From contig PLCM01000015.1 in assembly GCA_003134765.1 (NCBI GenBank), positions 3,421 through 67,420 on the forward strand: 64,000 nucleotides of DNA. The letters run 5' to 3'. The notes below the pieces were generated by a model, which searched no databases, had not been told where the DNA came from, and worked only from the letters and a program-made list of their open reading frames with translations. The number at the start of each line of letters is the position of its first letter. The stretch's first letter is position 1. The position numbers and the translations under genes were made by a program. This document shows, in pieces, positions 1 through 64,000 of the stretch. Source of the stretch: Spartobacteria bacterium (GTDB lineage: Bacteria; Verrucomicrobiota; Verrucomicrobiia; Chthoniobacterales; UBA10450).

Positions 1-3000
1 GTCGGCTATCACCCCGGAGCAGTCGCAGTAAACCGGCAAACAAACCGGACCTATGTTATAGATGCTCAGGCGCCCGAACTGGTGGTCATTGATGGAGCTA
101 CCAACTCAGTCAGTGGACGTGTAGCTGTGAAGCCCGCATTTAGTGTTTCCCTCATCGCCGTTAGTGAAGCAGTGAATCGGATCTACCTGCCGCGCGTGGT
201 GATCGATCCTGTCGATGGAACCCGGGCGTCTGGCGTCGATGTCCTCGATGGAGCGACCAACGCGTTAATCACGACCATCTCTGTCGGAAGCTCTGACATT
301 TACGCGCTAGCTGTGGATGACACGCGCCGTCACCTGCTCATTGCGACAGCAGGAACAATGTATGTGTACGGGCTCGATAGTAACTCGCTAGTTGCGACTG
401 CCGCGTTACCCAACAACATCTTTGGCATGGTAGCTAATCCAGCGACCGGCCGCATCTACGTTGGCATTCTTGATAGCGGCGTTACCGTGTTGGACGGAGA
501 CAGCTACGGTGTGTTGGCATCATCAATCACGTCAGGAGCGGAACCGGTGCCGATGGCAGTCGACCAGAAGCGCAACAAAATTTACGTGGCGAACATTGCC
601 GCAGGTTCGGTGGACAATAGCTTCACCGTGATCGATGGCGCGACGAACACTTCCCAAACGATCAGTAACATCTCGTCGAATACCGGAGGGGATGCCGTCC
701 AAAGCGTCGCGGTCGATGAAGTCTCGAACACCGTCTACGTCCTCGACAATGGCGATCAAAGCGGGTTCCCTGGCTCGGTCAACGTTTATAGCGCTGCCAA
801 CAATTACTCATATCTTGGCGAGATATCCGTCGGCGCCGGCCCCGCCGGCATGGCGTTCAATAGCACGTCGCGTCAGCTCTTCGTCACAAACGAGAATGAC
901 GGCACCGTTTCCGTGCTCCTGAACGGAACCCGCCCACCGCCGCCGGTGCCCGCTCATGGGGGCCTTTCGGACACTTACTTCGCGGTGGACGGCTATTATT
1001 CGGGCGGGACCATTGTCAACGGCACGCCACTCGCGTTCCTCGCACAGCAAAGCGGGAGGCCAGCAGGTCTTAACGTCCGCGTTCAGTTCAGTACCACGCC
1101 TAACGATGCATCGAGCTGGCAACCACTGCCGAATGGAACTAATGGATTCATGGCGTATGATTCCTCCAGCCTCCAATTCGTCCTGACATCGGCCAACTAT
1201 CCTTTGACAAGCGGTGTTTCCTTCCGCGCGATTTCGGCTGCGCCAGGTTACCCGGACAGCATTTCCAATGTGGTGGGGCCTTTTAATCTCACAACAAATC
1301 TCGCCCCGGCCGGACAGACCATCCTTCGGCTCGTCGCCAATGGCATTCGAGCGGATCTGGACTTCAGAGCTACAGAGATGGGTGCTCCATCCGGCACAGC
1401 TTTGAGAGTGCAAACTTCGACGACCCCGGGAAGCGAAGCTAGCTGGACTGATCTCACGAATGGTAACTCTGGGCAGATGACTCAAACCACCGATCCGGCA
1501 CAATTCGTTCTGCTGATGAATAACTATCCGGCAGCGACTGCCGTCTACTTCCGGGCTGTTGCCACCGCGGCGGGCAGCGTCGATAGCATCTCCAACATCA
1601 TCGGGGCTTATGACTTTCTCAGCGATACCCCGCCAACAGTGACCTTCGCGTCACCTTCAGGAGCAGGCGGAACTTCTGGTCAGGACGTGAACCATCCGAT
1701 CGTCGTATTTTTGGACGCGAATGGCTCCGTGAGCCTCCCAATCACTGTAGATGCTTCCAGCAATCGGCAGGTCCATGCCTTGAGTATTCTGTTCGATGGG
1801 GGCGCAATCAAGCAGGTAAGCGATCTCACCCACATATCTGTTGACTACGTGACGAGTGTAACGGGTCTTCATATCATAGAGGCGGTGGCGATCGACGATC
1901 TTGGCGCAACCGGCCGAGCGGCGACAGGTCCGATCTACGTCCTTGTGGCACCGGCGAATGCTGTTTCAAGCAAAGCAAGCAGTGCGACTCGTAGTACCCG
2001 TATTCAGCAGGCTTCGACTGGCGGCGATACCTACACGCTTGTCGGCGACGGCAAGAACTGGAACGATCCGACCGCCTGGAGCGGCAGTCAAGGGGGTAAC
2101 GGAGTTCCCGGGCCCTCAGATGTAGCGATCGTAAGTTCCTTGACAGTCGTAATCGATGTTAGGGTCGAAGTCGGCTCGCTAATCATCAGCGGTGGCCATA
2201 TCAAGGGTGTCAACGCCTCTCCTCTTAAGGTCGATCACCTCCTGACCATTAGTGGAGGAGGAATCGACGGTTTGATCCTGGAAATTCCGAGCACGGCGAC
2301 CGTCAACATGATCAATGACGTTGATTTTCCGTTCTACGGGGATGTTTATAATAACGGTAATTGGCAAATGCACGGGAGCGGAGGGATCGCTGGGTTGCTA
2401 TACTTTGCAAACACAGGGACGACGAACTTTCAAATGCCACTCTTGAAGGCTGGACTATCTCTTGGACTGGCGCCGACCGATCGAACTATTTCGACTGCGA
2501 CGCTGGCTAACACCGGAAGCATTCTCGCGTCCGGAATACCTGGTCTGATCAGCGAGGACGGTAGCGGGCTCATTGCGCAAGATGGCGGGAGCCTCATTGC
2601 GCAGGATGGCGGTAGTCTCATCTCGGAGGATGGGAGTGGTGTCATCTCAAACGATGGCGGTAGTCTCATCTCGGAGGATGGAAGTGGTGTCATCTCAAAC
2701 GATGGCGGCAGCCTCGTCGCTCAAGGTGGCGGCAATTTTGACGTCAGTGGCGGTACCGCCGCTGATAGTTCGGGTAAGGTGAAGGCAGTAACAGCCGCGT
2801 CCGGGTTCGTCCAAACAGCCGGCGAGACGGACCTGAACTTGATCAGAATCATCGGGCCGGTGACGGTTAATGGCGGCGTGCTGAGCGGCTCCGGTGTTAT
2901 CGCTGGAGATCTGACCCTGAACGGCGGCTATATCTCGCCGGGACATTCAGCGGGTCTGGTGGCGGTGACGGGGAACTACACGCAAGGAGCGCAAGGCACG

Positions 3001-4026
3001 TTGATCATTAAGAATGGCGGCCCGAATCCGAATCAATTCGACCAACTACAGGTCGGAGGCACAGCGACCTTGGGCGGCAACCTCGACGTGCGGACGATCA
3101 ATGGCTACCAACCGAGTAGCGCAGATACGTTTAACCCAATCGGCTACGGTGCGGTCAGCGGCACGTTCGCGGCAGTAAGTTCAAACGCGCAGGTGACGTT
3201 GAACGCGACTGGACTGGTCAGTTCGGTGGACATCACGAAGTCTCAACCGTCGACCGGGCAGCCGCTCAACATCGCGACGCGGCTTCAAATTCAAAGCGGC
3301 GACAATGTTCTTATCGCCGGGTTCATCATCACCGGGCCTCCTGGCTCGAGTAAGAAGGTGCTGATTCGGGGCATAGGACCTTCGCTGGCTGCCTTTGGGG
3401 TGGCTGGGACTATCGCCGATCCATTCCTGGAGCTGCATAACCCGGATGGCACCGTGGTATCTAATGACAACTGGAAGCAGGCGCCGAACGTCGCGGACAT
3501 TCCGGCCGGCTTCGCGCCGAGCAACGATCTGGAGTCGATTATCTATACAACTCTGTCTCCCGGTAACTACACCGCGATCTTGAAGGGAGCGCACGGCGAG
3601 GCCGGCGTAGGCCTTGTGGAAGCATATGATTTCGACACCACGTCGACGGCGAAGCTGGCTAACATCGCCACCCGTGGCTTTGTGAACACGGGCGATAACG
3701 TCATGATCGGCGGTTTCATCATCGGCGGGACCGAACCGGCGAATGTCCTTGTCAGGGCGATCGGTCCTTCGCTCATTCCATTCGGGGTGCAAGGAGCCTT
3801 GCAGGCCACAACTCTTGAGCTCCATGACAGCAACGGAAGTGTGATCAGCAACGAAGGCTGGCGAAGCACCCAGGAAAGTGAAATTCAGGCGACCACCATT
3901 CCACCGAGCAATGACAACGAGGCCGCGATCCTGGCGACATTGGTGCCGGGGAATTACACGGCGGTTGTGCGTGGCAAGAACAACACGACGGGCATTGGCC
4001 TGGTCGAAGCTTACAATCTTCAGTAG
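1..4026 (+). CDS. Giant secreted/surface protein: YVTN-like propeller, beta-strand repeats, twin C-terminal domain (5' end missing)
   Basis: The frame is open from base 1 and the propeller sequence begins there, so the true start lies left of the window; the GTG at 82 is internal. About 1341 residues are visible. In order: about seven YVTN/NHL-like blades, several ending in DGATN (to about residue 320); two FN3-like repeats of about 105 residues; an Ig/cadherin-like stretch; a passenger-like region of short beta strands; eight 8-residue repeats (2545-2736); an autotransporter-type strand region with ISPGHSAG and GNYTQGAQG; and two C-terminal domains of about 120 residues, each running from NIATR to VEAY. 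The same pair ends the proteins at 48708-51638 and 56176-57156. Known: YVTN propellers and strand-rich passengers are typical of extracellular proteins. Inferred: exported surface or adhesion protein. No membrane anchor is visible at the C-terminus. Confidence 0.85.
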   Translation, partial: VGYHPGAVAVNRQTNRTYVIDAQAPELVVIDGATNSVSGRVAVKPAFSVSLIAVSEAVNRIYLPRVVIDPVDGTRASGVDVLDGATNALITTISVGSSDIYALAVDDTRRHLLIATAGTMYVYGLDSNSLVATAALPNNIFGMVANPATGRIYVGILDSGVTVLDGDSYGVLASSITSGAEPVPMAVDQKRNKIYVANIAAGSVDNSFTVIDGATNTSQTISNISSNTGGDAVQSVAVDEVSNTVYVLDNGDQSGFPGSVNVYSAANNYSYLGEISVGAGPAGMAFNSTSRQLFVTNENDGTVSVLLNGTRPPPPVPAHGGLSDTYFAVDGYYSGGTIVNGTPLAFLAQQSGRPAGLNVRVQFSTTPNDASSWQPLPNGTNGFMAYDSSSLQFVLTSANYPLTSGVSFRAISAAPGYPDSISNVVGPFNLTTNLAPAGQTILRLVANGIRADLDFRATEMGAPSGTALRVQTSTTPGSEASWTDLTNGNSGQMTQTTDPAQFVLLMNNYPAATAVYFRAVATAAGSVDSISNIIGAYDFLSDTPPTVTFASPSGAGGTSGQDVNHPIVVFLDANGSVSLPITVDASSNRQVHALSILFDGGAIKQVSDLTHISVDYVTSVTGLHIIEAVAIDDLGATGRAATGPIYVLVAPANAVSSKASSATRSTRIQQASTGGDTYTLVGDGKNWNDPTAWSGSQGGNGVPGPSDVAIVSSLTVVIDVRVEVGSLIISGGHIKGVNASPLKVDHLLTISGGGIDGLILEIPSTATVNMINDVDFPFYGDVYNNGNWQMHGSGGIAGLLYFANTGTTNFQMPLLKAGLSLGLAPTDRTISTATLANTGSILASGIPGLISEDGSGLIAQDGGSLIAQDGGSLISEDGSGVISNDGGSLISEDGSGVISNDGGSLVAQGGGNFDVSGGTAADSSGKVKAVTAASGFVQTAGETDLNLIRIIGPVTVNGGVLSGSGVIAGDLTLNGGYISPGHSAGLVAVTGNYTQGAQGTLIIKNGGPNPNQFDQLQVGGTATLGGNLDVRTINGYQPSSADTFNPIGYGAVSGTFAAVSSNAQVTLNATGLVSSVDITKSQPSTGQPLNIATRLQIQSGDNVLIAGFIITGPPGSSKKVLIRGIGPSLAAFGVAGTIADPFLELHNPDGTVVSNDNWKQAPNVADIPAGFAPSNDLESIIYTTLSPGNYTAILKGAHGEAGVGLVEAYDFDTTSTAKLANIATRGFVNTGDNVMIGGFIIGGTEPANVLVRAIGPSLIPFGVQGALQATTLELHDSNGSVISNEGWRSTQESEIQATTIPPSNDNEAAILATLVPGNYTAVVRGKNNTTGIGLVEAYNLQ
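2545..2736 (+). repeat. Eight in-frame 24-bp repeats (8-residue units)
   Basis: Eight consecutive 24-bp units encode variants of LISEDGSG, LIAQDGGS and VISNDGGS. A 48-bp pair (LISEDGSG followed by VISNDGGS) occurs twice in a row with almost identical DNA, which points to recent unit duplication. The periodic hydrophobic-x-hydrophobic then D-G-G/S pattern fits one beta-solenoid coil per unit. Likely a length-variable stretch within the surface protein. Confidence 0.85.
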
Positions 4027-4027
4027 G

Positions 4028-4172
4028 AAAATCCGAATTTCGAAGCACGAAATCCGAAACAAGAACCAAAGGATCGAAGCCGTCGAATAATCGAAAGGGG
4101 CGGCAATCGTTTTATAATTTCCTATTCGAGTTTCCGATTTGTTTCGAGCTTCGGATTTCGGATTTCGAATTT
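4028..4172. repeat. Imperfect inverted repeat rich in ATCCGAAA / TTTCGGAT
   Basis: The left arm (GAATTTCGAAGCACGAAAT and onward) is matched by a right arm near 4140-4172 containing TTCGGATTTCGGATTTCGAA. It starts immediately after the stop of the preceding gene and may end its transcript. A related hairpin lies at 4681-4740. Confidence 0.55.
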
Positions 4173-4278
4173 GCGGCTCTGGCATCCACCCGGATAAAAG
4201 GCGAGCGGTCGGAAGTACGTCGTGCCATCTGCGGCGACGAGGCGAATATGCTATATTGAACCGAAAGGCTTCACTAAT

Positions 4279-4659
4279 ATGAAAAGAGTAAACGTCGTTG
4301 TTCTTCTTGCAGCCATGGGCGGATTGCTATTCGCGAGCGCGAACCAAAGCGGCGCGGGGCCGTCCGAATATTCGCGCACCGGGGATGGGCTTCTCCGGAT
4401 GAAGCATTCGCCCGTCCTTGGAATCAATATCCCCATTGCGATCTGGATCGACGGGAGGCAGGCGGGGGCTTTCACCAAAGGGCACGTTTACGAACGGTCC
4501 CTCGCGCCGGGTCGACACAACGTCTACGCGAGTCGCCCGGGCCAGTTGAGCGATTCGTGGTACGGCACGCTGGATGTGCGGCCCGGGGAAACCTATTCGT
4601 TCGTCGTGAATTGCACGCTGAACCAGGTGATCCTCCAGCCTGTGGGTCGGATTGATTAG
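4279..4659 (+). CDS. Small secreted protein, unknown function
   Basis: 126 residues. The chosen ATG at 4279 begins a clear signal peptide (MKRVNVVVLLAAMGGLLFA) and has a weak AAAGG upstream; a longer frame from 4222 adds a non-signal leader and is unlikely. The mature part (IAIWIDGRQAG, then YERSLAPGRHNVYASRPG and RPGETYSFVV) reads like a PEGA-type or small all-beta domain with a glycine/proline-rich turn. No catalytic motif is visible. It is convergent with the secreted protein at 4912-5520. The family is not recognised with certainty; export is well supported, function is not. Confidence 0.6.
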   Translation: MKRVNVVVLLAAMGGLLFASANQSGAGPSEYSRTGDGLLRMKHSPVLGINIPIAIWIDGRQAGAFTKGHVYERSLAPGRHNVYASRPGQLSDSWYGTLDVRPGETYSFVVNCTLNQVILQPVGRID

Positions 4660-4680
4660 CCGCGCTGCAGCAAAGGCAAA

Positions 4681-4740
4681 CTCGAGTATCGAAATCCGAA
4701 ACCATTTCAAACAAGGAATGGTTCCGAATCCGAAACGAGT
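4681..4740. repeat. Short inverted repeat between convergent genes
   Basis: CGAAACCATT pairs with AATGGTTCCG around a 10-base loop (tcaaacaagg), and the outer parts carry further CGAAATCC-type matches. It resembles the repeat at 4028-4172 and lies in the gap between two convergent genes, where it could stop transcription from both sides. I see nothing else in 4741-4911. Confidence 0.5.
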
Positions 4741-4911
4741 TAGCTGATTACGTGTGGAGTATTTCCGGTTTCGGGCTCGAACCTGACCTGAACGAAGTGT
4801 TCTTCAGCCGGACAGTCGTGCGCAAAGTTCCGTAAATCGGGCGGCGGGCTCTCGTTTGGTTGCGATCCCAAACTCAATCCATGCAGTGGCCGCTTTCAGA
4901 CTTACATGGCA

Positions 4912-5520
4912 CTAGAAGCCCTTGTTATGATCCTCATTTTCGATCATGCTGCCTTCCCCTCCGCGATCCATTTGCTTTTGGAGGTCTTCGTTCCTCCAGG
5001 CGATGACGTTTCCGGCAGGGGGCAAACCCGCTTCCTGCCAGTGTCCGCCACGATTGCTCCCAAGTTCCGCGGTCACCCAGACAAAGCGTTTGCCGTCGAC
5101 CATCCTATACTTTAGATTCTTTCCCCGCGCCATGGTCTGTTCGTTCAGGACCTGTCCGGTGATGTTCGAATCGGGACCTACCTCGACCTTCATGGCCGCG
5201 CCGCCAGCAGCAAATGTCTCTCCCGGGACGTCAGCAGCGATCACTTTCTTTTTGCCGGCGGACACGACGAGCATGTACTGATTCCCTTTTACCGCCGCAC
5301 TCCTGGTATTGAACTGAACCACGTAGTGTCCGGGGTGGAGGTTTCGGGTTGCAAAGGTGGAATTCGCGCCAACCGGACCTTTGAACGCGACCTTGCTGCT
5401 GGCGTCAAAGACCGTCACTTCGATCGGAGGAACTCCAGCGTAAGCGGTGGAGGCAATGCCGAGAAGAAGGACAAAAGCCGAGCGCGCGAATGGTAGTTTG
5501 TTAAACAGGTGGTTTTTCAT
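4912..5520 (-). CDS. Secreted hypothetical protein
   Basis: 202 residues with a signal peptide (FARSAFVLLLGIASTAYAG) and a strong AAAGGAG Shine-Dalgarno just upstream of the ATG at 5520. The mature protein has a carboxypeptidase-regulatory-like or PEGA-like beta section (HPGHYVVQFNTRSA), then a lysine-rich turn, and a C-terminal half with an acidic tail. No catalytic motif is recognised. It is divergent from the MocR-type regulator, with about 190 bp between them. Function unknown; secretion well supported. Confidence 0.6.
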   Translation of the reverse strand: MKNHLFNKLPFARSAFVLLLGIASTAYAGVPPIEVTVFDASSKVAFKGPVGANSTFATRNLHPGHYVVQFNTRSAAVKGNQYMLVVSAGKKKVIAADVPGETFAAGGAAMKVEVGPDSNITGQVLNEQTMARGKNLKYRMVDGKRFVWVTAELGSNRGGHWQEAGLPPAGNVIAWRNEDLQKQMDRGGEGSMIENEDHNKGF

Positions 5521-5655
5521 ATTGCTCCTTTGGATGAGTTTGGTTTGTCAATGTTGCGAAGAAAGGTCCTTTTGGTTCGCCGACGAGCCGGCCAGTTCAC
5601 GCGATCAGAATCGTCTCTTTTCGGCGGCGCGCCATATCCACTTGGCGCGAACGGT

Positions 5656-5685
5656 GCGGGCCAGTTGTCAATGATTTTGGCCCGC
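5656..5685. promoter_or_regulatory. Candidate operator: perfect 8-bp inverted repeat upstream of the MocR-type gene
   Basis: GCGGGCCA (5656-5663) and TGGCCCGC (5678-5685) form an exact inverted repeat with a 14-base spacer, 28 bp upstream of the TTG at 5714 and in the divergent promoter region with the secreted protein. MocR regulators often bind near their own start and control a divergent neighbour, so an operator is plausible. It could equally be an RNA hairpin. Confidence 0.35.
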
Positions 5686-5713
5686 TCTTGAGCCGTTCCT
5701 TGGAGATGGGACA

Positions 5714-7324
5714 TTGGTTTTGGATATGAGCGAGGATCGTCTCGCCCTTGTAATGAAGAAGCGGATGTCAAATCAACGGCGAAGACGATCGATCATCGCC
5801 TTCGAAATGGTCCGACTGGATCGCGCCGCGGCCGAGCCGCTCCATCGGCAACTTTATCGGCAGATTCGCGATGAACTGAGGTCGGGAAACTTTAGCCGCA
5901 GCTCTTCGCGCCTGCCCTCTTCACGAGCTTTGGCCGCCGAGCTTGGTGTTTCGAGGATCACCGTCAATCTGGCCTTTTCGGAGCTTGAGGCGGAAGGCTA
6001 TCTCATCGCGAAAACGGGTTCGGGCACATTCGTGGCCGACCCGTTGCCCGAGGCATTCCTGAGTGCGGACCATGCCAATTTGTCGTCGCCGCAAGCCCAG
6101 GAGACGCACCTCTCGGATCGCGTAAACCAGATCCCGGACCAGCGGGTGGGGCAGGAATTTGATCTCGGCGCGACCGCGGCCGCGCCTGGAGTTTTGCTCC
6201 AGTCGGGCATTCCGGCGGTGGATGAATTTCCCATTGCGGTCTGGGAGCGCCTTCGTGCGCAGATCCTGGCGAAGAAGGGAGCGAACCTGTTGCGCTATGG
6301 CTCCAATCGCGGCGACGCCGATTTGCGGAAAGCGGTCGCGGCTTACCTGTGTGATTTCCGGGGAGCGCATTGTCATCCTGATCAGATCCTCATCGTGGCG
6401 GGAATGCAGCAAGCCATGCTGATCAGTGCAATGGCGGTGCTAGACCCGGGTGATCGGGCCTGGATCGAAGATCCCGGTTTCCATCAGGCTCGCAGGGTGC
6501 TCGCCCTGGCGGGAGCGACGATTGTGCCGCGTCCGGTCGACGGGGAAGGGATCGTCATCCATGGAGCATCAAAGCGCTCCGCGCCCAGGATTATTTATGT
6601 CACGCCTTCCCATCAATTTCCGCTCGGCGTCACGATGAGTCTGAAACGGAGGAAGGCTTTGCTCGAATTCGCGCAAACCCATGCTGCTTACATTTTGGAA
6701 GACGATTACAACGCCGAATTTCGCTTCACTGGTCCGCCGCTTCCATGTCTGCAAGGACTCGATCGGAGCGGGCGGGTGATCTATGCGGGCACCATGAGCA
6801 AGATTCTCTACCCCTCCTTGCGTTTGGGATATCTTCTTGTCCCGGCTCCATTAGCCGACGCGGTCGCGAAGCTCCGCGCCGTCATGGACCAACATTCACC
6901 CACCATCGATCAAGCCACCCTTGCTCGTTTCATTGCCGAAGGCTTTTACCTCAGCCACGTGCGAAGGATGCGAAAGATTTATTCCGAACGCCGCGAGGTG
7001 TTCCGCGAGCAATTCGACAAACTCCTGGGTGACCGCTTTATCCTCGAGATCGCCGATGCCGGTCTGCACGCTCTCGCGTGGTTCCGTTCGAAGGAGGATG
7101 TTCCGCTCATTCAGCGTGTCGAACCCGGCCTCGGCGTGAGGATAAGTTTTCTCTCCTTCTTCTGCATCGATGCGAAACCTCCGCCGGCTCTGCTGCTGGG
7201 ATTCGCAGCCTGGTCGCCGGCCCAAATTCGAGAGGGGCTGGCCCGGCTGGCGCGAGCCCTCGAAAAACAACCGGTCCCGGGCCAGCGTAGGTCAGCCTTT
7301 CGCAACAGGAATTCGGACCGGTAG
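5714..7324 (+). CDS. MocR/PdxR-type transcriptional regulator (GntR winged helix fused to a fold-type I aminotransferase)
   Basis: 536 residues from the TTG at 5714. An N-terminal GntR-type winged helix (PLHRQLYRQIRDELRSG, then LAAELGVSRITVNLAFSEL) is followed by an aminotransferase-like domain with LEDDYNAEF and the PLP-lysine motif GTMSKILYPSLRLGYL. Known: MocR proteins use PLP or related ligands to control vitamin B6, GABA or amino-acid genes. The start is uncertain: TTG 5714 has GGAG 8 bases upstream, but family homology begins near the ATG at 5807, and ATG 5765 is also possible. No pdx or gab gene is near; the divergent secreted-protein gene is the only obvious neighbour target. It is convergent with rlmN with a 7-bp gap. 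Confidence 0.85.
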   Translation: MVLDMSEDRLALVMKKRMSNQRRRRSIIAFEMVRLDRAAAEPLHRQLYRQIRDELRSGNFSRSSSRLPSSRALAAELGVSRITVNLAFSELEAEGYLIAKTGSGTFVADPLPEAFLSADHANLSSPQAQETHLSDRVNQIPDQRVGQEFDLGATAAAPGVLLQSGIPAVDEFPIAVWERLRAQILAKKGANLLRYGSNRGDADLRKAVAAYLCDFRGAHCHPDQILIVAGMQQAMLISAMAVLDPGDRAWIEDPGFHQARRVLALAGATIVPRPVDGEGIVIHGASKRSAPRIIYVTPSHQFPLGVTMSLKRRKALLEFAQTHAAYILEDDYNAEFRFTGPPLPCLQGLDRSGRVIYAGTMSKILYPSLRLGYLLVPAPLADAVAKLRAVMDQHSPTIDQATLARFIAEGFYLSHVRRMRKIYSERREVFREQFDKLLGDRFILEIADAGLHALAWFRSKEDVPLIQRVEPGLGVRISFLSFFCIDAKPPPALLLGFAAWSPAQIREGLARLARALEKQPVPGQRRSAFRNRNSDR

Positions 7325-7331
7325 CTTGGAA

Positions 7332-8453
7332 TCAGTTCGCGCTCGCAGGCACGACTTCCAGATTGCGTTTCGTTTGCAGGCGAAGCTGGCCGCAAGCGGC
7401 GGCGATGTCGTGGCCTTTCTCCCTGCGCAAAGTGGCGACGGTGCCGTGTTCGCGGAGGATGGAGAGGAAGAGTTCCTGACGCGCGCGCGAGGGGCGCGAC
7501 CAATCGAGACCCTCGACGATGTTGTAAGGAATCAGATTGACTTTGGCGCCCAGGCGCCGGGCATGGGCGGCGAGTAGATGGGCTTGCTCTTCGGCGTCGT
7601 TCACGCCCGCGATCAAAATGTATTCGAAGTAGATGCGCTGTTTTTTGCGGCTGGCGTAGTAATCGCAAGCGGCCAGGAGAGCCGTTAGATCATACTTGCG
7701 GTTCACCGGCATGATCCTGTTCCGCACCTCGTCGGTCGCGCCATGAAGCGAAATCGCGAGGCGGCTTTGCAACGGTTCGTCGGCCAGCTTCCGAATCTGC
7801 GGCGCCAATCCGCTGGTGGAAACGGTGATGTGGCGCGCGCCGATCTCGAGGCCCCAGGGGGCGTTGATGATTCGGATGGCACGGACAACGTTTTCGAAAT
7901 TTGCCAGTGGTTCCCCCATTCCCATGAAGACGACATTGTCGATTCTTTCGCCACTCGCCTTTTCCACGGCGATCAGCTGCTGGACGATCTCGCTTGCGTC
8001 GAGATTCCGGGAGAACCCATCGAGGCCGCTGGCGCAGAATTTGCAGCCGTAGGCGCAGCCTACCTGGGTGGAGACGCAAATGGTGCGGCGATCCGAAGTC
8101 GACCCGTAAAGGGAAGGAGAGGCGGGGATGAGGACGGACTCGATCAGGTTTCCGTCTCCGAGCCGAAAGAGAAATTTCCGGGTGGTATCTTCGGAGCCGA
8201 GGACGCGGACGTTTTCGAGATTGCCGAAGGAAAAATCGTCGGCGAGCCGGTTCCGGAGATCCTGCGGAAGGTCGGTCATCTCTTCGAATGAAGTGACGCG
8301 CTTCTCGTAGAGCCAATCGGCGATCTGTTTTGCGCGATAGGGACGCTGATCCCGGGTGGCGAGGTGCGCAGCGATCTCGTCGAGATACAACGAATTAATC
8401 GAGCGTCTGCCGGGCGTCTGCACCCTGAAGGTTACGGCAGGCGAACGAGTCAT
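7332..8453 (-). CDS. rlmN: Dual-specificity 23S rRNA/tRNA adenine-C2 methyltransferase RlmN
   Basis: 373 residues, the normal length. A radical SAM enzyme that methylates C2 of A2503 in 23S rRNA and A37 in some tRNAs. The [4Fe-4S] cysteines are C133, C137 and C140 (GCAYGCKFC). The methyl-carrier cysteine pair characteristic of RlmN is present: C126 (ICVSTQVGC) and C354 near the C-terminus (AAACGQL). GMGEPLANF and the SAM-binding segments are intact. Transcribed away from the Mpv17-like gene, with a double-hairpin repeat between them. Confidence 0.96.
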   Translation of the reverse strand: MTRSPAVTFRVQTPGRRSINSLYLDEIAAHLATRDQRPYRAKQIADWLYEKRVTSFEEMTDLPQDLRNRLADDFSFGNLENVRVLGSEDTTRKFLFRLGDGNLIESVLIPASPSLYGSTSDRRTICVSTQVGCAYGCKFCASGLDGFSRNLDASEIVQQLIAVEKASGERIDNVVFMGMGEPLANFENVVRAIRIINAPWGLEIGARHITVSTSGLAPQIRKLADEPLQSRLAISLHGATDEVRNRIMPVNRKYDLTALLAACDYYASRKKQRIYFEYILIAGVNDAEEQAHLLAAHARRLGAKVNLIPYNIVEGLDWSRPSRARQELFLSILREHGTVATLRREKGHDIAAACGQLRLQTKRNLEVVPASAN

Positions 8454-8482
8454 TCAAAGCGTCAACGTTGTAGCGATCATCT

Positions 8483-8564
8483 GGTAGGGACGCCGCGCTG
8501 CGGTGTCCGCGAACTGCCTCAAGTCGTGGATCGATGGCGGACGGCGCAGCGCGCCGTCCCTACC
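8483..8564. repeat. Double-hairpin palindromic repeat, family A
   Basis: The left arm GGTAGGGACGCCGCGCTGCG (continuing to GTGTCC) is itself a hairpin, GGACGCCGC-GCT-GCGGTGTCC with one G-T wobble. The right arm is GGACGGCGC-AGC-GCGCCGTCC, ending CCCTACC. The two arms are also inverted copies of each other. The same family forms the array at 18371-19036. It lies between divergent genes. Confidence 0.85.
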
Positions 8565-8614
8565 ATGGCAAGAATTCGTGTTGCCCAGCCGGGGCCGCGC
8601 GGCAGCTTGCGGCG

Positions 8615-9358
8615 ATGTCGATCGCTGCGGGAGAAAAAAATCGAACATCGCTGGCCCTTGGATGGGAGGCAGCGAAAGCGAACGCCATTCCCGCTTTCAT
8701 TCTTCAGGGCGCGATGCTGGCGGTTCTCATCTCGTATTATCTGAGCCCGGCCTGCGCGAATTTCCTCAACCGCCTCGCGCATTATAAAGAGCGACACGGC
8801 CTTCTCTTCGTCGTCGTCGCGGCGGTCCTGGCGGGAGCGATCGTGCCGGAGCTGTTCGTGATCCTCTTCTTTCAAAAAGGGCGGCTGCGTACACAAAATG
8901 TCCGCAATCTTGCTTTCACGATCCCGACGTGGGGCGTGGACGGAATCCTGGTCGACCTGATGTATCGCCTGAACGCAGTTTGGTTCGGAGAGGTGGTGAC
9001 CGTCTGGGTTGTCATTGCGAAAATCCTCGTCGACCAGCTCGGTTACAATCCGTTCTTCGCGGCGCCGGCGGAGGTTCTCGTTTACGAATGGAAGAACGAA
9101 GGGTTCTCCTGGAGATCGGTTCGGCGTGCGCTGACCTGGGCGCATTACCAGGACAAGATCGTTCCGACTTTGCTCGCCACCTGGGCGGTCTGGGGGCCGT
9201 TGATGGCGATCATTTATTCGCTGCCCTATCCGTTGCAGTTCCCGCTCTTCAGTATCGCGCTCACTTTTTGGGTTCTCCTCCTGACCTACATGACCAATCG
9301 GTTCGCAGGAAAGATCGAGGCCGATGCACCCCCGGCGCTTTCGATCGCGAAACCGTAG
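8615..9358 (+). CDS. Multi-pass membrane protein resembling the Mpv17/PMP22 family
   Basis: 247 residues from the ATG at 8615, chosen because the longer frame from 8534 runs back into the palindromic repeat. About four hydrophobic segments are visible. The C-terminal half has the layout of Mpv17/PMP22 proteins: KILVDQLGYNPFF (the K..DQ...P element), then a tryptophan-rich stretch TWAVWGPLMAIIYSLP, then FWVLLLTYMTN. Known: Mpv17-family proteins are best described in eukaryotic organelle membranes as channel-like proteins. Whether this bacterial protein is a true homologue is inferred from motif spacing alone. Followed by the gene at 9406. Confidence 0.6.
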   Translation: MSIAAGEKNRTSLALGWEAAKANAIPAFILQGAMLAVLISYYLSPACANFLNRLAHYKERHGLLFVVVAAVLAGAIVPELFVILFFQKGRLRTQNVRNLAFTIPTWGVDGILVDLMYRLNAVWFGEVVTVWVVIAKILVDQLGYNPFFAAPAEVLVYEWKNEGFSWRSVRRALTWAHYQDKIVPTLLATWAVWGPLMAIIYSLPYPLQFPLFSIALTFWVLLLTYMTNRFAGKIEADAPPALSIAKP

Positions 9359-9405
9359 TGCGAGGTGGACGAAGGCGAGGAAGCTGGCATCGTTTGCGTC
9401 CACCA

Positions 9406-9903
9406 ATGAGATCGCACGAAGTTTTTGAGAGAATGTCGCCCGCGCTGGCCGCGCAGATTTTCACTTTTCTGCAGACCGAACAGAAGCCGGTTTACAAAGC
9501 CGCGATCCAGGGCCTCGCGAACCAGCGAAATTTGCGCGGAGTTTTCATCGAGCGGAAACCGCCGGCCGAGCGCTTCCCCTGGATGCAGGCAGCTTTCAGC
9601 CGCAAGATCAGCGAATCGCTCGCCAGCCATGTTCTGCAGGCGTGGCTGCTCGGCGCCCACAAGCAAATGCTCTGCGACTTTCTCGACGCCCTGGAAATCA
9701 AGCATGGCGAGGACGGAACCGTGGACGAACTTCCTCAGGCGCCGCCGAAGGAGAAAATCGCCGCGGCGGTCTCGGGACTTCTCGCAAAATATTCAGGAGA
9801 AAGCGTGGCCGTGTATCTGCATGCGTTCCGAGACATGGACAGCACTGTCCAATGGTCCGCCTTGGATGAAATTCTCGCGGAGGAGCCGCGGCTGAAATTG
9901 TAG
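9406..9903 (+). CDS. Conserved-looking hypothetical protein
   Basis: 165 residues from the ATG at 9406 (MRSHEVFERMSPALAAQ); ATG 9433 is an alternative, and neither has a clear Shine-Dalgarno. The protein looks soluble and mostly helical, with an EKIAAAVSGLLAKYSGESVAVYLH segment near residues 115-140 and an acidic C-terminus. No known domain is recognised. It lies 47 bp after the Mpv17-like gene on the same strand, so the two may be cotranscribed. The frame upstream of 9406 is a shadow of the preceding gene. Confidence 0.55.
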   Translation: MRSHEVFERMSPALAAQIFTFLQTEQKPVYKAAIQGLANQRNLRGVFIERKPPAERFPWMQAAFSRKISESLASHVLQAWLLGAHKQMLCDFLDALEIKHGEDGTVDELPQAPPKEKIAAAVSGLLAKYSGESVAVYLHAFRDMDSTVQWSALDEILAEEPRLKL

Positions 9904-9910
9904 CTCTTAG

Positions 9911-10002
9911 TCCCGGTCATCCCGAGCGAAGTCGAGGGATCCCGTGGAATCACCGTCACGTGTCTCGACGGGGTCCCTCGACTGCGCTCGGGATGACCGG
10001 GA
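9911..10002. repeat. Inverted repeat, family 'TCATCCCGAGCGAAGTCGAG'
   Basis: The left arm TCCCGGTCATCCCGAGCG and onward is matched by CGCTCGGGATGACCGGGA. The arms span about 32 bp each with two or three mismatches. Further copies lie at 17161-17296 and 60272-60461. It fills the start of the 421-bp gap between convergent genes. The stretch 10003-10265 shows no gene, only GC-rich sequence with short GGCGCC-type palindromes. Confidence 0.8.
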
Positions 10003-10265
10003 GTCGCTTAGCGCTAAAAGCGCGCTCGGATCCAAGCCTGAGGTATCGCCCCAGGATTCATGATCGGATGACGAACCGGCGCCGAAAGCGCGATTCAGCG
10101 CATCGTTTCACAGTCAATCCCATACAATTTGGCGGGAATGAATCGCGCTTTCAGCGCTGGCGGTTGGGCGTTGACCGATCCTGGGGCGCCGCCCCAGGCT
10201 ATTTATGAACGCCGCGCCTTTGGCGCTAGACACATTCGCGTAACGCGCGGTCCTCTCACTCATCA

Positions 10266-10324
10266 ACGCCGTCCTCTGCGGCGTCCCAAAATTCTACGGA
10301 CGGGACAGAGCCCGTCCCTCCAAT
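10266..10324. repeat. Double-hairpin repeat, family B (degenerate left arm)
   Basis: The right arm GACGGGACAGAGCCCGTCCC matches copies at 29459-29520 and 63542-63604. The left arm has drifted to CGCCG-TCCTCTG-CGGCG but still forms a hairpin. It ends at the stop codon of the HAD gene and may terminate both convergent transcripts. Confidence 0.65.
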
Positions 10325-11101
10325 TTATTTTGTAAAATAAAGCAGCGCCTCGTGGATCCCGGCGCCGCAGTCTTTCGAGGCAACATATCCGCCGCCCGAT
10401 TTCACCACTTCCTTCACCTCGGGAATGGCGTTCGCCGGACACGCCGGATAACGGGCGAAGCGGCCATCGAGCATCGAGATGTCGTTGTGGTGATCGCCCG
10501 CCGCGAAGATTTCTTCACGCGAAATCTCGAGGAGCCGGGACAACTCCGCGAGCGCCGCGCCCTTGTGGTAATCGGCATGGCAAAACCGCAGGTAAACGGT
10601 GTTTCGCTGATAATGAAACTTCGGCTGTTTTTCGCGCGCCTGATCGATGAACTGGGTCACGCGTTCCAACTCAGCCTCATTCTCCGCAACAAGGCCTTCG
10701 AGACCCGCGCTGTGGTAAAGCAGGCGCGCTTTCGTCTTCCGGTTCACAAAATCGACCACTTCCGCCAGGACCGATTCGGCCGAATGAAAAAGCTCCGCGT
10801 GATCGCGCGCCACCCGTTCGTTCCAATCCCCAAACGGCTCCCATTTGTCACCGTTCGGAGAGGGCCGAAAAACGTCGCGTTCGCTCGTCAGAATGAAATC
10901 GGGATGGATCGGAAACTCGAAATCGGTCAGGCCTGACTCGAGCAGATCGACGGAGCGACCGGTATTGATCGCCCAGAGAACGCCGTCGCCCTGCAGCCTC
11001 TCAATATACTCCATGCATCGCCGATCCAGGACCGGGTCGCTCCCGTGCGCGACGAGGGTCCCGTCGAAGTCGGTGCTGAGGAGCCGAATGTTGGAAGCCA
11101 T
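10325..11101 (-). CDS. HAD-superfamily phosphatase (Cof / sucrose-phosphatase-like)
   Basis: 258 residues. HAD motif I is STDFDGTL (nucleophile D11, acid/base D13), motif II NTGR, motif III a lysine in YHKGAALAEL, and motif IV GDHHNDISM. The mid-protein cap section fits the C2b cap of Cof-type and sucrose-6-phosphate phosphatase-like enzymes. Known: these hydrolyse sugar phosphates or similar small phosphates; the substrate cannot be read from the sequence. It ends against a family B repeat and stands alone on its strand. Confidence 0.85.
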   Translation of the reverse strand: MASNIRLLSTDFDGTLVAHGSDPVLDRRCMEYIERLQGDGVLWAINTGRSVDLLESGLTDFEFPIHPDFILTSERDVFRPSPNGDKWEPFGDWNERVARDHAELFHSAESVLAEVVDFVNRKTKARLLYHSAGLEGLVAENEAELERVTQFIDQAREKQPKFHYQRNTVYLRFCHADYHKGAALAELSRLLEISREEIFAAGDHHNDISMLDGRFARYPACPANAIPEVKEVVKSGGGYVASKDCGAGIHEALLYFTK

Positions 11102-11241
11102 GGCGGTCTGAATCTAGAAGTGGATGCGGGGTCCGCAATCCGCCTTCGCTGAGGCCGGGGCGGATGAAGACGCTTTTCACCTCTTTCGACGGGGAACCTC
11201 AGATGCCTTGCTCGTTGCGGCCGTCAGGCTAAGCTCGGGTA

Positions 11242-11526
11242 ATGAAATCGGCCTACGAACTGGCGATGGAACGCCTCGAAAAAAAGGCGCCGAGCGTCGC
11301 CTTGACCGCCGAGCAAAAGGCTCAGATCGCGGAGATTGACTCGACATTTAAGGCGCGGATCGCAGAGCGCGATTTGTTCCTGAAAGAACAGATCGGCAAG
11401 GCCCGGGAGGCCGGAAATCTGGAAGAGGCAGACACGCTCCAGAAGCAATTGACCATCGACCTCCGGCGGTTGCAGGAAGATGCCGAGGCGAAAAAAGAGA
11501 AGCTGCGGGCCACGTTTTCGGCCTGA
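11242..11526 (+). CDS. Small charged coiled-coil protein, unknown
   Basis: 94 residues, almost wholly helical and highly charged (ERLEKKAPSVALTAEQKAQI, then LQKQLTIDLRRLQEDAEAKK). Heptad-like spacing suggests a coiled coil. No signal peptide, membrane segment or catalytic motif. Codon use matches the neighbours, and the frame is the only sensible one in this stretch. Function not recognised. Confidence 0.6.
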   Translation: MKSAYELAMERLEKKAPSVALTAEQKAQIAEIDSTFKARIAERDLFLKEQIGKAREAGNLEEADTLQKQLTIDLRRLQEDAEAKKEKLRATFSA

Positions 11527-11886
11527 CAACGACAAATTTTGGCGCTTTCGCTCCTGGCTGCCCCCGGGGCGGTGATCCCACAGCAGCATAATGGCACGGC
11601 GAATTGCGCCGCCCGAGGGAGGGGATTCCTCATTTCTGCAGCCTTTTTTGGGGTGGGAAAAATTTTGCGGCAAAACTCTTTTTTTCCTTGCTTCTATAGG
11701 AGCGCCCGCCGTAAAAGCAGGGCCGGCAGGAAAAATTTTCCCAAGGGCATAAGAATTGTTATTGACGTTGAGAATCAATTATGACAAATATGGGAAACAT
11801 AAGAGATACCCGTGACTGCAAAGGTTGTGGAAGCGGAACTCAAAGTGAATCGCAATAACAAACAGGAATCAGGAGAAAATAATAAA
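11527..11886. other. 360-bp intergenic region with an AT-rich leader
   Basis: No gene is evident. The right half is much more AT-rich than its surroundings (poly-T at about 11681-11689; GGAAAAATTTT occurs twice). TTGACG at about 11764 followed 17 bases later by CAAATA is a possible sigma-70-type promoter for the PEP-CTERM-like gene, but the -10 match is poor. An AGGAG lies about 13 bases before the ATG at 11887. The in-frame extension back to 11812 lacks a signal peptide at its start and is probably leader. Confidence 0.35.
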
Positions 11887-12663
11887 ATGATCAAACGGAA
11901 CTTCATCAACGCAGCTATTGTCGCCGCAGGCATGCTGGTAGCGGCGGCTGCCAACGCAACGGTGATCGATTTATCAAGCGGCCCGCCCGCGAGCGGGACC
12001 ATCAACGGCGCGCTTTTTTTCGCTAGCGATCAGCAACCTACGGGCACTGGTATTTTTGACCCGTTCCTCCGCGTGCAACAGCAAGGAAATTCCACATTCG
12101 AGCAAGGCTACAACACGGATGGCGGCTTTCCATTCGACGACAAGAATCCGCACAATTTTCAACATAGTGTGGAACTGTCCTCGCTCGCGCAGTTCAATAT
12201 TAATGGGACCGAGTACTTCAAATTCACTCTCGATGCGAATCAGAGCGGCACAACTGCTCACAAGTTCGCGCTGGATCGGTTGCAGTTCTACACGTCGAAC
12301 GATCCGAGTCAAACGACCCAGGTAGTCAATCCGGATGGAACTCTGAATTTGGGACATTTGGCCTACAATCTCGACGCCGGTGGCAATAACTCCGTTATTA
12401 CTACTGCGACAGGGAGCGGGAAGGCCGATCTCGTTGCTTACCTTCCGGTTTCCGATTTTAACCTGAAGGACAAGTATTTGATTCTCTACTTCGCCTCCGG
12501 TGATACGATTGCGGCCACTGGCGGATTCGAGGAATGGAACGCTGCATCCGGTGCGTCCCCGGTTCCGGAAATGAGCGCTCTTTTCCCGATCGTCGGCTTG
12601 CTCGTGGCGGTTGGTTCGACCAGCATCCTGCGCCGTCGCCGGATGGCCCGGCTGAATTCGTAG
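11887..12663 (+). CDS. PEP-CTERM-like exported protein
   Basis: 258 residues from the ATG at 11887. It has an N-terminal signal peptide (INAAIVAAGMLVAAAANA), a middle of low-charge, Asn/Gly/Thr-rich beta-type sequence, and a C-terminal sorting signal: PVPEMSALFPIVGLLVAVGS followed by LRRRRMARLNS. This is the tripartite PEP-CTERM pattern (short P-E motif, hydrophobic span, basic cluster), with M in place of the usual second P. Known: such proteins are processed by exosortase and associate with exopolysaccharide. No exosortase is in the window. An ideal terminator follows. Confidence 0.8.
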   Translation: MIKRNFINAAIVAAGMLVAAAANATVIDLSSGPPASGTINGALFFASDQQPTGTGIFDPFLRVQQQGNSTFEQGYNTDGGFPFDDKNPHNFQHSVELSSLAQFNINGTEYFKFTLDANQSGTTAHKFALDRLQFYTSNDPSQTTQVVNPDGTLNLGHLAYNLDAGGNNSVITTATGSGKADLVAYLPVSDFNLKDKYLILYFASGDTIAATGGFEEWNAASGASPVPEMSALFPIVGLLVAVGSTSILRRRRMARLNS

Positions 12664-12696
12664 GCAGTTTTCTTTTTTCTTATCTCCATTGTTTGG

Positions 12697-12731
12697 CGGA
12701 GGCGACAGTGATCCTGTCGCCTCCGTTTTTT
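12697..12731 (+). terminator. Rho-independent terminator after the PEP-CTERM-like gene
   Basis: CGGAGGCGACAG, loop tgatc, CTGTCGCCTCCG, then six T. A perfect 12-bp GC-rich stem with a U-tract, 33 bp past the stop codon. Confidence 0.92.
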
Positions 12732-12806
12732 GTACCCGGAAAGTCTTTCGAATCGGCGATTGCCAACGCTGCCTGGGCACGCCTAAGTTAGCGCCCCTTT
12801 GAGATT

Positions 12807-13775
12807 ATGTTTGCGCTCCAACCCGAGATGAAGGTCTTCAGCGGCTCCGCCAATCTGGAGCTCGCGCAACGGATTTGCGAGTGTATCGGCACGCCTCTGG
12901 GCCAGGCCACGATCAGCTCATTTCCGGACGGCGAAACCTACGTCAAAATCGAGGAGAACATTCGCGGCCGCGATGTTTTCATCATTCAGCCGACCTGCCC
13001 GCCGACGAACCAGCATCTCATGGAGTTGCTCATCATGGTGGATGCGGCGCGCCGCGCCAGTGCCGATCGGATCACGGCCGTTATTCCGTTCTTCGGCTAT
13101 GCCCGGCAGGACCGGAAGGATCAGCCGCGGGTGCCGATCACGGCGAAGCTCGTGGCGAACCTGCTCTACGCCGCGGGGGTGAGTCGGGTCCTGACGATGG
13201 ATCTGCACGCGCAACAGGTGCAGGGATTCTTCGACATTCCGGTGGACCATCTCTATTCGATGCCGGTCCTGTTGAAATACCTGCGGACCCGCCTGACGCG
13301 CAAGACTGTGGTCGTTTCTCCCGATGTGGGCGGTTTGAAGATGGCTTCCGCCTACTCGCAGGCGCTGGGCGCGAACCTCGCGATCGTCGCCAAGCAACGC
13401 AAGAGCGCGACGGAAACAAAGGCGCTTTACGTGATCGGCGATGTTGAAGGCTGCGATGTCCTTCTGGTGGACGACCTGACGGAGACCGCCGGCACCCTCG
13501 CGTCCGCCGCGAAGGTCCTGAAAGAGCACGGCGCCTTGCAGATTTACGCGGGCGTCGCCCATGCGGTCCTGGTGGATATCGCGATTCCCCGGTTGCAAAA
13601 ATCCCAGATCGAGGAATTAATAACCACGAACAGCACGCCCGTGCGGCCGGTGGAAGGATTCAAGACCACCGTGCTTTGCGTCTCCGAGCTTCTCGGCGAA
13701 GGCATGAAACGAATCCACAACGACGAATCCGTTTCCTCGCTGTTCAAGATCGATAACGACGGTAAAGGAAATTGA
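12807..13775 (+). CDS. prs: Ribose-phosphate pyrophosphokinase (PRPP synthetase)
   Basis: 322 residues. Makes PRPP from ribose-5-phosphate and ATP for nucleotide, His and Trp synthesis. Visible: the flexible-loop and ATP regions (FFGYARQDRKDQPRVPITAK), MDLHAQQVQGFFDIPVDHLY, and the PRPP loop DVLLVDDLTETAGT, which has TET where DMIDTAGT is more usual. The ATG at 12828 (MKVFSGSANLEL) matches the usual family start better than 12807; neither has a strong Shine-Dalgarno. First gene of a probable operon: rplY begins 3 bp after its stop. Confidence 0.95.
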   Translation: MFALQPEMKVFSGSANLELAQRICECIGTPLGQATISSFPDGETYVKIEENIRGRDVFIIQPTCPPTNQHLMELLIMVDAARRASADRITAVIPFFGYARQDRKDQPRVPITAKLVANLLYAAGVSRVLTMDLHAQQVQGFFDIPVDHLYSMPVLLKYLRTRLTRKTVVVSPDVGGLKMASAYSQALGANLAIVAKQRKSATETKALYVIGDVEGCDVLLVDDLTETAGTLASAAKVLKEHGALQIYAGVAHAVLVDIAIPRLQKSQIEELITTNSTPVRPVEGFKTTVLCVSELLGEGMKRIHNDESVSSLFKIDNDGKGN

Positions 13776-13778
13776 AAC

Positions 13779-14471
13779 ATGGCTAAGCAGGCAAAACTTA
13801 CGGCGGAACCACGAACGGCCCTTGGGCGTTCAGCGGTGCGAAAATTGAAGGCGAGCGGCTCGGTGCCCGCGGTCATGTACGGTTCGAAGGACAAACCGGA
13901 GGCCCTCCAGATTTCCCGGCGCGATATCAACGCGCTGCTCAGTCACGCGGCCGGCGAGAATATTTTGGTGGAACTGGAGATCGCCGGGAAAAGCCGGCTG
14001 GCTCTCGTTCAGGAAGTGCAGCATGCGCCGCTCGGCGGTGCGGTGTTGCACGTCGATTTCCATGCCGTTTCCCAGGATGAAGTGATCCAGGCCGAAGTCC
14101 CGCTCGAGCCGACTGGAATCGCGAACGGGGTCAAGAACATGGGTGGCTTGCTCGAACAGAATCTGCGTTCGCTCGCCATCGAATGTTTGCCGCGCGATTT
14201 GCCGGATGTCCTCCGCGTCGACGTTTCCGCGCTCGACATCGGCGATTCCATTCACGTCCGTGAGATTCAACTGCCCTCCGGTGTGAGCACCCGCGTTCAG
14301 CCCGACCTGACCGCGTTCTCGGTCCTCGCGCCGACGGTGGAGGAAGAGCCGGTGGCTGCGGTTGCGGAAGCTGCGGCGGGGCCGGAAGTGATTCGCGAGA
14401 AGAAGGAAGAACCGGAAGCAGGGGCGACTTCCGGCGGCGCGGCCCCGAAGGAAAAAGAGCAGAAGAAATAG
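13779..14471 (+). CDS. rplY: 50S ribosomal protein L25/TL5 (CTC family)
   Basis: 230 residues, the long CTC form: an N-terminal 5S-rRNA-binding domain (AEPRTALGRSAVRKLKASGS, VPAVMYG) and a C-terminal TL5-type beta domain (VPLEPTGIANGVKNMGG, then VDVSALDIGDSIHVREI). The tail is a low-complexity Glu/Ala/Lys stretch, normal for this family. It starts 3 bp after prs and precedes pth, the common prs-rplY-pth arrangement. Confidence 0.95.
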   Translation: MAKQAKLTAEPRTALGRSAVRKLKASGSVPAVMYGSKDKPEALQISRRDINALLSHAAGENILVELEIAGKSRLALVQEVQHAPLGGAVLHVDFHAVSQDEVIQAEVPLEPTGIANGVKNMGGLLEQNLRSLAIECLPRDLPDVLRVDVSALDIGDSIHVREIQLPSGVSTRVQPDLTAFSVLAPTVEEEPVAAVAEAAAGPEVIREKKEEPEAGATSGGAAPKEKEQKK

Positions 14472-14504
14472 GGGGTTCGAGCGCGCTGCGCCCGATGTTA
14501 TTTA

Positions 14505-14556
14505 GGCGGCGAAGCCGCATAGTGTTTGGCAGCGCCCGCGGAGCGGCCGATCCACC
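14505..14556. repeat. GCGGC-GAA-GCCGC hairpin repeat between rplY and pth
   Basis: A hairpin GCGGC-GAA-GCCGC (14506-14518) is followed by a GC-rich degenerate arm ending GCGGCCGATCCACC. The same arrangement occurs at 38296-38346. It sits inside the prs-rplY-pth cluster and could modulate readthrough into pth. Confidence 0.6.
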
Positions 14557-14562
14557 CATCGC

Positions 14563-15174
14563 ATGTCTACTTCAAGTCCGGTTCGATTGGTCGTGGGCCT
14601 CGGGAATCCGGGAGCGGAATACAACGGCACCCGCCACAACGTCGGTTTCGCGGTCGTGGACCGTCTGGCCTCGGAATGGGGCCTGGCCTGGCAGCACGAG
14701 AAAGCCTGGCACGCGCTCCGGATCAAAGGGGAGAAGGCGATTCTGGTCAAGCCCACTAGCTATATGAATCGGAGCGGAGAACCGCTCCAGGCAATTGCGC
14801 AGTTTTACAAGATCGCTCCCGCCGAAATTCTGGTGGTTCTCGATGACATGGCCCTCGAGCTGGGACGCCTCCGCCTCAGGCCGGACGGCGGGACCGGCGG
14901 CCATAATGGTCTTGAATCGATCATCGTCCAATTCGGCACCGAAGAAATTCCCCGGCTCCGGGTGGGCATTGGCGCGGCCCCGGCCCGGGGCGCGGTCGAT
15001 TATGTTCTGGGCCGTTTCTTCGAAGAAGAGCGTCCGCTCGTCGAAAAAACCATCTCCCGCGCGGCGGACGCGGTGAAATGCGCGATTGACAACGGGCTGC
15101 TTTCCGCGATGAACCAGTTCAACAAAAATCCCGAATCAGAACAGCCCGATGACGGGCCTCCAAAAGAATCATGA
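14563..15174 (+). CDS. pth: Peptidyl-tRNA hydrolase
   Basis: 203 residues. Releases tRNA from stalled peptidyl-tRNA. All catalytic positions are visible: N15 and H25 (GLGNPGAEYNGTRHNVGF), D94 (VVLDDMAL) and N115 (DGGTGGHNG). Length is normal plus a short polar tail. Its stop overlaps the rpsF ATG by 4 bp (ATGA), so the two are translationally coupled. Confidence 0.96.
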   Translation: MSTSSPVRLVVGLGNPGAEYNGTRHNVGFAVVDRLASEWGLAWQHEKAWHALRIKGEKAILVKPTSYMNRSGEPLQAIAQFYKIAPAEILVVLDDMALELGRLRLRPDGGTGGHNGLESIIVQFGTEEIPRLRVGIGAAPARGAVDYVLGRFFEEERPLVEKTISRAADAVKCAIDNGLLSAMNQFNKNPESEQPDDGPPKES

Positions 15175-15509
15175 AGAATCGTTATGAAGCTTTGCTCGTG
15201 CTCAACACACAGGGCAAGGATGACACCGTGAAGGACGTGGTCGATCGCCTCGAGTCCGAGTTTCAAAAGGAAGGCGCCGAGATCGAGCAGGTGCAAAAAA
15301 TGGATAAGCGCCAGTTTTCCTACGTCGCCGGCGAACTCGATGCCGGTCACTATGTGAATTTTATTTTCCACGCCGACTCGCAGTTGATCACCAAGCTGCG
15401 CGCGAAGTTCAAACTCGACCCGGAAGTCTACCGGCAGCACTACCAGAAGCTGCGCCCGAAGGTGGAGAAGAAGGAACGGAGCGCGAAAAAGTTGGCCGAG
15501 GCCAGTTAA
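15171..15509 (+). CDS. rpsF: 30S ribosomal protein S6
   Basis: 112 residues with the S6 fold pattern: YEALLVLNTQGKDD at the first strand, a helix rich in E/K, QFSYVAGELDAGHYVNFIF and a basic C-terminus. It overlaps pth by 4 bp and precedes ssb by 18 bp. The usual partner rpsR (S18) is not present downstream; ssb is followed by dprA. Confidence 0.94.
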   Translation: MKNRYEALLVLNTQGKDDTVKDVVDRLESEFQKEGAEIEQVQKMDKRQFSYVAGELDAGHYVNFIFHADSQLITKLRAKFKLDPEVYRQHYQKLRPKVEKKERSAKKLAEAS

Positions 15510-15527
15510 TTCCGCTAGAAAAGCGGC

Positions 15528-15986
15528 ATGGCCAGTTTTAATAAAGTTATCCTTCTCGGAAACCTCACCCGCGACCCAGAGGTCCGATACACCCCCAAGG
15601 GAACAGCCGTCACGGAATTGGGCATGGCCGTGAACCGCGTTTACACCGCGGAAAACGGCGAGAAACGCGAGGAAACGACTTTCGTCGACGTGACTTTGTG
15701 GGGCCGGACTGCGGAAATTGCCGGCGAGTATTTAAAAAAGGGGCGCCCGGTTTTCATCGAAGGGCGCCTGCAACTCGACACCTGGGACGACAAGACATCC
15801 GGACAGAAACGGAGCAAGCTGAAAGTCGTCGGCGAAGGGCTTCAACTCCTGGGCGGCCGTCCTGGTGGCGGCGGCAGTGGCGGTGGAGGAGATGAGGAAA
15901 GTTCAACTCCCTCCCGTTCCAGTAAGCCAGCCCCTCCTCCCAAGGCCGCTCCCTCCGGTGCGGACGAGGACGAGATTCCGTTCTGA
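15528..15986 (+). CDS. ssb: Single-stranded DNA-binding protein
   Basis: 152 residues. OB-fold N-terminus (MASFNKVILLGNLTRDPEVR, TFVDVTLWGRTAEIAGEYLK, FIEGRLQLDTW), a Gly/Pro/Ser-rich linker, and the conserved acidic tip DEDEIPF that recruits replication and repair proteins. It follows rpsF as in many bacteria. A small GCCCTA-AATTGG-TAGGGC hairpin lies just after it at about 15999-16016 without a T-tract. Confidence 0.96.
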   Translation: MASFNKVILLGNLTRDPEVRYTPKGTAVTELGMAVNRVYTAENGEKREETTFVDVTLWGRTAEIAGEYLKKGRPVFIEGRLQLDTWDDKTSGQKRSKLKVVGEGLQLLGGRPGGGGSGGGGDEESSTPSRSSKPAPPPKAAPSGADEDEIPF

Positions 15987-16047
15987 TCGAGTTGGCCGCG
16001 CCCTAAATTGGTAGGGCGAGACTCTGTCGCGCCGCGCCGTTGAATCG

Positions 16048-17148
16048 ATGACCCCCACCGAAGCCTGCATCGCGCTCAACATGCTTCCGACCATGGGGCC
16101 GGTGCGCCTGCGGAAGTTACTGGAAGTTTTCGAAACGCCCGATCGTATTCTCTCGGCGCGGCGCGATGCCTTGCGCTCAGTCGAAGGCATTGGCCGCGAA
16201 GTTGTCGATCAAACCGTCAATTGGGAAACGATTGTGGACCTCCCGGCGGAGCTGGCCCGCATCCGCGACTTCGGCGCCAGCGTGATCACCGCTGAATCAG
16301 CGCTCTATCCGCGGCAGCTTCGCGAGATCCACTCGCCACCCATTGTCCTTTACGTCTGGGGCGAGCTGACCGAGCGCGATCAACACGCCATCGCGGTGAT
16401 CGGTTCGCGGCGCACCACGCATTACGGACTGGAAGCGGCAAAAAGACTTTCCTACCAGCTCGCCTACGCCGGTCTCACCGTGATCAGTGGTCTGGCGCGC
16501 GGGATCGACACGGCTGCGCATCACGGCGCGCTCGCGGCGAAAGGCCGCACCGTGGCCGTCATCGGTTCCGGTTTATCGAAGTTGTATCCGCCGGAGAATG
16601 CCGCGCTGGCCGAAAAAATTCGGAGCGGCAACGGCGCCGTCGTCTCCGAGTTTTCAATGGAGATCGAGCCCGATCGCCAGACCTTTCCGATGCGCAACCG
16701 CATCATCAGCGGTTGGAGCCACGGAGTGCTGGTTGTGGAAGCCGGCCTAAACAGCGGCGCCCTGATCAGCGTCACGCAGGCGCTCGAGCAAGGGCGCTCG
16801 GTTTATGCAGTGCCCGGTCATATCAATGCGCCCAGCGCCCAAGGCTCGAACCGGCTTATCCAGCAGGGCGCGAAGTTGGTAATGGACGCGAGCGATATCC
16901 TCGATGACCTGCAAATTCTGCTGCCGGAGACAAGGCCTTCGCCGGCTGCAGCCGTGCGGTCGTTACCCGCCTTGAGCGAGGAAGAGCGCCGCGTCTACGA
17001 TGCGATCCGCGAAACTGAAACTTCTATCGACGACATCGCCACGAAAGCCGACCTGCCAAGCGGCACCGTCTCGTCCATCCTCTTGCACCTGGAGTTGAAG
17101 CGCCTGGTGAAACAGCTCCCGGGCAAATATTTCGTGAAACTCGGGTAG
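16048..17148 (+). CDS. dprA: DNA processing protein DprA/Smf
   Basis: 366 residues. It has an N-terminal HhH/SAM-like region, the Rossmann-like DprA core (IAVIGSRRTTHYGLEAAKRL, SGLARGIDTAAHHGAL, VIGSGLSKLYPPEN, FPMRNRIISGWSHGVLVVEA) and a C-terminal winged helix (IDDIATKADLPSGTVSSILL). Known: loads RecA on incoming single-stranded DNA during natural transformation. 61 bp after ssb and probably co-transcribed, which suits a shared single-stranded-DNA role. Confidence 0.95.
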   Translation: MTPTEACIALNMLPTMGPVRLRKLLEVFETPDRILSARRDALRSVEGIGREVVDQTVNWETIVDLPAELARIRDFGASVITAESALYPRQLREIHSPPIVLYVWGELTERDQHAIAVIGSRRTTHYGLEAAKRLSYQLAYAGLTVISGLARGIDTAAHHGALAAKGRTVAVIGSGLSKLYPPENAALAEKIRSGNGAVVSEFSMEIEPDRQTFPMRNRIISGWSHGVLVVEAGLNSGALISVTQALEQGRSVYAVPGHINAPSAQGSNRLIQQGAKLVMDASDILDDLQILLPETRPSPAAAVRSLPALSEEERRVYDAIRETETSIDDIATKADLPSGTVSSILLHLELKRLVKQLPGKYFVKLG

Positions 17149-17160
17149 CCGAAAACTCTC

Positions 17161-17296
17161 GTCATTCCGAGCGAAGTCGAGGAACCCCGTTGCGTGTCGA
17201 GAGACGATCCACGGGATCCCTCGACTTCGCTTCGCTGCGCTCGGGATGACAGGTAAGAGCTTTTCCTCCTGTCATTCCGAGCGAAGTCGAGGAACC
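17161..17296. repeat. Inverted repeat (GTCATTCCGAGCGAAGTCGA family) plus a solo arm
   Basis: GTCATTCCGAGCGAAGTCGA at 17161 pairs with CGCTGCGCTCGGGATGAC ending at 17251. A further direct copy of the left arm lies at 17271-17296, immediately upstream of the adh start, and the adh frame runs back through it to 17246. Same family as 9911-10002. Confidence 0.8.
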
Positions 17297-17320
17297 TCTA
17301 ATCTTTCTTGGATTTTCGCG

Positions 17321-18349
17321 ATGAAGGCTGTTCGATTAACTGCAATCGGTTCGCTCCTGGCAGAAACGGAAATTAAGCTGCCGCTCATCGGACCGCGCGA
17401 TGTCTTGATCCGCGTCAAGGCTGCCGGCATTTGCCATTCCGATGCGCACTATCGCGCCGGGGTTTCCCACGTCCCAAACTTGCCGCTCACCCTGGGGCAT
17501 GAAGTTGCGGGTGTCGTGGAAAAAACTGGCGGCGACGTGAGGCATTTCGCGACCGGCGATCGCGTCTGTCTTCATTACCTCGTCACCTGCGGAGAGTGTG
17601 ATTTTTGCCGGGCCGGCAACGAACAGTTCTGTGCGAGGGCCGAAATGATCGGGAAACATCGCGACGGCGGCTACGCGGAATTCATCGCGGTTCCGGAGCG
17701 CAGTGTCTTTCATTTGCCCGAAGAAATTCCGTTCGAGCCGGGCGCGATCCTGATGTGTTCCTCGGCGACCTCACTCCACGCGCTCAAGAAAGCTCGGCTG
17801 CATCCCGGCGAAACCGTGGCGATCTTCGGTGTCGGCGGCCTGGGGATTTCCGCGATCCAGTTGGCCAAACATCTGCAGGCCGGAAAGGTCTTCGCGGTCG
17901 ATATCAATCCGCGGAAGCTCGAGCTCGCGAAACGGTTCGAAGCCATCCCGGTCGACGCCTCAGCCGGTGATCCCGGCGCGCAAATTCAGGAAATGACAAA
18001 TGGTCGCGGCGTAGACGTCGCGCTCGAATTGGTTGGCTTACCGGTCACCATGCGCCAGGCGGTGCAATCGCTGGCGATTCTCGGTCGCGCCGTCCTCGTT
18101 GGTCTCACCCCGGAAACTTTTGAAGTCGCGCCCTACCGCGAGTTGCTTAATAAGGAAGCGGAAATCGTCGGCGTTTCCGATCACCTGGCGAGCGAGCTTC
18201 CGATCCTGCTCGAGCTCGCTCGCACCGGGAAACTCGATTTGGCGCAAGGCATTATCCGCACCGTGTCGCTGGAGGCTCGGGCCATAAACGACGCTTTGGA
18301 CCGGCTCGAAGGTTTCGGGGACGACGTGCGGGCCGTGATTGTTCCCTGA
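17321..18349 (+). CDS. Zinc-dependent alcohol dehydrogenase (MDR family)
   Basis: 342 residues from the ATG at 17321; the longer frame from 17246 is encoded by the intergenic repeat and is rejected. Catalytic zinc site C-H-S-D (GICHSDAHYRAG) with GHEVAGVVE; structural zinc cysteines CGECDFCRAGNEQFC; NAD(P)-binding GVGGLGISAIQLAKHL. An alcohol/aldehyde oxidoreductase whose substrate is not deducible. Its last 109 bp are repeated downstream in the array at 18241-19036, each copy retaining the end ...DDVRAVIVP-stop. Confidence 0.93.
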   Translation: MKAVRLTAIGSLLAETEIKLPLIGPRDVLIRVKAAGICHSDAHYRAGVSHVPNLPLTLGHEVAGVVEKTGGDVRHFATGDRVCLHYLVTCGECDFCRAGNEQFCARAEMIGKHRDGGYAEFIAVPERSVFHLPEEIPFEPGAILMCSSATSLHALKKARLHPGETVAIFGVGGLGISAIQLAKHLQAGKVFAVDINPRKLELAKRFEAIPVDASAGDPGAQIQEMTNGRGVDVALELVGLPVTMRQAVQSLAILGRAVLVGLTPETFEVAPYRELLNKEAEIVGVSDHLASELPILLELARTGKLDLAQGIIRTVSLEARAINDALDRLEGFGDDVRAVIVP

Positions 18350-19036
18350 CCGCGCCTGTTTGCCTTTTTTGGTAGGGACGCCGCGCTGCGGCGTCCGCGG
18401 ATGTTGACGGCGGCGCCTTCTCGGACGGCGCAGCGCGCCGTCCCTACCTTTGGCGCAAGGCATTATCCGCACCGTGTCGCTGGAGGCTCGGGCCATAAAC
18501 GACGCTTTGGACCGGCTCGAAGGTTTCGGGGACGACGTGCGGGCCGTGATTGTTCCCTGACCGCGCCTGTTTGCGTCTTCCTGGTAGAGACGCCGCGCTG
18601 CGGCGTCCGCGGATGTTGACGGCGGCGCCTTCTCGGACGGCGCAGCGCGCCGTCCCTACCTTTGGCGCAAGGCATTATCCGCACCGTGTCGCTGGAGGCT
18701 CGGGCCATAAACGACGCTTTGGACCGGCTCGAAGGTTTCGGGGACGACGTGCGGGCCGTGATTGTTCCCTGACCGCGCCTGTTTGCGTCTTCCTGGTAGG
18801 GACGCCGCGCTGCGGCGTCCGCGGATGTTGACGGCGGCGCCTTCTCGGACGGCGCAGCGCGCCGTCCCTACCTTTGGCGCAAGGCATTATCCGCACTGTG
18901 TCGCTGGAGGCTCAGGCCATAAACGACGCTTTGGACCGGCTCGAAGGTTTCGGGGACGACGTGCGGGCCGTGATTGTTCCCTGACCGCGCCTGTTTACGT
19001 CTTCCTGGTAGGGACGCCGCGCTGCGGCGTCCCGCG
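18241..19036. repeat. Tandem array of about 212-bp units: adh 3' end plus family A double hairpin, about 3.75 copies
   Basis: The unit beginning GGCGCAAGGCATTATCCGCA starts at 18241, 18452, 18664 and 18876. Each unit contains the last 109 bp of adh with the stop codon, a 20-odd-bp linker, and the double hairpin (18371-18448, 18583-18660, 18795-18872, and only the left arm at 19007-19036). The copies differ by scattered substitutions (a linker difference with a 1-bp indel after copy 1, GAGACG in copy 2, CACTGTG and CTCAGG in copy 4), so they are real diverging copies. Long minus-strand frames across it are repeat artefacts. With 19037-19231 this fills the 882-bp adh-topoisomerase gap; no gene is seen. 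Confidence 0.93.
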
Positions 19037-19039
19037 GTA

Positions 19040-19115
19040 TTGGAGCCGGCCCGCCCCCGAGCCGGTCAGTGAGCGATGGTTTGTAATCGACCGGCGCGAG
19101 GGCGCACCGGCTCCA
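19040..19115. repeat. Inverted repeat of family C (GGAGCCGGC... type), drifted
   Basis: TTGGAGCCGGCCCGCCCCCG is matched by CGCGAGGGCGCACCGGCTCC on the other side. Better-preserved relatives are at 25155-25232 and 32673-32750. It directly follows the adh-tail array; the next 116 bp form the leader of the topoisomerase gene. Confidence 0.65.
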
Positions 19116-19231
19116 TTTTCAATTCCGATTTGCGAACTGCTGGGGTCTCTTCTACCCTCCCGGCCTTGATCAACACGAGACGGCCCCCGTCTCCTTGTTC
19201 CTCAAGCCCGAAGGTCTACCCCAAAACGATA

Positions 19232-21718
19232 ATGCCCAAATCGCTCATCATCGCCGAGAAGCCCAGCGTCGCGAATGACCTCGCTCGCGCCCTGGGTGGC
19301 TTCAAAAAAGTCGAGGACCACTTCGAGAACGAGAATCACATCATCTCGTCCGCGGTGGGCCATCTCGTCGAGCTGTGCCTGCCAAGTGAGCTGGATGTGA
19401 AGCGCGGGAAGTGGAGTTTCGCGAATCTCCCCATCATCCCGGATGAGTTCGAGTTGAAGCCGATCGAAAAGTCGAAGCCGCGTTTCAATCAGCTCAAGCG
19501 TTTAATCCAGCGCAAAGACGTTTCCGATTTGATCAACGCCTGCGATGCCGGGCGTGAAGGCGAGTTGATCTTTCGCTACCTGGTTAAGCTCACCGGCAGC
19601 AAAAAACCGGTTCGCCGTCTCTGGCTCCAATCGATGACCGCAGAATCGATCCGCTCCGCCTTCGCGCACCTGCGAACCGGCGACGAAATGATTCCGCTGG
19701 CAAAAGCCGCCGTCTGCCGCTCGGAGAGCGACTGGCTCGTCGGGATCAATGGGACACGCGCCATGACCGCGTTTAATAACAAGGCGGGAGGTTTCCAACT
19801 CACGCCCGTTGGGCGCGTGCAAACTCCGACGCTGGCAATCCTGACCGAGCGCGAGGAAAAAATCCGGGCCTTCAAGTCGCGGCAGTTCTTCGAAGTCTTC
19901 GGAGACTTCGAGGTCAAAGCCGGGCAATATCGGGGCCGCTGGTTCCGGGAAGATTTTGCCAAAGACGGCGACGAAGACGCGCGGGCCGAACGCGTCTGGG
20001 AAGCGGTCGAAGCCGAAGCGATCAAGGAACGTTGTCTCGGCAAAACCGGGATCGCGACCGAAGAACGCAAACCGACAACGCAGGCGCCGCCGCTGCTTTA
20101 CGATCTCACCAGCCTCCAGCGCGACGCGAACGGGCGCGGATTTAGCGCGAAGCGAACGCTGCAAATCGCGCAGCAGCTCTACGAGAAATTCAAGGTCATT
20201 ACTTATCCGCGAACCGATTCGCGCTATCTGCCCGAGGATTACGTTGCCACGGTCAAATCCACGCTCGGAAAGATCAAGGACCCAGCGCTGGCCGCGCATG
20301 CGCGCAAAGCGATCGGGATGGTGAAGCCGTCGAAGCGCATTTTTAATAACACGAAGATTTCCGATCACTTCGCCATTGTCCCGAGCGGCGAGTCGCCCCA
20401 CGGCCACCTCGACGAAGTGCAGCAGAAGATTTACGACATGATCGTGCGACGCTTCATCGCCGTCTTCTTCCCGGCCGCACAGTTCGAAGTGACGACCCGC
20501 ATTACCCGCGTGGAGAAGGATGCGTTTCGCACCGACGGTAAAATCATCATCGATCCGGGCTGGCTCGCCGTCTACGGACGCGAAGCGGTGGCGGATGACG
20601 AAGGCGGCGCCTCGCTCGTCGCGATCGCGCCTAACGAACCCGCCAGGGTGCTCGACATCGAGTTAAAACAAAACGAAACGAAACCTCCGGCGCGTTTCAA
20701 CGAAGCGACGTTGCTTTCCGCGATGGAAGGCGCCGGCAAACTTGTCGAAGACGAAGAGCTGCGCGAAGCGATGAGCGCCAATGGCCTCGGCACTCCGGCC
20801 ACGCGCGCCGCCATTATCGAAGGTCTGATCTATCAGGAATACGTGCGACGCCAGGGCCGCGAGCTGATCGCCACCGCGAAAGGGATGGCGCTCATCACTC
20901 TGCTGAAGGGCATCGGCGTTTCGGCGCTTTGCTCGCCCGAAATGACCGGCGAATGGGAGCACAAGCTGAAGCAGATTCAGCAGGGCGAAATGAAGCGGAA
21001 AGAATTCATGGCCCAGATCAAGGATTTTACCCGCGAGATCGTCGAGAAAGCGAAGACCTTTGAAGGCGACAGCGTCACCGGGAACTTTGCACCGATTGAA
21101 GTCAAATGTCCGAAGTGTGGCGGCGGCCCGTTCGACGAGGATTACCGGACGTTCAAGTGCCATGACTGCGGGTTGATCGTCTGGAAAACCATGGCGGGCC
21201 GGCTGTTTGAGGCCGGCGAAGTCGAAACGCTTTTGAAGGAAGGAAAAGTGGGACCGCTCGAAGGCTTCCGCAGCAAGATGGGACGTCCGTTCACCGCGAC
21301 CGTGAAGCTCGGCGAGGAATTCAAACCCGAGTTCGAGTTTGAAAATAACGACGCGAGTGGGGCGGTTGTGATCGACCCCGCGCGCCATGAAGCGCTTGGC
21401 ATTTGTCCGGTTTGCCAGAAGGGCCAGGTCTACGCGCTGGATAATTCCTACGCCTGCGAAAACGCTGTCTCCGCCGAGAAGACCTGCACCTTCCGCGTCG
21501 GCAAAGTCATTCTCCAGCGCGAAATCCCGAAGGAACAGGTTCAGAAACTCATCACCGCCGGCAAGACCGATCTGTTGCCGAAATTCATTTCGAAGAAAGG
21601 TCGCCCCTTTTCCGCGCATCTGAAGTTGGAAAAAGGCAAAGTCGGTTTCGAATTCGCCGAGCGGGCGCCAAAGGCAAAGAAAACGCCCGCGCGCAAGGCG
21701 GCGGCTGCAAAAGCCTAA
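19232..21718 (+). CDS. topB: Type IA DNA topoisomerase (topoisomerase III-like)
   Basis: 828 residues from the ATG at 19232 (MPKSLIIAEKPSVANDLARA), which matches the family start; the frame back to 19076 covers repeat DNA. TOPRIM motifs: the glutamate in AEKPS and DAGREGELIFR. The active-site tyrosine is in VITYPRTDSRYLPEDY. The C-terminal part carries two cysteine clusters, CPKCGGGPFDEDY...CHDCG and CPVCQKG...CENA...TC, and a Lys/Ala-rich tail. The overall layout is closer to TopB than TopA; the symbol is assigned on that basis. Relaxes or decatenates DNA by single-strand passage. Confidence 0.9.
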   Translation: MPKSLIIAEKPSVANDLARALGGFKKVEDHFENENHIISSAVGHLVELCLPSELDVKRGKWSFANLPIIPDEFELKPIEKSKPRFNQLKRLIQRKDVSDLINACDAGREGELIFRYLVKLTGSKKPVRRLWLQSMTAESIRSAFAHLRTGDEMIPLAKAAVCRSESDWLVGINGTRAMTAFNNKAGGFQLTPVGRVQTPTLAILTEREEKIRAFKSRQFFEVFGDFEVKAGQYRGRWFREDFAKDGDEDARAERVWEAVEAEAIKERCLGKTGIATEERKPTTQAPPLLYDLTSLQRDANGRGFSAKRTLQIAQQLYEKFKVITYPRTDSRYLPEDYVATVKSTLGKIKDPALAAHARKAIGMVKPSKRIFNNTKISDHFAIVPSGESPHGHLDEVQQKIYDMIVRRFIAVFFPAAQFEVTTRITRVEKDAFRTDGKIIIDPGWLAVYGREAVADDEGGASLVAIAPNEPARVLDIELKQNETKPPARFNEATLLSAMEGAGKLVEDEELREAMSANGLGTPATRAAIIEGLIYQEYVRRQGRELIATAKGMALITLLKGIGVSALCSPEMTGEWEHKLKQIQQGEMKRKEFMAQIKDFTREIVEKAKTFEGDSVTGNFAPIEVKCPKCGGGPFDEDYRTFKCHDCGLIVWKTMAGRLFEAGEVETLLKEGKVGPLEGFRSKMGRPFTATVKLGEEFKPEFEFENNDASGAVVIDPARHEALGICPVCQKGQVYALDNSYACENAVSAEKTCTFRVGKVILQREIPKEQVQKLITAGKTDLLPKFISKKGRPFSAHLKLEKGKVGFEFAERAPKAKKTPARKAAAAKA

Positions 21719-21926
21719 ATGGAGGGGTGCTGACCGCGGCGAGCCCTTCTGCAGCCGCGAGCCCGTCGCTCGCTTAATTCGCCCTGCGGGAGGGGGAGGC
21801 GAGTCCGGCAATCAACAAGATCGCGCTTTCGAGAAGAGGCGAACCGGATGCGAAAGTTTTTCTGCCAATTCACGCACAAAGCGTTGACGCCACAACTTAT
21901 GGTGTGTTACTTACTCGGCCGACACT

Positions 21927-22490
21927 ATGCGTTGTCCCAAGTGTGGGTTTCGTGACGACAAGGTCATCGACTCGCGCCAGTCCCGAGATAGTTCCAGTAT
22001 TCGCCGCCGCCGCGTGTGTCTCCAGTGCGCGTATCGCTTCACCACTTACGAGCAAATCGAGCGCTCGGATCTGCGCGTCATCAAACGGGACCGGACGCAT
22101 GAGCCGTTCGATCGGCGCAAGCTCGTGAACAGCCTGGCGAGAGCGTGCGAGAAACGGCCGATCAGCCTGGTCCGGCTGGAGACGGCGGTGGATGAGATTG
22201 TGCACGAGCTGGAAACGAGCGGGCGCGAGGTTTCATCGCAGGTCATCGGGACGAAGGTGCTCGAGAAATTGCGCGAGATCGATGAGGTGGCGTATTTGCG
22301 CTACGCGTCGGTCCACCGGCGGTTCGAGGAAGTGGACCAATTTGTCGACGCCATTCAGCAACTTGGCCGGCGGATCAAACCGAACGCATTGCAACCTGAA
22401 CTGTTTGGGACCGAAATAGCGCAAACTGCATTGCACCCCGCTGAAACCGCCAACGCGGAAAGAAAAATCGAAACCCATGGTCGCGTTTAA
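21927..22490 (+). CDS. nrdR: Transcriptional repressor NrdR
   Basis: 187 residues. Zinc ribbon C3-x2-C6...C31-x2-C34 (MRCPKCG; RRVCLQCAYRF), then an ATP-cone from about residue 47 (VIKRDRTHEPFDRRKL to EVAYLRYASVHRRF). Known: senses ATP/dATP and represses ribonucleotide reductase genes. About 30 residues longer than usual at the C-terminus, with a polar extension. The next gene overlaps its end by 14 bp. No nrd genes lie in the window. Confidence 0.95.
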   Translation: MRCPKCGFRDDKVIDSRQSRDSSSIRRRRVCLQCAYRFTTYEQIERSDLRVIKRDRTHEPFDRRKLVNSLARACEKRPISLVRLETAVDEIVHELETSGREVSSQVIGTKVLEKLREIDEVAYLRYASVHRRFEEVDQFVDAIQQLGRRIKPNALQPELFGTEIAQTALHPAETANAERKIETHGRV

Positions 22491-23037
22491 GGAAGAGTTT
22501 CCCTATCTGCGGGGGGATTCGGGACAGCTGTTCGAATTCGATCAGGCTTGGTTGCGCGCGGCGATCACGCGCGCGGCGAACGACGCGGGGTATCCGAAAT
22601 GGTGGCTGACGGACCACGTGACGGAGAGCATCGCGTTTTATTTGCGGTTGCGGAACGATGAGTCGGTCGTGCCGTTTGATCAGCTTTCCCAGACAGTGCG
22701 CTATGTCCTGAAGGTCATCGGTTACAAGGAGATCGTACCGCATTTTGTCCCAACGCTGCCCCCAGTTTCCTTCTCGCTCCTGGCCATCGCGCAGGAGGCG
22801 GGAGCAGGTTATGAGCTGGCGTTTTTTGATGGCTTGGAGAAACGGATCAGCGCTCTGGTGAGTGCGGGCGCGGACAGTTTGCTCCTGTGCGATCTCCAGG
22901 CCTGTGTGAAACATCTCCGCGGCACGAAGACCTGGACCCGCACCTGCGATACGTTGCGCGAGGAAGTGATTTGTTTCGTGCGGGAACGATTGAGCTCGAC
23001 GCCCGAATTGCAGCATCTCCGCTGTTTCATGCGCTGA
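22477..23037 (+). CDS. Unknown protein translationally coupled to NrdR
   Basis: 186 residues. It overlaps nrdR by 14 bp, implying coupled translation. The N-terminal half (FDQAWLRAAITRAANDAGYP, then DHVTESIAFYLRLRN and LSQTVRYVLKVIGYKEI) has a helical pattern reminiscent of ATP-cone-like folds, but I cannot confirm homology. The C-terminal half is helical with five cysteines. No signal peptide. From context it may take part in nucleotide-responsive control; that is inference only. Confidence 0.65.
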   Translation: MVAFKEEFPYLRGDSGQLFEFDQAWLRAAITRAANDAGYPKWWLTDHVTESIAFYLRLRNDESVVPFDQLSQTVRYVLKVIGYKEIVPHFVPTLPPVSFSLLAIAQEAGAGYELAFFDGLEKRISALVSAGADSLLLCDLQACVKHLRGTKTWTRTCDTLREEVICFVRERLSSTPELQHLRCFMR

Positions 23038-23048
23038 GGTCCTTCGCG

Positions 23049-23080
23049 AATGACGAATTCCGAATGTCGAATGACGAAGG
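23049..23080. repeat. Dispersed GAATGACGAATTCCGAATGT-type repeat at the HIT gene start
   Basis: AATGACGAATTCCGAATGTC followed by AATGACGAAGGA; near-identical sequence recurs at about 60317-60337 inside another repeat. Here it supplies the AAGGA and the region of the start codon for the HIT gene. Confidence 0.7.
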
Positions 23081-23081
23081 A

Positions 23082-23420
23082 ATGACCATTTTCGAAAAGA
23101 TCATCCGGCGGGAGATTCCGGCGGAAATCGTTTGGGAAGATGACGACGTGCTCGCTTTTCGCGACGTGAATCCTCAGGCGCCGGTGCACGTGTTGATCGT
23201 GCCGAAACGAGCGGTGGCGAGATTAGCGGACGCGACGGAAGCCGACGGGGCGTTGCTGGGCAAACTGCTGCTCGCGTCGCGCCAGGTGGCGGAGAAGCTG
23301 GATTTGTTGAAGTCGGGTTATCGGGTGGTGATCAACAGCGGGCCGGACGCGGGAGAGAGTGTGCCGCATCTGCATTTGCACGTGCTCGGAAAACGGGCGC
23401 TGGCCTGGCCGCCAGGATAG
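23082..23420 (+). CDS. HIT-family (histidine triad) nucleotide-binding protein, HinT-like
   Basis: 112 residues from the ATG at 23082 (MTIFEKIIRREIPAEIVWED). ATG 23064 would add six repeat-encoded residues (MSNDEG). The histidine triad is HLHLHV (ESVPHLHLHVLG), preceded by SGYRVVINSGPDAG, and DVNPQAPVHVLIVPKR is typical of HinT. Known: purine nucleoside phosphoramidase. It lies 44 bp after the NrdR-linked gene and probably shares its transcript. Confidence 0.92.
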   Translation: MTIFEKIIRREIPAEIVWEDDDVLAFRDVNPQAPVHVLIVPKRAVARLADATEADGALLGKLLLASRQVAEKLDLLKSGYRVVINSGPDAGESVPHLHLHVLGKRALAWPPG

Positions 23421-23510
23421 CGCGCGCGATTTCTGTAGCCGCCGCCCTGCCGGCCACGCCGAAGCCCCGAGAAGGCGGTGAGCGGCGCAGGCGCCGTTGC
23501 ACGGTTTCGA

Positions 23511-23572
23511 ATTGTAGGACGTTTCTGTGAAACGCCGCCCGGGAAAGGCGTCTGACACAGACGCCCCACAAT
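23511..23572. repeat. Double-hairpin repeat, family D
   Basis: The outer arms begin ATTGTAGGACG and end GCCCCACAAT. The left arm is a hairpin CGTTT-CTGTG-AAACG and the right arm is GGCGTCTG-ACA-CAGACGCC. The arms are inverted homologues with different but internally paired stems. It lies in the 329-bp gap between the convergent HIT and L,D-transpeptidase genes. A CTGTAGCCGCC sequence at about 23434 resembles the end of the 63607-63690 repeat. No gene is seen in the gap. Confidence 0.75.
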
Positions 23573-23597
23573 GCGCTTCGCACAGCGAAGGGGTTAC

Positions 23598-23640
23598 AGA
23601 GGGTCAGGAGCAAGATCAGGATCAGGAGCAGGACGTGAAG
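23598..23640. repeat. Degenerate hexamer tract GATCAGGATCAGGAGCAGGA
   Basis: Short imperfect tandem GATCAGGA/AGCAGGA units. A similar tract lies at 29560-29600. Probably a dispersed low-complexity element. Confidence 0.5.
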
Positions 23641-23749
23641 AAATAGCTCTTCCTTCACGACGACCAGCGGTCCCGGCTAACAATGCGCGGCATTCGAAGA
23701 GGCGGCGACAGAGCACCGCGACTACAGCGATGTCTGGAGGCGCCTGCGG

Positions 23750-24694
23750 CTATCGAGCAGGAGTGGGAGTTGGTGTAGGAGAAGGCGCAGGCGCGCGACT
23801 GCGAGTACGGGAACGAACGTGACCAGAACTACGAGAATGAACGGGTGTCGGCGTGGGGTGAACAGAAGCGGGCGCGGGAGAACGAACGGGAGCGGGTGAA
23901 GGAGACCGAACTGGAGCCGGAGTCGGAGTCGTCGCGGGAGAAACGGATGCACGTGTTGACCGAACGGGAGGGAGGGAGCGAACGGGAACGGGAGTGGGAG
24001 CAGGAACCGTTGAACGAACGAAAGCGGGGCGAACAGAAGCAGGCGCAGGAGAAGGAACAGTGACAGAGGCAGGAACCGACAGCGGACCATTGGTGGGCTC
24101 GACGCGAGAATACGATTCGGCCGGCGATTCCTTCACGACGACAGGCGTTCCCACCGGCGCATTATCAAAGAAGATGTTAGCCATTCCCGCCGGCACGCGG
24201 ATGCAGCCGTGCGAGGCGGCATAGGGCGGGACGTAACCCTGGTGCATGGCATAGCCGCCGCGGAAAAACATCGCATACGGCATGCGCGCGCCATCGTAGT
24301 GCGAGCCGCGCGGCCTGGGATCCTTCCGCGAATCGATATTTGATTTAACGACATTACCGAAATCATCCACGTAATCGCCAAACACCGTCGAGACGTGATC
24401 TTTGTCTTTCGAAAGAACCTGATAGGTGCCGGGCGGAGTCGAAAACCCTTTCTTGCCGGTGGAGACAGTCGATTCGCCGACGAGTTGTTTTCCTTTGAAG
24501 AAATAGGCGCGCTGATTGGTAATGTTGACCACGATTTTGGACGAACCAGGAACTCCGTCGCCATTCCAGTAGCCGGGTGGCGGCGTGGGAGCGACCGGCG
24601 CGCTGGTCGTGGGGGGTGGGACTTCGGCGCAGCCAACCACTAGAATGAGGGCGCACAGGGCGAGGATGGTTCGAAAGAGGGCCCGACTGGTCAT
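23750..24694 (-). CDS. L,D-transpeptidase (YkuD domain) lipoprotein with long Pro/Ser/Arg tail
   Basis: 314 residues from the ATG at 24694, chosen because MTSRALFRTILALCALILVV followed by GC is a lipoprotein signal with lipobox LVVGC; the frame further upstream is spurious. The YkuD domain covers about residues 50-185, with KIVVNITNQRAYFFKGKQL and the catalytic motif ASHGCIRVP. Known: forms 3-3 peptidoglycan cross-links or attaches proteins to peptidoglycan. The last 110 or so residues are low complexity (PAPTPVPVRS-type repeats with many Arg), possibly a wall-spanning or peptidoglycan-binding tail. Divergent from the small lipoprotein gene. Confidence 0.88.
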   Translation of the reverse strand: MTSRALFRTILALCALILVVGCAEVPPPTTSAPVAPTPPPGYWNGDGVPGSSKIVVNITNQRAYFFKGKQLVGESTVSTGKKGFSTPPGTYQVLSKDKDHVSTVFGDYVDDFGNVVKSNIDSRKDPRPRGSHYDGARMPYAMFFRGGYAMHQGYVPPYAASHGCIRVPAGMANIFFDNAPVGTPVVVKESPAESYSRVEPTNGPLSVPASVTVPSPAPASVRPAFVRSTVPAPTPVPVRSLPPVRSTRASVSPATTPTPAPVRSPSPAPVRSPAPASVHPTPTPVHSRSSGHVRSRTRSRAPAPSPTPTPTPAR

Positions 24695-24856
24695 TTGAGA
24701 TGCGCAGAGTAATGCGTCCCAGTCGGTCTTCAATACCAAAGATTTAGGGGTGACTTTCCGCGCTACCGCCCGGCGAGGCCGGAAAGTGGCGGGATCAATG
24801 CGGTTGTTCTTGCCCGGCGGCGAAGTTCCTGATTCCCTCACCGGCGGAGGAATCAA

Positions 24857-25141
24857 TTGTTCATGCATTATCGCTGGGTCGCCATTTTAGCCATCGTCTG
24901 GATTGCGTTGGGTGGGGGAGGTTGCGCTTCCAAATCGAAATACGGTTACGAGGAAGTGCTGATGCCGTTGCAGACAGGCAGCGTCCTCCAGCGGCGCGTC
25001 CTGGTGCGCACCGAACACGAGAAGAAACCAACGAAGAAGAAAAAGAAAAAGGAATCCTCCGCGCCGAAGCCTGAACCAGAACCAAGTGCGACCCCGGTGC
25101 CGGAAGAAGAGAGTACACCACCCGCGGACCGATTCCGGTAG
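24857..25141 (+). CDS. Small lipoprotein with Lys-rich then Pro/Glu-rich tail
   Basis: 92-94 residues. The signal sequence WVAILAIVWIALGGGGCASK has a lipobox-like GGGC. Start is TTG 24857 (GGAGG 6 bases upstream) or ATG 24863 (12 bases). After about 40 residues come a lysine run (KKPTKKKKKKE) and a PKPEPEPSATPVPEEE tail. Divergent from the L,D-transpeptidase; both are lipoproteins with disordered tails, suggesting an envelope role. No known domain. Confidence 0.65.
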   Translation: MFMHYRWVAILAIVWIALGGGGCASKSKYGYEEVLMPLQTGSVLQRRVLVRTEHEKKPTKKKKKKESSAPKPEPEPSATPVPEEESTPPADRFR

Positions 25142-25154
25142 GCGAATCTTCCGC

Positions 25155-25232
25155 TTGGAGACGGCCTGCCCTCAGGCCGTTGAGAATTAGCGAAGCATTT
25201 CGCCGCCCGGCACGAGGGCGTGCCGGCTCCAG
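25155..25232. repeat. Double-hairpin repeat, family C
   Basis: The left arm is CGGCCTG-CCCT-CAGGCCG and the right arm CCGGCACG-AGGG-CGTGCCGG, bounded by GGAG and CTCC. The two arms are inverted copies with paired compensatory differences. It lies between the convergent lipoprotein and kinase genes. Confidence 0.85.
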
Positions 25233-25246
25233 GATCTTTGTCGCCA

Positions 25247-27940
25247 TTACTTCGGTGCGAAGGAACTAACGATTTTCTCGAAGCGCGGATCTCCGCGGAG
25301 CGGATCCCAGTAGGGATGGAGACGCAATTGGCCATAGCTCGCTGAGGCGGGAAGTTTCGTAGCCGCTTCGAGCTGCTGACACGCGAGTTCTTGCTCGCCC
25401 GTCCAGGCGTAGATGATCGCGAGGAATTCGCGGACGCGAACGGCATTGAGCGCATCGCGTTCCACGGGAAGCATCTCAACCGCGCGGCGCCCCTCGCGCA
25501 GGGCGTCTTCTTTTCGGCCCAAAGCGGCATCGATTATGCCGAGCACGCAGAGTGCGGGCGCGTACTCATCCTGGGTGGCGATGAGTTTCTCCTGCTGTTC
25601 GCGGGCGGCGGTGAAGGCGGTGTGGGCGCCGGCTGAATCCCCCTGCAAGCGCGCCACGAAACCTTGTCCGAACTTCGGACTGAACAGAACCGCGTCGGGA
25701 CCATAGGTATGTTCGCCCAGGGCGGCCAGTGCGCGTTGGGCGGCGGCGAAATCGCGCTCGCAGAGGGCAAGGTAAAACCAGTTGTCGGCAAAACTGGCTG
25801 CGGATGAGGGTTGGCTGGCCAGGAGCGCATCGATTATTGTGTGCAGCGGGCGTGGGTCAGCCTTCCAATCCAATTCCGCCTGCCCTCGGGAGATTTTTGT
25901 GTCCAGATCGTTCGGGACAATGGCCAGCGCGCGGTCGAGAGAATCGACCATTTCCTGGTACCGGCGCAGACCTTCGTAGCTCAACGCGATTTGCTGGAGC
26001 GTGGCAAAATTGCGCGGATCGAGTTCGAGGGCGTGCTGGAGATTTCGCAGCCCTTCCTCCTGGCGGCCCTGACGGCGGATAATGTATCCGCTCAATTCGA
26101 AAACGCGCGGATCGTTAGGCAGGGTGCGGGCCGCGATCGCCAGCTCGGCGAGCGCTTTTTCGTATTCGAGATAACCCTGATAGAGATGCTGTGCCTGGGC
26201 CAGGTGTGCTTCGCCGCTGTCCGGACGCAAACGCAGCGCGTTTTGCACCGCTTTCTCCGCCAGCGCGAGTCGCGCAGGGGTGTGATCAACCCCGCTGAAA
26301 TAAGTGAAATCATGAACGCCCGCGAGATCGCAATACGCGAAGAGAAAGTCTGGGTCTTTCGCCACGGCGGCATCCAGGAACCGGGCCGCTTCCGCGAGCT
26401 TGTCTCCAAAACCGGCGCCAAAAGCGCTCGTGGCGATGATTGCCTTCGCTTCATTGTAAAGATCGTAGGCTTGCAGATCGATCGTCGGCGGCTGTTCGAT
26501 GGCGGCCTTTTCCCCGGGCGATAACCGGGCGCGCAGTTGTTCGGCAATCTTCTTGGCGATCTCGCTTTGGATGGCAAAAACATCGTCGAGCGGACGGTCG
26601 TAATGTTCGGCCCACAAATGCGCATCGGTCCGGGCATCGATTAACTGCGCTGTCACCCGCACGCGGTTGCTCGCACGCTGGACACTGCCGATGAGGACGT
26701 GTGCCACTTTGAGCGCTTGCGCAATCTCGGGCAGATTGCGCGCCGTGGTGTTCCGATACTGCATCACGCTGGTCCGGCTGATGACTTTTAAGTCCGCGAC
26801 CTTTGCCAGGTTGGTCAGGATTTCGTCCTGGACGCCATCAGCGAAGAAAGAATTTTCCTGATTGGAGCTCAGGTTTTCGAACGGCAGGACCGCGATTGAT
26901 TTTTCCGGCGCGACCGCGACGGCATTTCCGGCTGTAGATTTATCGATCCGGGGCCGCGCGGACAAAAACACCAGGATCCCCACCGCGAGGAGGGCCAGGA
27001 TGGTGATGATTGCGCCGAGCCGGCGGCGGCCTCGCCGGAAAACACGCGAAACGTGCCGCGTGAGGATTGGCTGATCGTCCAGGAACCTTTGCAAATCGTC
27101 GGCCACCGCGGCGGCGCTTGCGTAACGGTCGCCGGGCTCCTTGGACAGACATTTCAGGCAAATCGTTTCGAGATCACGCGGCACTCCTGGTTTGTGCCAC
27201 GCGGGCGAAACCGGATTCTCGGTCGCGACCCGGACAACGATCGAGGTATCGCTTTCCTCCGGCAAAAAAGGGGGCCGGCCGGCGAGCATCTCGTAAAGAA
27301 TCGCGCCAAGGGAATAGATATCCGCCGCGGCGCCGACATCCCGGCTTGTCCCGCGTGCCTGTTCCGGAGCCATATAAACCGGCGTGCCGATGATCGCGCC
27401 GGAAAGCGTCAGCGCGCTTTCCGCCGTGAGTCGTTTGGCGATTCCAAAGTCGGTGACCTTCGGCACGCCCTGCGGATCGAGCAGGATGTTCGCTGGTTTC
27501 ATGTCCCGATGGACGACGTTGTTCTTGTGCGCGAAATCGAGCGCGCGCACGACCGGAATCAACAGTTGCGCTGTTTCCCGTGCGGTGAGCGTTCCCGCCC
27601 GCAACCGATCGGCCAGCGACCCACCCTCCACATATTCCATCGCGAAGAACGGGGCGCCCTCGTGTTCACCGACGTCGTAAACATGAACGATGTTGGCATG
27701 GTGCAACGCCGCCGCCGTTTCTGCTTCCGCGAAGAAGCGCTTCAATTCCGGCGGCCCGTAGTAGCCGGTCAGCATCTTGAGCGCGACCAAACGATTCAGC
27801 TTTCTCTGGCACGCACGGTAAACAACGCCCATTCCGCCTCGTCCGAGCTCCCCCTCAATTTCATAACCGCCGACAACCCGGACGCCGCCGCCGGTTGCCG
27901 GCCTCGTCGCATCGGAAGAAGTGGGATCAGGATTTGGCAA
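25247..27940 (-). CDS. Membrane Ser/Thr protein kinase with TolB-like and TPR extracytoplasmic region
   Basis: 897 residues. Kinase domain 26-290: GRGGMG (33-38), K55, HRDMKPAN (D146), DFG (164-166), APE (191-193). All catalytic residues are present, so it should be active. One transmembrane helix at 309-327 (GAIITILALLAVGILVFLS). Then comes a TolB-N/FlgO-like domain (SIAVLPFENLSSNQENSFFA, LKVISRTSVMQYR, HLWAEHYDRPLDDVFAIQSE) known from kinase and adenylate-cyclase fusions, followed by about 400 residues of TPR-like helical repeats (LRPDSGEAHLAQAQHLYQGY, LDPRNFATLQQIALSYEGL). Likely a signalling receptor; ligand unknown. Confidence 0.92.
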   Translation of the reverse strand: MPNPDPTSSDATRPATGGGVRVVGGYEIEGELGRGGMGVVYRACQRKLNRLVALKMLTGYYGPPELKRFFAEAETAAALHHANIVHVYDVGEHEGAPFFAMEYVEGGSLADRLRAGTLTARETAQLLIPVVRALDFAHKNNVVHRDMKPANILLDPQGVPKVTDFGIAKRLTAESALTLSGAIIGTPVYMAPEQARGTSRDVGAAADIYSLGAILYEMLAGRPPFLPEESDTSIVVRVATENPVSPAWHKPGVPRDLETICLKCLSKEPGDRYASAAAVADDLQRFLDDQPILTRHVSRVFRRGRRRLGAIITILALLAVGILVFLSARPRIDKSTAGNAVAVAPEKSIAVLPFENLSSNQENSFFADGVQDEILTNLAKVADLKVISRTSVMQYRNTTARNLPEIAQALKVAHVLIGSVQRASNRVRVTAQLIDARTDAHLWAEHYDRPLDDVFAIQSEIAKKIAEQLRARLSPGEKAAIEQPPTIDLQAYDLYNEAKAIIATSAFGAGFGDKLAEAARFLDAAVAKDPDFLFAYCDLAGVHDFTYFSGVDHTPARLALAEKAVQNALRLRPDSGEAHLAQAQHLYQGYLEYEKALAELAIAARTLPNDPRVFELSGYIIRRQGRQEEGLRNLQHALELDPRNFATLQQIALSYEGLRRYQEMVDSLDRALAIVPNDLDTKISRGQAELDWKADPRPLHTIIDALLASQPSSAASFADNWFYLALCERDFAAAQRALAALGEHTYGPDAVLFSPKFGQGFVARLQGDSAGAHTAFTAAREQQEKLIATQDEYAPALCVLGIIDAALGRKEDALREGRRAVEMLPVERDALNAVRVREFLAIIYAWTGEQELACQQLEAATKLPASASYGQLRLHPYWDPLRGDPRFEKIVSSFAPK

Positions 27941-28043
27941 GCGACGGAAGCTTGCTCGCTTTCGCGCGGTTGCTCAAGAACTGCGGAGAAATCCCGCGCC
28001 AGGTTGACGAGTACCCAACGACCCCATATCCTCGGAATCTATT

Positions 28044-28134
28044 GGTGAGGTGGCTGAGTGGTCGAAAGCAGCGCTTTGCTAAAGCGCCGTACCCCAAAAG
28101 GGTACCGAGGGTTCGAATCCCTCCCTCACCGCCA
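28044..28134 (+). tRNA. tRNA-Ser (anticodon GCU)
   Basis: Acceptor stem GGTGAGG pairs with CCTCACC; anticodon stem-loop GCGCT-TTGCTAA-AGCGC gives anticodon GCT; a long variable arm (TACCCCAAAAGGGTA) marks a class II tRNA; T-arm GAGGG-TTCGAAT-CCCTC; discriminator G and an encoded CCA at 28132-28134. Decodes AGC/AGU. Confidence 0.97.
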
Positions 28135-28187
28135 GCGCACAGAATCGACCTTTCCCCACCAATCCGGGCGAACCACCATACGAATTT

Positions 28188-29369
28188 GTGATTACGGAGG
28201 AACAGGCGCTTACGCGTATTCTTGAAAGGGTTGAGCCGCTGCCGCGACGGCTGGTTCCATTGCTTCAGGCGCGCGAACAGTTCGCAGCCGCCGACGTGTT
28301 CGCGCGGGTCGCTTTGCCGCGCTTCGATAATTCCGCGATGGATGGTTACGCTGTCGTTGCTGCGGCTTGCACCGGGGGCCGGCGACAGCGGTTGGTCGGC
28401 GAGCAGCCGGCCGGACTAGATCGCCGCTTACGGATTGAGCCGGGGGAAACGGTCCGCCTCTTTACCGGGGCGCCTATTCCAGCGGGCGCCGACGCAGTCG
28501 TGATGCAGGAAGACGTTCGATGCGAAGGATCGGATGTCTTCGTAAACACGAATGTCGAAGCTGGCGAATTCATTCGACGAGCAGGTTGCGACCTGAGCGA
28601 GGGGCAAAAAATTGTCGAAGCTGGAACGCGCCTTGGACCGCAAATGCTGGCCTTGCTCGCCTCCCAGGGATTTGCCGAAATCGAAACCGGCAGCGAGGTG
28701 CGCGCGGCGATCGTTTCCACGGGCGATGAATTGGTGGCCCCAGGCGGCACCCTGGGCCCGGGCCAAATTTTCGACAGCAATTCGGCCCTATTGCGCGCGC
28801 TCGTGGAAAAATGCGGCGCGTCAGTTGAGGATGTCCGGCATTGTCCGGATGATGTGCTTTCGATCGAGCGCGCATTCCGAGACGGGCTAGGCTGCGACGT
28901 TCTCATTATTCTCGGCGGCGTTTCAGTCGGCGCGCGAGATTTGGTGAAGCCAGCTTTGAACGCCGTGGGCGCGCAGACCGATCTCTGGCGGGTCCTGGTG
29001 AAACCGGGCAAGCCATTCCTGTTCGGACGCGCCGGATCCTGCTCGATCTTTGGACTGCCGGGCAATCCGGTTTCCGCATTCGTAACCTTCCTCCTTTTTG
29101 TTCGGCCAGCCCTTCTTCGCCTGATGGGGGCGCGTTCCGATCAGGTTTCGCTGCGTCGCACGACTGCCATTCTTGGCGGAGAGGTGAACAATGAAGGGGA
29201 CCGGCCTCATTATGTCCGCGGGGAGTTGGTGGATGGGAAATTCAGAGCCATCGGCCGGCAGGAATCCCACGCACTCTATGGTTTGAGCCGCGCGAACGCC
29301 CTTCTCCGCGTTCCGCCAGGCGAACGCTTTCGCGCCGGCGAAATGGTCCCGGTCATTCCAATCGATTGA
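28188..29369 (+). CDS. moeA: Molybdopterin molybdenumtransferase MoeA
   Basis: 393 residues from a GTG at 28188. Inserts molybdenum into molybdopterin-AMP. Visible: the N-terminal RFDNSAMDGYAV and GAPIPAGADAVVMQEDV motifs, the MoCF-binding domain (VSTGDELV, FDSNSALLRALVEKCG, LGGVSVGARDLVKPAL), GLPGNPVSAFVTF, and the C-terminal MoeA domain IV. Length is normal. It follows tRNA-Ser by 53 bp. No other molybdenum-cofactor gene is in the window. Confidence 0.95.
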   Translation: MITEEQALTRILERVEPLPRRLVPLLQAREQFAAADVFARVALPRFDNSAMDGYAVVAAACTGGRRQRLVGEQPAGLDRRLRIEPGETVRLFTGAPIPAGADAVVMQEDVRCEGSDVFVNTNVEAGEFIRRAGCDLSEGQKIVEAGTRLGPQMLALLASQGFAEIETGSEVRAAIVSTGDELVAPGGTLGPGQIFDSNSALLRALVEKCGASVEDVRHCPDDVLSIERAFRDGLGCDVLIILGGVSVGARDLVKPALNAVGAQTDLWRVLVKPGKPFLFGRAGSCSIFGLPGNPVSAFVTFLLFVRPALLRLMGARSDQVSLRRTTAILGGEVNNEGDRPHYVRGELVDGKFRAIGRQESHALYGLSRANALLRVPPGERFRAGEMVPVIPID

Positions 29370-29458
29370 CCAACTTTCCTGCTCGTGCTCATGATCCCCG
29401 GGACAAGCTGCGTCCCGAAAAGCCCGATCGGTCGGACCGACGGTAAGACGCGCTTCCC

Positions 29459-29520
29459 TTGGAGGGACGAGCTCTGTGTCGTCCCAAAATAATGGGACGG
29501 GACAGAGCCCGTCCCTCCAA
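29459..29520. repeat. Double-hairpin repeat, family B (best copy)
   Basis: The left arm GGGACGA...TCGTCCC and the right arm GGGACGG...CCCGTCCC each close on themselves and are inverted relative to each other, bounded by TTGGAGGGACG and CGTCCCTCCAA. Lies between moeA and the MarR gene. Confidence 0.88.
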
Positions 29521-29559
29521 TTGGGACGTTAAAACCTGCAGCTACCGCCGCCCGCGATC

Positions 29560-29600
29560 AAAAAGATCAGGATTAGGATTAAGATCAGGAACAGGAATTT
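29560..29600. repeat. Degenerate GATCAGGATTAGGAT tract
   Basis: Imperfect short tandem units (AGATCAGGATTAGGATTAAG and onward), like the tract at 23598-23640. Lies upstream of the MarR-type gene. Confidence 0.5.
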
Positions 29601-29651
29601 GATTGTGCAAGGACGTTTGACACTCCGCGCGAGCATTTTAGCTTATGCGGT

Positions 29652-30203
29652 TTGAAGACCCCGAGCCAACTGAGCCTGAACGGAATTGATCAATTCCGTG
29701 CCGACGCCGAACGCCTCTCCCACATCATCCTCGAAATGCAGCGCTGTTTTGTCCTGCATCTGTGCAAGGAACTGGCGCCCGGGAACGTTTCCTTCCCGCA
29801 ATTTTTTCTTCTCGCCGCGCTGGATCAAAAGGAAGTGCTGACGATGTCAGCCATCGCGCAGAAAATGGGACACACCACCGCGGCCGCGAGCGGGCTGGTC
29901 GATCGGCTGGAAAATCTTGGCTATGTCGTCCGCTCGAGCGCGCGGGAAGACCGCCGCAAGGTGATGGTTTGCATTACCGAAAAAGGATCGGCGCTCGTCC
30001 GGCGAATTCGGGAAGAGATGGTGGGAAACCTGATGAAGGTGATGACCCACCTCACGCCAGTGGAACAGAAAGCCTGGCTCCAGATTTACACCAAGATTTA
30101 CAATTACTGCCAGGCGAAGGAAGGGCCCGAGCCACCGCCGCCACGCCGTAAATCGAGGAAAGTCCTGCTCACGTCGCGGCGTTTCGAAAATGGAACACGC
30201 TGA
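29652..30203 (+). CDS. MarR-family transcriptional regulator
   Basis: 183 residues if the TTG at 29652 is the start; ATG 29736 (MQRCFVLHL) is an alternative. Winged helix: LTMSAIAQKMGHTTAAASGL, VDRLENLGYV, then the wing SAREDRRKVMVCITEKG. The C-terminus has a basic, Pro-rich tail (PPPPRRKSRKVLLTSRRF) beyond the family's usual end. It precedes a TolC-type gene on the same strand, which is the usual MarR-efflux arrangement, so it probably represses that gene. Confidence 0.88.
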   Translation: MKTPSQLSLNGIDQFRADAERLSHIILEMQRCFVLHLCKELAPGNVSFPQFFLLAALDQKEVLTMSAIAQKMGHTTAAASGLVDRLENLGYVVRSSAREDRRKVMVCITEKGSALVRRIREEMVGNLMKVMTHLTPVEQKAWLQIYTKIYNYCQAKEGPEPPPPRRKSRKVLLTSRRFENGTR

Positions 30204-30387
30204 TCCCGAACCTGGGAAGGATTAGCGGAGCCGCAAATTAACCTAATATTTTTAAACAGCTATTCGAGAGCAGCTTAAGCCACAGCCCGCAGATGCGGCA
30301 CGCGCCTTGCATAACACCCAGCGCCAAAGCTCCCGATCTGCTCGCTCCCTCGCCGACTTGAACCTGCCCATCCTGCGTTTTCTATCC

Positions 30388-31992
30388 ATGCGAAAAGTTT
30401 CCAGTTACCTCTACTTCTGTGCCGCGATCCTGGCGGCGGTGCCACTCGCGCCCTTTCTTTTCGCGGGAACTGAAACCCTGACGGAACTTCGTTTGCGGAG
30501 GTCAGTTGTGCCGCGGTTCACGCTCGAGCAGGCGATTCTTACCGCGCTCCAGCGCAACGCCGACATCCAGCGAGCACGGCAGGAGATTGAGCGCACGAAG
30601 GGGCTTTACATAGCCATGCGGGCGGAAATTCTGCCTCAGATCGGTATGACCGGGCAATTCTCAGATACCGATCCACACTTGCAGGTCAATCATGGAATCG
30701 AGGAGCTGTTGGGCCCGGGCGCCACGCCGACGGCGACTCCAACCGCGACGCCGGTGGGGGGCACAAGCTCCAGCATCAATAGTTTCAACGGCGTCGAACG
30801 TTCCTATAACGTGCGGCTCCAGGCGACCCAGGTGCTTTTCGCCGGCGGCCGCTTTATCTCGCAGATTCGAGCGGCGGACTTCACCCGCGACAGCAGCTAC
30901 TACTCGTTCCGGAACACGATCGATCAGGTGGTGGACACCGTGCGTCAGCAGTTTTATCAGGTTTTGTTAAACCGTGGGCTGATCCTCGTGCAGGAAGAGT
31001 CGATCAAGCTTCTCCAGAGTCAGCTCCAGGATCAGCAGAATCGGTTCGAGGCCGGGACGGTTCCGCGTTTCAACGTTCTGCAAGCGCAGGTCGCTCTCTC
31101 GAACCAGTATCCGCTTCTGATCGGGGCGCAGAATAATTATCGGATTTCGCAGCTCCAGCTCGCGAAGACGCTCGGCCTCGATTTTGATCCGAACCGCGGC
31201 GACGGCGCCCCCTTGGAGGCGATCGGCAATTTGGAATATCACCCCCGGCATATGCTGCTTACGACGGCAATTGAGCTTGCCAAAGATCGCCGGCCTTTCC
31301 TGAAACAGCAGAAGGCGAATCTGCTCACCAACGCCGAGCAAGTACGGGTCGCGCGCGCCGGATATTTCCCGGAGATCACCGCTACAGCCGGGACGGAGGT
31401 CCGCAGTTCCTCCTTTACCGATAACCCGCGCGATGTCAGCAGCGGCTATATTTTTGGCGCGACTGGAACCTGGGCCATCTGGGATTGGGGCGCTACCTAC
31501 GGGGCGGTAAAACAAGCGAAGGCCTTGCTCGAAGAAGCGAAAATAACGTACGACGACGCGATTCGCCAGGTCGAGCTTGAGGTGCAGCAACAAGATTCGA
31601 ACTTGAAGCAAAGCGCGGAGTTGGTGAAGGCTACGGAACAAAGCGTCGGCCAGGCTGAGGAGGCATTGCGACTTGCGAGCGCACGGTTAAGTGCCGGCGC
31701 GGGGACGCAATTGGAAGTTCTCGATTCCCGGGTGCAGGTCACCCAGGCGCAGTCGAACCGGCTGCAAGCGCTCTATAATTACAACACGGCGCTCGCGGAA
31801 TTCGATCGAGTCACCGCCACCGAGGTTACTTACTCGAACGAACTCGACGAGCCGAACACGCGCCGAAAGCTGAGGACCGACGCCCGTCCCACGCCGGCGC
31901 CAAAGCCGAGCCCGCTCGAGTTGAATCACGCCGGCGACCGGCAGCCGGCTCAGGTCAGAACGACCACGCGGACCACGACGGGCAGTAAGTGA
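30388..31992 (+). CDS. TolC-family outer-membrane efflux protein
   Basis: 534 residues from the ATG at 30388, chosen for its signal peptide (YLYFCAAILAAVPLAPFLFA). Two OEP repeats with the usual long helices (FTLEQAILTALQRNADIQRA; LLQSQLQDQQNRFEAG; AEEALRLASARLSAGAGTQL then EVLDSRVQV). A short Thr/Pro linker (ATPTATPTATPVGG) sits in an extracellular-loop position. The C-terminus is Pro/Thr-rich. Known: forms the outer-membrane duct for export pumps. No pump or adaptor gene is adjacent. Overlaps pgeF by 4 bp. Confidence 0.9.
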   Translation: MRKVSSYLYFCAAILAAVPLAPFLFAGTETLTELRLRRSVVPRFTLEQAILTALQRNADIQRARQEIERTKGLYIAMRAEILPQIGMTGQFSDTDPHLQVNHGIEELLGPGATPTATPTATPVGGTSSSINSFNGVERSYNVRLQATQVLFAGGRFISQIRAADFTRDSSYYSFRNTIDQVVDTVRQQFYQVLLNRGLILVQEESIKLLQSQLQDQQNRFEAGTVPRFNVLQAQVALSNQYPLLIGAQNNYRISQLQLAKTLGLDFDPNRGDGAPLEAIGNLEYHPRHMLLTTAIELAKDRRPFLKQQKANLLTNAEQVRVARAGYFPEITATAGTEVRSSSFTDNPRDVSSGYIFGATGTWAIWDWGATYGAVKQAKALLEEAKITYDDAIRQVELEVQQQDSNLKQSAELVKATEQSVGQAEEALRLASARLSAGAGTQLEVLDSRVQVTQAQSNRLQALYNYNTALAEFDRVTATEVTYSNELDEPNTRRKLRTDARPTPAPKPSPLELNHAGDRQPAQVRTTTRTTTGSK

Positions 31993-32654
31993 ACGAAGCT
32001 CAGCTTCCGGCTGAACAGTTTCCGGCGCTGAGCGCGTTGCCCCAGTTGGGACACGGCTTTACTCAACGCGTCCCGGGCGTCGAGATGTCGCATGACAAAG
32101 TGGAGGCGCTCGCGCGGCTGGATGGCGTCCACCGGAGGATCTGTGACGAAAATGGCCTCGCCGGCATGCCGTTCATTACCGCGCAGCAGATCCACGGGAA
32201 AGAGATCGGCGCGATCGATTCGATGATGAGCGAAGACAAATGTTTTGCGGACTGTGACGGCCTCGTCACCAATCGACCTGGTGTCTGCCTCGGGATTTAT
32301 GTGGCTGACTGCTGCGCGGTCTATTTGGTCGATCCCATTCGCCGCGCGATTGGCCTCGTCCATTCTGGAAAGAAGGGTACGGAACTGGGCGTCGTGGCGA
32401 ATGCCGTCGAAACCATGAGCACCCAGTTTGGTTCGGTTGCTTCCGATCTGGTCATGCAACTCAGCCCCTGTATTCGGCCGCCCCATTATGAGATCGATTT
32501 CGCGGCGGAGATCATTCGGCAGGGCCGTGATCTCGGTGTCGCCTCGATCCACGATTGCGGCGTCTGCACCGCCTGCGATCTCGCCCGCTACTATTCGTAT
32601 CGCGCCGAGAAAGGCCGCACCGGCCGGATGTTGGCCTTTCTCGCTCTTCTCTAG
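31989..32654 (+). CDS. PgeF/YfiH-type purine nucleosidase-like multicopper-fold protein (laccase domain)
   Basis: 221 residues from a GTG overlapping the TolC stop. The YfiH motifs are recognisable: QQIHGKEI (His), VADCCAVYLVDP (Cys) and GLVHSGKKG (His), in the usual order. The last is normally HAGWRG, so this is a divergent subgroup. C-terminal PPHYEIDFAAEI and SIHDCGVCTACD keep the usual cysteine cluster. Known members act on UDP-MurNAc peptides with L-Ser errors or on purine nucleosides. Which applies here is not certain. Confidence 0.85.
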   Translation: MNEAQLPAEQFPALSALPQLGHGFTQRVPGVEMSHDKVEALARLDGVHRRICDENGLAGMPFITAQQIHGKEIGAIDSMMSEDKCFADCDGLVTNRPGVCLGIYVADCCAVYLVDPIRRAIGLVHSGKKGTELGVVANAVETMSTQFGSVASDLVMQLSPCIRPPHYEIDFAAEIIRQGRDLGVASIHDCGVCTACDLARYYSYRAEKGRTGRMLAFLALL

Positions 32655-32672
32655 CCGTCAGCCCGCAGGCCA

Positions 32673-32750
32673 TTGGAGCCGGCACGCCCTCGTGCCGGTG
32701 GGAATAGACTTCGCTCTCAAAGACAACGGCCTGAGGGCAGGCCGCCTCCA
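32673..32750. repeat. Double-hairpin repeat, family C, inverted orientation
   Basis: TTGGAGCCGGCACG-CCCT-CGTGCCGG, then ACGGCCTG-AGGG-CAGGCCG and CCTCCA followed by five T. It lies between convergent pgeF and lpxA and probably ends pgeF transcription. Confidence 0.85.
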
Positions 32751-32777
32751 TTTTTCGCACAGCGAAGCGGCTCCATT

Positions 32778-33563
32778 TCAATCCTCGCTGGCGCTGCCGC
32801 CGTATGAAACTATCCCGCGCTTTCCGGCGTTCGCGACAAACTCGAAAAACTCGCGTCCAATCGGACCGAACTCTGTTTCCCCGGCTTTTTCCAGCGCCTG
32901 TTTCGTGTTCAGCCCGCTTCGATAGAGCAATTTGAACGCGCGCTTGATTTCGTCCCGGTCCGCGGCGCTGAATTCAGCGCGGCGCAACCCGACAACATTG
33001 ATGCCATAAACCTGGTTTTTGGCTGCGCTCAAAAAGGGCGGAAGATTTTGAGTGAACCGTCCTTCCGCCATGACGAGGCGGCCCATCCGGATTCCCTGGT
33101 GAAAACGCGACCCGCCTCCGATGAAGGCGCGATCGTCGACCCGAACATACCCTGCGAGCAGGCAATCGTTCGCGATCACGACGCCATTCCCGAGCGTGCA
33201 ATTGTGGCCGAGATGGGTGCCGACCATGAGGAAATTCCCATCGCCCATGGAGGTGGTGCTGCCCTCGGTGCTTCCGCGATGGATCGTGCAATGCTCGCGA
33301 ACCACGTTGCCCGCACCGAGCTCAACCGAGCTCCTGATTTTTGGATCAAAACTCAAATCCTGGGGCGACGTTCCGATGATCGCGCCGTGTCCGATAAAAT
33401 TCCCCGCGCCCATTCTGACCGATCCTTCAATCACGACGTGCGCCTGGAGCATGCACTTTTCCCCAATGACCGCTCCGGAGCCGATCACGGAATAGGGGCC
33501 AATCTCCACCTCGCCGCCGATTTGCGCACCGGGGTCGACGATCGCGGTTGGATGAATCTTCAT
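32778..33563 (-). CDS. lpxA: Acyl-[ACP]-UDP-N-acetylglucosamine O-acyltransferase
   Basis: 261 residues, family-typical. First step of lipid A synthesis. Left-handed beta-helix hexapeptide repeats from residue 1 (IHPTAIVDPGAQIGGEVEIG), the catalytic His at 120 in GTHLGHNC, and the C-terminal helical domain (LRRAEFSAADRDEIKRAFKL). Indicates a Gram-negative outer membrane with LPS. Its start overlaps the radC stop by 4 bp, so the two are cotranslated. Confidence 0.95.
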   Translation of the reverse strand: MKIHPTAIVDPGAQIGGEVEIGPYSVIGSGAVIGEKCMLQAHVVIEGSVRMGAGNFIGHGAIIGTSPQDLSFDPKIRSSVELGAGNVVREHCTIHRGSTEGSTTSMGDGNFLMVGTHLGHNCTLGNGVVIANDCLLAGYVRVDDRAFIGGGSRFHQGIRMGRLVMAEGRFTQNLPPFLSAAKNQVYGINVVGLRRAEFSAADRDEIKRAFKLLYRSGLNTKQALEKAGETEFGPIGREFFEFVANAGKRGIVSYGGSASED

Positions 33564-34285
33564 AGAACGCCAGCCTCCTTGAAACTGAAATAGGGCGGAC
33601 GACCGTCGGCCGGCGCGCCGATGATGACGTGATCGAGCAATTTTATTTGAAGCAACTCCGCGGCTTCGACCAAACGTCTTGTCAGGCTGTGATCGGATTG
33701 GCTGGGCGAGGGATCGCCCGAGGGATGGTTGTGCACAACGATGATCGCGTAGGCAGATGCGACAACCGCCGGCCGGAAGACGTCGCGCGGATGGGCGATG
33801 CTTTCATTCACGCTGCCTAACGAAACTTGTTCCGTGCCGAGGTGATGGTAACGCGTATCCAGCAAGATGACGCGTAACGATTCCTTGTGCAGCGCGCGCA
33901 TTTCCGCGGCCATGAGCTCGTAGACCAGCTCCGGCGAGTCGAGCTTTTGCCGCGTCAGCCGTTCGTTCGCGAGGCGCTGGCCGAGTTGAAAAGCCGCGAC
34001 CAGGTGAACGGCTTTTGCTTTCCCGATGCCGGGGATTTTTTCGATTTCGGGAACCGTGCAGCGGCTCAATCCTGAGAGCGAATCATATTGTTTTAGAAGC
34101 TGGCGGGCGACGTCGACAGCATTGGCACCCGGCAAGCCTGTTCGCAGGAGAATCGCGATCAATTCCGGGTCCGTGAGCGCCGTCGCCCCGCGCGCGAGCA
34201 ACTTCTCGCGCGGCCGCTCCGCTACCGGCATCTCGCTAATCTTAAATGTGGGAGCGGTCTCCAGGCCGCGATCTGTCGCTTTCAT
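33560..34285 (-). CDS. radC: RadC/YsxA-family JAB-domain protein
   Basis: 241 residues. N-terminal HhH-type region (ERPREKLLARGATALTDPEL, PGIGKAKAVHLVAAFQLG) then the JAMM metalloprotease-like site EQVSLGSVNES...VVHNHPSGDPSPSQSD. The biochemical role of RadC is unsettled. The first 14 or so residues (to about PTF) are encoded by one arm of a palindromic repeat; homology begins at ISEMPVAERPREKL. ATG 34231 is an alternative start. It overlaps lpxA. Confidence 0.92.
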   Translation of the reverse strand: MKATDRGLETAPTFKISEMPVAERPREKLLARGATALTDPELIAILLRTGLPGANAVDVARQLLKQYDSLSGLSRCTVPEIEKIPGIGKAKAVHLVAAFQLGQRLANERLTRQKLDSPELVYELMAAEMRALHKESLRVILLDTRYHHLGTEQVSLGSVNESIAHPRDVFRPAVVASAYAIIVVHNHPSGDPSPSQSDHSLTRRLVEAAELLQIKLLDHVIIGAPADGRPPYFSFKEAGVL

Positions 34286-34322
34286 CCGCTTTTAGTCGCG
34301 ACGCCAAGGTCGCTCCCACATT
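34245..34322. repeat. 78-bp element with perfect 12-bp terminal inverted repeats, overlapping radC 5' end
   Basis: AATGTGGGAGCG (34245-34256) and CGCTCCCACATT (34311-34322) are exact inverted copies, and the homology continues imperfectly inward (GGGAGCGGTCTCCAGGCCGC against GGGAGCGACCTTGGCGTCGC). It spans the radC start codon at 34283-34285 and the gap to the polyprenyl synthase gene. Confidence 0.8.
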
Positions 34323-34327
34323 CGGGA

Positions 34328-35353
34328 TCAAACACGGACTTGGTCGAGCATTTCACGGAGCGCATCGCCCAGCTGGAAGAGCGAATCCGTGAATAGGTTT
34401 GGGGGGAGGGCGTGCAGTTCCGATTGCGCGTCGCGCACGGATTCATCGGCGGCGTCAAGGGAGGACCGCAGCGCCCCATTCGGCGCTTCGCTCTGGAGCA
34501 GGTGCGCTATGGCGCTCGTCTGTTCGGAAAGGATCAACTCGCAATACCGTTCCCGCTCCTCGGCCGGGGCCGAGCGGAGCAGCATCAGGATCGGCAACGT
34601 CATCTTACCCTTGCGCAGGTCGGTTCCGAGCGTCTTGCCGATTTCGTTTTCGTTCCCGGCAATATCGAGGCAATCGTCGTAAATTTGATAGGCGGCGCCG
34701 ATCTTACTCCCGAAAGTTTTCAGGGCGCGCGTGGTTTCGACGTCGGCCTGGTTGAGGACCGCGCCGAGTTCTGCCGCGGCGGCGAAGAGCGATCCCGTTT
34801 TCATTTCGACGATTCGCAGATATTCATCAATCGCGAGATGGAGATCGAACCGTCTCTGGGTCTGAATAATTTCGCCGGAACAAACTTCGCGCGCCGCCCG
34901 CGCAATCACCCGACTGATCTCGGCATTGTCGAAGTTCGTCGAAAGATTGAGGGCCTGGGCGAAAAGACAATCGCCCAGCAAAACGCTCAGCGAATTTCCC
35001 CAGCGCGCGTTGACCGTGGGCTGCGCCCGGCGTCGTTCGGCTTCGTCCATGATGTCGTCATGGACCAGCGTGGCGATATGGATCAGCTCGACAATGACGG
35101 CCAAATCGAGATGACCGGAAGTGATGCTGCCGCTCGCCCCTCCGCTGAGGAGCGCCATCAGGGGCCGCAGGCGTTTGCCCCGGCTACCGATGGCGTAAGT
35201 CACATAGCCTTCGATCGCCGGGTCGAAGGCAGCGGCTTGCTGCGCGACCCGCGCTTCGACTTCCTCGAGTTGCGGCTGCACCGCCAGGGCTACCCGGGCT
35301 AAAGCGCTATCACGCGAGATTGAGGGGGCGCGAGAATCTGCAAAAACTTCCAC
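34328..35353 (-). CDS. Trans-type polyprenyl diphosphate synthase (octaprenyl-like)
   Basis: 341 residues if the GTG at 35353 is the start (VEVFADSRAPSISRDSALAR); the frame runs further upstream but into the neighbouring gene. Both aspartate-rich motifs are visible: LVHDDIMDEAERRR and YDDCLDIAGNENEIGKTLGT, plus GKRLRPLM near the start. Known: elongates isoprenyl diphosphates, for example for quinone side chains. It lies 65 bp after the cNMP-binding gene. No Shine-Dalgarno is evident, so the start is uncertain. Confidence 0.9.
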   Translation of the reverse strand: MEVFADSRAPSISRDSALARVALAVQPQLEEVEARVAQQAAAFDPAIEGYVTYAIGSRGKRLRPLMALLSGGASGSITSGHLDLAVIVELIHIATLVHDDIMDEAERRRAQPTVNARWGNSLSVLLGDCLFAQALNLSTNFDNAEISRVIARAAREVCSGEIIQTQRRFDLHLAIDEYLRIVEMKTGSLFAAAAELGAVLNQADVETTRALKTFGSKIGAAYQIYDDCLDIAGNENEIGKTLGTDLRKGKMTLPILMLLRSAPAEERERYCELILSEQTSAIAHLLQSEAPNGALRSSLDAADESVRDAQSELHALPPNLFTDSLFQLGDALREMLDQVRV

Positions 35354-35418
35354 GAGCCCACGATAGAAGGAGCGCCAATGTAGCGCAAGCCTCTCGCGTG
35401 AAACGGGGGGAACCTCTC

Positions 35419-35883
35419 TCAGGTCGTCGCCGGCGCCGGATTTTTCGTGGCCAGTTTTTGCGCGAGCAGGATTCCGAAATTGAAGAGCAATTGGACTGCG
35501 GCCGGAGAGGCGAAGAACAAGTCGCGGAGCGTGTCCGGCGGGATCGTCCAAAGAATCACTTCGCCTTCGGCAAACGCTTCCTCTTCGGCAGGAACCCGCA
35601 GAAATATGTCCCGCTCGCCATACCACTGCCCGGGCCCGAGCGTTGCGACATGGGCCTTGCCGAAATCGTCGCTTCGGCGGGAAAGATCGACCCGCCCGGA
35701 GATGACGCAAAAGATGTAATCGGCCGGGCGCCCCGCGGTCGCGATTGTCTGCTGATTGTATTCGACGAACGTGCCGTTGAGCTGGAGCTCGGCGATGAAC
35801 TCATCGCTTACGCCGGTGAGAAGCCCGTCGCGCGGCAGGCTGAGTTGTCGCGTTCGCGCCTGTGGTTCGGTTAGGATATTCAC
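35419..35883 (-). CDS. Cyclic-nucleotide-binding (CRP-like) domain protein without HTH
   Basis: 154 residues. The beta-roll of the cNMP-binding family is recognisable: ELQLNGTFVEYNQQTIATAG, ADYIFCVISGRVDLSRR, LGPGQWYGERDIFLRVPAEE. The phosphate-binding cassette is incomplete (GERDIFL rather than GE.ALL....R.A), so nucleotide binding is doubtful. It stops after one C-terminal helix with no DNA-binding domain. Upstream of the polyprenyl synthase on the same strand. Role unknown. Confidence 0.78.
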   Translation of the reverse strand: MNILTEPQARTRQLSLPRDGLLTGVSDEFIAELQLNGTFVEYNQQTIATAGRPADYIFCVISGRVDLSRRSDDFGKAHVATLGPGQWYGERDIFLRVPAEEEAFAEGEVILWTIPPDTLRDLFFASPAAVQLLFNFGILLAQKLATKNPAPATT

Positions 35884-36020
35884 GAGGTGTTGCCCCGGAA
35901 ATACATCAACACTGGCGCCCAGACAAACTTTTCAAAGCGATATAGTCGCTCCGCTCTGTCGGGGCGTTGGGGACGCGGCGATCCGGCAGCTGCGGTCTGC
36001 GACAGAGCATTGAGATATGA

Positions 36021-36680
36021 TCACCGTCGCTTCAACCACTCCGCCGTTCCATATTTCGTAGTGGCGATGCTGGCGGCGTGTTCCCTCAATTCGGGCGCCA
36101 GCATTTTCATTTCGTGCCGATCGCAGAGACCCCGCGCAAAATCGGCCCGAAATCGATCCGGCAAATCGTGGCGCTGAATGCTTCCCTGATGCAGCAAACC
36201 GGCGCGCGATCGGCGATGGGCCGCGCCCGCGATTTTGCGTCCGCCGCTGATCACATCGGAGGTAACGGCATTGGCAAAACAGTTCTCCGATACCTTCGGT
36301 GCGGCTCTGTTTGCGAGGATGGCGGACACGCCGTTGGCCGCCAGCGCGCCACGAATCGTGTCATGCAGGAACGTATAAATTTCGAGTGAGGATCGGGCGA
36401 AGAAGGGATGAGAGGCCGGAATGATAACCGAATAGGTCAGGTCATCGCCGTGCGGGACAATTCCGCCGCCGGTCCAACGGCGGACAATTTCGTGGCCATC
36501 CGATTGATCCGCAGCTTCCGCGTAGCGTCCAAAATAGCCGAAGGAAAGCGAAGGCCGTTGCCACCGATAGAATCGAAGGACCGGGGCGTCGGCCTCGGTG
36601 AGAAGCGCTTCGTCCACCGCCATGTTAAGAGCGGCGGGCTTCGGTTCGAGGTCGTCGTAAACGAGCAGTTGGTCGAGCAT
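36021..36680 (-). CDS. Lipoate-protein ligase A / octanoyltransferase family protein
   Basis: 219 residues from the ATG at 36680, chosen because family homology starts there (LLVYDDLEPKPAALNMAVDE). Motifs: RRWTGGGIVPHGDDLTYSVI and the substrate-lysine motif GGRKIAGAAHRRSRAGLLHQ. Known: the fold attaches lipoyl or octanoyl groups to E2/H proteins. The lack of a large C-terminal domain favours the LipM-like or short LplA class. It lies 10 bp downstream of pyrF and is presumably cotranscribed. Confidence 0.85.
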   Translation of the reverse strand: MLDQLLVYDDLEPKPAALNMAVDEALLTEADAPVLRFYRWQRPSLSFGYFGRYAEAADQSDGHEIVRRWTGGGIVPHGDDLTYSVIIPASHPFFARSSLEIYTFLHDTIRGALAANGVSAILANRAAPKVSENCFANAVTSDVISGGRKIAGAAHRRSRAGLLHQGSIQRHDLPDRFRADFARGLCDRHEMKMLAPELREHAASIATTKYGTAEWLKRR

Positions 36681-36690
36681 GGTTTGCTCG

Positions 36691-37395
36691 TTAGCCCGTG
36701 AGTTCCTCCACGATGCGCTCAACGGCGTCGCGAGGATCGGCGGCGGCCGTAATGGGGCGGCCAACAACCAAATAATCTGCGCCATTTTTGATCGCTTCGG
36801 CTGGAGTCGTAAAACGTTTTTGATCGTCCGCTACCGCCCAGAGGGGGCGAACGCCAGGAGTGACGAGAACTATTTCCGACCCCAGCCGCTGACGAAGGGG
36901 GCCGACTTCCTGCGGACTCGTGATTAATCCATCGATGCCCGCTTTTTGTCCGAGGACGGCGAGATGCATGACGTGATCAGGCATCGCCGCGTCGACTCCG
37001 ATTTCGCCCAGGGTCTCCTGCGTCGCGCTCGTCAGCACGGTGACTCCGAGTAACGAGAGATGGGGGGGCTTCGCTTCCATCGCCGCCTTCAGCATGGCGG
37101 CGCCTCCGCTGAGATGGACGGTGAGCATGGCAACGCCGAGTTCGCTCGCCGCCGCAACGGTTTTCGCGACCGTATTGGGAATATCGTGCAGCTTCAGATC
37201 AAGAAATATCCTGGCGCCGCTTCCGGCTACGGCCTGGAGGATGGCGGGGCCGGCGGCGGTGTAGAGTTGCAGGCCGATCTTGTATGTGGAAACGCTTCCG
37301 GACAGAGCTGAAACGAGCGCGAGTGCTTTCGCCTGGGTCGGAAAATCGAGAGCAACGATGAGTCGATCACGAGGTGCAAGCGCGGGCGATTTCAT
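36691..37395 (-). CDS. pyrF: Orotidine 5'-phosphate decarboxylase
   Basis: 234 residues from the ATG at 37395 (MKSPALAPRDRLIVALDFPT). Converts OMP to UMP. The catalytic Asp/Lys array is in FLDLKLHDIPNTV, and the C-terminal phosphate-binding part is LVTPGVRP...DYLVVGRPIT. Length is normal for the bacterial group. Divergent from ispE with only 37 bp between starts, so the promoters must overlap. pyrE lies far away at 59102-59668. Confidence 0.95.
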   Translation of the reverse strand: MKSPALAPRDRLIVALDFPTQAKALALVSALSGSVSTYKIGLQLYTAAGPAILQAVAGSGARIFLDLKLHDIPNTVAKTVAAASELGVAMLTVHLSGGAAMLKAAMEAKPPHLSLLGVTVLTSATQETLGEIGVDAAMPDHVMHLAVLGQKAGIDGLITSPQEVGPLRQRLGSEIVLVTPGVRPLWAVADDQKRFTTPAEAIKNGADYLVVGRPITAAADPRDAVERIVEELTG

Positions 37396-37432
37396 TCTGT
37401 GATTCGGAGAAATTTTTTGGCCAGATAACGGT

Positions 37433-38293
37433 ATGCAGCTTTTGGCGCCGGCGAAGATTAATCTTTCTTTCGAGATCAAGGGCCGACGGGTCGACGGTTT
37501 TCACGAGATCGAAACCCTGATGGCGCCCATTTCGCTCGCGGACCAGCTGACGCTCCAAAGGAGAGAAGATGGCGAGATTCGGTTTTCTTGCGATGACCCT
37601 TCCCTGCCTGCCGGCGCCGACAATCTCGTCGTCCGGGCGGCGAATCTCTTCCGGGAAACGACCGCGATCAGCTGTGGAATCGCAATTGAATTGGAGAAAA
37701 GGATTCCACACGGCGCCGGGCTGGGCGGGGGGAGCAGTGATGCCGCAAGCACGCTGCTTGGTCTCAACGAACTATTCGAGGCTGACCTGGAACAGGGCGA
37801 TCTTCTCAGGCTTGCCGCTCAAATCGGGTCGGACGTTCCGTTTTTTATTGTCCAGTCCGCCGCCATTTGCCGCGGTCGCGGGGAAGTTGTCAGTCCGATT
37901 TCACTGGTGTCGAGTTTTCGTCTTTTGTTGCTCAAGCCGGATTTCGGCGTCCCGACGCCTTGGGCCTATGGAAGATGGAAGGAATCGCGTGAGCTACCGG
38001 AGGTGGACTATTCAGCCCAGGAATTTCGGGGCGTGCGATGCGTAAATGATCTCGAGCGGCCGGTTTTCGAGAAGTTCGTTTTACTCGCGCATCTCAAGCA
38101 ATGGCTGCGGCAGCAGCCGGAAGTTGCAATTGCCTTGATGTCGGGTTCCGGCTCGACCTTGTTCGCGGTTCTGCGGGATGGCACGGACAGTCAAGAATTA
38201 GCGGCGCGCGCCCGCACCCAAATCGATGCGACCCTGTGGACGTGTAATTGTGAGGTCGGTGGATCGAGCGCTCCGCCGCTCGATGCCAAATGA
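37433..38293 (+). CDS. ispE: 4-diphosphocytidyl-2-C-methyl-D-erythritol kinase
   Basis: 286 residues. GHMP kinase of the MEP isoprenoid pathway. Motifs: APAKINLSFEIKGRRVDGFH, the glycine-rich ATP loop PHGAGLGGGSSDAAS, and the C-terminal ALMSGSGSTLFAVL. It could supply isoprenoid precursors to the polyprenyl synthase nearby, although the two are on different strands. Convergent with sdhB; a double hairpin separates them. Confidence 0.95.
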   Translation: MQLLAPAKINLSFEIKGRRVDGFHEIETLMAPISLADQLTLQRREDGEIRFSCDDPSLPAGADNLVVRAANLFRETTAISCGIAIELEKRIPHGAGLGGGSSDAASTLLGLNELFEADLEQGDLLRLAAQIGSDVPFFIVQSAAICRGRGEVVSPISLVSSFRLLLLKPDFGVPTPWAYGRWKESRELPEVDYSAQEFRGVRCVNDLERPVFEKFVLLAHLKQWLRQQPEVAIALMSGSGSTLFAVLRDGTDSQELAARARTQIDATLWTCNCEVGGSSAPPLDAK

Positions 38294-38295
38294 TG

Positions 38296-38341
38296 GCGGC
38301 GAAGCCGCACAAAACAAACATCGCGCGACGGAGCGCGCGAT
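38296..38341. terminator. Two hairpins between convergent ispE and sdhB
   Basis: GCGGC-GAA-GCCGC (38296-38308) and ATCGCGCG-ACGGAG-CGCGCGAT (38320-38341) lie within the 52-bp gap. There is no T-tract, but both are strong stems and could block transcription from either side. The same pair in degenerate form lies at 14505-14556. Confidence 0.55.
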
Positions 38342-38345
38342 CCAC

Positions 38346-39101
38346 CTATTCGCCCGCCTTCCGCTTCAATGTTGCCACGGCGTACTCACGATTTAACTTG
38401 GCGATCAAGCTCGCGCTAATCTGGGCGGGACAGACGGCTTCGCACTCGTAAGTGTTGGTGCAATTGCCGAAGCCTTCGGCATCCATCGCGGTGACCATTT
38501 TCAAGACCCGGCTCGTCCGTTCCGGCTGACCCTGGGGGAGAAAGGCAAGATGCGAAACCTTCGCGGCGGTGAAAAGCATGGCGGAAGCATTTGGACACGC
38601 CGCGGCGCACGCCCCGCAGCCGATGCAGGCGGCCGCTTCCATCGCTCGGTCCGCCGCTTGTTTCGGCACGAGGGTCGAATTCGCTTCCGGTGCGGACCCC
38701 GCGCGCGCCGCAACGAAACCGCCTGCCTGCACGATTCGATCGAGCGCGCTCCGGTCGACCACCAAATCCTTCACGAGCGGGAATGGTTTGGCGCGGAAAG
38801 GCTCGACGACGATCGTCGCGCCATCCTTGAATCGTCTCATATAGACCTCGCAGGCCGCGCCCGGATGATCCGGCCCGTGGGCCTCGCCGTTGATGGTGAG
38901 CGAGCAGGTCCCGCAAATTCCTTCGCGGCAATCCGAATCGAAGGCGATCGGCTCTTCGCCCCTGGCGATCAGTTCTTCGTTTACCACGTCGAGCATTTCG
39001 AGGAACGAAGTGTTCGGGGAAACGTTCGTGGCCTGGTATGCGACGAGCTTGCCTTTGGTCTTCGGATCTTTCTGGCGCCAGACTTTCAGAAGAAAGTTCA
39101 T
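38346..39101 (-). CDS. sdhB: Succinate dehydrogenase/fumarate reductase iron-sulfur subunit
   Basis: 251 residues. All three cluster-binding sets are visible: [2Fe-2S] DSDCREGICGTCSL with a later cysteine (GAACEVYM), [4Fe-4S] CIGCGACAAACPNAS, and [3Fe-4S] CTNTYECEAVCPAQIS. Transfers electrons from SdhA to quinone. The bases just before its ATG are the terminal repeat of the inserted cassette, so no Shine-Dalgarno is visible. Normally sdhB follows sdhA directly; here 450 bp intervene. Confidence 0.96.
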   Translation of the reverse strand: MNFLLKVWRQKDPKTKGKLVAYQATNVSPNTSFLEMLDVVNEELIARGEEPIAFDSDCREGICGTCSLTINGEAHGPDHPGAACEVYMRRFKDGATIVVEPFRAKPFPLVKDLVVDRSALDRIVQAGGFVAARAGSAPEANSTLVPKQAADRAMEAAACIGCGACAAACPNASAMLFTAAKVSHLAFLPQGQPERTSRVLKMVTAMDAEGFGNCTNTYECEAVCPAQISASLIAKLNREYAVATLKRKAGE

Positions 39102-39551
39102 GGTTGAGAGTTGAGAGTTGAGAGCCGCGTCGAGGTCATTACGTTTGTCACTTGACGAGTAGCGATTTGCGCAACCCGCTTTGCATTCGGCTCTGTTCCT
39201 CGGCAGCTCGATACAGGATCTGGAATTGTTCTTCCTTCAAGAATCCCTGGCGTTTCGCAATGAAGGCCTGTGAGGCAACCTCAAAAAGTGAGCCGGTGGA
39301 AATTTCGGTAAAGCGTGCGAAATCCATTTTGGAACTGCGCGAGGATCCCTCCGCGATGTTCGAAGAAACCGAAACAGCAGCTCGCCGCATTTGGTTTGTC
39401 AGACCGAAACGCTCATCCGGTGGGAAATCGCGCCTATCTGTGTAGATCAAATCGGCAAAGTCGATGGCCTTATGCCAAACCTCTAGTTTTTCGAAATCAA
39501 ACATTTTGTAACCTCCACGCGGCTCTCAACTCTCAACAATCAACTCTCAAC
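39102..39551. mobile_element. Candidate insertion cassette: four-helix-bundle gene between inverted repeats, inside the sdh operon
   Basis: GTTGAGAGTTGAGAGCCGCG ending at 39129 and CGCGGCTCTCAACTCTCAAC starting at 39518 are perfect 20-bp inverted repeats. Both continue outward with TTGAGAG-type units to the sdhB start codon (39101) and to the sdhA stop codon (39552-39554). The cassette fills the whole sdhA-sdhB gap and carries one gene with its own Shine-Dalgarno. No transposase. Calling it mobile is inference. Confidence 0.6.
39148..39504 (-). CDS. Four-helix-bundle protein (23S rRNA intervening-sequence / S23-like family)
   Basis: 118 residues. Recognisable family pattern: FEKLEVWHKAIDFADLIY near the N-terminus, FGLTNQMRRAAVSVSSNIAE with GSSRSSKMDFARF, and SLFEVASQAFIAKRQGFL. 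The Shine-Dalgarno GGAGG lies 8 bases before the ATG at 39504. Known: the family occurs in 23S rRNA intervening sequences and as scattered genes, with function unsettled. Here it sits between sdhA and sdhB, flanked by inverted repeats. Confidence 0.92.
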   Translation of the reverse strand: MFDFEKLEVWHKAIDFADLIYTDRRDFPPDERFGLTNQMRRAAVSVSSNIAEGSSRSSKMDFARFTEISTGSLFEVASQAFIAKRQGFLKEEQFQILYRAAEEQSRMQSGLRKSLLVK

Positions 39552-41477
39552 TTATTTGTAGCTCCGTTGCGTAAGCTGAACGGTCTCGAAGGCGAGCGGT
39601 TCCCGATGCAATTTCGGGGCGGCGACCGAGCCGTTCCCCTGATACTCCCACGCGAAAACGTCCGCGAAATTCTCATCATCGCGCAATGCCTCCCCGTCCG
39701 GTGTCTGATGTTCTTCGCGGAAATGGCCGCCGCAGGATTCGTCGCGGGTCAGAGCGTCGTTGCACATCAGCTCGGCGAATTCCAGGAAATCGGCGACGCG
39801 TCCGGCCCGTTCCAGCGATTGATTCAGAGCTTCCCCGTCGCCCAGCACACGGACGTCGCCCCAAAATTCTTCCCGGAGATGAGGGATCCGCGCCAGCGCC
39901 TCGCGTAGGCCGGCAGCGTTGCGCGCCATGCCGCATTTGTCCCAAAGGAGCAGGCCCAGTTCGCGATGAAACGAATCGACCGAGCGCTTTCCATTAATGG
40001 CGAGAAGCTTTTCCGTCCGCGTCCGGACTTCGCTTTCCGCCTGGCGAAATTCGGGCCGATCCGTCGAAGGGCGTTTCCCGATTTGGGGCGCGAGATACGC
40101 CGGCAGCGTGTAAGGCAAAACGAAATATCCGTCCGCGAGTCCCTGCATGAGCGCGCTGGCGCCGAGACGGTTCGCACCGTGGTCTGAAAAATTCGCCTCA
40201 CCGATCACATGCAGGCCGGGCACATTGCTCATCAGGTTATAATCCACCCACAAACCACCCATGGTGTAATGGACCGCGGGGTAAATTCGCATCGGTCGCT
40301 GGTAGGCATTCTCGCCGGTGATTTTCTCGTAGATGTGAAACAAATTCCCGTAGCGCTCGCGGATCGTGTTCTCGCCCAATCGCGCGATCGCGTCCGCAAA
40401 ATCGAGGTAGACGCCCCGGCCGCTTTCGCCGACGCCGCGGCCTTCGTCGCATACTTCCTTCGCGGCGCGCGATGAAATATCGCGTGGCGCCAGGTTCCCG
40501 AAGCTCGGGTATTTTCGCTCGAGGTAATAATCGCGTTCCGCCTCCGGGATCTGCGCCGGGGGCCGTTTGTCGCTGGCCTGTTTGGGAACCCAAACGCGTC
40601 CGTCGTTGCGAAGCGATTCGGACATCAGAGTGAGCTTCGACTGGTTTTCTCCGCTAACCGGGATGCAGGTGGGATGAATTTGCGTGAAACAGGGGTTCGC
40701 GAAGAGGGCCCCCTTTTTGTAGGCGCGATAGGTTGCGGTGACATTGCAGCCGCGCGCGTTGGTCGAGAGATAAAAAACATTTCCGTAACCGCCGGTCGCG
40801 AGTACGACCGCATCGCCCGAATGCGCTTCGATTTTTCCCGTCACTAGACTGCGCGTGATGATCCCTTTGGCGTGGCCGTCGACCAGAACCAGATCGAGCA
40901 TCTCGGTTTGCGGGAACATCGTTACGGAGCCGGCGCCGATCTGGCGACACAGGGCCTGATAGGCGCCGAGAAGAAGTTGCTGGCCGGTTTGGCCGCGCGC
41001 GTAAAACGTCCTCGAAACCTGGGCGCCTCCGAACGAACGGTTCGCGAGAAGTCCGCTGTACTCCCGCGCGAACGGGACACCCTGTTCGACACATTGATCG
41101 ATGATCAGATTACTGACTTCGGCGAGTCGGTAGACGTTGGCTTCCCGGGAGCGGAAGTCGCCGCCTTTGATCGTGTCGTAGAACAAGCGAAAGACGCTGT
41201 CGCCATCATTCTGGTAATTTTTCGCGGCGTTAATGCCGCCCTGGGCGGCGATGCTATGGGCGCGGCGTGGACTGTCCTGGTAACAAAAGCACTTCACGTT
41301 GTAGCCGAGCTCGCCCAGGGTTGCGGCGGCCGATCCTCCCGCGAGTCCGCTGCCGACAACAATGATTTCGAATTTTCGCCGGTTATTCGGCGCGACCAGA
41401 CGCGCGTGGTCCTTATGGTTCGTCCATTTTTGAGCGAGGGGGCCGTGGGGAATGCTGGCGTCAAGATTCCCGATCAT
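39552..41477 (-). CDS. sdhA: Succinate dehydrogenase/fumarate reductase flavoprotein subunit
   Basis: 641 residues. FAD-binding [19 protein letters not shown], the flavin-linking His region [17 protein letters not shown], and active-site HPTCIPVSG and GGLWVDY segments. The long form with [18 protein letters not shown] at the start matches the Bacteroidetes/Chlamydiae/Verrucomicrobia-type SdhA that pairs with a single cytochrome-b subunit. Its ATG overlaps the sdhC stop by 4 bp. Confidence 0.96.
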
Positions 41478-42169
41478 AATTGTTGCGCCGGCTTCACGAG
41501 GTGAAGCAGCACCGCGATGGGAATGGAGGTGTAACCAACAAAAATCAGCCAGGCAAAGATGCGCCCTGCGGTCGCCAGCCGCGGCGTCAGCTTCTTGTCA
41601 TTCAATCCGAGCGATTGAAAAAAACTCGAAGTGCCGTGGCTCAGATGAAGGGCGAGCAGAAACATTCCGACGACGTAAAAGCCGGAAACGAAATAATTCT
41701 GAAACCCGTAGACCATCATCGAGTAAACATCGTAGCGATTCAGCGGGTCCGCCTTGAGCAGCAGAAAACGCGGGTCGGTCACGCGCACGGTGAAATGGGC
41801 CAGATGATAGAGGATGAAGGCCAGCACGATGAGCCCGCTTAGCGCCATTGAGCGGGAAGCAAAGGTAGCCTTGACGTGCTCTTTCTTTTTGTAACTCACC
41901 GGGCGAGCCCGGCGATTTTCCAAGGCGAGGCTGATGGTAAAGAAAATATGCAGGAGCACATTTGCGAGCAGGAATGCCCGGATGACCCAGAGGAACGGTC
42001 CCAGTTCGCGCAAATGTTCGGCATAGGAGTTGATCCAATCCGGGCCCAGAAAAATCTGGAGATTACCGAGGAGATGACCGACGATAAATGCGACCAGGAC
42101 GGCGCCGGTTATCGCCACAATCATTTTTTGGCCCACGGAGGAGCGGTGAAATGAAGAAAGAGCGGTCAC
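41474..42169 (-). CDS. sdhC: Succinate dehydrogenase cytochrome b556 subunit
   Basis: 231 residues from a GTG at 42169 ([15 protein letters not shown]), chosen because the family starts with a short S-S-G-K-K-type leader before the first membrane helix. Five hydrophobic helices; haem-ligand histidine candidates lie in [31 protein letters not shown] and [18 protein letters not shown]. Fits the single-subunit B. subtilis/Wolinella type, so no sdhD is expected. First gene of the sdhCAB operon. Confidence 0.93.
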
Positions 42170-42362
42170 AGGCTTGGCAAGCTCCAGCCGATGGCCGCTG
42201 GACTGATTGAAATTAGAAGTCGGGTATTTCGTGTCAAGCCGGCAAGAGGTCTCGCGGGAAGAACGTTGACCAGATCCTCCCTCTTGATAAACTCCCTCGC
42301 CGAAAAAAGGTGGTCGCCGGTGCGAGCAGTCCCCCGCTGTTAACGGGAACTGCCGCGAAACT

Positions 42363-44141
42363 GTGAGCGAACCATCATCTTCAGTCGATCCGAAACGGAA
42401 GCCGTCTCTCCTGAGAACGGTCGCGTTTCTCTGCACCGCGGCGGTGCCGGGGGCGCTTATTATTTTTCTGGTGCTCCGTTACGCCATCGCGATTCCGATG
42501 CTCGACGATTGGGAGATGGTGCCTCTCGCCATTAAGGCACACACCGGTGGAGTGACCTTTCATGATCTCTTTGAGCAGCAGCAGGAATCGCGGACGTTTT
42601 TTCCGAAACTGCTCTTCATTGTTTTTTCAATGGGGAAATACTGGGATGGCCGCATCGAGATGATTTTGTCGGTTCTTATCTGCGGTCTTACCTCGCTCGG
42701 GATCTACCAGTTGCTGGGGAAATCCGGCGTCTCCGGGCGCGCCAAGGCGGTCACGTTTCTGCTCATGGTGCTGTTGATCTTTTCGCCCGCGCAACACGAA
42801 CTTTGGCTGCTGGCGTCCGGCTTTCCGTCCTTTGTCCCGGCGCTCTGCCTTGTGTGGGGGCTTCGGGTTGTCGGCGGTGGATTTTCGGTGGCCGCAAAAT
42901 TCTGGATATGCGTTGGCCTGGCTTTTTTTGCGACCTTCACGCTCGCGAGCGGACTGCTCGCATGGGGACTAACGTTTCCTGTTCTCCTGGCGACACGCGG
43001 GGACCCGCGATGGAAACGGTGGCTTGGTTTTTGGTTCGTGGCTACGGCCGCCTGCGCCGCATTGTATTTCTGGCATTTCCGCGGACCGCAGGATCTACCG
43101 CCATTCGCACCGCGAAAATCGCCGCTGGACTACTGGCGTTACCTGACAGCCTTCCTCGGTTCCGGCCTCGGGCGTTCCGGTAACGAAAATCCGCTGGCTG
43201 TTTCCATTACGATCGGCACGGTGCTGCTCTTGGGCTATTTTGTAAGCCTCGGTCGTTTCATTTTTCGCTGGCGTGATCGAGAATACTGCGCGCGAGTAGC
43301 CCCTTGGATAGCGCTCGGCGGATATTCGGTCGGGAGCGGAATACTCGCCGCGCTCGGGCGGATCGAATGGGGCGTTTCGCAGGCCTTGGAGTCTCGCTAC
43401 GTCGCTTTTTCTCTTTACCTCACGGTGGCGATGGTTGCGCTCGCGGTGATTTTCTTCGCCGGGGGTTTTGAAACGCGTGAGTCATCGGGATGGCGCTGGT
43501 TGCGCTTCACAACCGTGGTTTTTCTCGGCGCGAGTTATCTCACCCTGGAATTCTTGTGTGCGGCCGGTTCGATTCCAATCTTCAAGCTCCGCTCGGCCGT
43601 TGCGCGATTGGGCCAGAGCGGCGTGTTATTCTGTCCAGTTCTGGATACCTCAACAACAATCAGGAACGGCAATTTTCCCAGGCCGGGCTTCGTTCGGGAA
43701 AATGCGCAGGCGCTTGATCGCCTTCACCTGCTGAGAACGCCCCTGGTCCGCACGCGCGAGATCACAAAATTGCGCCACGCGAACGCTGACGAGAGGGTGG
43801 CCTTGGGATGGTGTGATGGCCTGGCGGCTGGAGGCGATGGCACCTTGATCGCCTGGGGATGGGCTGCGCTTACCGGGCGGAATCGGCCAGCCGATGCCGT
43901 CCTCTTCGCTTACGCCGACGAACACGGCAACTGGATCGCATTCGCGCTTTCGGACGCGGTCCTTAATCGTCCGGACGTGGTGCAGGCGCTGCATAGTCCT
44001 GAACAACTGTGGAGCGGTTGGCGCGTTGTCATAACCCGGGATGCCCTCCCCAAAGGGGCCGAAATTTCGGCCTGGGCGGTCGATGCGAAGGATGCAAAGC
44101 TCTATCGACTGAAGGCGAAAGAGAAAATGTTTAATCTCTGA
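42363..44141 (+). CDS. Multi-pass membrane protein with C-terminal beta domain (putative GT-C-like); paralogue of 51740-53485
   Basis: 592 residues from a GTG. About ten hydrophobic segments lie in residues 18-410. The N-terminal loop has an acidic pair (IPMLDDWEMVPL) and HDLFEQQQESRTFFPKLLF, paralleled by YADDFMIPPLL and LFEQHNEHRYFFPRLLF in the paralogue. An Asp pair after the first helix is typical of GT-C glycosyltransferases, so a lipid-linked-sugar role is plausible but unproved. The C-terminal 120 or so residues form a soluble domain (IAWGWAALTGRNRPADAVLF, LNRPDVVQAL, LPKGAEISAWAVDAKDAKLY). Convergent with the methyltransferase gene, 12 bp apart. Confidence 0.7.
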   Translation: MSEPSSSVDPKRKPSLLRTVAFLCTAAVPGALIIFLVLRYAIAIPMLDDWEMVPLAIKAHTGGVTFHDLFEQQQESRTFFPKLLFIVFSMGKYWDGRIEMILSVLICGLTSLGIYQLLGKSGVSGRAKAVTFLLMVLLIFSPAQHELWLLASGFPSFVPALCLVWGLRVVGGGFSVAAKFWICVGLAFFATFTLASGLLAWGLTFPVLLATRGDPRWKRWLGFWFVATAACAALYFWHFRGPQDLPPFAPRKSPLDYWRYLTAFLGSGLGRSGNENPLAVSITIGTVLLLGYFVSLGRFIFRWRDREYCARVAPWIALGGYSVGSGILAALGRIEWGVSQALESRYVAFSLYLTVAMVALAVIFFAGGFETRESSGWRWLRFTTVVFLGASYLTLEFLCAAGSIPIFKLRSAVARLGQSGVLFCPVLDTSTTIRNGNFPRPGFVRENAQALDRLHLLRTPLVRTREITKLRHANADERVALGWCDGLAAGGDGTLIAWGWAALTGRNRPADAVLFAYADEHGNWIAFALSDAVLNRPDVVQALHSPEQLWSGWRVVITRDALPKGAEISAWAVDAKDAKLYRLKAKEKMFNL

Positions 44142-44153
44142 GGTTCGAGGACA

Positions 44154-44954
44154 TCAGGATAGCCCCCGGCGCTTGATCGTTTGCAGCGACACGACTTTTC
44201 GAAACGGAAAGTCGAGGTAGACCCGACCGCCCCGCCATTGATGATGGCCCTGCGGCGACAGGAAGAACGTTTCAACGTCTGAGCGAAGGCGTTGCAGGAG
44301 CTCGTCGAAAGACGTGCTCTCGGGAGCGGCGCTGAGTCGCGCCTGTTCGGCGAGGATTCTTTGCGCGTGCATGAAATCATGGGCGTCGCCGTTGCCCTGG
44401 AGAATGAAGTCAAAGCAATGAATGGAGGCGCCGGAAGGGGAGAGGAATTCTCCGATTGCCTCGAAGCACGCAGAGAGGGAGTCGGCTTGAATGTGTTCGA
44501 GAACCGAGATGGAAAAAATCGCGTCGAATGATTGCGCCTGCAGGCGGCGCAAACCGGGTCGAAAATATTCCCGCACAATTTTCACGTGCGGAAACTGTTC
44601 GACGTAACGCTCGTAATCGGTCGGGCCGTTGCCAAATCCATCGTAAGGATCCACCAAAGTCACGTCGTAGCCGAGTTCGCTCAGGAATCCGCTCACGATC
44701 GGTTCGCCGCCTCCGATCTCGAGGAGCCGGGCCGGCGGCGGGAAATTTGCGAGGATCGATTTCGCGGCCCAGGGTCGTTGCACGTTTTTCAGGTCGCCGT
44801 CCAGGGGGGTGATTTGCGGCAGCTCGTCGACGCTTTCGCAATAATCGCGGACCGTCGCGTAAGACGTGCCGTCCCCGTCCCCGCGCCCGGAAAAGCGGGA
44901 GACGATTGCTGCGGCCTGCGATGGATTTTTAAGAAGGCGCAACGGTTGAGGCAT
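44154..44954 (-). CDS. Class I SAM-dependent methyltransferase
   Basis: 266 residues. SAM motif I is LLEIGGGEPIVSGFLSELGY, followed by VTLVDPYDGFGNGP and the post-motif FDAIFSISVLEHI. The C-terminal part is not diagnostic. It starts inside the end of the glycosyltransferase gene (26-bp overlap), so it belongs to the same transcript and probably modifies the same glycan or lipid. Substrate unknown. Confidence 0.85.
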   Translation of the reverse strand: MPQPLRLLKNPSQAAAIVSRFSGRGDGDGTSYATVRDYCESVDELPQITPLDGDLKNVQRPWAAKSILANFPPPARLLEIGGGEPIVSGFLSELGYDVTLVDPYDGFGNGPTDYERYVEQFPHVKIVREYFRPGLRRLQAQSFDAIFSISVLEHIQADSLSACFEAIGEFLSPSGASIHCFDFILQGNGDAHDFMHAQRILAEQARLSAAPESTSFDELLQRLRSDVETFFLSPQGHHQWRGGRVYLDFPFRKVVSLQTIKRRGLS

Positions 44955-46122
44955 CGGTCTGCTCCTTCGGCCTGGCGGTCATCTTTGCGTAAAAGGCGGC
45001 GAGCGTCCCCGCATTCCTCTTCCAATCGAAGTGTTCGCGCCCAAAGGCGACCGCGCCGGTAGCGAGCCGTTCGCTCAGCTTGTGGTCTCTTTGTAATTCC
45101 CGCACGGCGTCCACGATGCCGAGCGCGTCGACTTTATCCAGCACCCAGGCATCTTGGCCATGGCGAACAAAACGACCCACATTTGTTCGCGGAACAATCA
45201 CGGGCCGTCCCATCGCAAAAAATTCCGGCAGTTTTCCGGGCAATCGGAATTGGTTGAAGGCGTTGTCCGCGCCGGGCTGCACCAGGACGTCGGCCAGGCT
45301 CAGGAGCGCAGGAATTTCCTGGTAGGCAACGTGCCCCAGCTCAATCGCGACCTTGTGCGCCCACTCTTCATCGGGCCCGAGGAACGAACAGAAATCCCGG
45401 CCCGTTCGGATCAATCGCGTCGCCGTTCCTTCCCGATCCAGGACGGCGGCGGCGAGGTAGAGACTGCGGACATCACGTGAGTTCGCCGAATGGACATTGC
45501 CGGTGTAGGCCAGCACCACAGTTCCATTCGCTATTCCGAGTCGCTCGAGCAGCAAAGGATCGCGGGGCCGCGGAAAGAACCGTTGCGAATCTGCGCCGGG
45601 CCACAGGATCAACTTTGGAATTTCGGGTGGAACGAAACGCTCGAGACGATCCATGATCATGGTCACGCCGATGGCCGAGGCGATGAACTCGCGATAGTGG
45701 CGCGGATGCGAAAGATTTTCCGGAATCTCGGCGGAACGAGACTGCTCCAGTTTTTCAAAGGATGTTCCGAGATTAACTTCCAGAATCAGCTCCTCGTTGT
45801 CTTCGAGATGAACGAAGAGCGCAAAATCGCAAAAGCCCGCCAGTTTCTCGCAGAAAAGTCGGACGTTTTCGCGCGGAGTCCACGCGTGGACAACGTCGGG
45901 CGGCCGTCCATTCGCAAATACAGCTAACCATTCGCCATCGATCTGATCGAAACGATGGACTCCGTAATTCTGCTCACCAAGGGCGGCGCCGCGGTCATTA
46001 TTTTCGGTGATCGCGACCGCCGTAGAATGGCCGAGGGCTGCGAGTTGGTTCGCAAAATTGTGGACGTGGACAGCGCTATTGGCGCTGAAGTCGTGATAGA
46101 GAACGAAAAGAATGTTACTCAC
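44929..46122 (-). CDS. Glycosyltransferase, GT4-like (GT-B fold)
   Basis: 397 residues. N-terminal Rossmann half (ILFVLYHDFSANSAVHVHNF, ANQLAALGHSTAVAIT). C-terminal half VLAYTGNVHSANSRDVRSLY and the sugar-nucleotide-binding region VLVQPGADNAFNQFRLPGKL, then PEFFAMGRPVIVPRTNVG, typical of GT4 enzymes. It overlaps the GT2 gene by 4 bp upstream and the methyltransferase by 26 bp downstream: a three-gene transcript for glycan assembly. Confidence 0.88.
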   Translation of the reverse strand: MSNILFVLYHDFSANSAVHVHNFANQLAALGHSTAVAITENNDRGAALGEQNYGVHRFDQIDGEWLAVFANGRPPDVVHAWTPRENVRLFCEKLAGFCDFALFVHLEDNEELILEVNLGTSFEKLEQSRSAEIPENLSHPRHYREFIASAIGVTMIMDRLERFVPPEIPKLILWPGADSQRFFPRPRDPLLLERLGIANGTVVLAYTGNVHSANSRDVRSLYLAAAVLDREGTATRLIRTGRDFCSFLGPDEEWAHKVAIELGHVAYQEIPALLSLADVLVQPGADNAFNQFRLPGKLPEFFAMGRPVIVPRTNVGRFVRHGQDAWVLDKVDALGIVDAVRELQRDHKLSERLATGAVAFGREHFDWKRNAGTLAAFYAKMTARPKEQTDASTVAPS

Positions 46123-48530
46123 GCGGAGCGGCGGCGGCTGTAATCGCCGCGTTCAAGGTCCAGATTCGGGTTATAGTAAGGGTCGCCGCGCTTGATAACC
46201 TCTTCCCATTGATCGAGGAGAAGAATTCGGTCGATCATGTCGTAATAGCTCTCGCGCGACACCGATTCGTGATGGAGCAAGAGTGCCTGCGGCGTGTAAA
46301 CGATGCGCAGTCCGCGTTCGCGCAAGCGCAGACAAAGGTCCACGTCCTGATAAGCCGTAAAGAAATGCTGGTTGAAGCCGCCGACGTCTTCGAACAAGGG
46401 TTTGCGGATCATCAGACACGCGGCCGTGACCGCTGAAACTTCGCGCGCGCAGACGAGGCTGCCGGCGTACCCGTCCACGTCCAGCGGGAACCTCCGCATC
46501 ACGTGATCGGCCGTTCCTCTCATCCCGAGCGCAACGCCCGCATGCTGGACGGTCATGTCGTCGTAAGCGAGCAGGGCGCCCGCGGCGCCTACGTCCGGCT
46601 GCTCGACGTAATAGGCGAGATGTTCCAACCAATCGCCGGAAATAATCTCGGTATCGTTATTGAGGAAAACGAGCAGTTCCCCCGTCGCCGCAAATGCGCC
46701 GTCGTTATTGGCGCGGGAAAAATTGAAGGTTCCGGGGAACGCGATGCGGCGGACCGGGTAATGCTGCATCAGGCTAAGCGCCGCCGGATCGGTGGTTTCG
46801 TTATCCACGATGATGACTTCGAAGTCCGGATAAGAAGTTTTTTCGAAGATGCTGCTCAGGCAACGCCCGAAGACATCGGGCGCATTGCGAGTGGGGATGA
46901 TGATGCTGATGCGAGAGCGGTTTTCTCGCTTTGCCGGAATAAGGTTCAGGCGATGCGGCAGCTCGGCCGGTTCGGCGTGGGCGGGCAGCTTCAACCGCTC
47001 GAGCTGCGCATTGACGGCCCGCTGCTGCAGGGCGGTGATTTGAGGTTTGGCGTCTGGTTTCTCGGCGATGCTGCCGGGCGTCTTGCGCCAGTGGTAAAGA
47101 ATCTGCGGGATGTGCGCGATACGTAGCCCCGTCTCGCTGAGGCGAAGCATAAACTCAAAGTCCTGCACGCCATCGAAGTTCGAATCGAACCGCGTTTGAG
47201 TTGCGAGTTCCCGCTTGACGCACAAAAGATGTCCGATGTACATGACGCCACGGAAGTATTCCGGGGACCAGTCCGGCTTGAAGAATGGTTCGCCGAGCGT
47301 CCCGGAAACGTCGTCCAATTTGTCTTCGTCCGAGTATACTACGTCGTAGCCTTCCTCCAGCTTCTCCAGCATCGACTCGAGCGCCACCGGATGGAGAAGA
47401 TCGTCATGATCGAGAAAACAAACATAGTCGCCCTGGGCCAGATCCAAGGCATGGTTCGTGGCGGCGCTGATTCCCTTGGCGCGCGACGCACTCACGCGCA
47501 CTCGTGGGCCTAAGGCGCCAAGGAGTTCGAGGAGCCTTTCTGTTTCCCGATTATCGGAGCCATCATCGACCAGGCACCATTCCCAGTCTTGATAGCTTTG
47601 ATTGAGCAGACTCAGGGCTGCTTCGGCCAGCCATTCCGGCTTGGTGTTAAACGTGGGTGTAAGGACGCTGAAGAAAGGAGCGTGAACGCCAGCTCGCCTG
47701 GCGTGCTGTTGGAATAAAGGGTGGAGCAATCCAAACGCCTTGCTCGCTGAAAGGGCCGGCAACATAGAGATGCGTTCCGCGATCACGGAATCGGACTTCT
47801 CCTGCTCCTCGTTCTCCGCTGAAGCTTCGCGATTTAGTTGCTGTTCAAAGAATGCCTGCCACTGCGATCCTTGTTCAATCGCTTCGAGGCGGATGGTCGA
47901 TGCTCCCGGTGGAACCCTAACTTCTACCGTGAATCCGCTGCGAGCGGCTGCCGGATATTCTGGAATGGAGTCGGCCAGGTCGGGCCGGGCCAGTCCGTAA
48001 CGGGCCAGCCGGGATTTCCTGCCCATCTTTGCCCTGACCCCGGCCAGTTCTCTGCCGCTGCGCGAAAAACACCAGCCTTTGATGAGCAGAACTTCGCGGC
48101 TGGTCTTCCATTGCTTGGGCAGATCCAACGCGAAGGCGATGTCGGAATTGGGTGCGGCGCAGGCCGCCTTGTTCCGCGAGCGATTCCAAAGTTTCCAAAT
48201 TGGCTTAACGATCTTCCATGCGATCGAACGCTGAATCTGATCGAGTAATTGTTCGCGCTCCTTGAGCTTCGCGGTAGTATCAGCTCGCCGGGCGCGCTGA
48301 TCCCAGGCGTCGCGTTGCGCCCGCTCGAGCTCGGCCCTGTAATCGGCAGCTTCCGTGCGAAGCAAACGCGTCACGGTCTTGAGCTCATTCATCCGCCGGT
48401 GCGCCGACTCGAGAGCGGCGGAAGATTTCGCTGGAGTCAGTCCCATTTCGCGGCGCAGCTCCACCAGCGAACGGCGGAGCTCGTCCACCTTAACCTCTAG
48501 TCGTCTCAGATAATCGTTCTCGTCCCGCAC
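46119..48530 (-). CDS. Tandem GT2 glycosyltransferase with N-terminal coiled coil
   Basis: 803 residues. Residues 1-110: coiled coil (VKVDELRRSLVELRREMG). Then a beta domain (LLIKGWCFSRSGRELAGVRA, YGLARPDLADSIPEYP). First GT2 domain at about 275-490 (FSVLTPTFNTKPEWLAEAAL, LVDDGSDN, FLDHDDLLHPVALE). Second at about 540-790 (ISIIIPTRNAPDVFGRCL, IIVDNETTDPAAL, FLNNDTEI, QDVDLCLRLRERGLRIVY). Both keep DXD-like residues, so both may be active. Likely adds two or more sugars to a surface polysaccharide. Confidence 0.9.
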   Translation of the reverse strand: MRDENDYLRRLEVKVDELRRSLVELRREMGLTPAKSSAALESAHRRMNELKTVTRLLRTEAADYRAELERAQRDAWDQRARRADTTAKLKEREQLLDQIQRSIAWKIVKPIWKLWNRSRNKAACAAPNSDIAFALDLPKQWKTSREVLLIKGWCFSRSGRELAGVRAKMGRKSRLARYGLARPDLADSIPEYPAAARSGFTVEVRVPPGASTIRLEAIEQGSQWQAFFEQQLNREASAENEEQEKSDSVIAERISMLPALSASKAFGLLHPLFQQHARRAGVHAPFFSVLTPTFNTKPEWLAEAALSLLNQSYQDWEWCLVDDGSDNRETERLLELLGALGPRVRVSASRAKGISAATNHALDLAQGDYVCFLDHDDLLHPVALESMLEKLEEGYDVVYSDEDKLDDVSGTLGEPFFKPDWSPEYFRGVMYIGHLLCVKRELATQTRFDSNFDGVQDFEFMLRLSETGLRIAHIPQILYHWRKTPGSIAEKPDAKPQITALQQRAVNAQLERLKLPAHAEPAELPHRLNLIPAKRENRSRISIIIPTRNAPDVFGRCLSSIFEKTSYPDFEVIIVDNETTDPAALSLMQHYPVRRIAFPGTFNFSRANNDGAFAATGELLVFLNNDTEIISGDWLEHLAYYVEQPDVGAAGALLAYDDMTVQHAGVALGMRGTADHVMRRFPLDVDGYAGSLVCAREVSAVTAACLMIRKPLFEDVGGFNQHFFTAYQDVDLCLRLRERGLRIVYTPQALLLHHESVSRESYYDMIDRILLLDQWEEVIKRGDPYYNPNLDLERGDYSRRRSA

Positions 48531-48707
48531 AATTGATGAGTGATTCTGCCTGTCGCAAAATCTAATTCAAGCGCGAGGCGAGGCGGTGGGGAGTTGTGTC
48601 GGGGGTGCGAGTGCGGGCAAGAAACATTCGCGCTCCTCGTCCGCAGTTCGTCGGTCCTCGGCTGAGGGTGGCAGGCAGGAAATATTTCGGCCCGAGTTAG
48701 AGCGCGC

Positions 48708-51638
48708 TCAAAAGACGTAAGCTTCCACTACCCCTACTCCAGAGGCACCGTTCTTGTCGCGAACGATGGCAGTGTAAGGACCCCGCGGCAATCCAGTTTC
48801 GTAAATAGCGGATTCCGCATCGTTCGACGGTTGAAGACCTGCGGCCTGGATTGCGGCCGCATCCGGAGATGACTTCCAGTCGTCATTCGCGGAGATCGTC
48901 GTTCCGTTGCCATCGTGTAATTCGAGCGTCGGATTGGCCAGGGGATTGGTAATTCCAGCGGCGGCGAGCGAAGGCCCGATTCCGCGGACGACGACTTTTG
49001 TCGCGCCGGCGCCGCCGAGATAAATGAATCCGCCAATCATCACGTTGTCGCCAGTCTGGACGAAGCCGCGGGTGGCGATATTCGCGAGCGTAGAGAGATA
49101 AACGGCATCCAGGTCGTAAACCTCTACGACGGCGATTCCGGTCGCATTGTTGGCACCGGCAACAACTGCGGTATAGTTGCCTGGCGCCAGGGTTGCGATG
49201 ATTGCAGACTCGGCATCACTGAGCGGAGCGATCCCTGTGGCCGCAATGTCGATCGCCTGGTTTGAAGCAACGACTCCGCCAATCTGGGTAGAGCGCCAGT
49301 TGTCATTGCTGGCGATCGTCGCGCCCCCTGAATCGTGAAGTTCGAGCCTCGGATCCTGCAAGGTGCCGGCAACAGTCCCGTTTAGTGAGGGGCCGATGGC
49401 TCGAATGATGACGCGTTTGGGCGCGGAGCCTTGAATAATGAACCCCCCTATGAGCACGTTTTGTCCGGTCCCGACCGGTAGACGAGTTGAAATGTTGAGC
49501 GCTACGGCTGGCGGTGGGACCGTGGCGAAAGTGGCCCCGCCCACGGCCAAAACATGGATTCCATCCACCGAAGTCGATCCGACCGCCGCGTTGGCTGCCT
49601 GAGGCGCGCCGTCGAGGGAAGGCGTCGCGCCACTGGCCGCGAAGGCGACATAGCCCGGAATCGGAACTGTTTCGCCAGGCGCGCCCGCCAACAATATTGT
49701 TGGGGGGATCATCAAAACGGTGCCCACCAGAGGAGCGGACGCGGCCGCGGTATTCGCGCTGGGAGATTTGATGGTTTGCGTGCCATCGGAGCGAGGGATA
49801 ACCAGAGCATTCAACTGCGCGACATTTTGCGCTCCAATGATGTCATTGTAGTAGACGCTACTCCCAGGAAAAAACTGGTTTCCGCTGAACTGAAGGCGGT
49901 TGAAAGGCGGCCCGGATGAGTTCAGGCGGTCACCATCGTAAATAATGGATCCGCCGACGTTGTTGCTAAAAACACAGTTTTGAATTAGGCCGCTGATATC
50001 GAACGCGGGAAGTCCGTTGGCCGGTGGACTGGGAGCGCTCGTGATCCCAGCACCCAGGCCGGCGCCGTTGATCCGATTATCTGTAACGTTGCTTCCGGTC
50101 AGGTTTAATGTGGAACCGAAGAGGGTAAAAGCCGTCCCCTGTTCGCCCGAGGTACATTGGGAAACAGTGCTGTTGGTAATGTTGGCCACAGAGCCCTGAA
50201 TGAGCTGGATCCCTGCGCCGGAATTACTGGATCTAGTGTTTTCGACGATGGAATTGTCCATCGTTAAGTCAACGAACGTTCCCATAAAGGCGCCGCCGGT
50301 TCCGGGCAAACTGCTATCGCCTATGGCCGCTGCGTCGGACATCACCACGCGCGTTAGCTTGACGATGCCCCGATTGCTTTCCGGCGTTCCGTCAGGAGAT
50401 GCACCCCCGAGACCGTAAGCAAAGTTCAGGTCGCCGCCGGCGAAAATACATCCTCCCTGCCGGGCACTTGCGGCACTCGTGCCGGTTCCCTGGATCAGCG
50501 TGTCGGTGATTATTAACTGGATAGGTCGATGATTTGTCGGAGGATTCTCAGACGAGAGCGCAATGATCGCGCCGCCCAAACCCTCGTCGCCTCCGGTCCC
50601 GGTCGCGGTGTTACCTTTGAAGACGCACCCGTTGATTTCTGTGATCGCCAGGTAATTGCTAAAAGCGCCTCCCTGGCGAGCGGTATTATTAGTGAAGCGA
50701 CAATTATAGACTTTTGCCGTCGTTTGTCCCTCGAAGTGAACCGCGCCACCCAAAGCAGGCGCTGGAGGCGGATTAAATGCGGGATCGAATTGGGCAACGT
50801 TGCCATTAAATGCGCTGTCCCGGACGACGACATCCACCGAGGGCGTGGATACCGGGTCTTTCCAAGACCCTATGGCATAAATTGCTCCGCCGACATAACC
50901 AGCCTGGTTGTTGTCGAACGTGCAGTTACTAACCCTCAACGTGGCGTCATTGATAAAAATTGCCCCGCCCGCAGCTTTTGGAGAGTGATTGGGCAAATTC
51001 ACGCGGTTACTAGCAAAACGCGAATTACTTACGAAAACCCGAGAGTTAATTGCACTTAGGCCGGCGCCAAAGTTAGGGGACGTATTACTTGTCCAGATAC
51101 AAGAATCGAAGGAAATTACTGATCCCGCTATCCATTGTGCACCGCCGCCCGTTCCAGGCCCGGGGGAATTAGCGGCATTGTTTTGAAAGATGCATTGCTT
51201 GAAGATTGCCTGCGCGTTGACCAGGGTCATGCCGCCGCCGATAAATCCAGTCTGGGACAAACCATCGCTAAAGGTTAGCCGTTCAAAAGTAATTGGACCC
51301 TCCTTGGAAATGTTGGACGGCGCATATCGAAGGATGTCAGTGGAACCTCCTCCGGTAAAAGTCACAGAGGCACCGGCAGCTGCCCGAACCGTGAACGCCT
51401 TAGGCGATTGTAAATCGTAGATCGTGTAACCACCTGAGGGGGCTTGGTAAGTGCCCGCCGCCATTTCAATGATGCCTCCGTCTCCCACCGCGGAGATAGC
51501 GGCCTGCAGATCGGGCGCATCTTGGGGAACGTGGACGATTTGCTGCCCCTGCGAGAAGCTCGCCAAGGCAACCCATCCCAAAATGGAAAAGAAGATTGAT
51601 CGGAGGCGTCCACTGGGCTGAATCGGAAAAAGAGTCAT
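48708..51638 (-). CDS. Secreted right-handed beta-helix (pectin-lyase/PMP-like) protein with twin C-terminal domain
   Basis: 976 residues with a signal peptide (IFFSILGWVALASFSQGQQ). Residues 30-650: beta-helix with repeated GGGAQWIAGSVISFDS and GGAIFINDATLRVSNCTFDN-type coils, similar to polymorphic membrane protein repeats. A linker follows, then two C-terminal domains of about 120 residues (NISTRLPVGTGQNVLIGGFI and NIATRGFVQTGDNVMIGGFI). The same pair ends the genes at 1-4026 and 56176-57156. No autotransporter barrel is seen. Probably extracellular; substrate or ligand unknown. Confidence 0.85.
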   Translation of the reverse strand: MTLFPIQPSGRLRSIFFSILGWVALASFSQGQQIVHVPQDAPDLQAAISAVGDGGIIEMAAGTYQAPSGGYTIYDLQSPKAFTVRAAAGASVTFTGGGSTDILRYAPSNISKEGPITFERLTFSDGLSQTGFIGGGMTLVNAQAIFKQCIFQNNAANSPGPGTGGGAQWIAGSVISFDSCIWTSNTSPNFGAGLSAINSRVFVSNSRFASNRVNLPNHSPKAAGGAIFINDATLRVSNCTFDNNQAGYVGGAIYAIGSWKDPVSTPSVDVVVRDSAFNGNVAQFDPAFNPPPAPALGGAVHFEGQTTAKVYNCRFTNNTARQGGAFSNYLAITEINGCVFKGNTATGTGGDEGLGGAIIALSSENPPTNHRPIQLIITDTLIQGTGTSAASARQGGCIFAGGDLNFAYGLGGASPDGTPESNRGIVKLTRVVMSDAAAIGDSSLPGTGGAFMGTFVDLTMDNSIVENTRSSNSGAGIQLIQGSVANITNSTVSQCTSGEQGTAFTLFGSTLNLTGSNVTDNRINGAGLGAGITSAPSPPANGLPAFDISGLIQNCVFSNNVGGSIIYDGDRLNSSGPPFNRLQFSGNQFFPGSSVYYNDIIGAQNVAQLNALVIPRSDGTQTIKSPSANTAAASAPLVGTVLMIPPTILLAGAPGETVPIPGYVAFAASGATPSLDGAPQAANAAVGSTSVDGIHVLAVGGATFATVPPPAVALNISTRLPVGTGQNVLIGGFIIQGSAPKRVIIRAIGPSLNGTVAGTLQDPRLELHDSGGATIASNDNWRSTQIGGVVASNQAIDIAATGIAPLSDAESAIIATLAPGNYTAVVAGANNATGIAVVEVYDLDAVYLSTLANIATRGFVQTGDNVMIGGFIYLGGAGATKVVVRGIGPSLAAAGITNPLANPTLELHDGNGTTISANDDWKSSPDAAAIQAAGLQPSNDAESAIYETGLPRGPYTAIVRDKNGASGVGVVEAYVF

Positions 51639-51739
51639 CGTAGGTAAATGAAGTTTAGTTGATCACGCTAAACACTTTTGCCGCAAATGTCATACCAATT
51701 CCGAGACGGTCTGGCGTTCCCGCCCGCGTCCGGGAAGTT

Positions 51740-53485
51740 TTAATGGAGAATTCTGGGCGTGCCGAGCGGATACAAAATTCCGCGATCCGCATCGAACGCC
51801 CATCCTTCCAGCAGGTGATCCCCCGGCGGAACAAGCGAACGCTCGAAATGACAAATCCAACCGCTCGTTTCAGCCGCTTGGTTTTCCACGAACGCGGCCA
51901 CATCCTGCCGCTCCTGAATTTCATCCGCGATCCGAAAGGCCACAGCCCCTCTCTCCGGATCTTTGTAGCTCAGGACGACGCAATGCGCCGGTGTCTTGCT
52001 CTCGGGAAGGATCGCCCATCCCGTAATCGAACAAGTTTGCCCGGTACTCGAAACGATATCGAGGTAGCCCGCTTCAGTGTTTTTCGTCTCCAGTTTGGAG
52101 ATTTCCGAGCTCGGGACCATGCGAGGATGCATAAAACCGAGAGCGTCCAGCATGTTGGCGCATGCCCTTGCTTCCGGCGCGTTGGCGATCAGGTATTTGT
52201 CGTGAAGCTCGCCGCTGTCCAACACGTTGGAAAAAAGCAGCGCTCCCTTTCCCCAGAGACGGGTGCGGTGGCTCTCGATCATGACACCGCGCCCAAACGT
52301 GAAAGCATTAAGGGAAAGCACGGCAAAAGCGGTGAGCAAAATGGTTTCACCCCGCAGGAGGGCCGTCCCGTAAGCGCGGGCTTCCCCTCGCGTGTCGACA
52401 ATCTTTTTTTTCAAAATCGCCAACAAGCCGACGAGGGCAACGGACAGGAAAAGGGAAAAGGAAGTGTAGCGCGAATCGAGCGCTTGATTTACCCCAAATC
52501 CGATCCGAGCTACGGCCGCCAGCGATGCATTCAGAATGGCGTAAGCGCCGAGCGCGAACCACGGGAGCATTCGGTTCGTGAGGGCCGCATCGTAGCGGCG
52601 CCGCCATGCATAAACGACTGCGCCGATGTAGAGAGCCAGCAGGACGGTACCGATAGCCGCGGCCGGAAGAATCGGCTCGAGGCGGGAGGCCCGAGAGAGG
52701 TGAGCGCCGAGAAACGCGGCCACGTAAAAAAGATAATCCAGCGGGTTCACTGAAGCCACGAGGCTCGGATGTTGAGGTGGCTTTACATAGTGGAAGAAGT
52801 AAAGCGCGAGCGCTCCGAGGCCGGCGCAGCCCCAAACTGCGCCCCACGCTATCCGGGATTTTCGGGTCATCTCTTTTTGCGTCAATAGGGCGAGCGGGAA
52901 AGTGAGTGCCCAGAGCAGCACTCCGCCCCCGAAAGAAAAGATGGCGACGACCGCGAGGGGCAGGCAGATCGCGAATTTCTTGGTGATCGTCAGTGCCGAG
53001 GCCGTGGCGGCGAGCGCACAAACAAAGAGGAAATTGCAAAGAAACAGGGGGAATTGAAATCCCCACGTCCAGTTCTCGGCCTGAACGGGCGAAAAAAGAG
53101 CCAGGTTGATCAGAAAGAGAACGACGAGCGACTTCCCGAGCGAGCGGTCGATGGTTTTTCTCACGAGTAACCAGAGGTTCGCCGAGATCAGGACGGTCAG
53201 GGAGAGGGAGAAAAACATCTCCGCTCGCAGGTTCCCATCCGCCAACCGAGCGAACGCGATGAAGAGCAGACGCGGGAAAAAATAGCGGTGTTCGTTGTGC
53301 TGCTCGAAGAGGTCCTGGAAGGTGAGCGTGTGGTCGTACGCTTTGACGAGCAAGGGGGGGATCATGAAGTCGTCCGCGTAAGGAACGTTCACGCCATATT
53401 TCGCGATCAGCACCAACAGATAAAGCACAGGAACCAGCGCCAAAACGATGAGCGCCATGTCTCGCCTTTGCAGCGGAACGCGCAT
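51740..53485 (-). CDS. Multi-pass membrane protein, paralogue of 42363-44141
   Basis: 581 residues, ATG at 53485. First helix LIVLALVPVLYLLVLIAKYG, then NVPYADDFMIPPLLVKAYDH and FQDLFEQHNEHRYFFPRLLF, which line up with the paralogue's LDDWEMVPL and FEQQQESRTFFPKLLF. About ten membrane segments. The soluble C-terminal 120 or so residues (SITGWAILPESKTPAHCVVL, ERQDVAAFV, VPPGDHLLEGWAFDADRGIL) match the paralogue's C-terminal domain in layout. Possible lipid-linked-sugar enzyme; not proved. Confidence 0.68.
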   Translation of the reverse strand: MRVPLQRRDMALIVLALVPVLYLLVLIAKYGVNVPYADDFMIPPLLVKAYDHTLTFQDLFEQHNEHRYFFPRLLFIAFARLADGNLRAEMFFSLSLTVLISANLWLLVRKTIDRSLGKSLVVLFLINLALFSPVQAENWTWGFQFPLFLCNFLFVCALAATASALTITKKFAICLPLAVVAIFSFGGGVLLWALTFPLALLTQKEMTRKSRIAWGAVWGCAGLGALALYFFHYVKPPQHPSLVASVNPLDYLFYVAAFLGAHLSRASRLEPILPAAAIGTVLLALYIGAVVYAWRRRYDAALTNRMLPWFALGAYAILNASLAAVARIGFGVNQALDSRYTSFSLFLSVALVGLLAILKKKIVDTRGEARAYGTALLRGETILLTAFAVLSLNAFTFGRGVMIESHRTRLWGKGALLFSNVLDSGELHDKYLIANAPEARACANMLDALGFMHPRMVPSSEISKLETKNTEAGYLDIVSSTGQTCSITGWAILPESKTPAHCVVLSYKDPERGAVAFRIADEIQERQDVAAFVENQAAETSGWICHFERSLVPPGDHLLEGWAFDADRGILYPLGTPRILH

Positions 53486-53791
53486 TAATTGTTCCCGGGC
53501 TGACTCGTCATCGAGGCGAGCTTACCGGGAAAACTGACTCGCACAATCTCCCACCGAACGCTCTCTTCGCGGCGACTGACTCGCCCTAGATCAGCTTCCC
53601 GCAGCTTGCCAAAGACGAATCAATCTTAGGAGCCATCTGCGTACTGAAATATTTACCTAATGAGAAAAAACCCGACAATGCGATGGCTGCGGCCGGCAAG
53701 TGAGCCATCGCTTCCCGAGGACGTTTTAGCATGGGTGTCCCCATCACTCCGTGCCGATGATCTATCGCCCGCACGCTGGACAAGCAAAGTC
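53486..53791. other. 306-bp intergenic region with one hairpin
   Basis: Lies between the RCC1 gene (ends 53792) and the membrane-protein gene (starts 53485), both on the minus strand. GCGATGGCT (53680-53688) and AGCCATCGC (53703-53711) are perfect 9-bp inverted copies with a 14-base loop. Reading the minus strand, a run of six T follows 9 bases later (53665-53670), a weak terminator candidate for the RCC1 operon. No gene is supported here. Confidence 0.45.
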
Positions 53792-56167
53792 TCAAAAACT
53801 GCTTCGAACGGGCAGGGACTGAATCGATTGATTCCCAGAGATGCCGAGCTGTCCTGATTGATTATCTCCGGCAAAGAAGACCGCCCGATCTGAATTGCGG
53901 ATCATTATGCTGAAGTTTCCTCCGGCGGCGAGCTCGGTGATGTCACTCATGCCATCTGGCCCGGCATTCATCACTTCGGGTGGTGAAACGGCAACACCGG
54001 TGGAACCTATTCCCAGCTGTCCCCGGCCGTTGTATCCCCATCCGTACACGTTTCCATCCGGACTATGCGCGATGCAGTGGGCAGAGCCTGCCGCGATCGC
54101 ATCGAGCCGACCGCCTGGGGCGATACCGATAGGGGTCGCGATCGAAAGCGCACCCCCGGCGGGAATGCCCAGTTGTGAAAAGCTGTTGCTGCCCCACCCG
54201 TAAACCGTTCCGGACCTGGCCAGCGCGATACAAAATCCGGAGGAACCGCACGCAACTTGGTCCACGCCCGCCAATGGACTGCCCGCATTGTTTTTGCCAG
54301 CTTGAACTACCTGAACGGGGTACGGACTGTCCGCGGCAAGACCGTTGCCGAGCGCGCCGTTCGCTCCGGCACCCCATGTCCAAATGTAGCCGTCCGCATC
54401 TACTGCAGCGATGGTGCCGCCTCCTCCGGCGATGGATACGATTCCAGTTAAATAATCGTTAGGGCTCGCACTCCTTTTCACTCGCGCCGGGGTGTAGCGT
54501 GAGGTGGTTGTTCCATCGCCCAGACGCCCATTCCAGTTAACTCCCCATGTCCAAACCTGACCGTCAGTATCTATGGCTGCGTAAACACCCGCGCCAATCG
54601 CGATAGCATGCTTTCCGCGGCGCGATGGCGTGGTGACATGGACGGGCAGCGGGACTTGAACTGGAACAGTGAGAGCATCACCACTGCTGCCGTCGCCGCG
54701 TGCTCCATATTGATTCGATCCCCAGACCCACAGGGAGCCGTCGTTCTTAACTGCGAATGAAGTGTAGTCTCCCGCAGCCACCTCCGTAACCGAGTTATCC
54801 AAACTGGAGATGTGAGGCGGCGTGGAAGTCCCAAGCTGGCCGAAGGCGCCTTGGCCGGCAGCGTTGACGGTTTTATTTTTGAAGACGAGCAGATGCTGCA
54901 TTCCGCCCGCCGGCTTTGCGACGGTGGTTCGCCCGGTAGCGCGGCCGCTGCTAACGAATTGATTGATCGCCGCCTGATAGTTTCCCTGACCCAAAGCCAG
55001 GTCAGGATTGAGGTCGATGTATTGGGCAGGTGAGAATGTTTTCGATCCGCTGAGGCCTTGGGCGATCCCTTGGTTGAGCCAGTGCTGCTGCGCCGCCTCG
55101 GGCGTCGGAAGAACCGACTCAAGACCGTTGATCGTTCGATACTCGTGCCAGTCGAACACCTCCGGATCGAGAGAAGCGAATTGTAAGTGAAGAGCAGCGA
55201 GTGAATCCTTTACTTGATTGAGATTACCTATCACGAGATAGGCACGATCACTCTTAGTGCCGGGACTAAAGCTGTCGTAGCGATCAACGAGACCAAAATG
55301 CACACAGGCATAATTCGGGTCCGGCTGGGTTGGATTGTTCGGGTCCGGGTAAAACGGATCTGGAGGGTTTACGAACAACCAATTAACGACGCCGACATTC
55401 TCGTCATACGGTTGCAGCAGTTCCGGGGAGTAGAATCCCATCGCATAGTTGCCATCGGCAGTGGAGACCACCTTGATGCGGTCGTCTACTTCGGCGAGCG
55501 CCCGAATGTTTCTATAATCCTTCGAAACAACGTCCCACGACCGGACCGACGCAAAATCATAGTTCACTACCGCGGTGACGTTGTTCATACCCTTCAGGAT
55601 CTGCTCGGGAATAATCAGATCGGAAAGGTACTCAATTACGTTCGGAATCCCGGCGAAGCCGATGGTGACCGTTTTGTGCACACGATAGTTAGACAAGGGC
55701 CCGTTGTAGGCCGGACAAGCTAACCAAAAAGCAGGGTCTCCGCACGAGTCTGCCGGATTGAAGCTTTCACGCTGGCGCAAATACCACGCCATTTGGGTCG
55801 TACTCTCTAATCTATTAGGGCCGGTGGCCGTAAGTGCTAACACCTTGCTGGAAGTGGTAGCCTGGTTTGTATCGAAAAAACTGCCGGCCTCGTATGGATT
55901 ATAGCATTCGTACCGATTGAAGAATTGGGAATTAAGCTGCAACTGCCGTCCATGGTCCCAGTCGTTGATGAATTCTTTCCCGGCCCATCGAATAGACGAC
56001 ACCGCCCCGCCGAACTGACTGGAAGTAGATACGCTTATCGGCCCAAAGATAGGGTCGGTCGCGCTAATCGTGGCATTGCCATTAACCTGGGCGCGCGTAA
56101 CGGCAGCTCCACAGAGCATGAGCGTCGCGATGGCGGCTAACACGGTTGCGCGCTGGATAGTTCGCAT
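53792..56167 (-). CDS. Secreted RCC1 beta-propeller protein
   Basis: 791 residues from the ATG at 56167, whose signal peptide (ATVLAAIATLMLCGAAVTRA) supports that start. The N-terminal half is a beta-rich domain with no recognised family (SSIRWAGKEFINDWDHGRQL). A short motif block near residue 400 (FSPAQYIDLNPDLALGQGNY) resembles the YLxxNPDxA..NY...G..xGR repeats of some extracellular proteins. From about residue 420 there are seven RCC1-type blades (LWVWGSNQYGARGDG; WTWGVNWNGRLGDG; VYGWGYNGRGQLGIG). It follows the twin-domain gene by 8 bp. Exported; ligand unknown. Confidence 0.85.
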   Translation of the reverse strand: MRTIQRATVLAAIATLMLCGAAVTRAQVNGNATISATDPIFGPISVSTSSQFGGAVSSIRWAGKEFINDWDHGRQLQLNSQFFNRYECYNPYEAGSFFDTNQATTSSKVLALTATGPNRLESTTQMAWYLRQRESFNPADSCGDPAFWLACPAYNGPLSNYRVHKTVTIGFAGIPNVIEYLSDLIIPEQILKGMNNVTAVVNYDFASVRSWDVVSKDYRNIRALAEVDDRIKVVSTADGNYAMGFYSPELLQPYDENVGVVNWLFVNPPDPFYPDPNNPTQPDPNYACVHFGLVDRYDSFSPGTKSDRAYLVIGNLNQVKDSLAALHLQFASLDPEVFDWHEYRTINGLESVLPTPEAAQQHWLNQGIAQGLSGSKTFSPAQYIDLNPDLALGQGNYQAAINQFVSSGRATGRTTVAKPAGGMQHLLVFKNKTVNAAGQGAFGQLGTSTPPHISSLDNSVTEVAAGDYTSFAVKNDGSLWVWGSNQYGARGDGSSGDALTVPVQVPLPVHVTTPSRRGKHAIAIGAGVYAAIDTDGQVWTWGVNWNGRLGDGTTTSRYTPARVKRSASPNDYLTGIVSIAGGGGTIAAVDADGYIWTWGAGANGALGNGLAADSPYPVQVVQAGKNNAGSPLAGVDQVACGSSGFCIALARSGTVYGWGSNSFSQLGIPAGGALSIATPIGIAPGGRLDAIAAGSAHCIAHSPDGNVYGWGYNGRGQLGIGSTGVAVSPPEVMNAGPDGMSDITELAAGGNFSIMIRNSDRAVFFAGDNQSGQLGISGNQSIQSLPVRSSF

Positions 56168-56175
56168 AGGCCGCC

Positions 56176-57156
56176 TCAGTTGATCTGGTACGCCTCGATC
56201 ACAGCGACGCCCGTGGTGTTGTTTTTGCCGCGCACAATGGCGGTGTAAGCACCCGGGTTGAGCTGAAAAAGGATGGCGGCTTCGCGCGGATCGGAGGGCG
56301 GAATGGTGGTCGCCTGAATGGCCGCCGCCTGGACAGGATCGTCCTGCCAATTGTCGTTCGTCGCGATGACGTTGCCCTGGCCGTCGTGCAGTTCCAGCGT
56401 TGGATCTTGCAAGGCGTTTGGAATGCCGGTGCTTGGGCCGAGGGCCCGAAAGAGAACGTTCGTCGACCCGTTGCCCAGGACAATGGTGCCGGCGATCAGA
56501 ACGTTGTCGCCCTGATCGACAAATCCACGGGTGGAAATGTTTGCGAGCTTCGAATCTACGGTAAGATCGAGATCATAGACTTCGACGAGCCCGACGCCCG
56601 TCGTCGTTCCTTTGCCGGCGAGCACGGTTGTGTAAGCCCCCGGACTCACTGTTCTAACGATGGCGGAGTCATAGTCGTTCGTTGGAGGGATGGTTGTCGC
56701 GATTAATTCGTCCTGCTGGGTATCTCTCCAGTTGTCATTTCCCGCCACCGTCGCACCGGACGAGTCGTGCAATTCCAATGTTGGGTCGGCAAGGTTTGCG
56801 TTGACCGGCAATAACGGGCCCAGGGCGCGGACAAGGATTTTCTTTGGCTGCGAACCGGTGATGATGAAACCAGCGATTAGCACGTTATCTCCGGTGCCGA
56901 CTGCCAAGCGCGTTGAGATGTTGGCGAGATGGACAGCCGGCGGCGCAGCGGGCGTGGAGGGTGAGCTAGCGAGCAGTTTGATCGCTTTGGGATCGAAAAC
57001 GCCCTTAGGAGCCGATGTTGTCGCAAAACTTAGGGTCCTGCTCTGGCCTTGCGCTTTTTGAGCAACGGTGGAAGGCGGGACGGCGAGGAATGCGACAAGC
57101 GCAATTGCAGCGAGACCCAATATTCGGACTAGAGCGCCACTCTTCACGTTGGGCAT
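56176..57156 (-). CDS. Secreted protein made almost only of the twin C-terminal domain
   Basis: 326 residues. Signal/anchor segment at 7-30 (LVRILGLAAIALVAFLAVPP), a linker of about 60 residues, then two copies of the domain shared with 1-4026 and 48708-51638: NISTRLAVGTGDNVLIAGFI and NISTRGFVDQGDNVLIAG, each ending VEVY or IEAY. Only 8 bp from the RCC1 gene, so the two are one transcript. It may be a free-standing partner or anchor form of the domain. Function not known. Confidence 0.8.
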   Translation of the reverse strand: MPNVKSGALVRILGLAAIALVAFLAVPPSTVAQKAQGQSRTLSFATTSAPKGVFDPKAIKLLASSPSTPAAPPAVHLANISTRLAVGTGDNVLIAGFIITGSQPKKILVRALGPLLPVNANLADPTLELHDSSGATVAGNDNWRDTQQDELIATTIPPTNDYDSAIVRTVSPGAYTTVLAGKGTTTGVGLVEVYDLDLTVDSKLANISTRGFVDQGDNVLIAGTIVLGNGSTNVLFRALGPSTGIPNALQDPTLELHDGQGNVIATNDNWQDDPVQAAAIQATTIPPSDPREAAILFQLNPGAYTAIVRGKNNTTGVAVIEAYQIN

Positions 57157-57203
57157 TTCTGTAGCAGGAGTGCGGCCTTTTGCCAGAAATATACGCAGTT
57201 TGT

Positions 57204-58022
57204 TTATTTTCCCAGGGCGCCACCAGCGCTCGATGATTGCGCAGTTTTCACCCTATCCCGATCGCTTCGGCGGTAATCTCCGGCGCTGAAATATTTTTCC
57301 AGCCAGATGTAAAGACAGATGAAAAGATAACGACTGCCCATTTCCTTGATCTTCAATTTCGCCGTCCCGGTGCGCCGGTTTCGCCACGTGATCGGGATCG
57401 TGGTCCAACTGAAGCCGCGCACGATCGCTTTCAGCGGGATCTCGACCGTGATGTTGAAATGGGGCGCGATCAGCGGCTGACAGCCTTCAATCACTTCGCG
57501 CCGGTAAGCTTTGAAGGCGTTGGTCGTATCGTTGAGTTTGATCCGGAACAGGACTTTGAGGAAATAATTCGCCAGCCGGTTCAGGAATAATTTGATCTTT
57601 GGATAATCGATTACGCCCCCGCCCTTGATGAAACGGCTGCCGAAAACGCAATCATATCCTTTATTCAACTCATGCCAGTAGCGGACCACGTCCCGGCAAT
57701 CATCGGATTCATCGGCCATCATGATGACGACGGCATCACCAGTCATCGCGCCCAGGCCCCGGGCGATAGCGCGCCCGAAACCGTGCGGTCCTGGATTTTG
57801 CGTCGGCCGCAGATTCGGAACTCTCGCCTGCAGTTCCTGAAGGACTTCCCAGGTCCGATCAGTGCTGCCGTCGTCGACGACGACGATTTCGTGAGGCACC
57901 TCACGCAGTCGCAATTCAATGTGCAGATGTTCGACGGTTGAGGCTATGCAACCTTCCTCGTCCCGGGCCGGGATGACGATCGAAAGCAATTGCAAGGGTT
58001 TCTCTGGGGGCTCGACGGTCAT
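57204..58022 (-). CDS. GT2 glycosyltransferase, dolichyl/polyprenyl-phosphate mannosyltransferase-like
   Basis: 272 residues. N-terminal GT-A motif LLSIVIPARDEEGCIASTVE and IVVVDDGSTDRTW, DXD-like MMADESDD, and NAFKAYRREVIEG with a long helical C-terminus but no transmembrane pair. Matches polyprenyl-phosphate glycosyltransferases. Its ATG region overlaps the epimerase stop by 4 bp. Likely makes a lipid-linked sugar for the surface glycans of this region. Confidence 0.9.
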   Translation of the reverse strand: MTVEPPEKPLQLLSIVIPARDEEGCIASTVEHLHIELRLREVPHEIVVVDDGSTDRTWEVLQELQARVPNLRPTQNPGPHGFGRAIARGLGAMTGDAVVIMMADESDDCRDVVRYWHELNKGYDCVFGSRFIKGGGVIDYPKIKLFLNRLANYFLKVLFRIKLNDTTNAFKAYRREVIEGCQPLIAPHFNITVEIPLKAIVRGFSWTTIPITWRNRRTGTAKLKIKEMGSRYLFICLYIWLEKYFSAGDYRRSDRDRVKTAQSSSAGGALGK

Positions 58023-59089
58023 AGCGCGGAGGAAAGTTCAAGCCAATGCGGATGAGCTTGAGCGTGCTGCGCGATCTCTTCGAGAATTGCTTCGAGTTTT
58101 ATTGTCGGCCGCCAATCCCAGATCTTCTCGGCCAGACGCGAGTCCATGACGAGCCAGGGCACGTCGAAGGGTCGCGGGGTCGCTTCGCTCGCGACCTGAT
58201 GGGATTCGAAGCGCGCCTCGCACCACTTGCCCAGCTGCGCGAGTGACATCGCATTCTCAGAACCGCCTCCCAAATTTACGATCCGCGGTTTCTCGGACTC
58301 GCGCGTCTCAAACTGTTTTTCCAACAGCGGCAGCAGATCTCGCGGGTGAAAGCAATCGCGGCATTGATGTCCGCCGCCATCGAACCCGATATACCTTAAC
58401 GGCTGCCGGCGCAGATAAGAATTAATCCAGAACGAGAAGATGCCCTGCTCGGCATGACCGAACTGTCCAGCGCCCGCCAGCACCCCGCAACGATTGATCC
58501 AAACGGGAAATTCAAACGCTTCGCCGTATTCGAGGGCGAGGCATTCGGAGGCCAGCTTGGAGGCGCCATAGAGAGATATCGGCGAAGCCGTGGAGAAATT
58601 TTCGGCGATCCCTCGCGCGCTCACGCCATCGGGCAAACGGACTGCGAGATCAGGCGCGAAAGCGGAGTCGGAGACGATGACCGGAATGTCCGAAAGCGCT
58701 TTGACGGAGTAAACCCGGCTCGTGCTGAGCAAAGTGAATCCGGCGTGACGGCGTTTCGCGACCTCGAGCAGATTCACCGTTCCGTAGAGATTATGTTCGA
58801 TAAGCTGGCGGCTGCTCGTCGTTCCATCTATTCCGGCGAGCACGCTCGGGTTGGCCGCCGCATCGATGATCCAATCGACGTGCGGGAGCGATTCGAGGTC
58901 GCTGGCGCAACGGAGATCAGCGTGGCGAACGGTGATGCCGCGTTTCCGCAGCGGTTCGACGTTCACCTGGCTTCCGGCGCGGCTTAGATTGTCCAGGCCA
59001 ACGATTTCGCGGTTCGAAACGTTATCGAGCAGGCCGCGAGCGAGCGTGCTTCCGGCGAATCCGCATATTCCTGAGATCAGGATTTTCAT
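58019..59089 (-). CDS. NAD-dependent sugar-nucleotide epimerase/dehydratase (CDP-paratose/tyvelose 2-epimerase-like)
   Basis: 356 residues. Rossmann GICGFAGSTLARGLL, YxxxK catalytic pair in SPISLYGASKLASECLALEY, and VWINRCGVLAGAGQFGHAEQ with FRRQP-type sequence (SYLRRQPLRYIGFDGGGHQC) that is typical of CDP-paratose 2-epimerase-like proteins. The exact sugar is inferred, not shown. Overlaps the GT2 gene by 4 bp. The pyrE start lies upstream on the same strand. Confidence 0.85.
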   Translation of the reverse strand: MKILISGICGFAGSTLARGLLDNVSNREIVGLDNLSRAGSQVNVEPLRKRGITVRHADLRCASDLESLPHVDWIIDAAANPSVLAGIDGTTSSRQLIEHNLYGTVNLLEVAKRRHAGFTLLSTSRVYSVKALSDIPVIVSDSAFAPDLAVRLPDGVSARGIAENFSTASPISLYGASKLASECLALEYGEAFEFPVWINRCGVLAGAGQFGHAEQGIFSFWINSYLRRQPLRYIGFDGGGHQCRDCFHPRDLLPLLEKQFETRESEKPRIVNLGGGSENAMSLAQLGKWCEARFESHQVASEATPRPFDVPWLVMDSRLAEKIWDWRPTIKLEAILEEIAQHAQAHPHWLELSSAL

Positions 59090-59101
59090 GGCCTGCGTTT
59101 T

Positions 59102-59668
59102 TTATTTGCTGCCTGGTTTCACGGCAGGAAGTCCAGCCAGATCCGGCGGCAACGTATCAGCGTCGAACGTTTCCACATTCATTTCGATCAGGGCCACGAA
59201 TGGGCAACCATAATCGGGTCGCTGGCCGCCGCTGCGATCGACGATGACCCCAATCCCCACAACGCGGCCGCCGTTTGCCCGGACGATGTCGATGGTTTCC
59301 TGCACGCGCCCGCCGCGCGTGACTACGTCCTCCGCGACGATGAACCGTTCGTTAGGTCGAATCTCAAAACCGCGCCGCAGGACGAGTCCTCCGGCCTCTT
59401 TCTCGACAAAAATGTGTCGTTTTCCGAGGGCCCGGCCGACTTCCTGGCCCACGATGATGCCGCCGAGGGCAGGGGAGATGACCCCGTCGCATTCCACGCC
59501 GCGCAATTTCTCCGCGAGGCGGCCGCAGACATCAGCGGCAATCTCCGTGTGCTGGAGGAGCAGAGCGCACTGAAAGAATTGCCGGCTGTGCAGACCGGAA
59601 CGCAAAACGAAATGGCCATCCAGGAGAGCGCCAGTCTGGCGAAAGAGCGCGAGCAGGTCGTCACTCAT
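59102..59668 (-). CDS. pyrE: Orotate phosphoribosyltransferase
   Basis: 188 residues from the ATG at 59668 (MSDDLLALFRQTGALLDGHF), which matches the family start. Makes OMP from orotate and PRPP (prs is in the same window). The PRPP loop is FIVAEDVVTRGGRVQET, preceded by FVEKEAGGLVLRRGF. The ATG is directly abutted by a long palindromic repeat (59669-59784), so no Shine-Dalgarno is visible. The epimerase starts 12 bp after its stop. Confidence 0.95.
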   Translation of the reverse strand: MSDDLLALFRQTGALLDGHFVLRSGLHSRQFFQCALLLQHTEIAADVCGRLAEKLRGVECDGVISPALGGIIVGQEVGRALGKRHIFVEKEAGGLVLRRGFEIRPNERFIVAEDVVTRGGRVQETIDIVRANGGRVVGIGVIVDRSGGQRPDYGCPFVALIEMNVETFDADTLPPDLAGLPAVKPGSK

Positions 59669-59784
59669 CTGGGGAGCGCACGCGCCCTCGTGTGCCCGGA
59701 TCGGCGCCCTCGCCGAAACGTCGGAGTAAAGTTCGCGAAGGCGAGGGCGCCTTCGCCAGCACGCGAGGCGCGTGCGCTCCCCAG
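59669..59784. repeat. Nested palindrome abutting the pyrE start codon
   Basis: CTGGGGAGCGCACGCGCC at 59669 is an exact inverted copy of GGCGCGTGCGCTCCCCAG ending at 59784. Inside, GGCGCCCTCGCC and GGCGAGGGCGCC are a second perfect 12-bp inverted pair. The right outer arm is itself a hairpin (GCACGCG-AGG-CGCGTGC). The left edge touches the pyrE ATG (59666-59668). Confidence 0.85.
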
Positions 59785-59822
59785 ATTCGTCATGCCAAGC
59801 TGATGAGATCCGAACATCGGGA

Positions 59823-60242
59823 CTAACCTGACGTATCGCTCGCCGTCTTTCCCGCGGCGCCGCTGTCGTCGAACGCGATCGCCTCGATCTCGACCCGTGC
59901 ATTTTTCGGCAGGGTCGAAACACCGACGGTCGAACGCGCGGGCGCGCTCTCCGTAAAGTAGGTTGCGTAAACTTCGTTCATTTTTTGGAAATCGCCGAAA
60001 TCGGAGAGGAAAACCGTCGTCTTGACCACGTTCGCGAGGGTAAGTCCCTCCGCTTTCAAGATGGCCCTCACACTATCGAGGACCCGCCTGGTTTGCTCGA
60101 CAATGTCTTCGGAAACGATTTGGGCCGTTTTCGGGTCGAGCGGGACCTGCCCGGCGCAAAAAACGAGCGAACCGGCCCGGACCGCCTGAGAATAGGGCCC
60201 GATCGCCGCCGGCGCCTCCGTGGTGGAAATGATCTTCTTCAT
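59823..60242 (-). CDS. ridA: RidA family reactive enamine/imine deaminase
   Basis: 139 residues. Family signatures AAIGPYSQAVRAGSLVFCAG, QVPLDPKT, and the substrate-binding Arg region APARSTVGVSTLPKNARVEI with an E-AIAF end. Known: hydrolyses 2-aminoacrylate and related enamines from PLP enzymes. Slight C-terminal extension (DDSGAAGKTASDTSG). It stands alone between repeats; pyrE is downstream on the same strand. Confidence 0.95.
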   Translation of the reverse strand: MKKIISTTEAPAAIGPYSQAVRAGSLVFCAGQVPLDPKTAQIVSEDIVEQTRRVLDSVRAILKAEGLTLANVVKTTVFLSDFGDFQKMNEVYATYFTESAPARSTVGVSTLPKNARVEIEAIAFDDSGAAGKTASDTSG

Positions 60243-60271
60243 CCGGCGAGCTTAGCGGGAAAAATGGCGCT

Positions 60272-60461
60272 GTCATCCCGAGGCTGGTGAAGCGCGCCGA
60301 GGGACCTCGCACCAAATGACGAATTCCGAATGTCGAAAGAATAACAAAACACGAATGCGGAAAGCAAACCGCCAAGCGTCGCTGTCCGATCTTCGGCATT
60401 CGTCATTCGATCTTCGTCATTCATCGCGGGGTCCCTCGCCGTCTGCGCGGCTCGGGATGAC
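60272..60461. repeat. Compound inverted repeat between ridA and secA
   Basis: Outer arms GTCATCCCGAG and CTCGGGATGAC (same family as 9911-10002) enclose an inner inverted pair, AATGACGAATTCCGAATGTC against CATTCGTCATTCGATCTTCG-type sequence. The inner piece recurs at 23049-23080. It fills most of the 290-bp divergent gap; the secA promoter must lie in or beside it. Confidence 0.8.
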
Positions 60462-60532
60462 ACACTTCCGTAGGCGCGACCGTCCATCCGCGGTTGTTTC
60501 TGGGCGAATTCCGTCAATATTACGGGCTCATC

Positions 60533-63500
60533 ATGGTCGGTTGGATTTTAAAGAAAATACTGGGGTCGAAGAATCAGCGCGAGATCAAGCGTCTCGCGCC
60601 GATCGTCCATCGTATCAACGAGCTCGACGAGCAGTTTAAAGCACTCTCCGACGACGATCTCCGCGCCAAGACCGCCGCGTGGAAATCGGAGCTCGCCGCG
60701 ATGTCCGATCTCGAAGCCCAGTGGAACAAGCTCGATGAGATTTTGCCGGAAGCGTTTGCGGTCGTGAAGAATGGCGCGCGGCGGCTGACGGAGCGTCAGC
60801 AGGAATTCACGGTCTGCGATCAACCGATGACTTGGAACATGGTGCACTTCGACGTGCAGCTCGTCGGCGGGGTTGTTCTGCATCGGGGCCGGATCGCGGA
60901 AATGGCGACCGGCGAAGGCAAGACGCTGGTGGCAACGCTTCCGCTCTACCTGAATGCGCTGACCGGCAAAGGCGCGCATCTGGTGACGGTGAACGACTAC
61001 CTCGCCCGCCGCGACGCGGAATGGATGGGCCAGCTTTACGGTTTCCTTGGCCTGACGACCGGCTGCATCCAGCACGATCAATCGCCGGACGAACGTCGCC
61101 AGCAGTACGGGATGGACATCACCTACGGCACGAACAGCGAGTTCGGTTTCGATTATTTGCGCGACAACGGCATGGCCACCACGCGCGAGCAGCAGGTCCA
61201 GCGCGGATACAATTTCGCCATCGTCGACGAGGTCGATTCAATCCTGATCGATGAAGCGCGCACCCCGTTGATTATCAGCGGGCCTGCGACGGTTTCGACG
61301 CATCAATACGACAAATGGAAGCCGCTCGTGGACCAACTGGTACGCAAGCAAAACATGCTCTGTAACCGGCTGGCGAGCGAAGCAAAAGAGCTTTTTGAAC
61401 AGGGGAAAACCGAAGAAGGCGGGCTCGCGATGTTCAAGGTGAAACTTGGTCAGCCTCGCAACAAACCGCTCCTCCGCATGATGGAGGATCCTGACAAACG
61501 CAAGGCGGTCGACAAGGCCGAGCTCTCGTTTTACCAGGATACGCGCAAGGAAGAATTGTTCGCGCTCAAGGAAGAGCTTTTTTTCACCATCGATGAGAAA
61601 TCGAGTGAGTCCGACCTCTCCGAACAGGGCCGCGCGTTCCTCAACCCGGATGAGCCCGATTCGTTCGTCCTGCCGGACTTGATCAGCGAATTTACGGAGA
61701 TCGATCTCGATCCATCACTTTCCGACGAGCAGAAGGAAAAGGCGAAAGTCGGGCGGCAACAGCATTGCGACGCCCAGGCGGAGCGGATCCACAATATTTC
61801 GCAACTCCTGCGGGCCTATTGCCTGTTTGAGAAAGACGTGGCTTACGTCGTCGAGGAGAACAAGGTCGTCATCGTCGACGAATACACCGGTCGCAAGATG
61901 CCGGGCCGGCGCTGGAGCGACGGATTGCACCAGGCCGTCGAAGCGAAGGAAGGCGTTCAGATCGATCGCGAGACGCAGACCCTCGCCACCATTACGATCC
62001 AGAATTATTTCCGTCTCTATCACAAACTCGCCGGCATGACCGGGACCGCGGACACCGAAGCCGCCGAGTTTCACGATATCTATAAGCTCGACGTAAACGT
62101 GATCCCGACGAACCGGCCGGTGGCGCGGAAGGATGCGAACGATCGCATTTACAAAACGCGGCGCGAGAAATACAACGCCGTCATCAACGAGATCAAGGAC
62201 CGCCACGCAAAAGCGCAGCCGGTCCTCGTCGGCACCGTCAGCGTGGAAGCGTCGGAGTTGCTCAGCCGGATGCTAAAGCGAGAGAAAGTTCCGCACAACG
62301 TTCTCAATGCGAAGTTCCATATGCAGGAGGCCGAGATTGTGCAGCGCGCCGGCCAGGCAGGGACCGTCACCATCTCGACGAACATGGCGGGCCGCGGCAC
62401 GGACATTAAGCTGGGCGAAGGCGTGGCAAACGCCGGCGGACTTTTCGTGATCGGCACCGAGCGCCATGAATCGCGCCGGATCGATCGCCAGCTGCGCGGC
62501 CGTTGCGCGCGCCAGGGCGACCCGGGAGGCTCGCGTTTTTATGTCAGCTTCGAGGACGATCTCATGCGCAACTTTGGCGCTGCCGATCGGATGACGAAAA
62601 TCATGGAGCGCTTTGGTCTTGAGGAAGGCCAGGAACTCGAGCATCCGTGGCTGAATAAATCGGTTGAGACGGCGCAAAAACGCGTCGAGCAGCGCAATTA
62701 CCTCGCTCGGAAGCGCACCCTGGATTTCGACGACGTGATGAACAACCAGCGCGAGGTTGTTTACAACTATCGCAACGACACCATCGATTCTGATGAGCCG
62801 CGCAAGCTCGTTTTCGAAGTGATCGATGAAGCGGTTCCCGGGAAAGTGCAGGAATTTCTCGGCACAGGCGCGGCGGGCGAAGAGCCGAATTACGGGGGCC
62901 TGTTGAACTGGGTGAACGTCACCTTTCCGCTTGGATTGACCAGGGAGAAGGCGCAGTTCGAAACGCGCACGGTCGACGAGAACACGCAATTCCTGATCGG
63001 CAAAATCAAGGAATCGTACGAACGCAAGTCGAGTCACGAAGAACCGACCGCGGTGAAGAGCCTCGAGCGCTACATCATTCTGAACGCGATTGACCGGCTC
63101 TGGCAGGAGCATCTTTACGCGATGGATGCTTTACGCGAGGGCGTCTACCTGCGCAGCTACGCCCAGAAGGATCCGCTCGTCGAATACAAGACCGAAGCCT
63201 ATGAAATGTTCGTCGAGCTGATGGCGAACATTAAGAACGAAGTGTTGCATAATCTCTTCCGCAGCACTTCGAACCTGCAGGCCTTCGAGAATTTCCTTTC
63301 CACCCTGCCGCAGTTCCTTTTGAAGGAGCAGGGTCCCGCGACGGCGACCGGCCCCGTTCCCGGGCGTCACGGCGATCGGATGTCGGCGACGAGCGACGAC
63401 GTTTCGTCGAACGGCGATGGCTCTGAGTTGAAACTCGATTTGGCGCCGGTGCGTCGCGACGTGCCAAAGGTCGGTCGCAACGAGCCCTGCCCGTGCGGCA

Positions 63501-63541
63501 GCGGCAAGAAATTCAAGAACTGCTGCGGTCGCGTGGCGTAA
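60533..63541 (+). CDS. secA: Preprotein translocase ATPase SecA
   Basis: 1002 residues from the ATG at 60533 ([20 protein letters not shown]). Walker [35 protein letters not shown], the HWD region, [16 protein letters not shown], and a C-terminal SEC-C zinc ligand [13 protein letters not shown]. An insert of about 100 residues around 275-400 is present, as in many Verrucomicrobia/Bacteroidetes SecA. Drives Sec export, on which the secreted proteins of this window depend. A family B repeat starts at its stop. Confidence 0.97.
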
Positions 63542-63604
63542 TTGGAGGGACGACCGCCGTGTCGTCCCAAAAATAATGGGGCGGCACGGAGCCCGTCCCT
63601 CCAC
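63542..63604. repeat. Double-hairpin repeat, family B
   Basis: GGGACGAC...GTCGTCCC and the inverted arm GGGGCGG...CCCGTCCC, bounded by TTGGAGGGACGA and CGTCCCTCCA. Starts one base after the secA stop codon and is likely to end its transcript. Confidence 0.85.
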
Positions 63605-63606
63605 TT

Positions 63607-63690
63607 CTGTAGCCGCGCCGCTGTGCCGTGCGTGGGAGAAAAGGTCCTATCAGCAACGCGATGACACGGCCCACAGGGCCGCGGCTACAG
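63607..63690. repeat. Inverted repeat with CTGTAGCCGCG ends, overlapping the stop of the next gene
   Basis: CTGTAGCCGCGCCGCTGTGC at 63607 is matched by GGCCCACAGGGCCGCGGCTA at about 63668-63687, ending CTACAG at 63690. The right end contains the TAG stop (63685-63687, minus strand) of the gene at the window edge. Related sequence is at about 23433. Confidence 0.75.
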
Positions 63691-64000
63691 AAGAGGGAAA
63701 GGCAACTCCAACGTCGCGCCCGGCGGAAGGCTGCGCCATTTGACGGCAAGCTCGTCGAACCGCGATCGTACCCGCGCCAGATCTTCATCCGCAAGCGGGC
63801 GCGGCTGCGGCATTCCTTTCGCGCTCGCGAAGGTCGCGGCCAGTTGGTTGAACTCCGAGGCAGTGGCCACTACGCCACCGGCGCGTTCCGCCGAAAACGC
63901 GGAGACGAGATATTCGACTTCGAGGGCTTTAATGGGCAGGGGGCCGCGCGCGGTCTTGCCGGTGGTGTCCTCGATGTCCCAGCCCTCTGCGATCAATCCA
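63685..64000 (-). CDS. Partial hypothetical protein running off the right edge
   Basis: About 105 residues seen; the frame is open to base 64000, so the start lies beyond it (the TTG at 63996 is only the first possible codon). Reads EGWDIEDTTGKTARGPLPIK, then ASEFNQLAATFASAKGMPQP and RVRSRFDELAVKWRSLPPGA. No domain is recognised. The last Leu codon and stop (CTG TAG) come from the repeat at 63607-63690. Confidence 0.5.
   Translation of the reverse strand, partial: GLIAEGWDIEDTTGKTARGPLPIKALEVEYLVSAFSAERAGGVVATASEFNQLAATFASAKGMPQPRPLADEDLARVRSRFDELAVKWRSLPPGATLELPFPLL

Follow-up and report, generated by a model that had tools for sequence, protein, structure and literature searches.

REPINs, inverted pairs of REP sequences that are copied as a unit, have been described in Pseudomonas fluorescens SBW25 (PMC3116915), in which several families (GI, GII and GIII) are each situated beside their own RAYT. 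Those elements were reported to form tandem clusters that take in adjacent DNA, to carry compensatory changes and to adopt 'clover' as opposed to long-hairpin folds, and all of these features have counterparts in the elements analysed here. Di Nocera et al. (PMC3733652) described GTAG-tagged REPs, including those of Opitutus terrae (Verrucomicrobia), that resemble the present elements in their foot, in their short stems and in the formation of head-to-head dimers with different stems; they likewise lie beside tyrosine transposases, and REPs were reported inside repair and tRNA-synthetase genes. There was, in 2013, no obvious explanation for REP heterodimers (PMC3733652). The canonical REP foot is GT[AG]G (PMC6006769). 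In the TnpA-REP/REPtron Sm of Stenotrophomonas maltophilia, a perfect stem closed by a GCT loop follows GTAG immediately, which is also the arrangement in family A of this study, and both the loop and the foot are needed for activity (PMC8266576).

The window, i.e. the whole 64 kb stretch of soil-bacterium (Spartobacteria) DNA that was analysed, contains a number of comparable elements (Table 1). An earlier note had listed pairs of inverted arms, each a self-closing hairpin, belonging to four families (A to D), and inspection of the window sequence located every one of them. Judged from sequence, the elements are very probably REPINs, i.e. head-to-head REP pairs served by RAYT (Y1/HUH) transposases. 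The reading as REP/BIME elements with RAYTs, which the note had put forward, is supported by the feet, the head-to-head pairs, the covariation within arms, the RAYTs situated beside the families and the match of these RAYTs to the solved structure 4er8.

Table 1. Elements identified in the window, with positions counted from its first base
Element	Position	Description
Family A REPIN	8484..8563	GTAG + GGACGCCGC-GCT-GCGGTGTCC / GTAG + GGACGGCGC-GCT-GCGCCGTCC, head to head
Drifted family B copy	10266..10324	only the right arm (10298-10321) remains intact, the left one lacking its foot
212-bp tandem array, 3.8 copies	18238..19037	unit is the 3′ end of a dehydrogenase frame (17246-18349) plus a family A REPIN
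Family A dimers inside the array	18372-18447, 18584-18659, 18796-18871	plus a lone left arm, 19008-19032
Drifted family C REPIN	19041..19115	different stems, largely compensated; overlaps the predicted start (19076) of a topoisomerase frame
Family D REPIN	23514..23569	GTAG + CGTTTC-TGT-GAAACG / GTGG + GGCGTCTG-TGT-CAGACGCC
Family C REPIN	25157..25230	GGAG + ACGGCCTG-CCCT-CAGGCCGT / GGAG + CCGGCACG-CCCT-CGTGCCGG
Family B REPIN	29461..29518	GGAG foot, loop type C[TG]C[CT]GT, stems GGACGA.. and GGACGGG
Family C REPIN	32675..32749	orientation opposite to the copy at 25157..25230
Candidate family E inverted pair	34246..34321	GTGGGAGCGG...; single copy in 464 kb
Family H REPIN	38259..38345	GTGG + ATCGAGCG-CTCCGC-CGCTCGAT / ATCGCGCG-CTCCGT-CGCGCGAT; absent from the earlier note
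Family B REPIN	63544..63603	directly 3′ of the secA stop codon (secA 60494-63541)
Family F REPIN	63607..63689	CTGTAGC foot, TGT loop; absent from the earlier note

Some of the listed features required revision. The design is indeed shared among the families, and a count of four within 64 kb proved too low, with at least two more families (F and H) and candidate family E, for which no RAYT was found, in the window. That multiplicity had been called unusual; it is not in itself strange, because a genome with several coexisting RAYTs is expected to have several REP families, and SBW25 has three (PMC3116915). The families would be alike in design because their transposases are related. The family A copies at 18371-19036 are present, not as four independent insertions but within one 212-bp tandem array (18238-19037), whose unit combines the family A element with the 3′ end of the dehydrogenase frame upstream. 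In the drifted family B copy, the right arm passes the family-free scan described below and the left arm no longer does. Family D occurs at three places in 464 kb of the genome. A search of the window against Rfam returned tRNA as the only match. None of the five window frames checked by Pfam is interrupted by an element, and the element at 19041-19115 overlaps one predicted start.

A family-free scan of the window detected 36 arms composed of a foot and a hairpin, compared with a mean of 10.25 and a maximum of 17 in 20 Markov shuffles. Nine adjacent head-to-head pairs with a GTAG, GGAG or GTGG foot were found, against none in the shuffles; one of them (63544-63688) consists of a B arm joined to an F arm. 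Across 464 kb of the genome, 38 head-to-head dimers were obtained with the real feet; two sets of control feet, of three feet each, gave just 4 and 2. The same foot is present on both arms in 33 of the 38, the same loop in 21 (shuffled mean 3.8, maximum 9) and identical stems in four.

For 157 perfect hairpins (314 ends) in the same 464 kb, the tetranucleotide immediately abutting the foot was recorded. GTAG was observed 24 times (0.5 expected), GGAG 20 times (1.4 expected) and GTGG 8 times (1.2 expected). The canonical GT[AG]G foot is present in families A, D, F and H. Families B and C carry GGAG on nearly every arm and nonetheless have RAYTs beside them; GGAG is counted here as a variant REP tag, of which no report was found in the open-licence papers searched. 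The GGAG foot follows the RAYT phylogeny: the label changes four times on the RAYT tree, compared with a shuffled mean of 14.2, and none of 500 shuffles gave a value as low.

Covariation was scored on the seed alignments of families A and C, to which no in-register filter was applied. It is apparent that bases covary within each arm and not clearly between arms; neither an absence of covariation within arms nor covariation confined to the outer stem, the outcomes named beforehand as contrary to the proposal, was observed. Within the arms of family C, 97.9% of cells are paired and six double-sided changes occur, values that no shuffle of 500 reached; within those of family A, 98.1% of cells are paired (0/500 shuffles), with four double-sided changes (6/500), although the compensated cells are not independent events because the copies are related by descent. 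Between arms, the corresponding values are 72.2% (31/500) and two double-sided changes (41/500) for family C, and 83.4% and no double-sided change (500/500) for family A. With a pair-type measure, the count within arms was reached by 18 (C) and 49 (A) of 500 shuffles.

The stems of the two arms were also compared by script in 27 A, 18 B and 27 C in-register dimers, the one form of the test to which family B was submitted. Where both bases of a stem pair differ from one arm to the other, the pair is Watson–Crick in both arms in 33 of 33 (A), 32 of 38 (B) and 70 of 76 (C) cases, in a sample from which the in-register filter, which favours paired arms, had removed 21 of 93 dimers. Stems are identical in none of these 72 dimers. 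Loops are identical between arms in 24 of 27 A, 15 of 27 C and 3 of 18 B dimers, family B sharing the loop type only. A foot and loop type common to both arms, together with stems that differ by compensated changes, is what one would predict for a transposase that reads the foot and the loop of single-stranded hairpins.

The search for Y1/RAYT genes suggested by the earlier note yielded seven PF01797 matches in the genome, and the frames L004 and L005 match above the cut-off. PF01797 alone misses broken RAYTs, and those of families A and B in this genome were found by protein searches only. The MPDHxH motif and the Tyr of Y...N are invariant in a 12-row RAYT alignment. The best solved match of the RAYT profile was 4er8 TnpArep (E value 2.3e-18), followed by entries named just 'transposase' at 4.5e-07 and weaker, which we take to be of the IS200/IS605 type. 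By this comparison, the RAYTs appear closer to TnpA-REP than to IS200/IS605 TnpA.

Repeats of the same family flank a RAYT in families A, B, C, F and H, and adjoin one on one side only in family D. Family C adjoins L004 in this genome and a RAYT in all six relatives (L028-L033), and family F adjoins L005 and the relatives L130-L133. Family A adjoins L169/L260 of genome G026 and a broken RAYT (L262) in this genome; family B adjoins L106 and L109 in relatives, as well as L115 and L118, for which the assignment is made on the type of foot and loop, and its adjoining RAYT in this genome (L161) is broken. Families A and B may be relics here, because their RAYTs in this genome are broken. In relatives, family D stems lie beside the RAYT frame L279, and family H arms flank L265 and L268.

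Residues W94, Q95 and R104 of the Escherichia coli TnpA-REP have been named (PMC6006769). By the spacing from the W-Q pair, an arginine in the RAYT alignment is, in our own mapping, the candidate equivalent of Arg104. The position two before it is aliphatic in 24 of 25 GTAG rows and Gln or Tyr in 16 of 17 GGAG rows, a difference for which clade history is a confounder.

Among the best 150 candidates per genome, with both strands counted, this genome has at least 150 match rows for family A, 126 for B and 149 for C. Family C rows number 149, 149 and 75 in G000, G026 and G033, as against 24, 22, 2, 2 and 1 in the other five genomes. The C RAYT is present at ≥70% identity in G000, G026 and G033, and for G041 and G042 it is absent among the matches listed. 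A strict correspondence between the presence of a RAYT and the abundance of its family fits family C; it was rejected, since family A breaks the pattern in G006 and G041, where its rows are many (104 and 125) and the best A-RAYT match has 38 and 42% identity. The dispersal of the elements suggests that the pair may be mobile as a unit.

In the proposed mechanism, each arm presents a tetranucleotide foot (GTAG, GGAG or GTGG) and then a stem-loop, and each family's own RAYT, a single-domain Y1/HUH nuclease, would recognise the hairpins as folded single-stranded DNA. Acting at the feet, the RAYT would cut and rejoin the DNA, and might so copy the pair around the genome. The foot and the loop would carry the recognition signal, and both arms of a family would therefore keep their type; the stem would need only to pair, and would therefore drift by compensated double changes until the arms came to differ. 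Such a difference would weaken the alternative, long arm-to-arm hairpin, and selection may keep the arms different, whether by disfavouring the long hairpin or by favouring the small ones.

According to predicted energies, and relative to virtual homodimers, in which the energy of the two-hairpin form is unchanged by construction, the long hairpin loses on average 10.6 (A), 19.0 (B) and 20.4 (C) kcal/mol of stability when the arms differ. The two-hairpin form is favoured in 26 of 32 C dimers and in no virtual homodimer; in 29 of 32 A and 21 of 28 B dimers, the long hairpin remains the fold of lowest predicted energy. On these predictions, arm divergence that weakens the long hairpin offers a testable reason for heterodimers. 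It is conceivable, though we incline against it, that the arm difference is neutral drift within the copying unit and not a selected feature. In families A and C the two arm types are passed on together, as drift would have it, and a few homodimers do exist (4 of 38). The absence of identical stems from the 72 in-register dimers, the heterodimer habit seen by reading at loci of other RAYT clades and the large predicted energy effect all speak against drift, none of them decisively.

Other explanations concern the nature of the elements themselves. Some are situated directly behind stop codons (63544 after secA; 10324/10325) and one (32675) lies between convergent frames, as would suit transcription terminators or mRNA-stabilising hairpins, placed after genes and under selection as RNA; such roles have been suggested for REPs elsewhere (PMC3733652). 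Such hairpins, however, would need neither a GTAG or GGAG foot, nor a loop type particular to the family, nor an inverted partner with a different stem, nor copies beside transposases, and the 212-bp tandem array would not be expected of them, so that we consider this explanation improbable. It is hardly credible that the elements are MITEs of a classical DDE transposon with terminal inverted repeats that are palindromic by chance. Their inverted arms, their high copy number and a spacer that is not conserved in families A and C would agree with such an origin, but the terminal repeats of MITEs should covary with each other, and in families A and C the inverted repeats are not conserved against each other, covariation being found within arms and not clearly between them. 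Moreover, the gene adjoining the repeats is a Y1/HUH RAYT.

Outside the window, RAYT domains were found in frame inside recG, alaS, thrS, metH, carB and valS. Thus a transposase related to those of the repeat families sits inside a DNA-repair gene (recG) without breaking the gene; with its insert, the RecG protein is 900 aa long. The possibility that the recG insert is an intein was rejected: no intein family is among its Pfam matches, and splicing motifs are absent, as judged by eye. We give an even chance to a broader reading, in which one RAYT clade exists almost entirely as a translated in-frame domain in RecG, AlaRS, ThrRS and MetH, while CarB and ValRS carry a second type. Each enzyme would have a single recurrent insertion site, except MetH with two; linkers encoded by REPs would frame the domain, which would be subject to purifying selection in RecG, the enzyme tested, and would be replaced at its site from lineage to lineage. 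This would represent intein-like persistence and homing without protein splicing, and in this genome a dispersed, GGAG-tagged REP family would have as its RAYT a domain of RecG. The open-licence literature searched yielded no report of a RAYT/Y1 transposase read in frame within recG or alaS, carried by essential genes, or associated with inteins.

Taken together, the data support a REP/RAYT system with a GGAG-tagged variant. Several families and their RAYTs, traced in one genus, provide a direct test of the heterodimer question, the foot and loop type being fixed and the stem free. In the GGAG foot, the tetranucleotide that guides the RAYT has changed naturally, and the change follows RAYT clades, so that the recognition code should be readable from native pairs. 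The in-frame RAYT domains in housekeeping genes are a lead beyond known REP/RAYT systems; in essential enzymes they would, if active, show how a transposase not known to copy itself escapes loss.

Compared with SBW25 as described in PMC3116915, the phylum and the stem and loop sequences differ, GGAG feet occur here, nearly all of the pairs examined are heterodimers, and the families are more numerous, six of them having a RAYT traced here or in relatives. Family A differs from REPtron Sm (PMC8266576) in its stem sequence. The tags in PMC3733652 are GTAG and CGTC, and 'ggag' has no occurrence in its main text, in contrast to the GGAG found here; nor do the portions of that paper drawn on here describe a whole RAYT inside a gene, as in the present case. 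The rickettsial palindromic elements (RPEs), as presented in PMC3733652, are in-frame palindromes in housekeeping genes and in this respect resemble the REP linkers around the recG-borne RAYT; RPEs, however, are short repeats, whereas here a whole RAYT domain has been inserted and conserved.

An earlier note claimed that several repeat families in this stretch consist of two inverted arms, each a self-closing hairpin, and that this implies selection on the small hairpins or a mobility mechanism that recognises them, as with REP/BIME elements and RAYT transposases. All of the elements that it described were present where it had placed them. In every family, an arm consists of a foot (a tetranucleotide at the hairpin base), followed by 0-2 bases and then a perfect or near-perfect stem-loop. 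The foot is GTAG in family A, GGAG in families B and C, and GTAG or GTGG in family D. A family-blind scan of the window yielded 36 foot-plus-hairpin arms and nine adjacent head-to-head pairs, as compared with a mean of 10.25 arms (maximum 17) and no pairs in 20 Markov shuffles. Further features are collected in the table.

Coordinates of features (window positions unless indicated)
Feature	Position	Description
Family F	63607-63689	Further family of the same design
Family H	38259-38345	Further family of the same design
Tandem array	18238-19037	212-bp unit, 3.8 copies, 98% match; takes in the 3' end of the dehydrogenase frame that lies upstream
Palindromic repeat TCATCCCGAGCG...CGCTCGGGATGA	9911-10002, 17170-17238, 46520	No evident GTAG/GGAG foot
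Long inverted repeats	60295-60441, 4029-4172, 59652-59801	Other design
recG with RAYT insert (L006/L064)	C41:153446-156145, same contig, outside the window	900-aa frame; Y1_Tnp match at residues 407-520, between RecG domains
Locus L002	1468-2451, numbering of the locus	Y1_Tnp gene, then a second frame

A 464-kb sample of the source genome (the window plus 400 kb) contained 157 perfect hairpins (stem of at least 8, loop of 3-6), compared with 33 in a Markov control. GTAG was the most enriched tetranucleotide directly at the hairpin feet (24 seen, 0.5 expected), and GGAG was the next most frequent (20 seen, 1.4 expected). Family-free pairing in this sample gave 38 head-to-head dimers with GTAG, GGAG or GTGG feet, as against four and two with two control sets of three feet. 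The two arms shared a foot in 33 of the 38 dimers, a loop in 21 (shuffled mean 3.8, maximum 9) and a stem in four.

Covariation was assessed in seed alignments of families A and C (nine sequences each, 500 shuffles). Within arms, 97.9% of cells were paired in family C, with six pairs changed on both sides, and no shuffle reached either value; in family A the figures were 98.1% (0/500) and four pairs (6/500). Further pair types within arms were less telling, being reached by 18 (C) and 49 (A) of the 500 shuffles. From arm to arm, 72.2% of cells were paired in family C (31/500), with two double changes (41/500), and 83.4% in family A, with none (500/500). A larger set, from loci of the source genome and same-genus genomes, comprised 93 distinct full-length dimers (A 33, B 28, C 32), of which 21 (A 6, B 10, C 5) were out of register and set aside. 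Watson-Crick pairing in the remaining 72 was, for A, B and C, 0.969, 0.881 and 0.961 within arms, and 0.833, 0.615 and 0.632 between them. Of the stem pairs that differed on both sides between arms, 33/33, 32/38 and 70/76, respectively, were paired in each of the two arms. Loops were identical across arms in 24/27, 3/18 and 15/27 dimers; stems were identical in none of the 72. For pooled distinct arms, the paired counts were 148/162, 145/175 and 199/216 (shuffled maxima 137, 129 and 160).

Copy numbers of these families vary widely between species of the genus. With 150 candidates scored per genome, and with one palindrome able to match on both strands, the matches listed included at least 150 rows of family A in the source genome, two in G033 and none in G042; at least 126 of family B in the source genome and two in G026; and at least 149 of family C in both the source genome and G026, with one in G006.

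The source genome has seven matches to PF01797 (Y1_Tnp), and protein searches added further RAYT copies, mostly broken, on contigs C1, C18, C23, C25, C27 and C35. The best solved match to a profile of 12 RAYTs was the TnpA-REP structure 4er8 (E 2.3e-18); other transposases matched at 4.5e-07 and weaker. The intact RAYT of family C (L004, contig C24) is preceded by two C dimers and followed by one, and GGAG hairpins also occur near the genes of six relatives (five from Verrucomicrobia bacterium, one from Candidatus Udaeobacter) and of a seventh from Thermoanaerobaculia. That of family F (L005) is also intact. For family A, an intact RAYT with A dimers on both sides was found in G026 (L169/L260), and one broken into two frames, with A dimers on either side, in the source genome (C35, L262). 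For family B, a frame-broken remnant (C25, L161) adjoins B dimers in the source genome; elsewhere in the order, L106 and L109 carry the B stem. L115 and L118 share the B foot and loop type. At L279, both stems of family D are found next to a RAYT frame, arranged tail to tail and on just one of its sides, and family H has RAYT loci L265 and L268. At L002, the second frame resembles a DnaA C-terminal domain by eye; this gene order is described for TnpA-Y1 subclass 2.1 in PMC6006769.

TnpA-REP reads both foot and loop, and the foot helps to choose the cut, according to PMC8266576. The repeats fit such recognition, in that the two arms keep one type of foot and of loop, and their stems vary but stay paired. 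On a quick RAYT tree (44 labelled and 17 unlabelled rows; L034, L053 and L169 are long branches), the GGAG label required four changes, compared with a shuffled mean of 14.2, and none of 500 shuffles was as low. The clades of family C (seven rows) and of B/TTCC (13 rows, nine labelled, all GGAG) were starred. Since foot label tracks the tree, we take GGAG to be a genuine second tag. Four RAYT loci (L124, L126, L127 and L277) have a family-B-like loop (CTCTGT/CTCCGT) with a GTAG foot, and are possible intermediates between the two tags.

The preference for heterodimers, pairs whose stems differ, 'has no obvious explanation' according to PMC3733652, where protection from hairpin-clearing enzymes is suggested. 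Energies computed with DNA parameters predicted a clear effect of arm difference. In real dimers, one long hairpin was more stable than two small hairpins by a mean of 7.6 kcal/mol in family A (32 dimers) and 2.6 kcal/mol in family B (28), and less stable by 2.6 kcal/mol in family C (32). Virtual homodimers favoured it by 18.4 (A), 21.5 (B) and 17.9 (C) kcal/mol. Most A and B dimers are still predicted to fold best as the long hairpin. The arm difference may keep the pair at, or close to, the fold recognised by the RAYT. This energy effect offers an answer to the heterodimer question, and agrees with the protection suggested in that paper.

A RAYT domain also lies within recG of the source genome, as an in-frame insert of approximately 210 aa whose Y1_Tnp match (21 bits) is just below the Pfam cut-off of 23. 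The insert is present in same-genus G019, G006 and G033, is at a contig end in G042, and is absent from recG in G026, G041 and G039. It is inherited, and purifying selection acts on it as it does on RecG: among the source genome, G019 and G006, dN/dS was 0.034-0.075 in the RAYT core and 0.061-0.087 in RecG. In the REP-coded linkers (59-61 codons) it was 0.36-0.56, with a synonymous rate of just 0.38-0.57 versus 1.1-3.5 elsewhere (dS near saturation); the linkers look conserved as DNA. The flanking hairpin (GGGGAGC plus GCAGGC...GCCTGC) had 12 matches in the 464 kb, one at recG and several in inverted pairs; a dispersed REP family therefore goes with the RAYT inside recG. In a modest AlphaFold2 model (mean pLDDT 69.9, pTM 0.55), strands 343-347 and 581-585 enclose the insert, which is predicted to form a folded block; its linkers (349-400 and 541-576) are of low confidence.

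The histories of RecG and its insert disagree, with an identity correlation of 0.36 over 171 pairs. Identities in RecG and RAYT, respectively, were 93% and 58% between G037 and G003, 89% and 50% between the source genome and G033, and 75% and 81% between G033 and G004. The insert site has therefore been refilled or swapped; recombination between recG genes is possible.

Twenty further long-frame Y1 loci (L079-L098) were picked from the matches listed, a few being cut by contig ends, and host domains surround the Y1 match in all 20. With the source recG included, the hosts were recG (6), carB (7), metH (5, at two sites), alaS (2) and valS (1); both metH sites are filled in L092. When 117 genomes of the order were searched with the recG-borne RAYT (E ≤1e-15), 25 of them yielded a total of 33 matches. 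Open frames of at least 769 aa contain 31 of these, and the carB and valS copies were not among the 33. One RAYT clade occurs almost only in long frames. The hosts of 20 of the 33 (L289-L308), fetched and read, were recG (9), alaS (7), thrS (3) and metH (1); a Pfam scan of nine confirmed the hosts, with Y1_Tnp passing 1e-4 in four. The HUH-plus-Tyr pattern was matched in 25 nested domains; L094 lacks the catalytic tyrosine by eye, and no HUH was matched in L301. Judged from these sequences, homing-like spread of nested RAYT domains is possible.

Taken together, the observation and the REP/RAYT reading of the earlier note are correct. Literature searches did not meet GGAG-tagged REP families with their RAYTs, and found nothing on RAYT domains in frame inside housekeeping genes. 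Pseudomonas REPINs are already known to comprise several families, with several RAYTs, in one genome, to form tandem clusters that include flanking DNA, and to show compensatory changes (PMC3116915). Also known are GTAG heterodimers, REP-rich Verrucomicrobia and REPs inside repair genes (PMC3733652), and TnpA-Y1 classes with GT[AG]G feet (PMC6006769). Of all these findings, the RAYT domains in frame within housekeeping genes most deserve follow-up.
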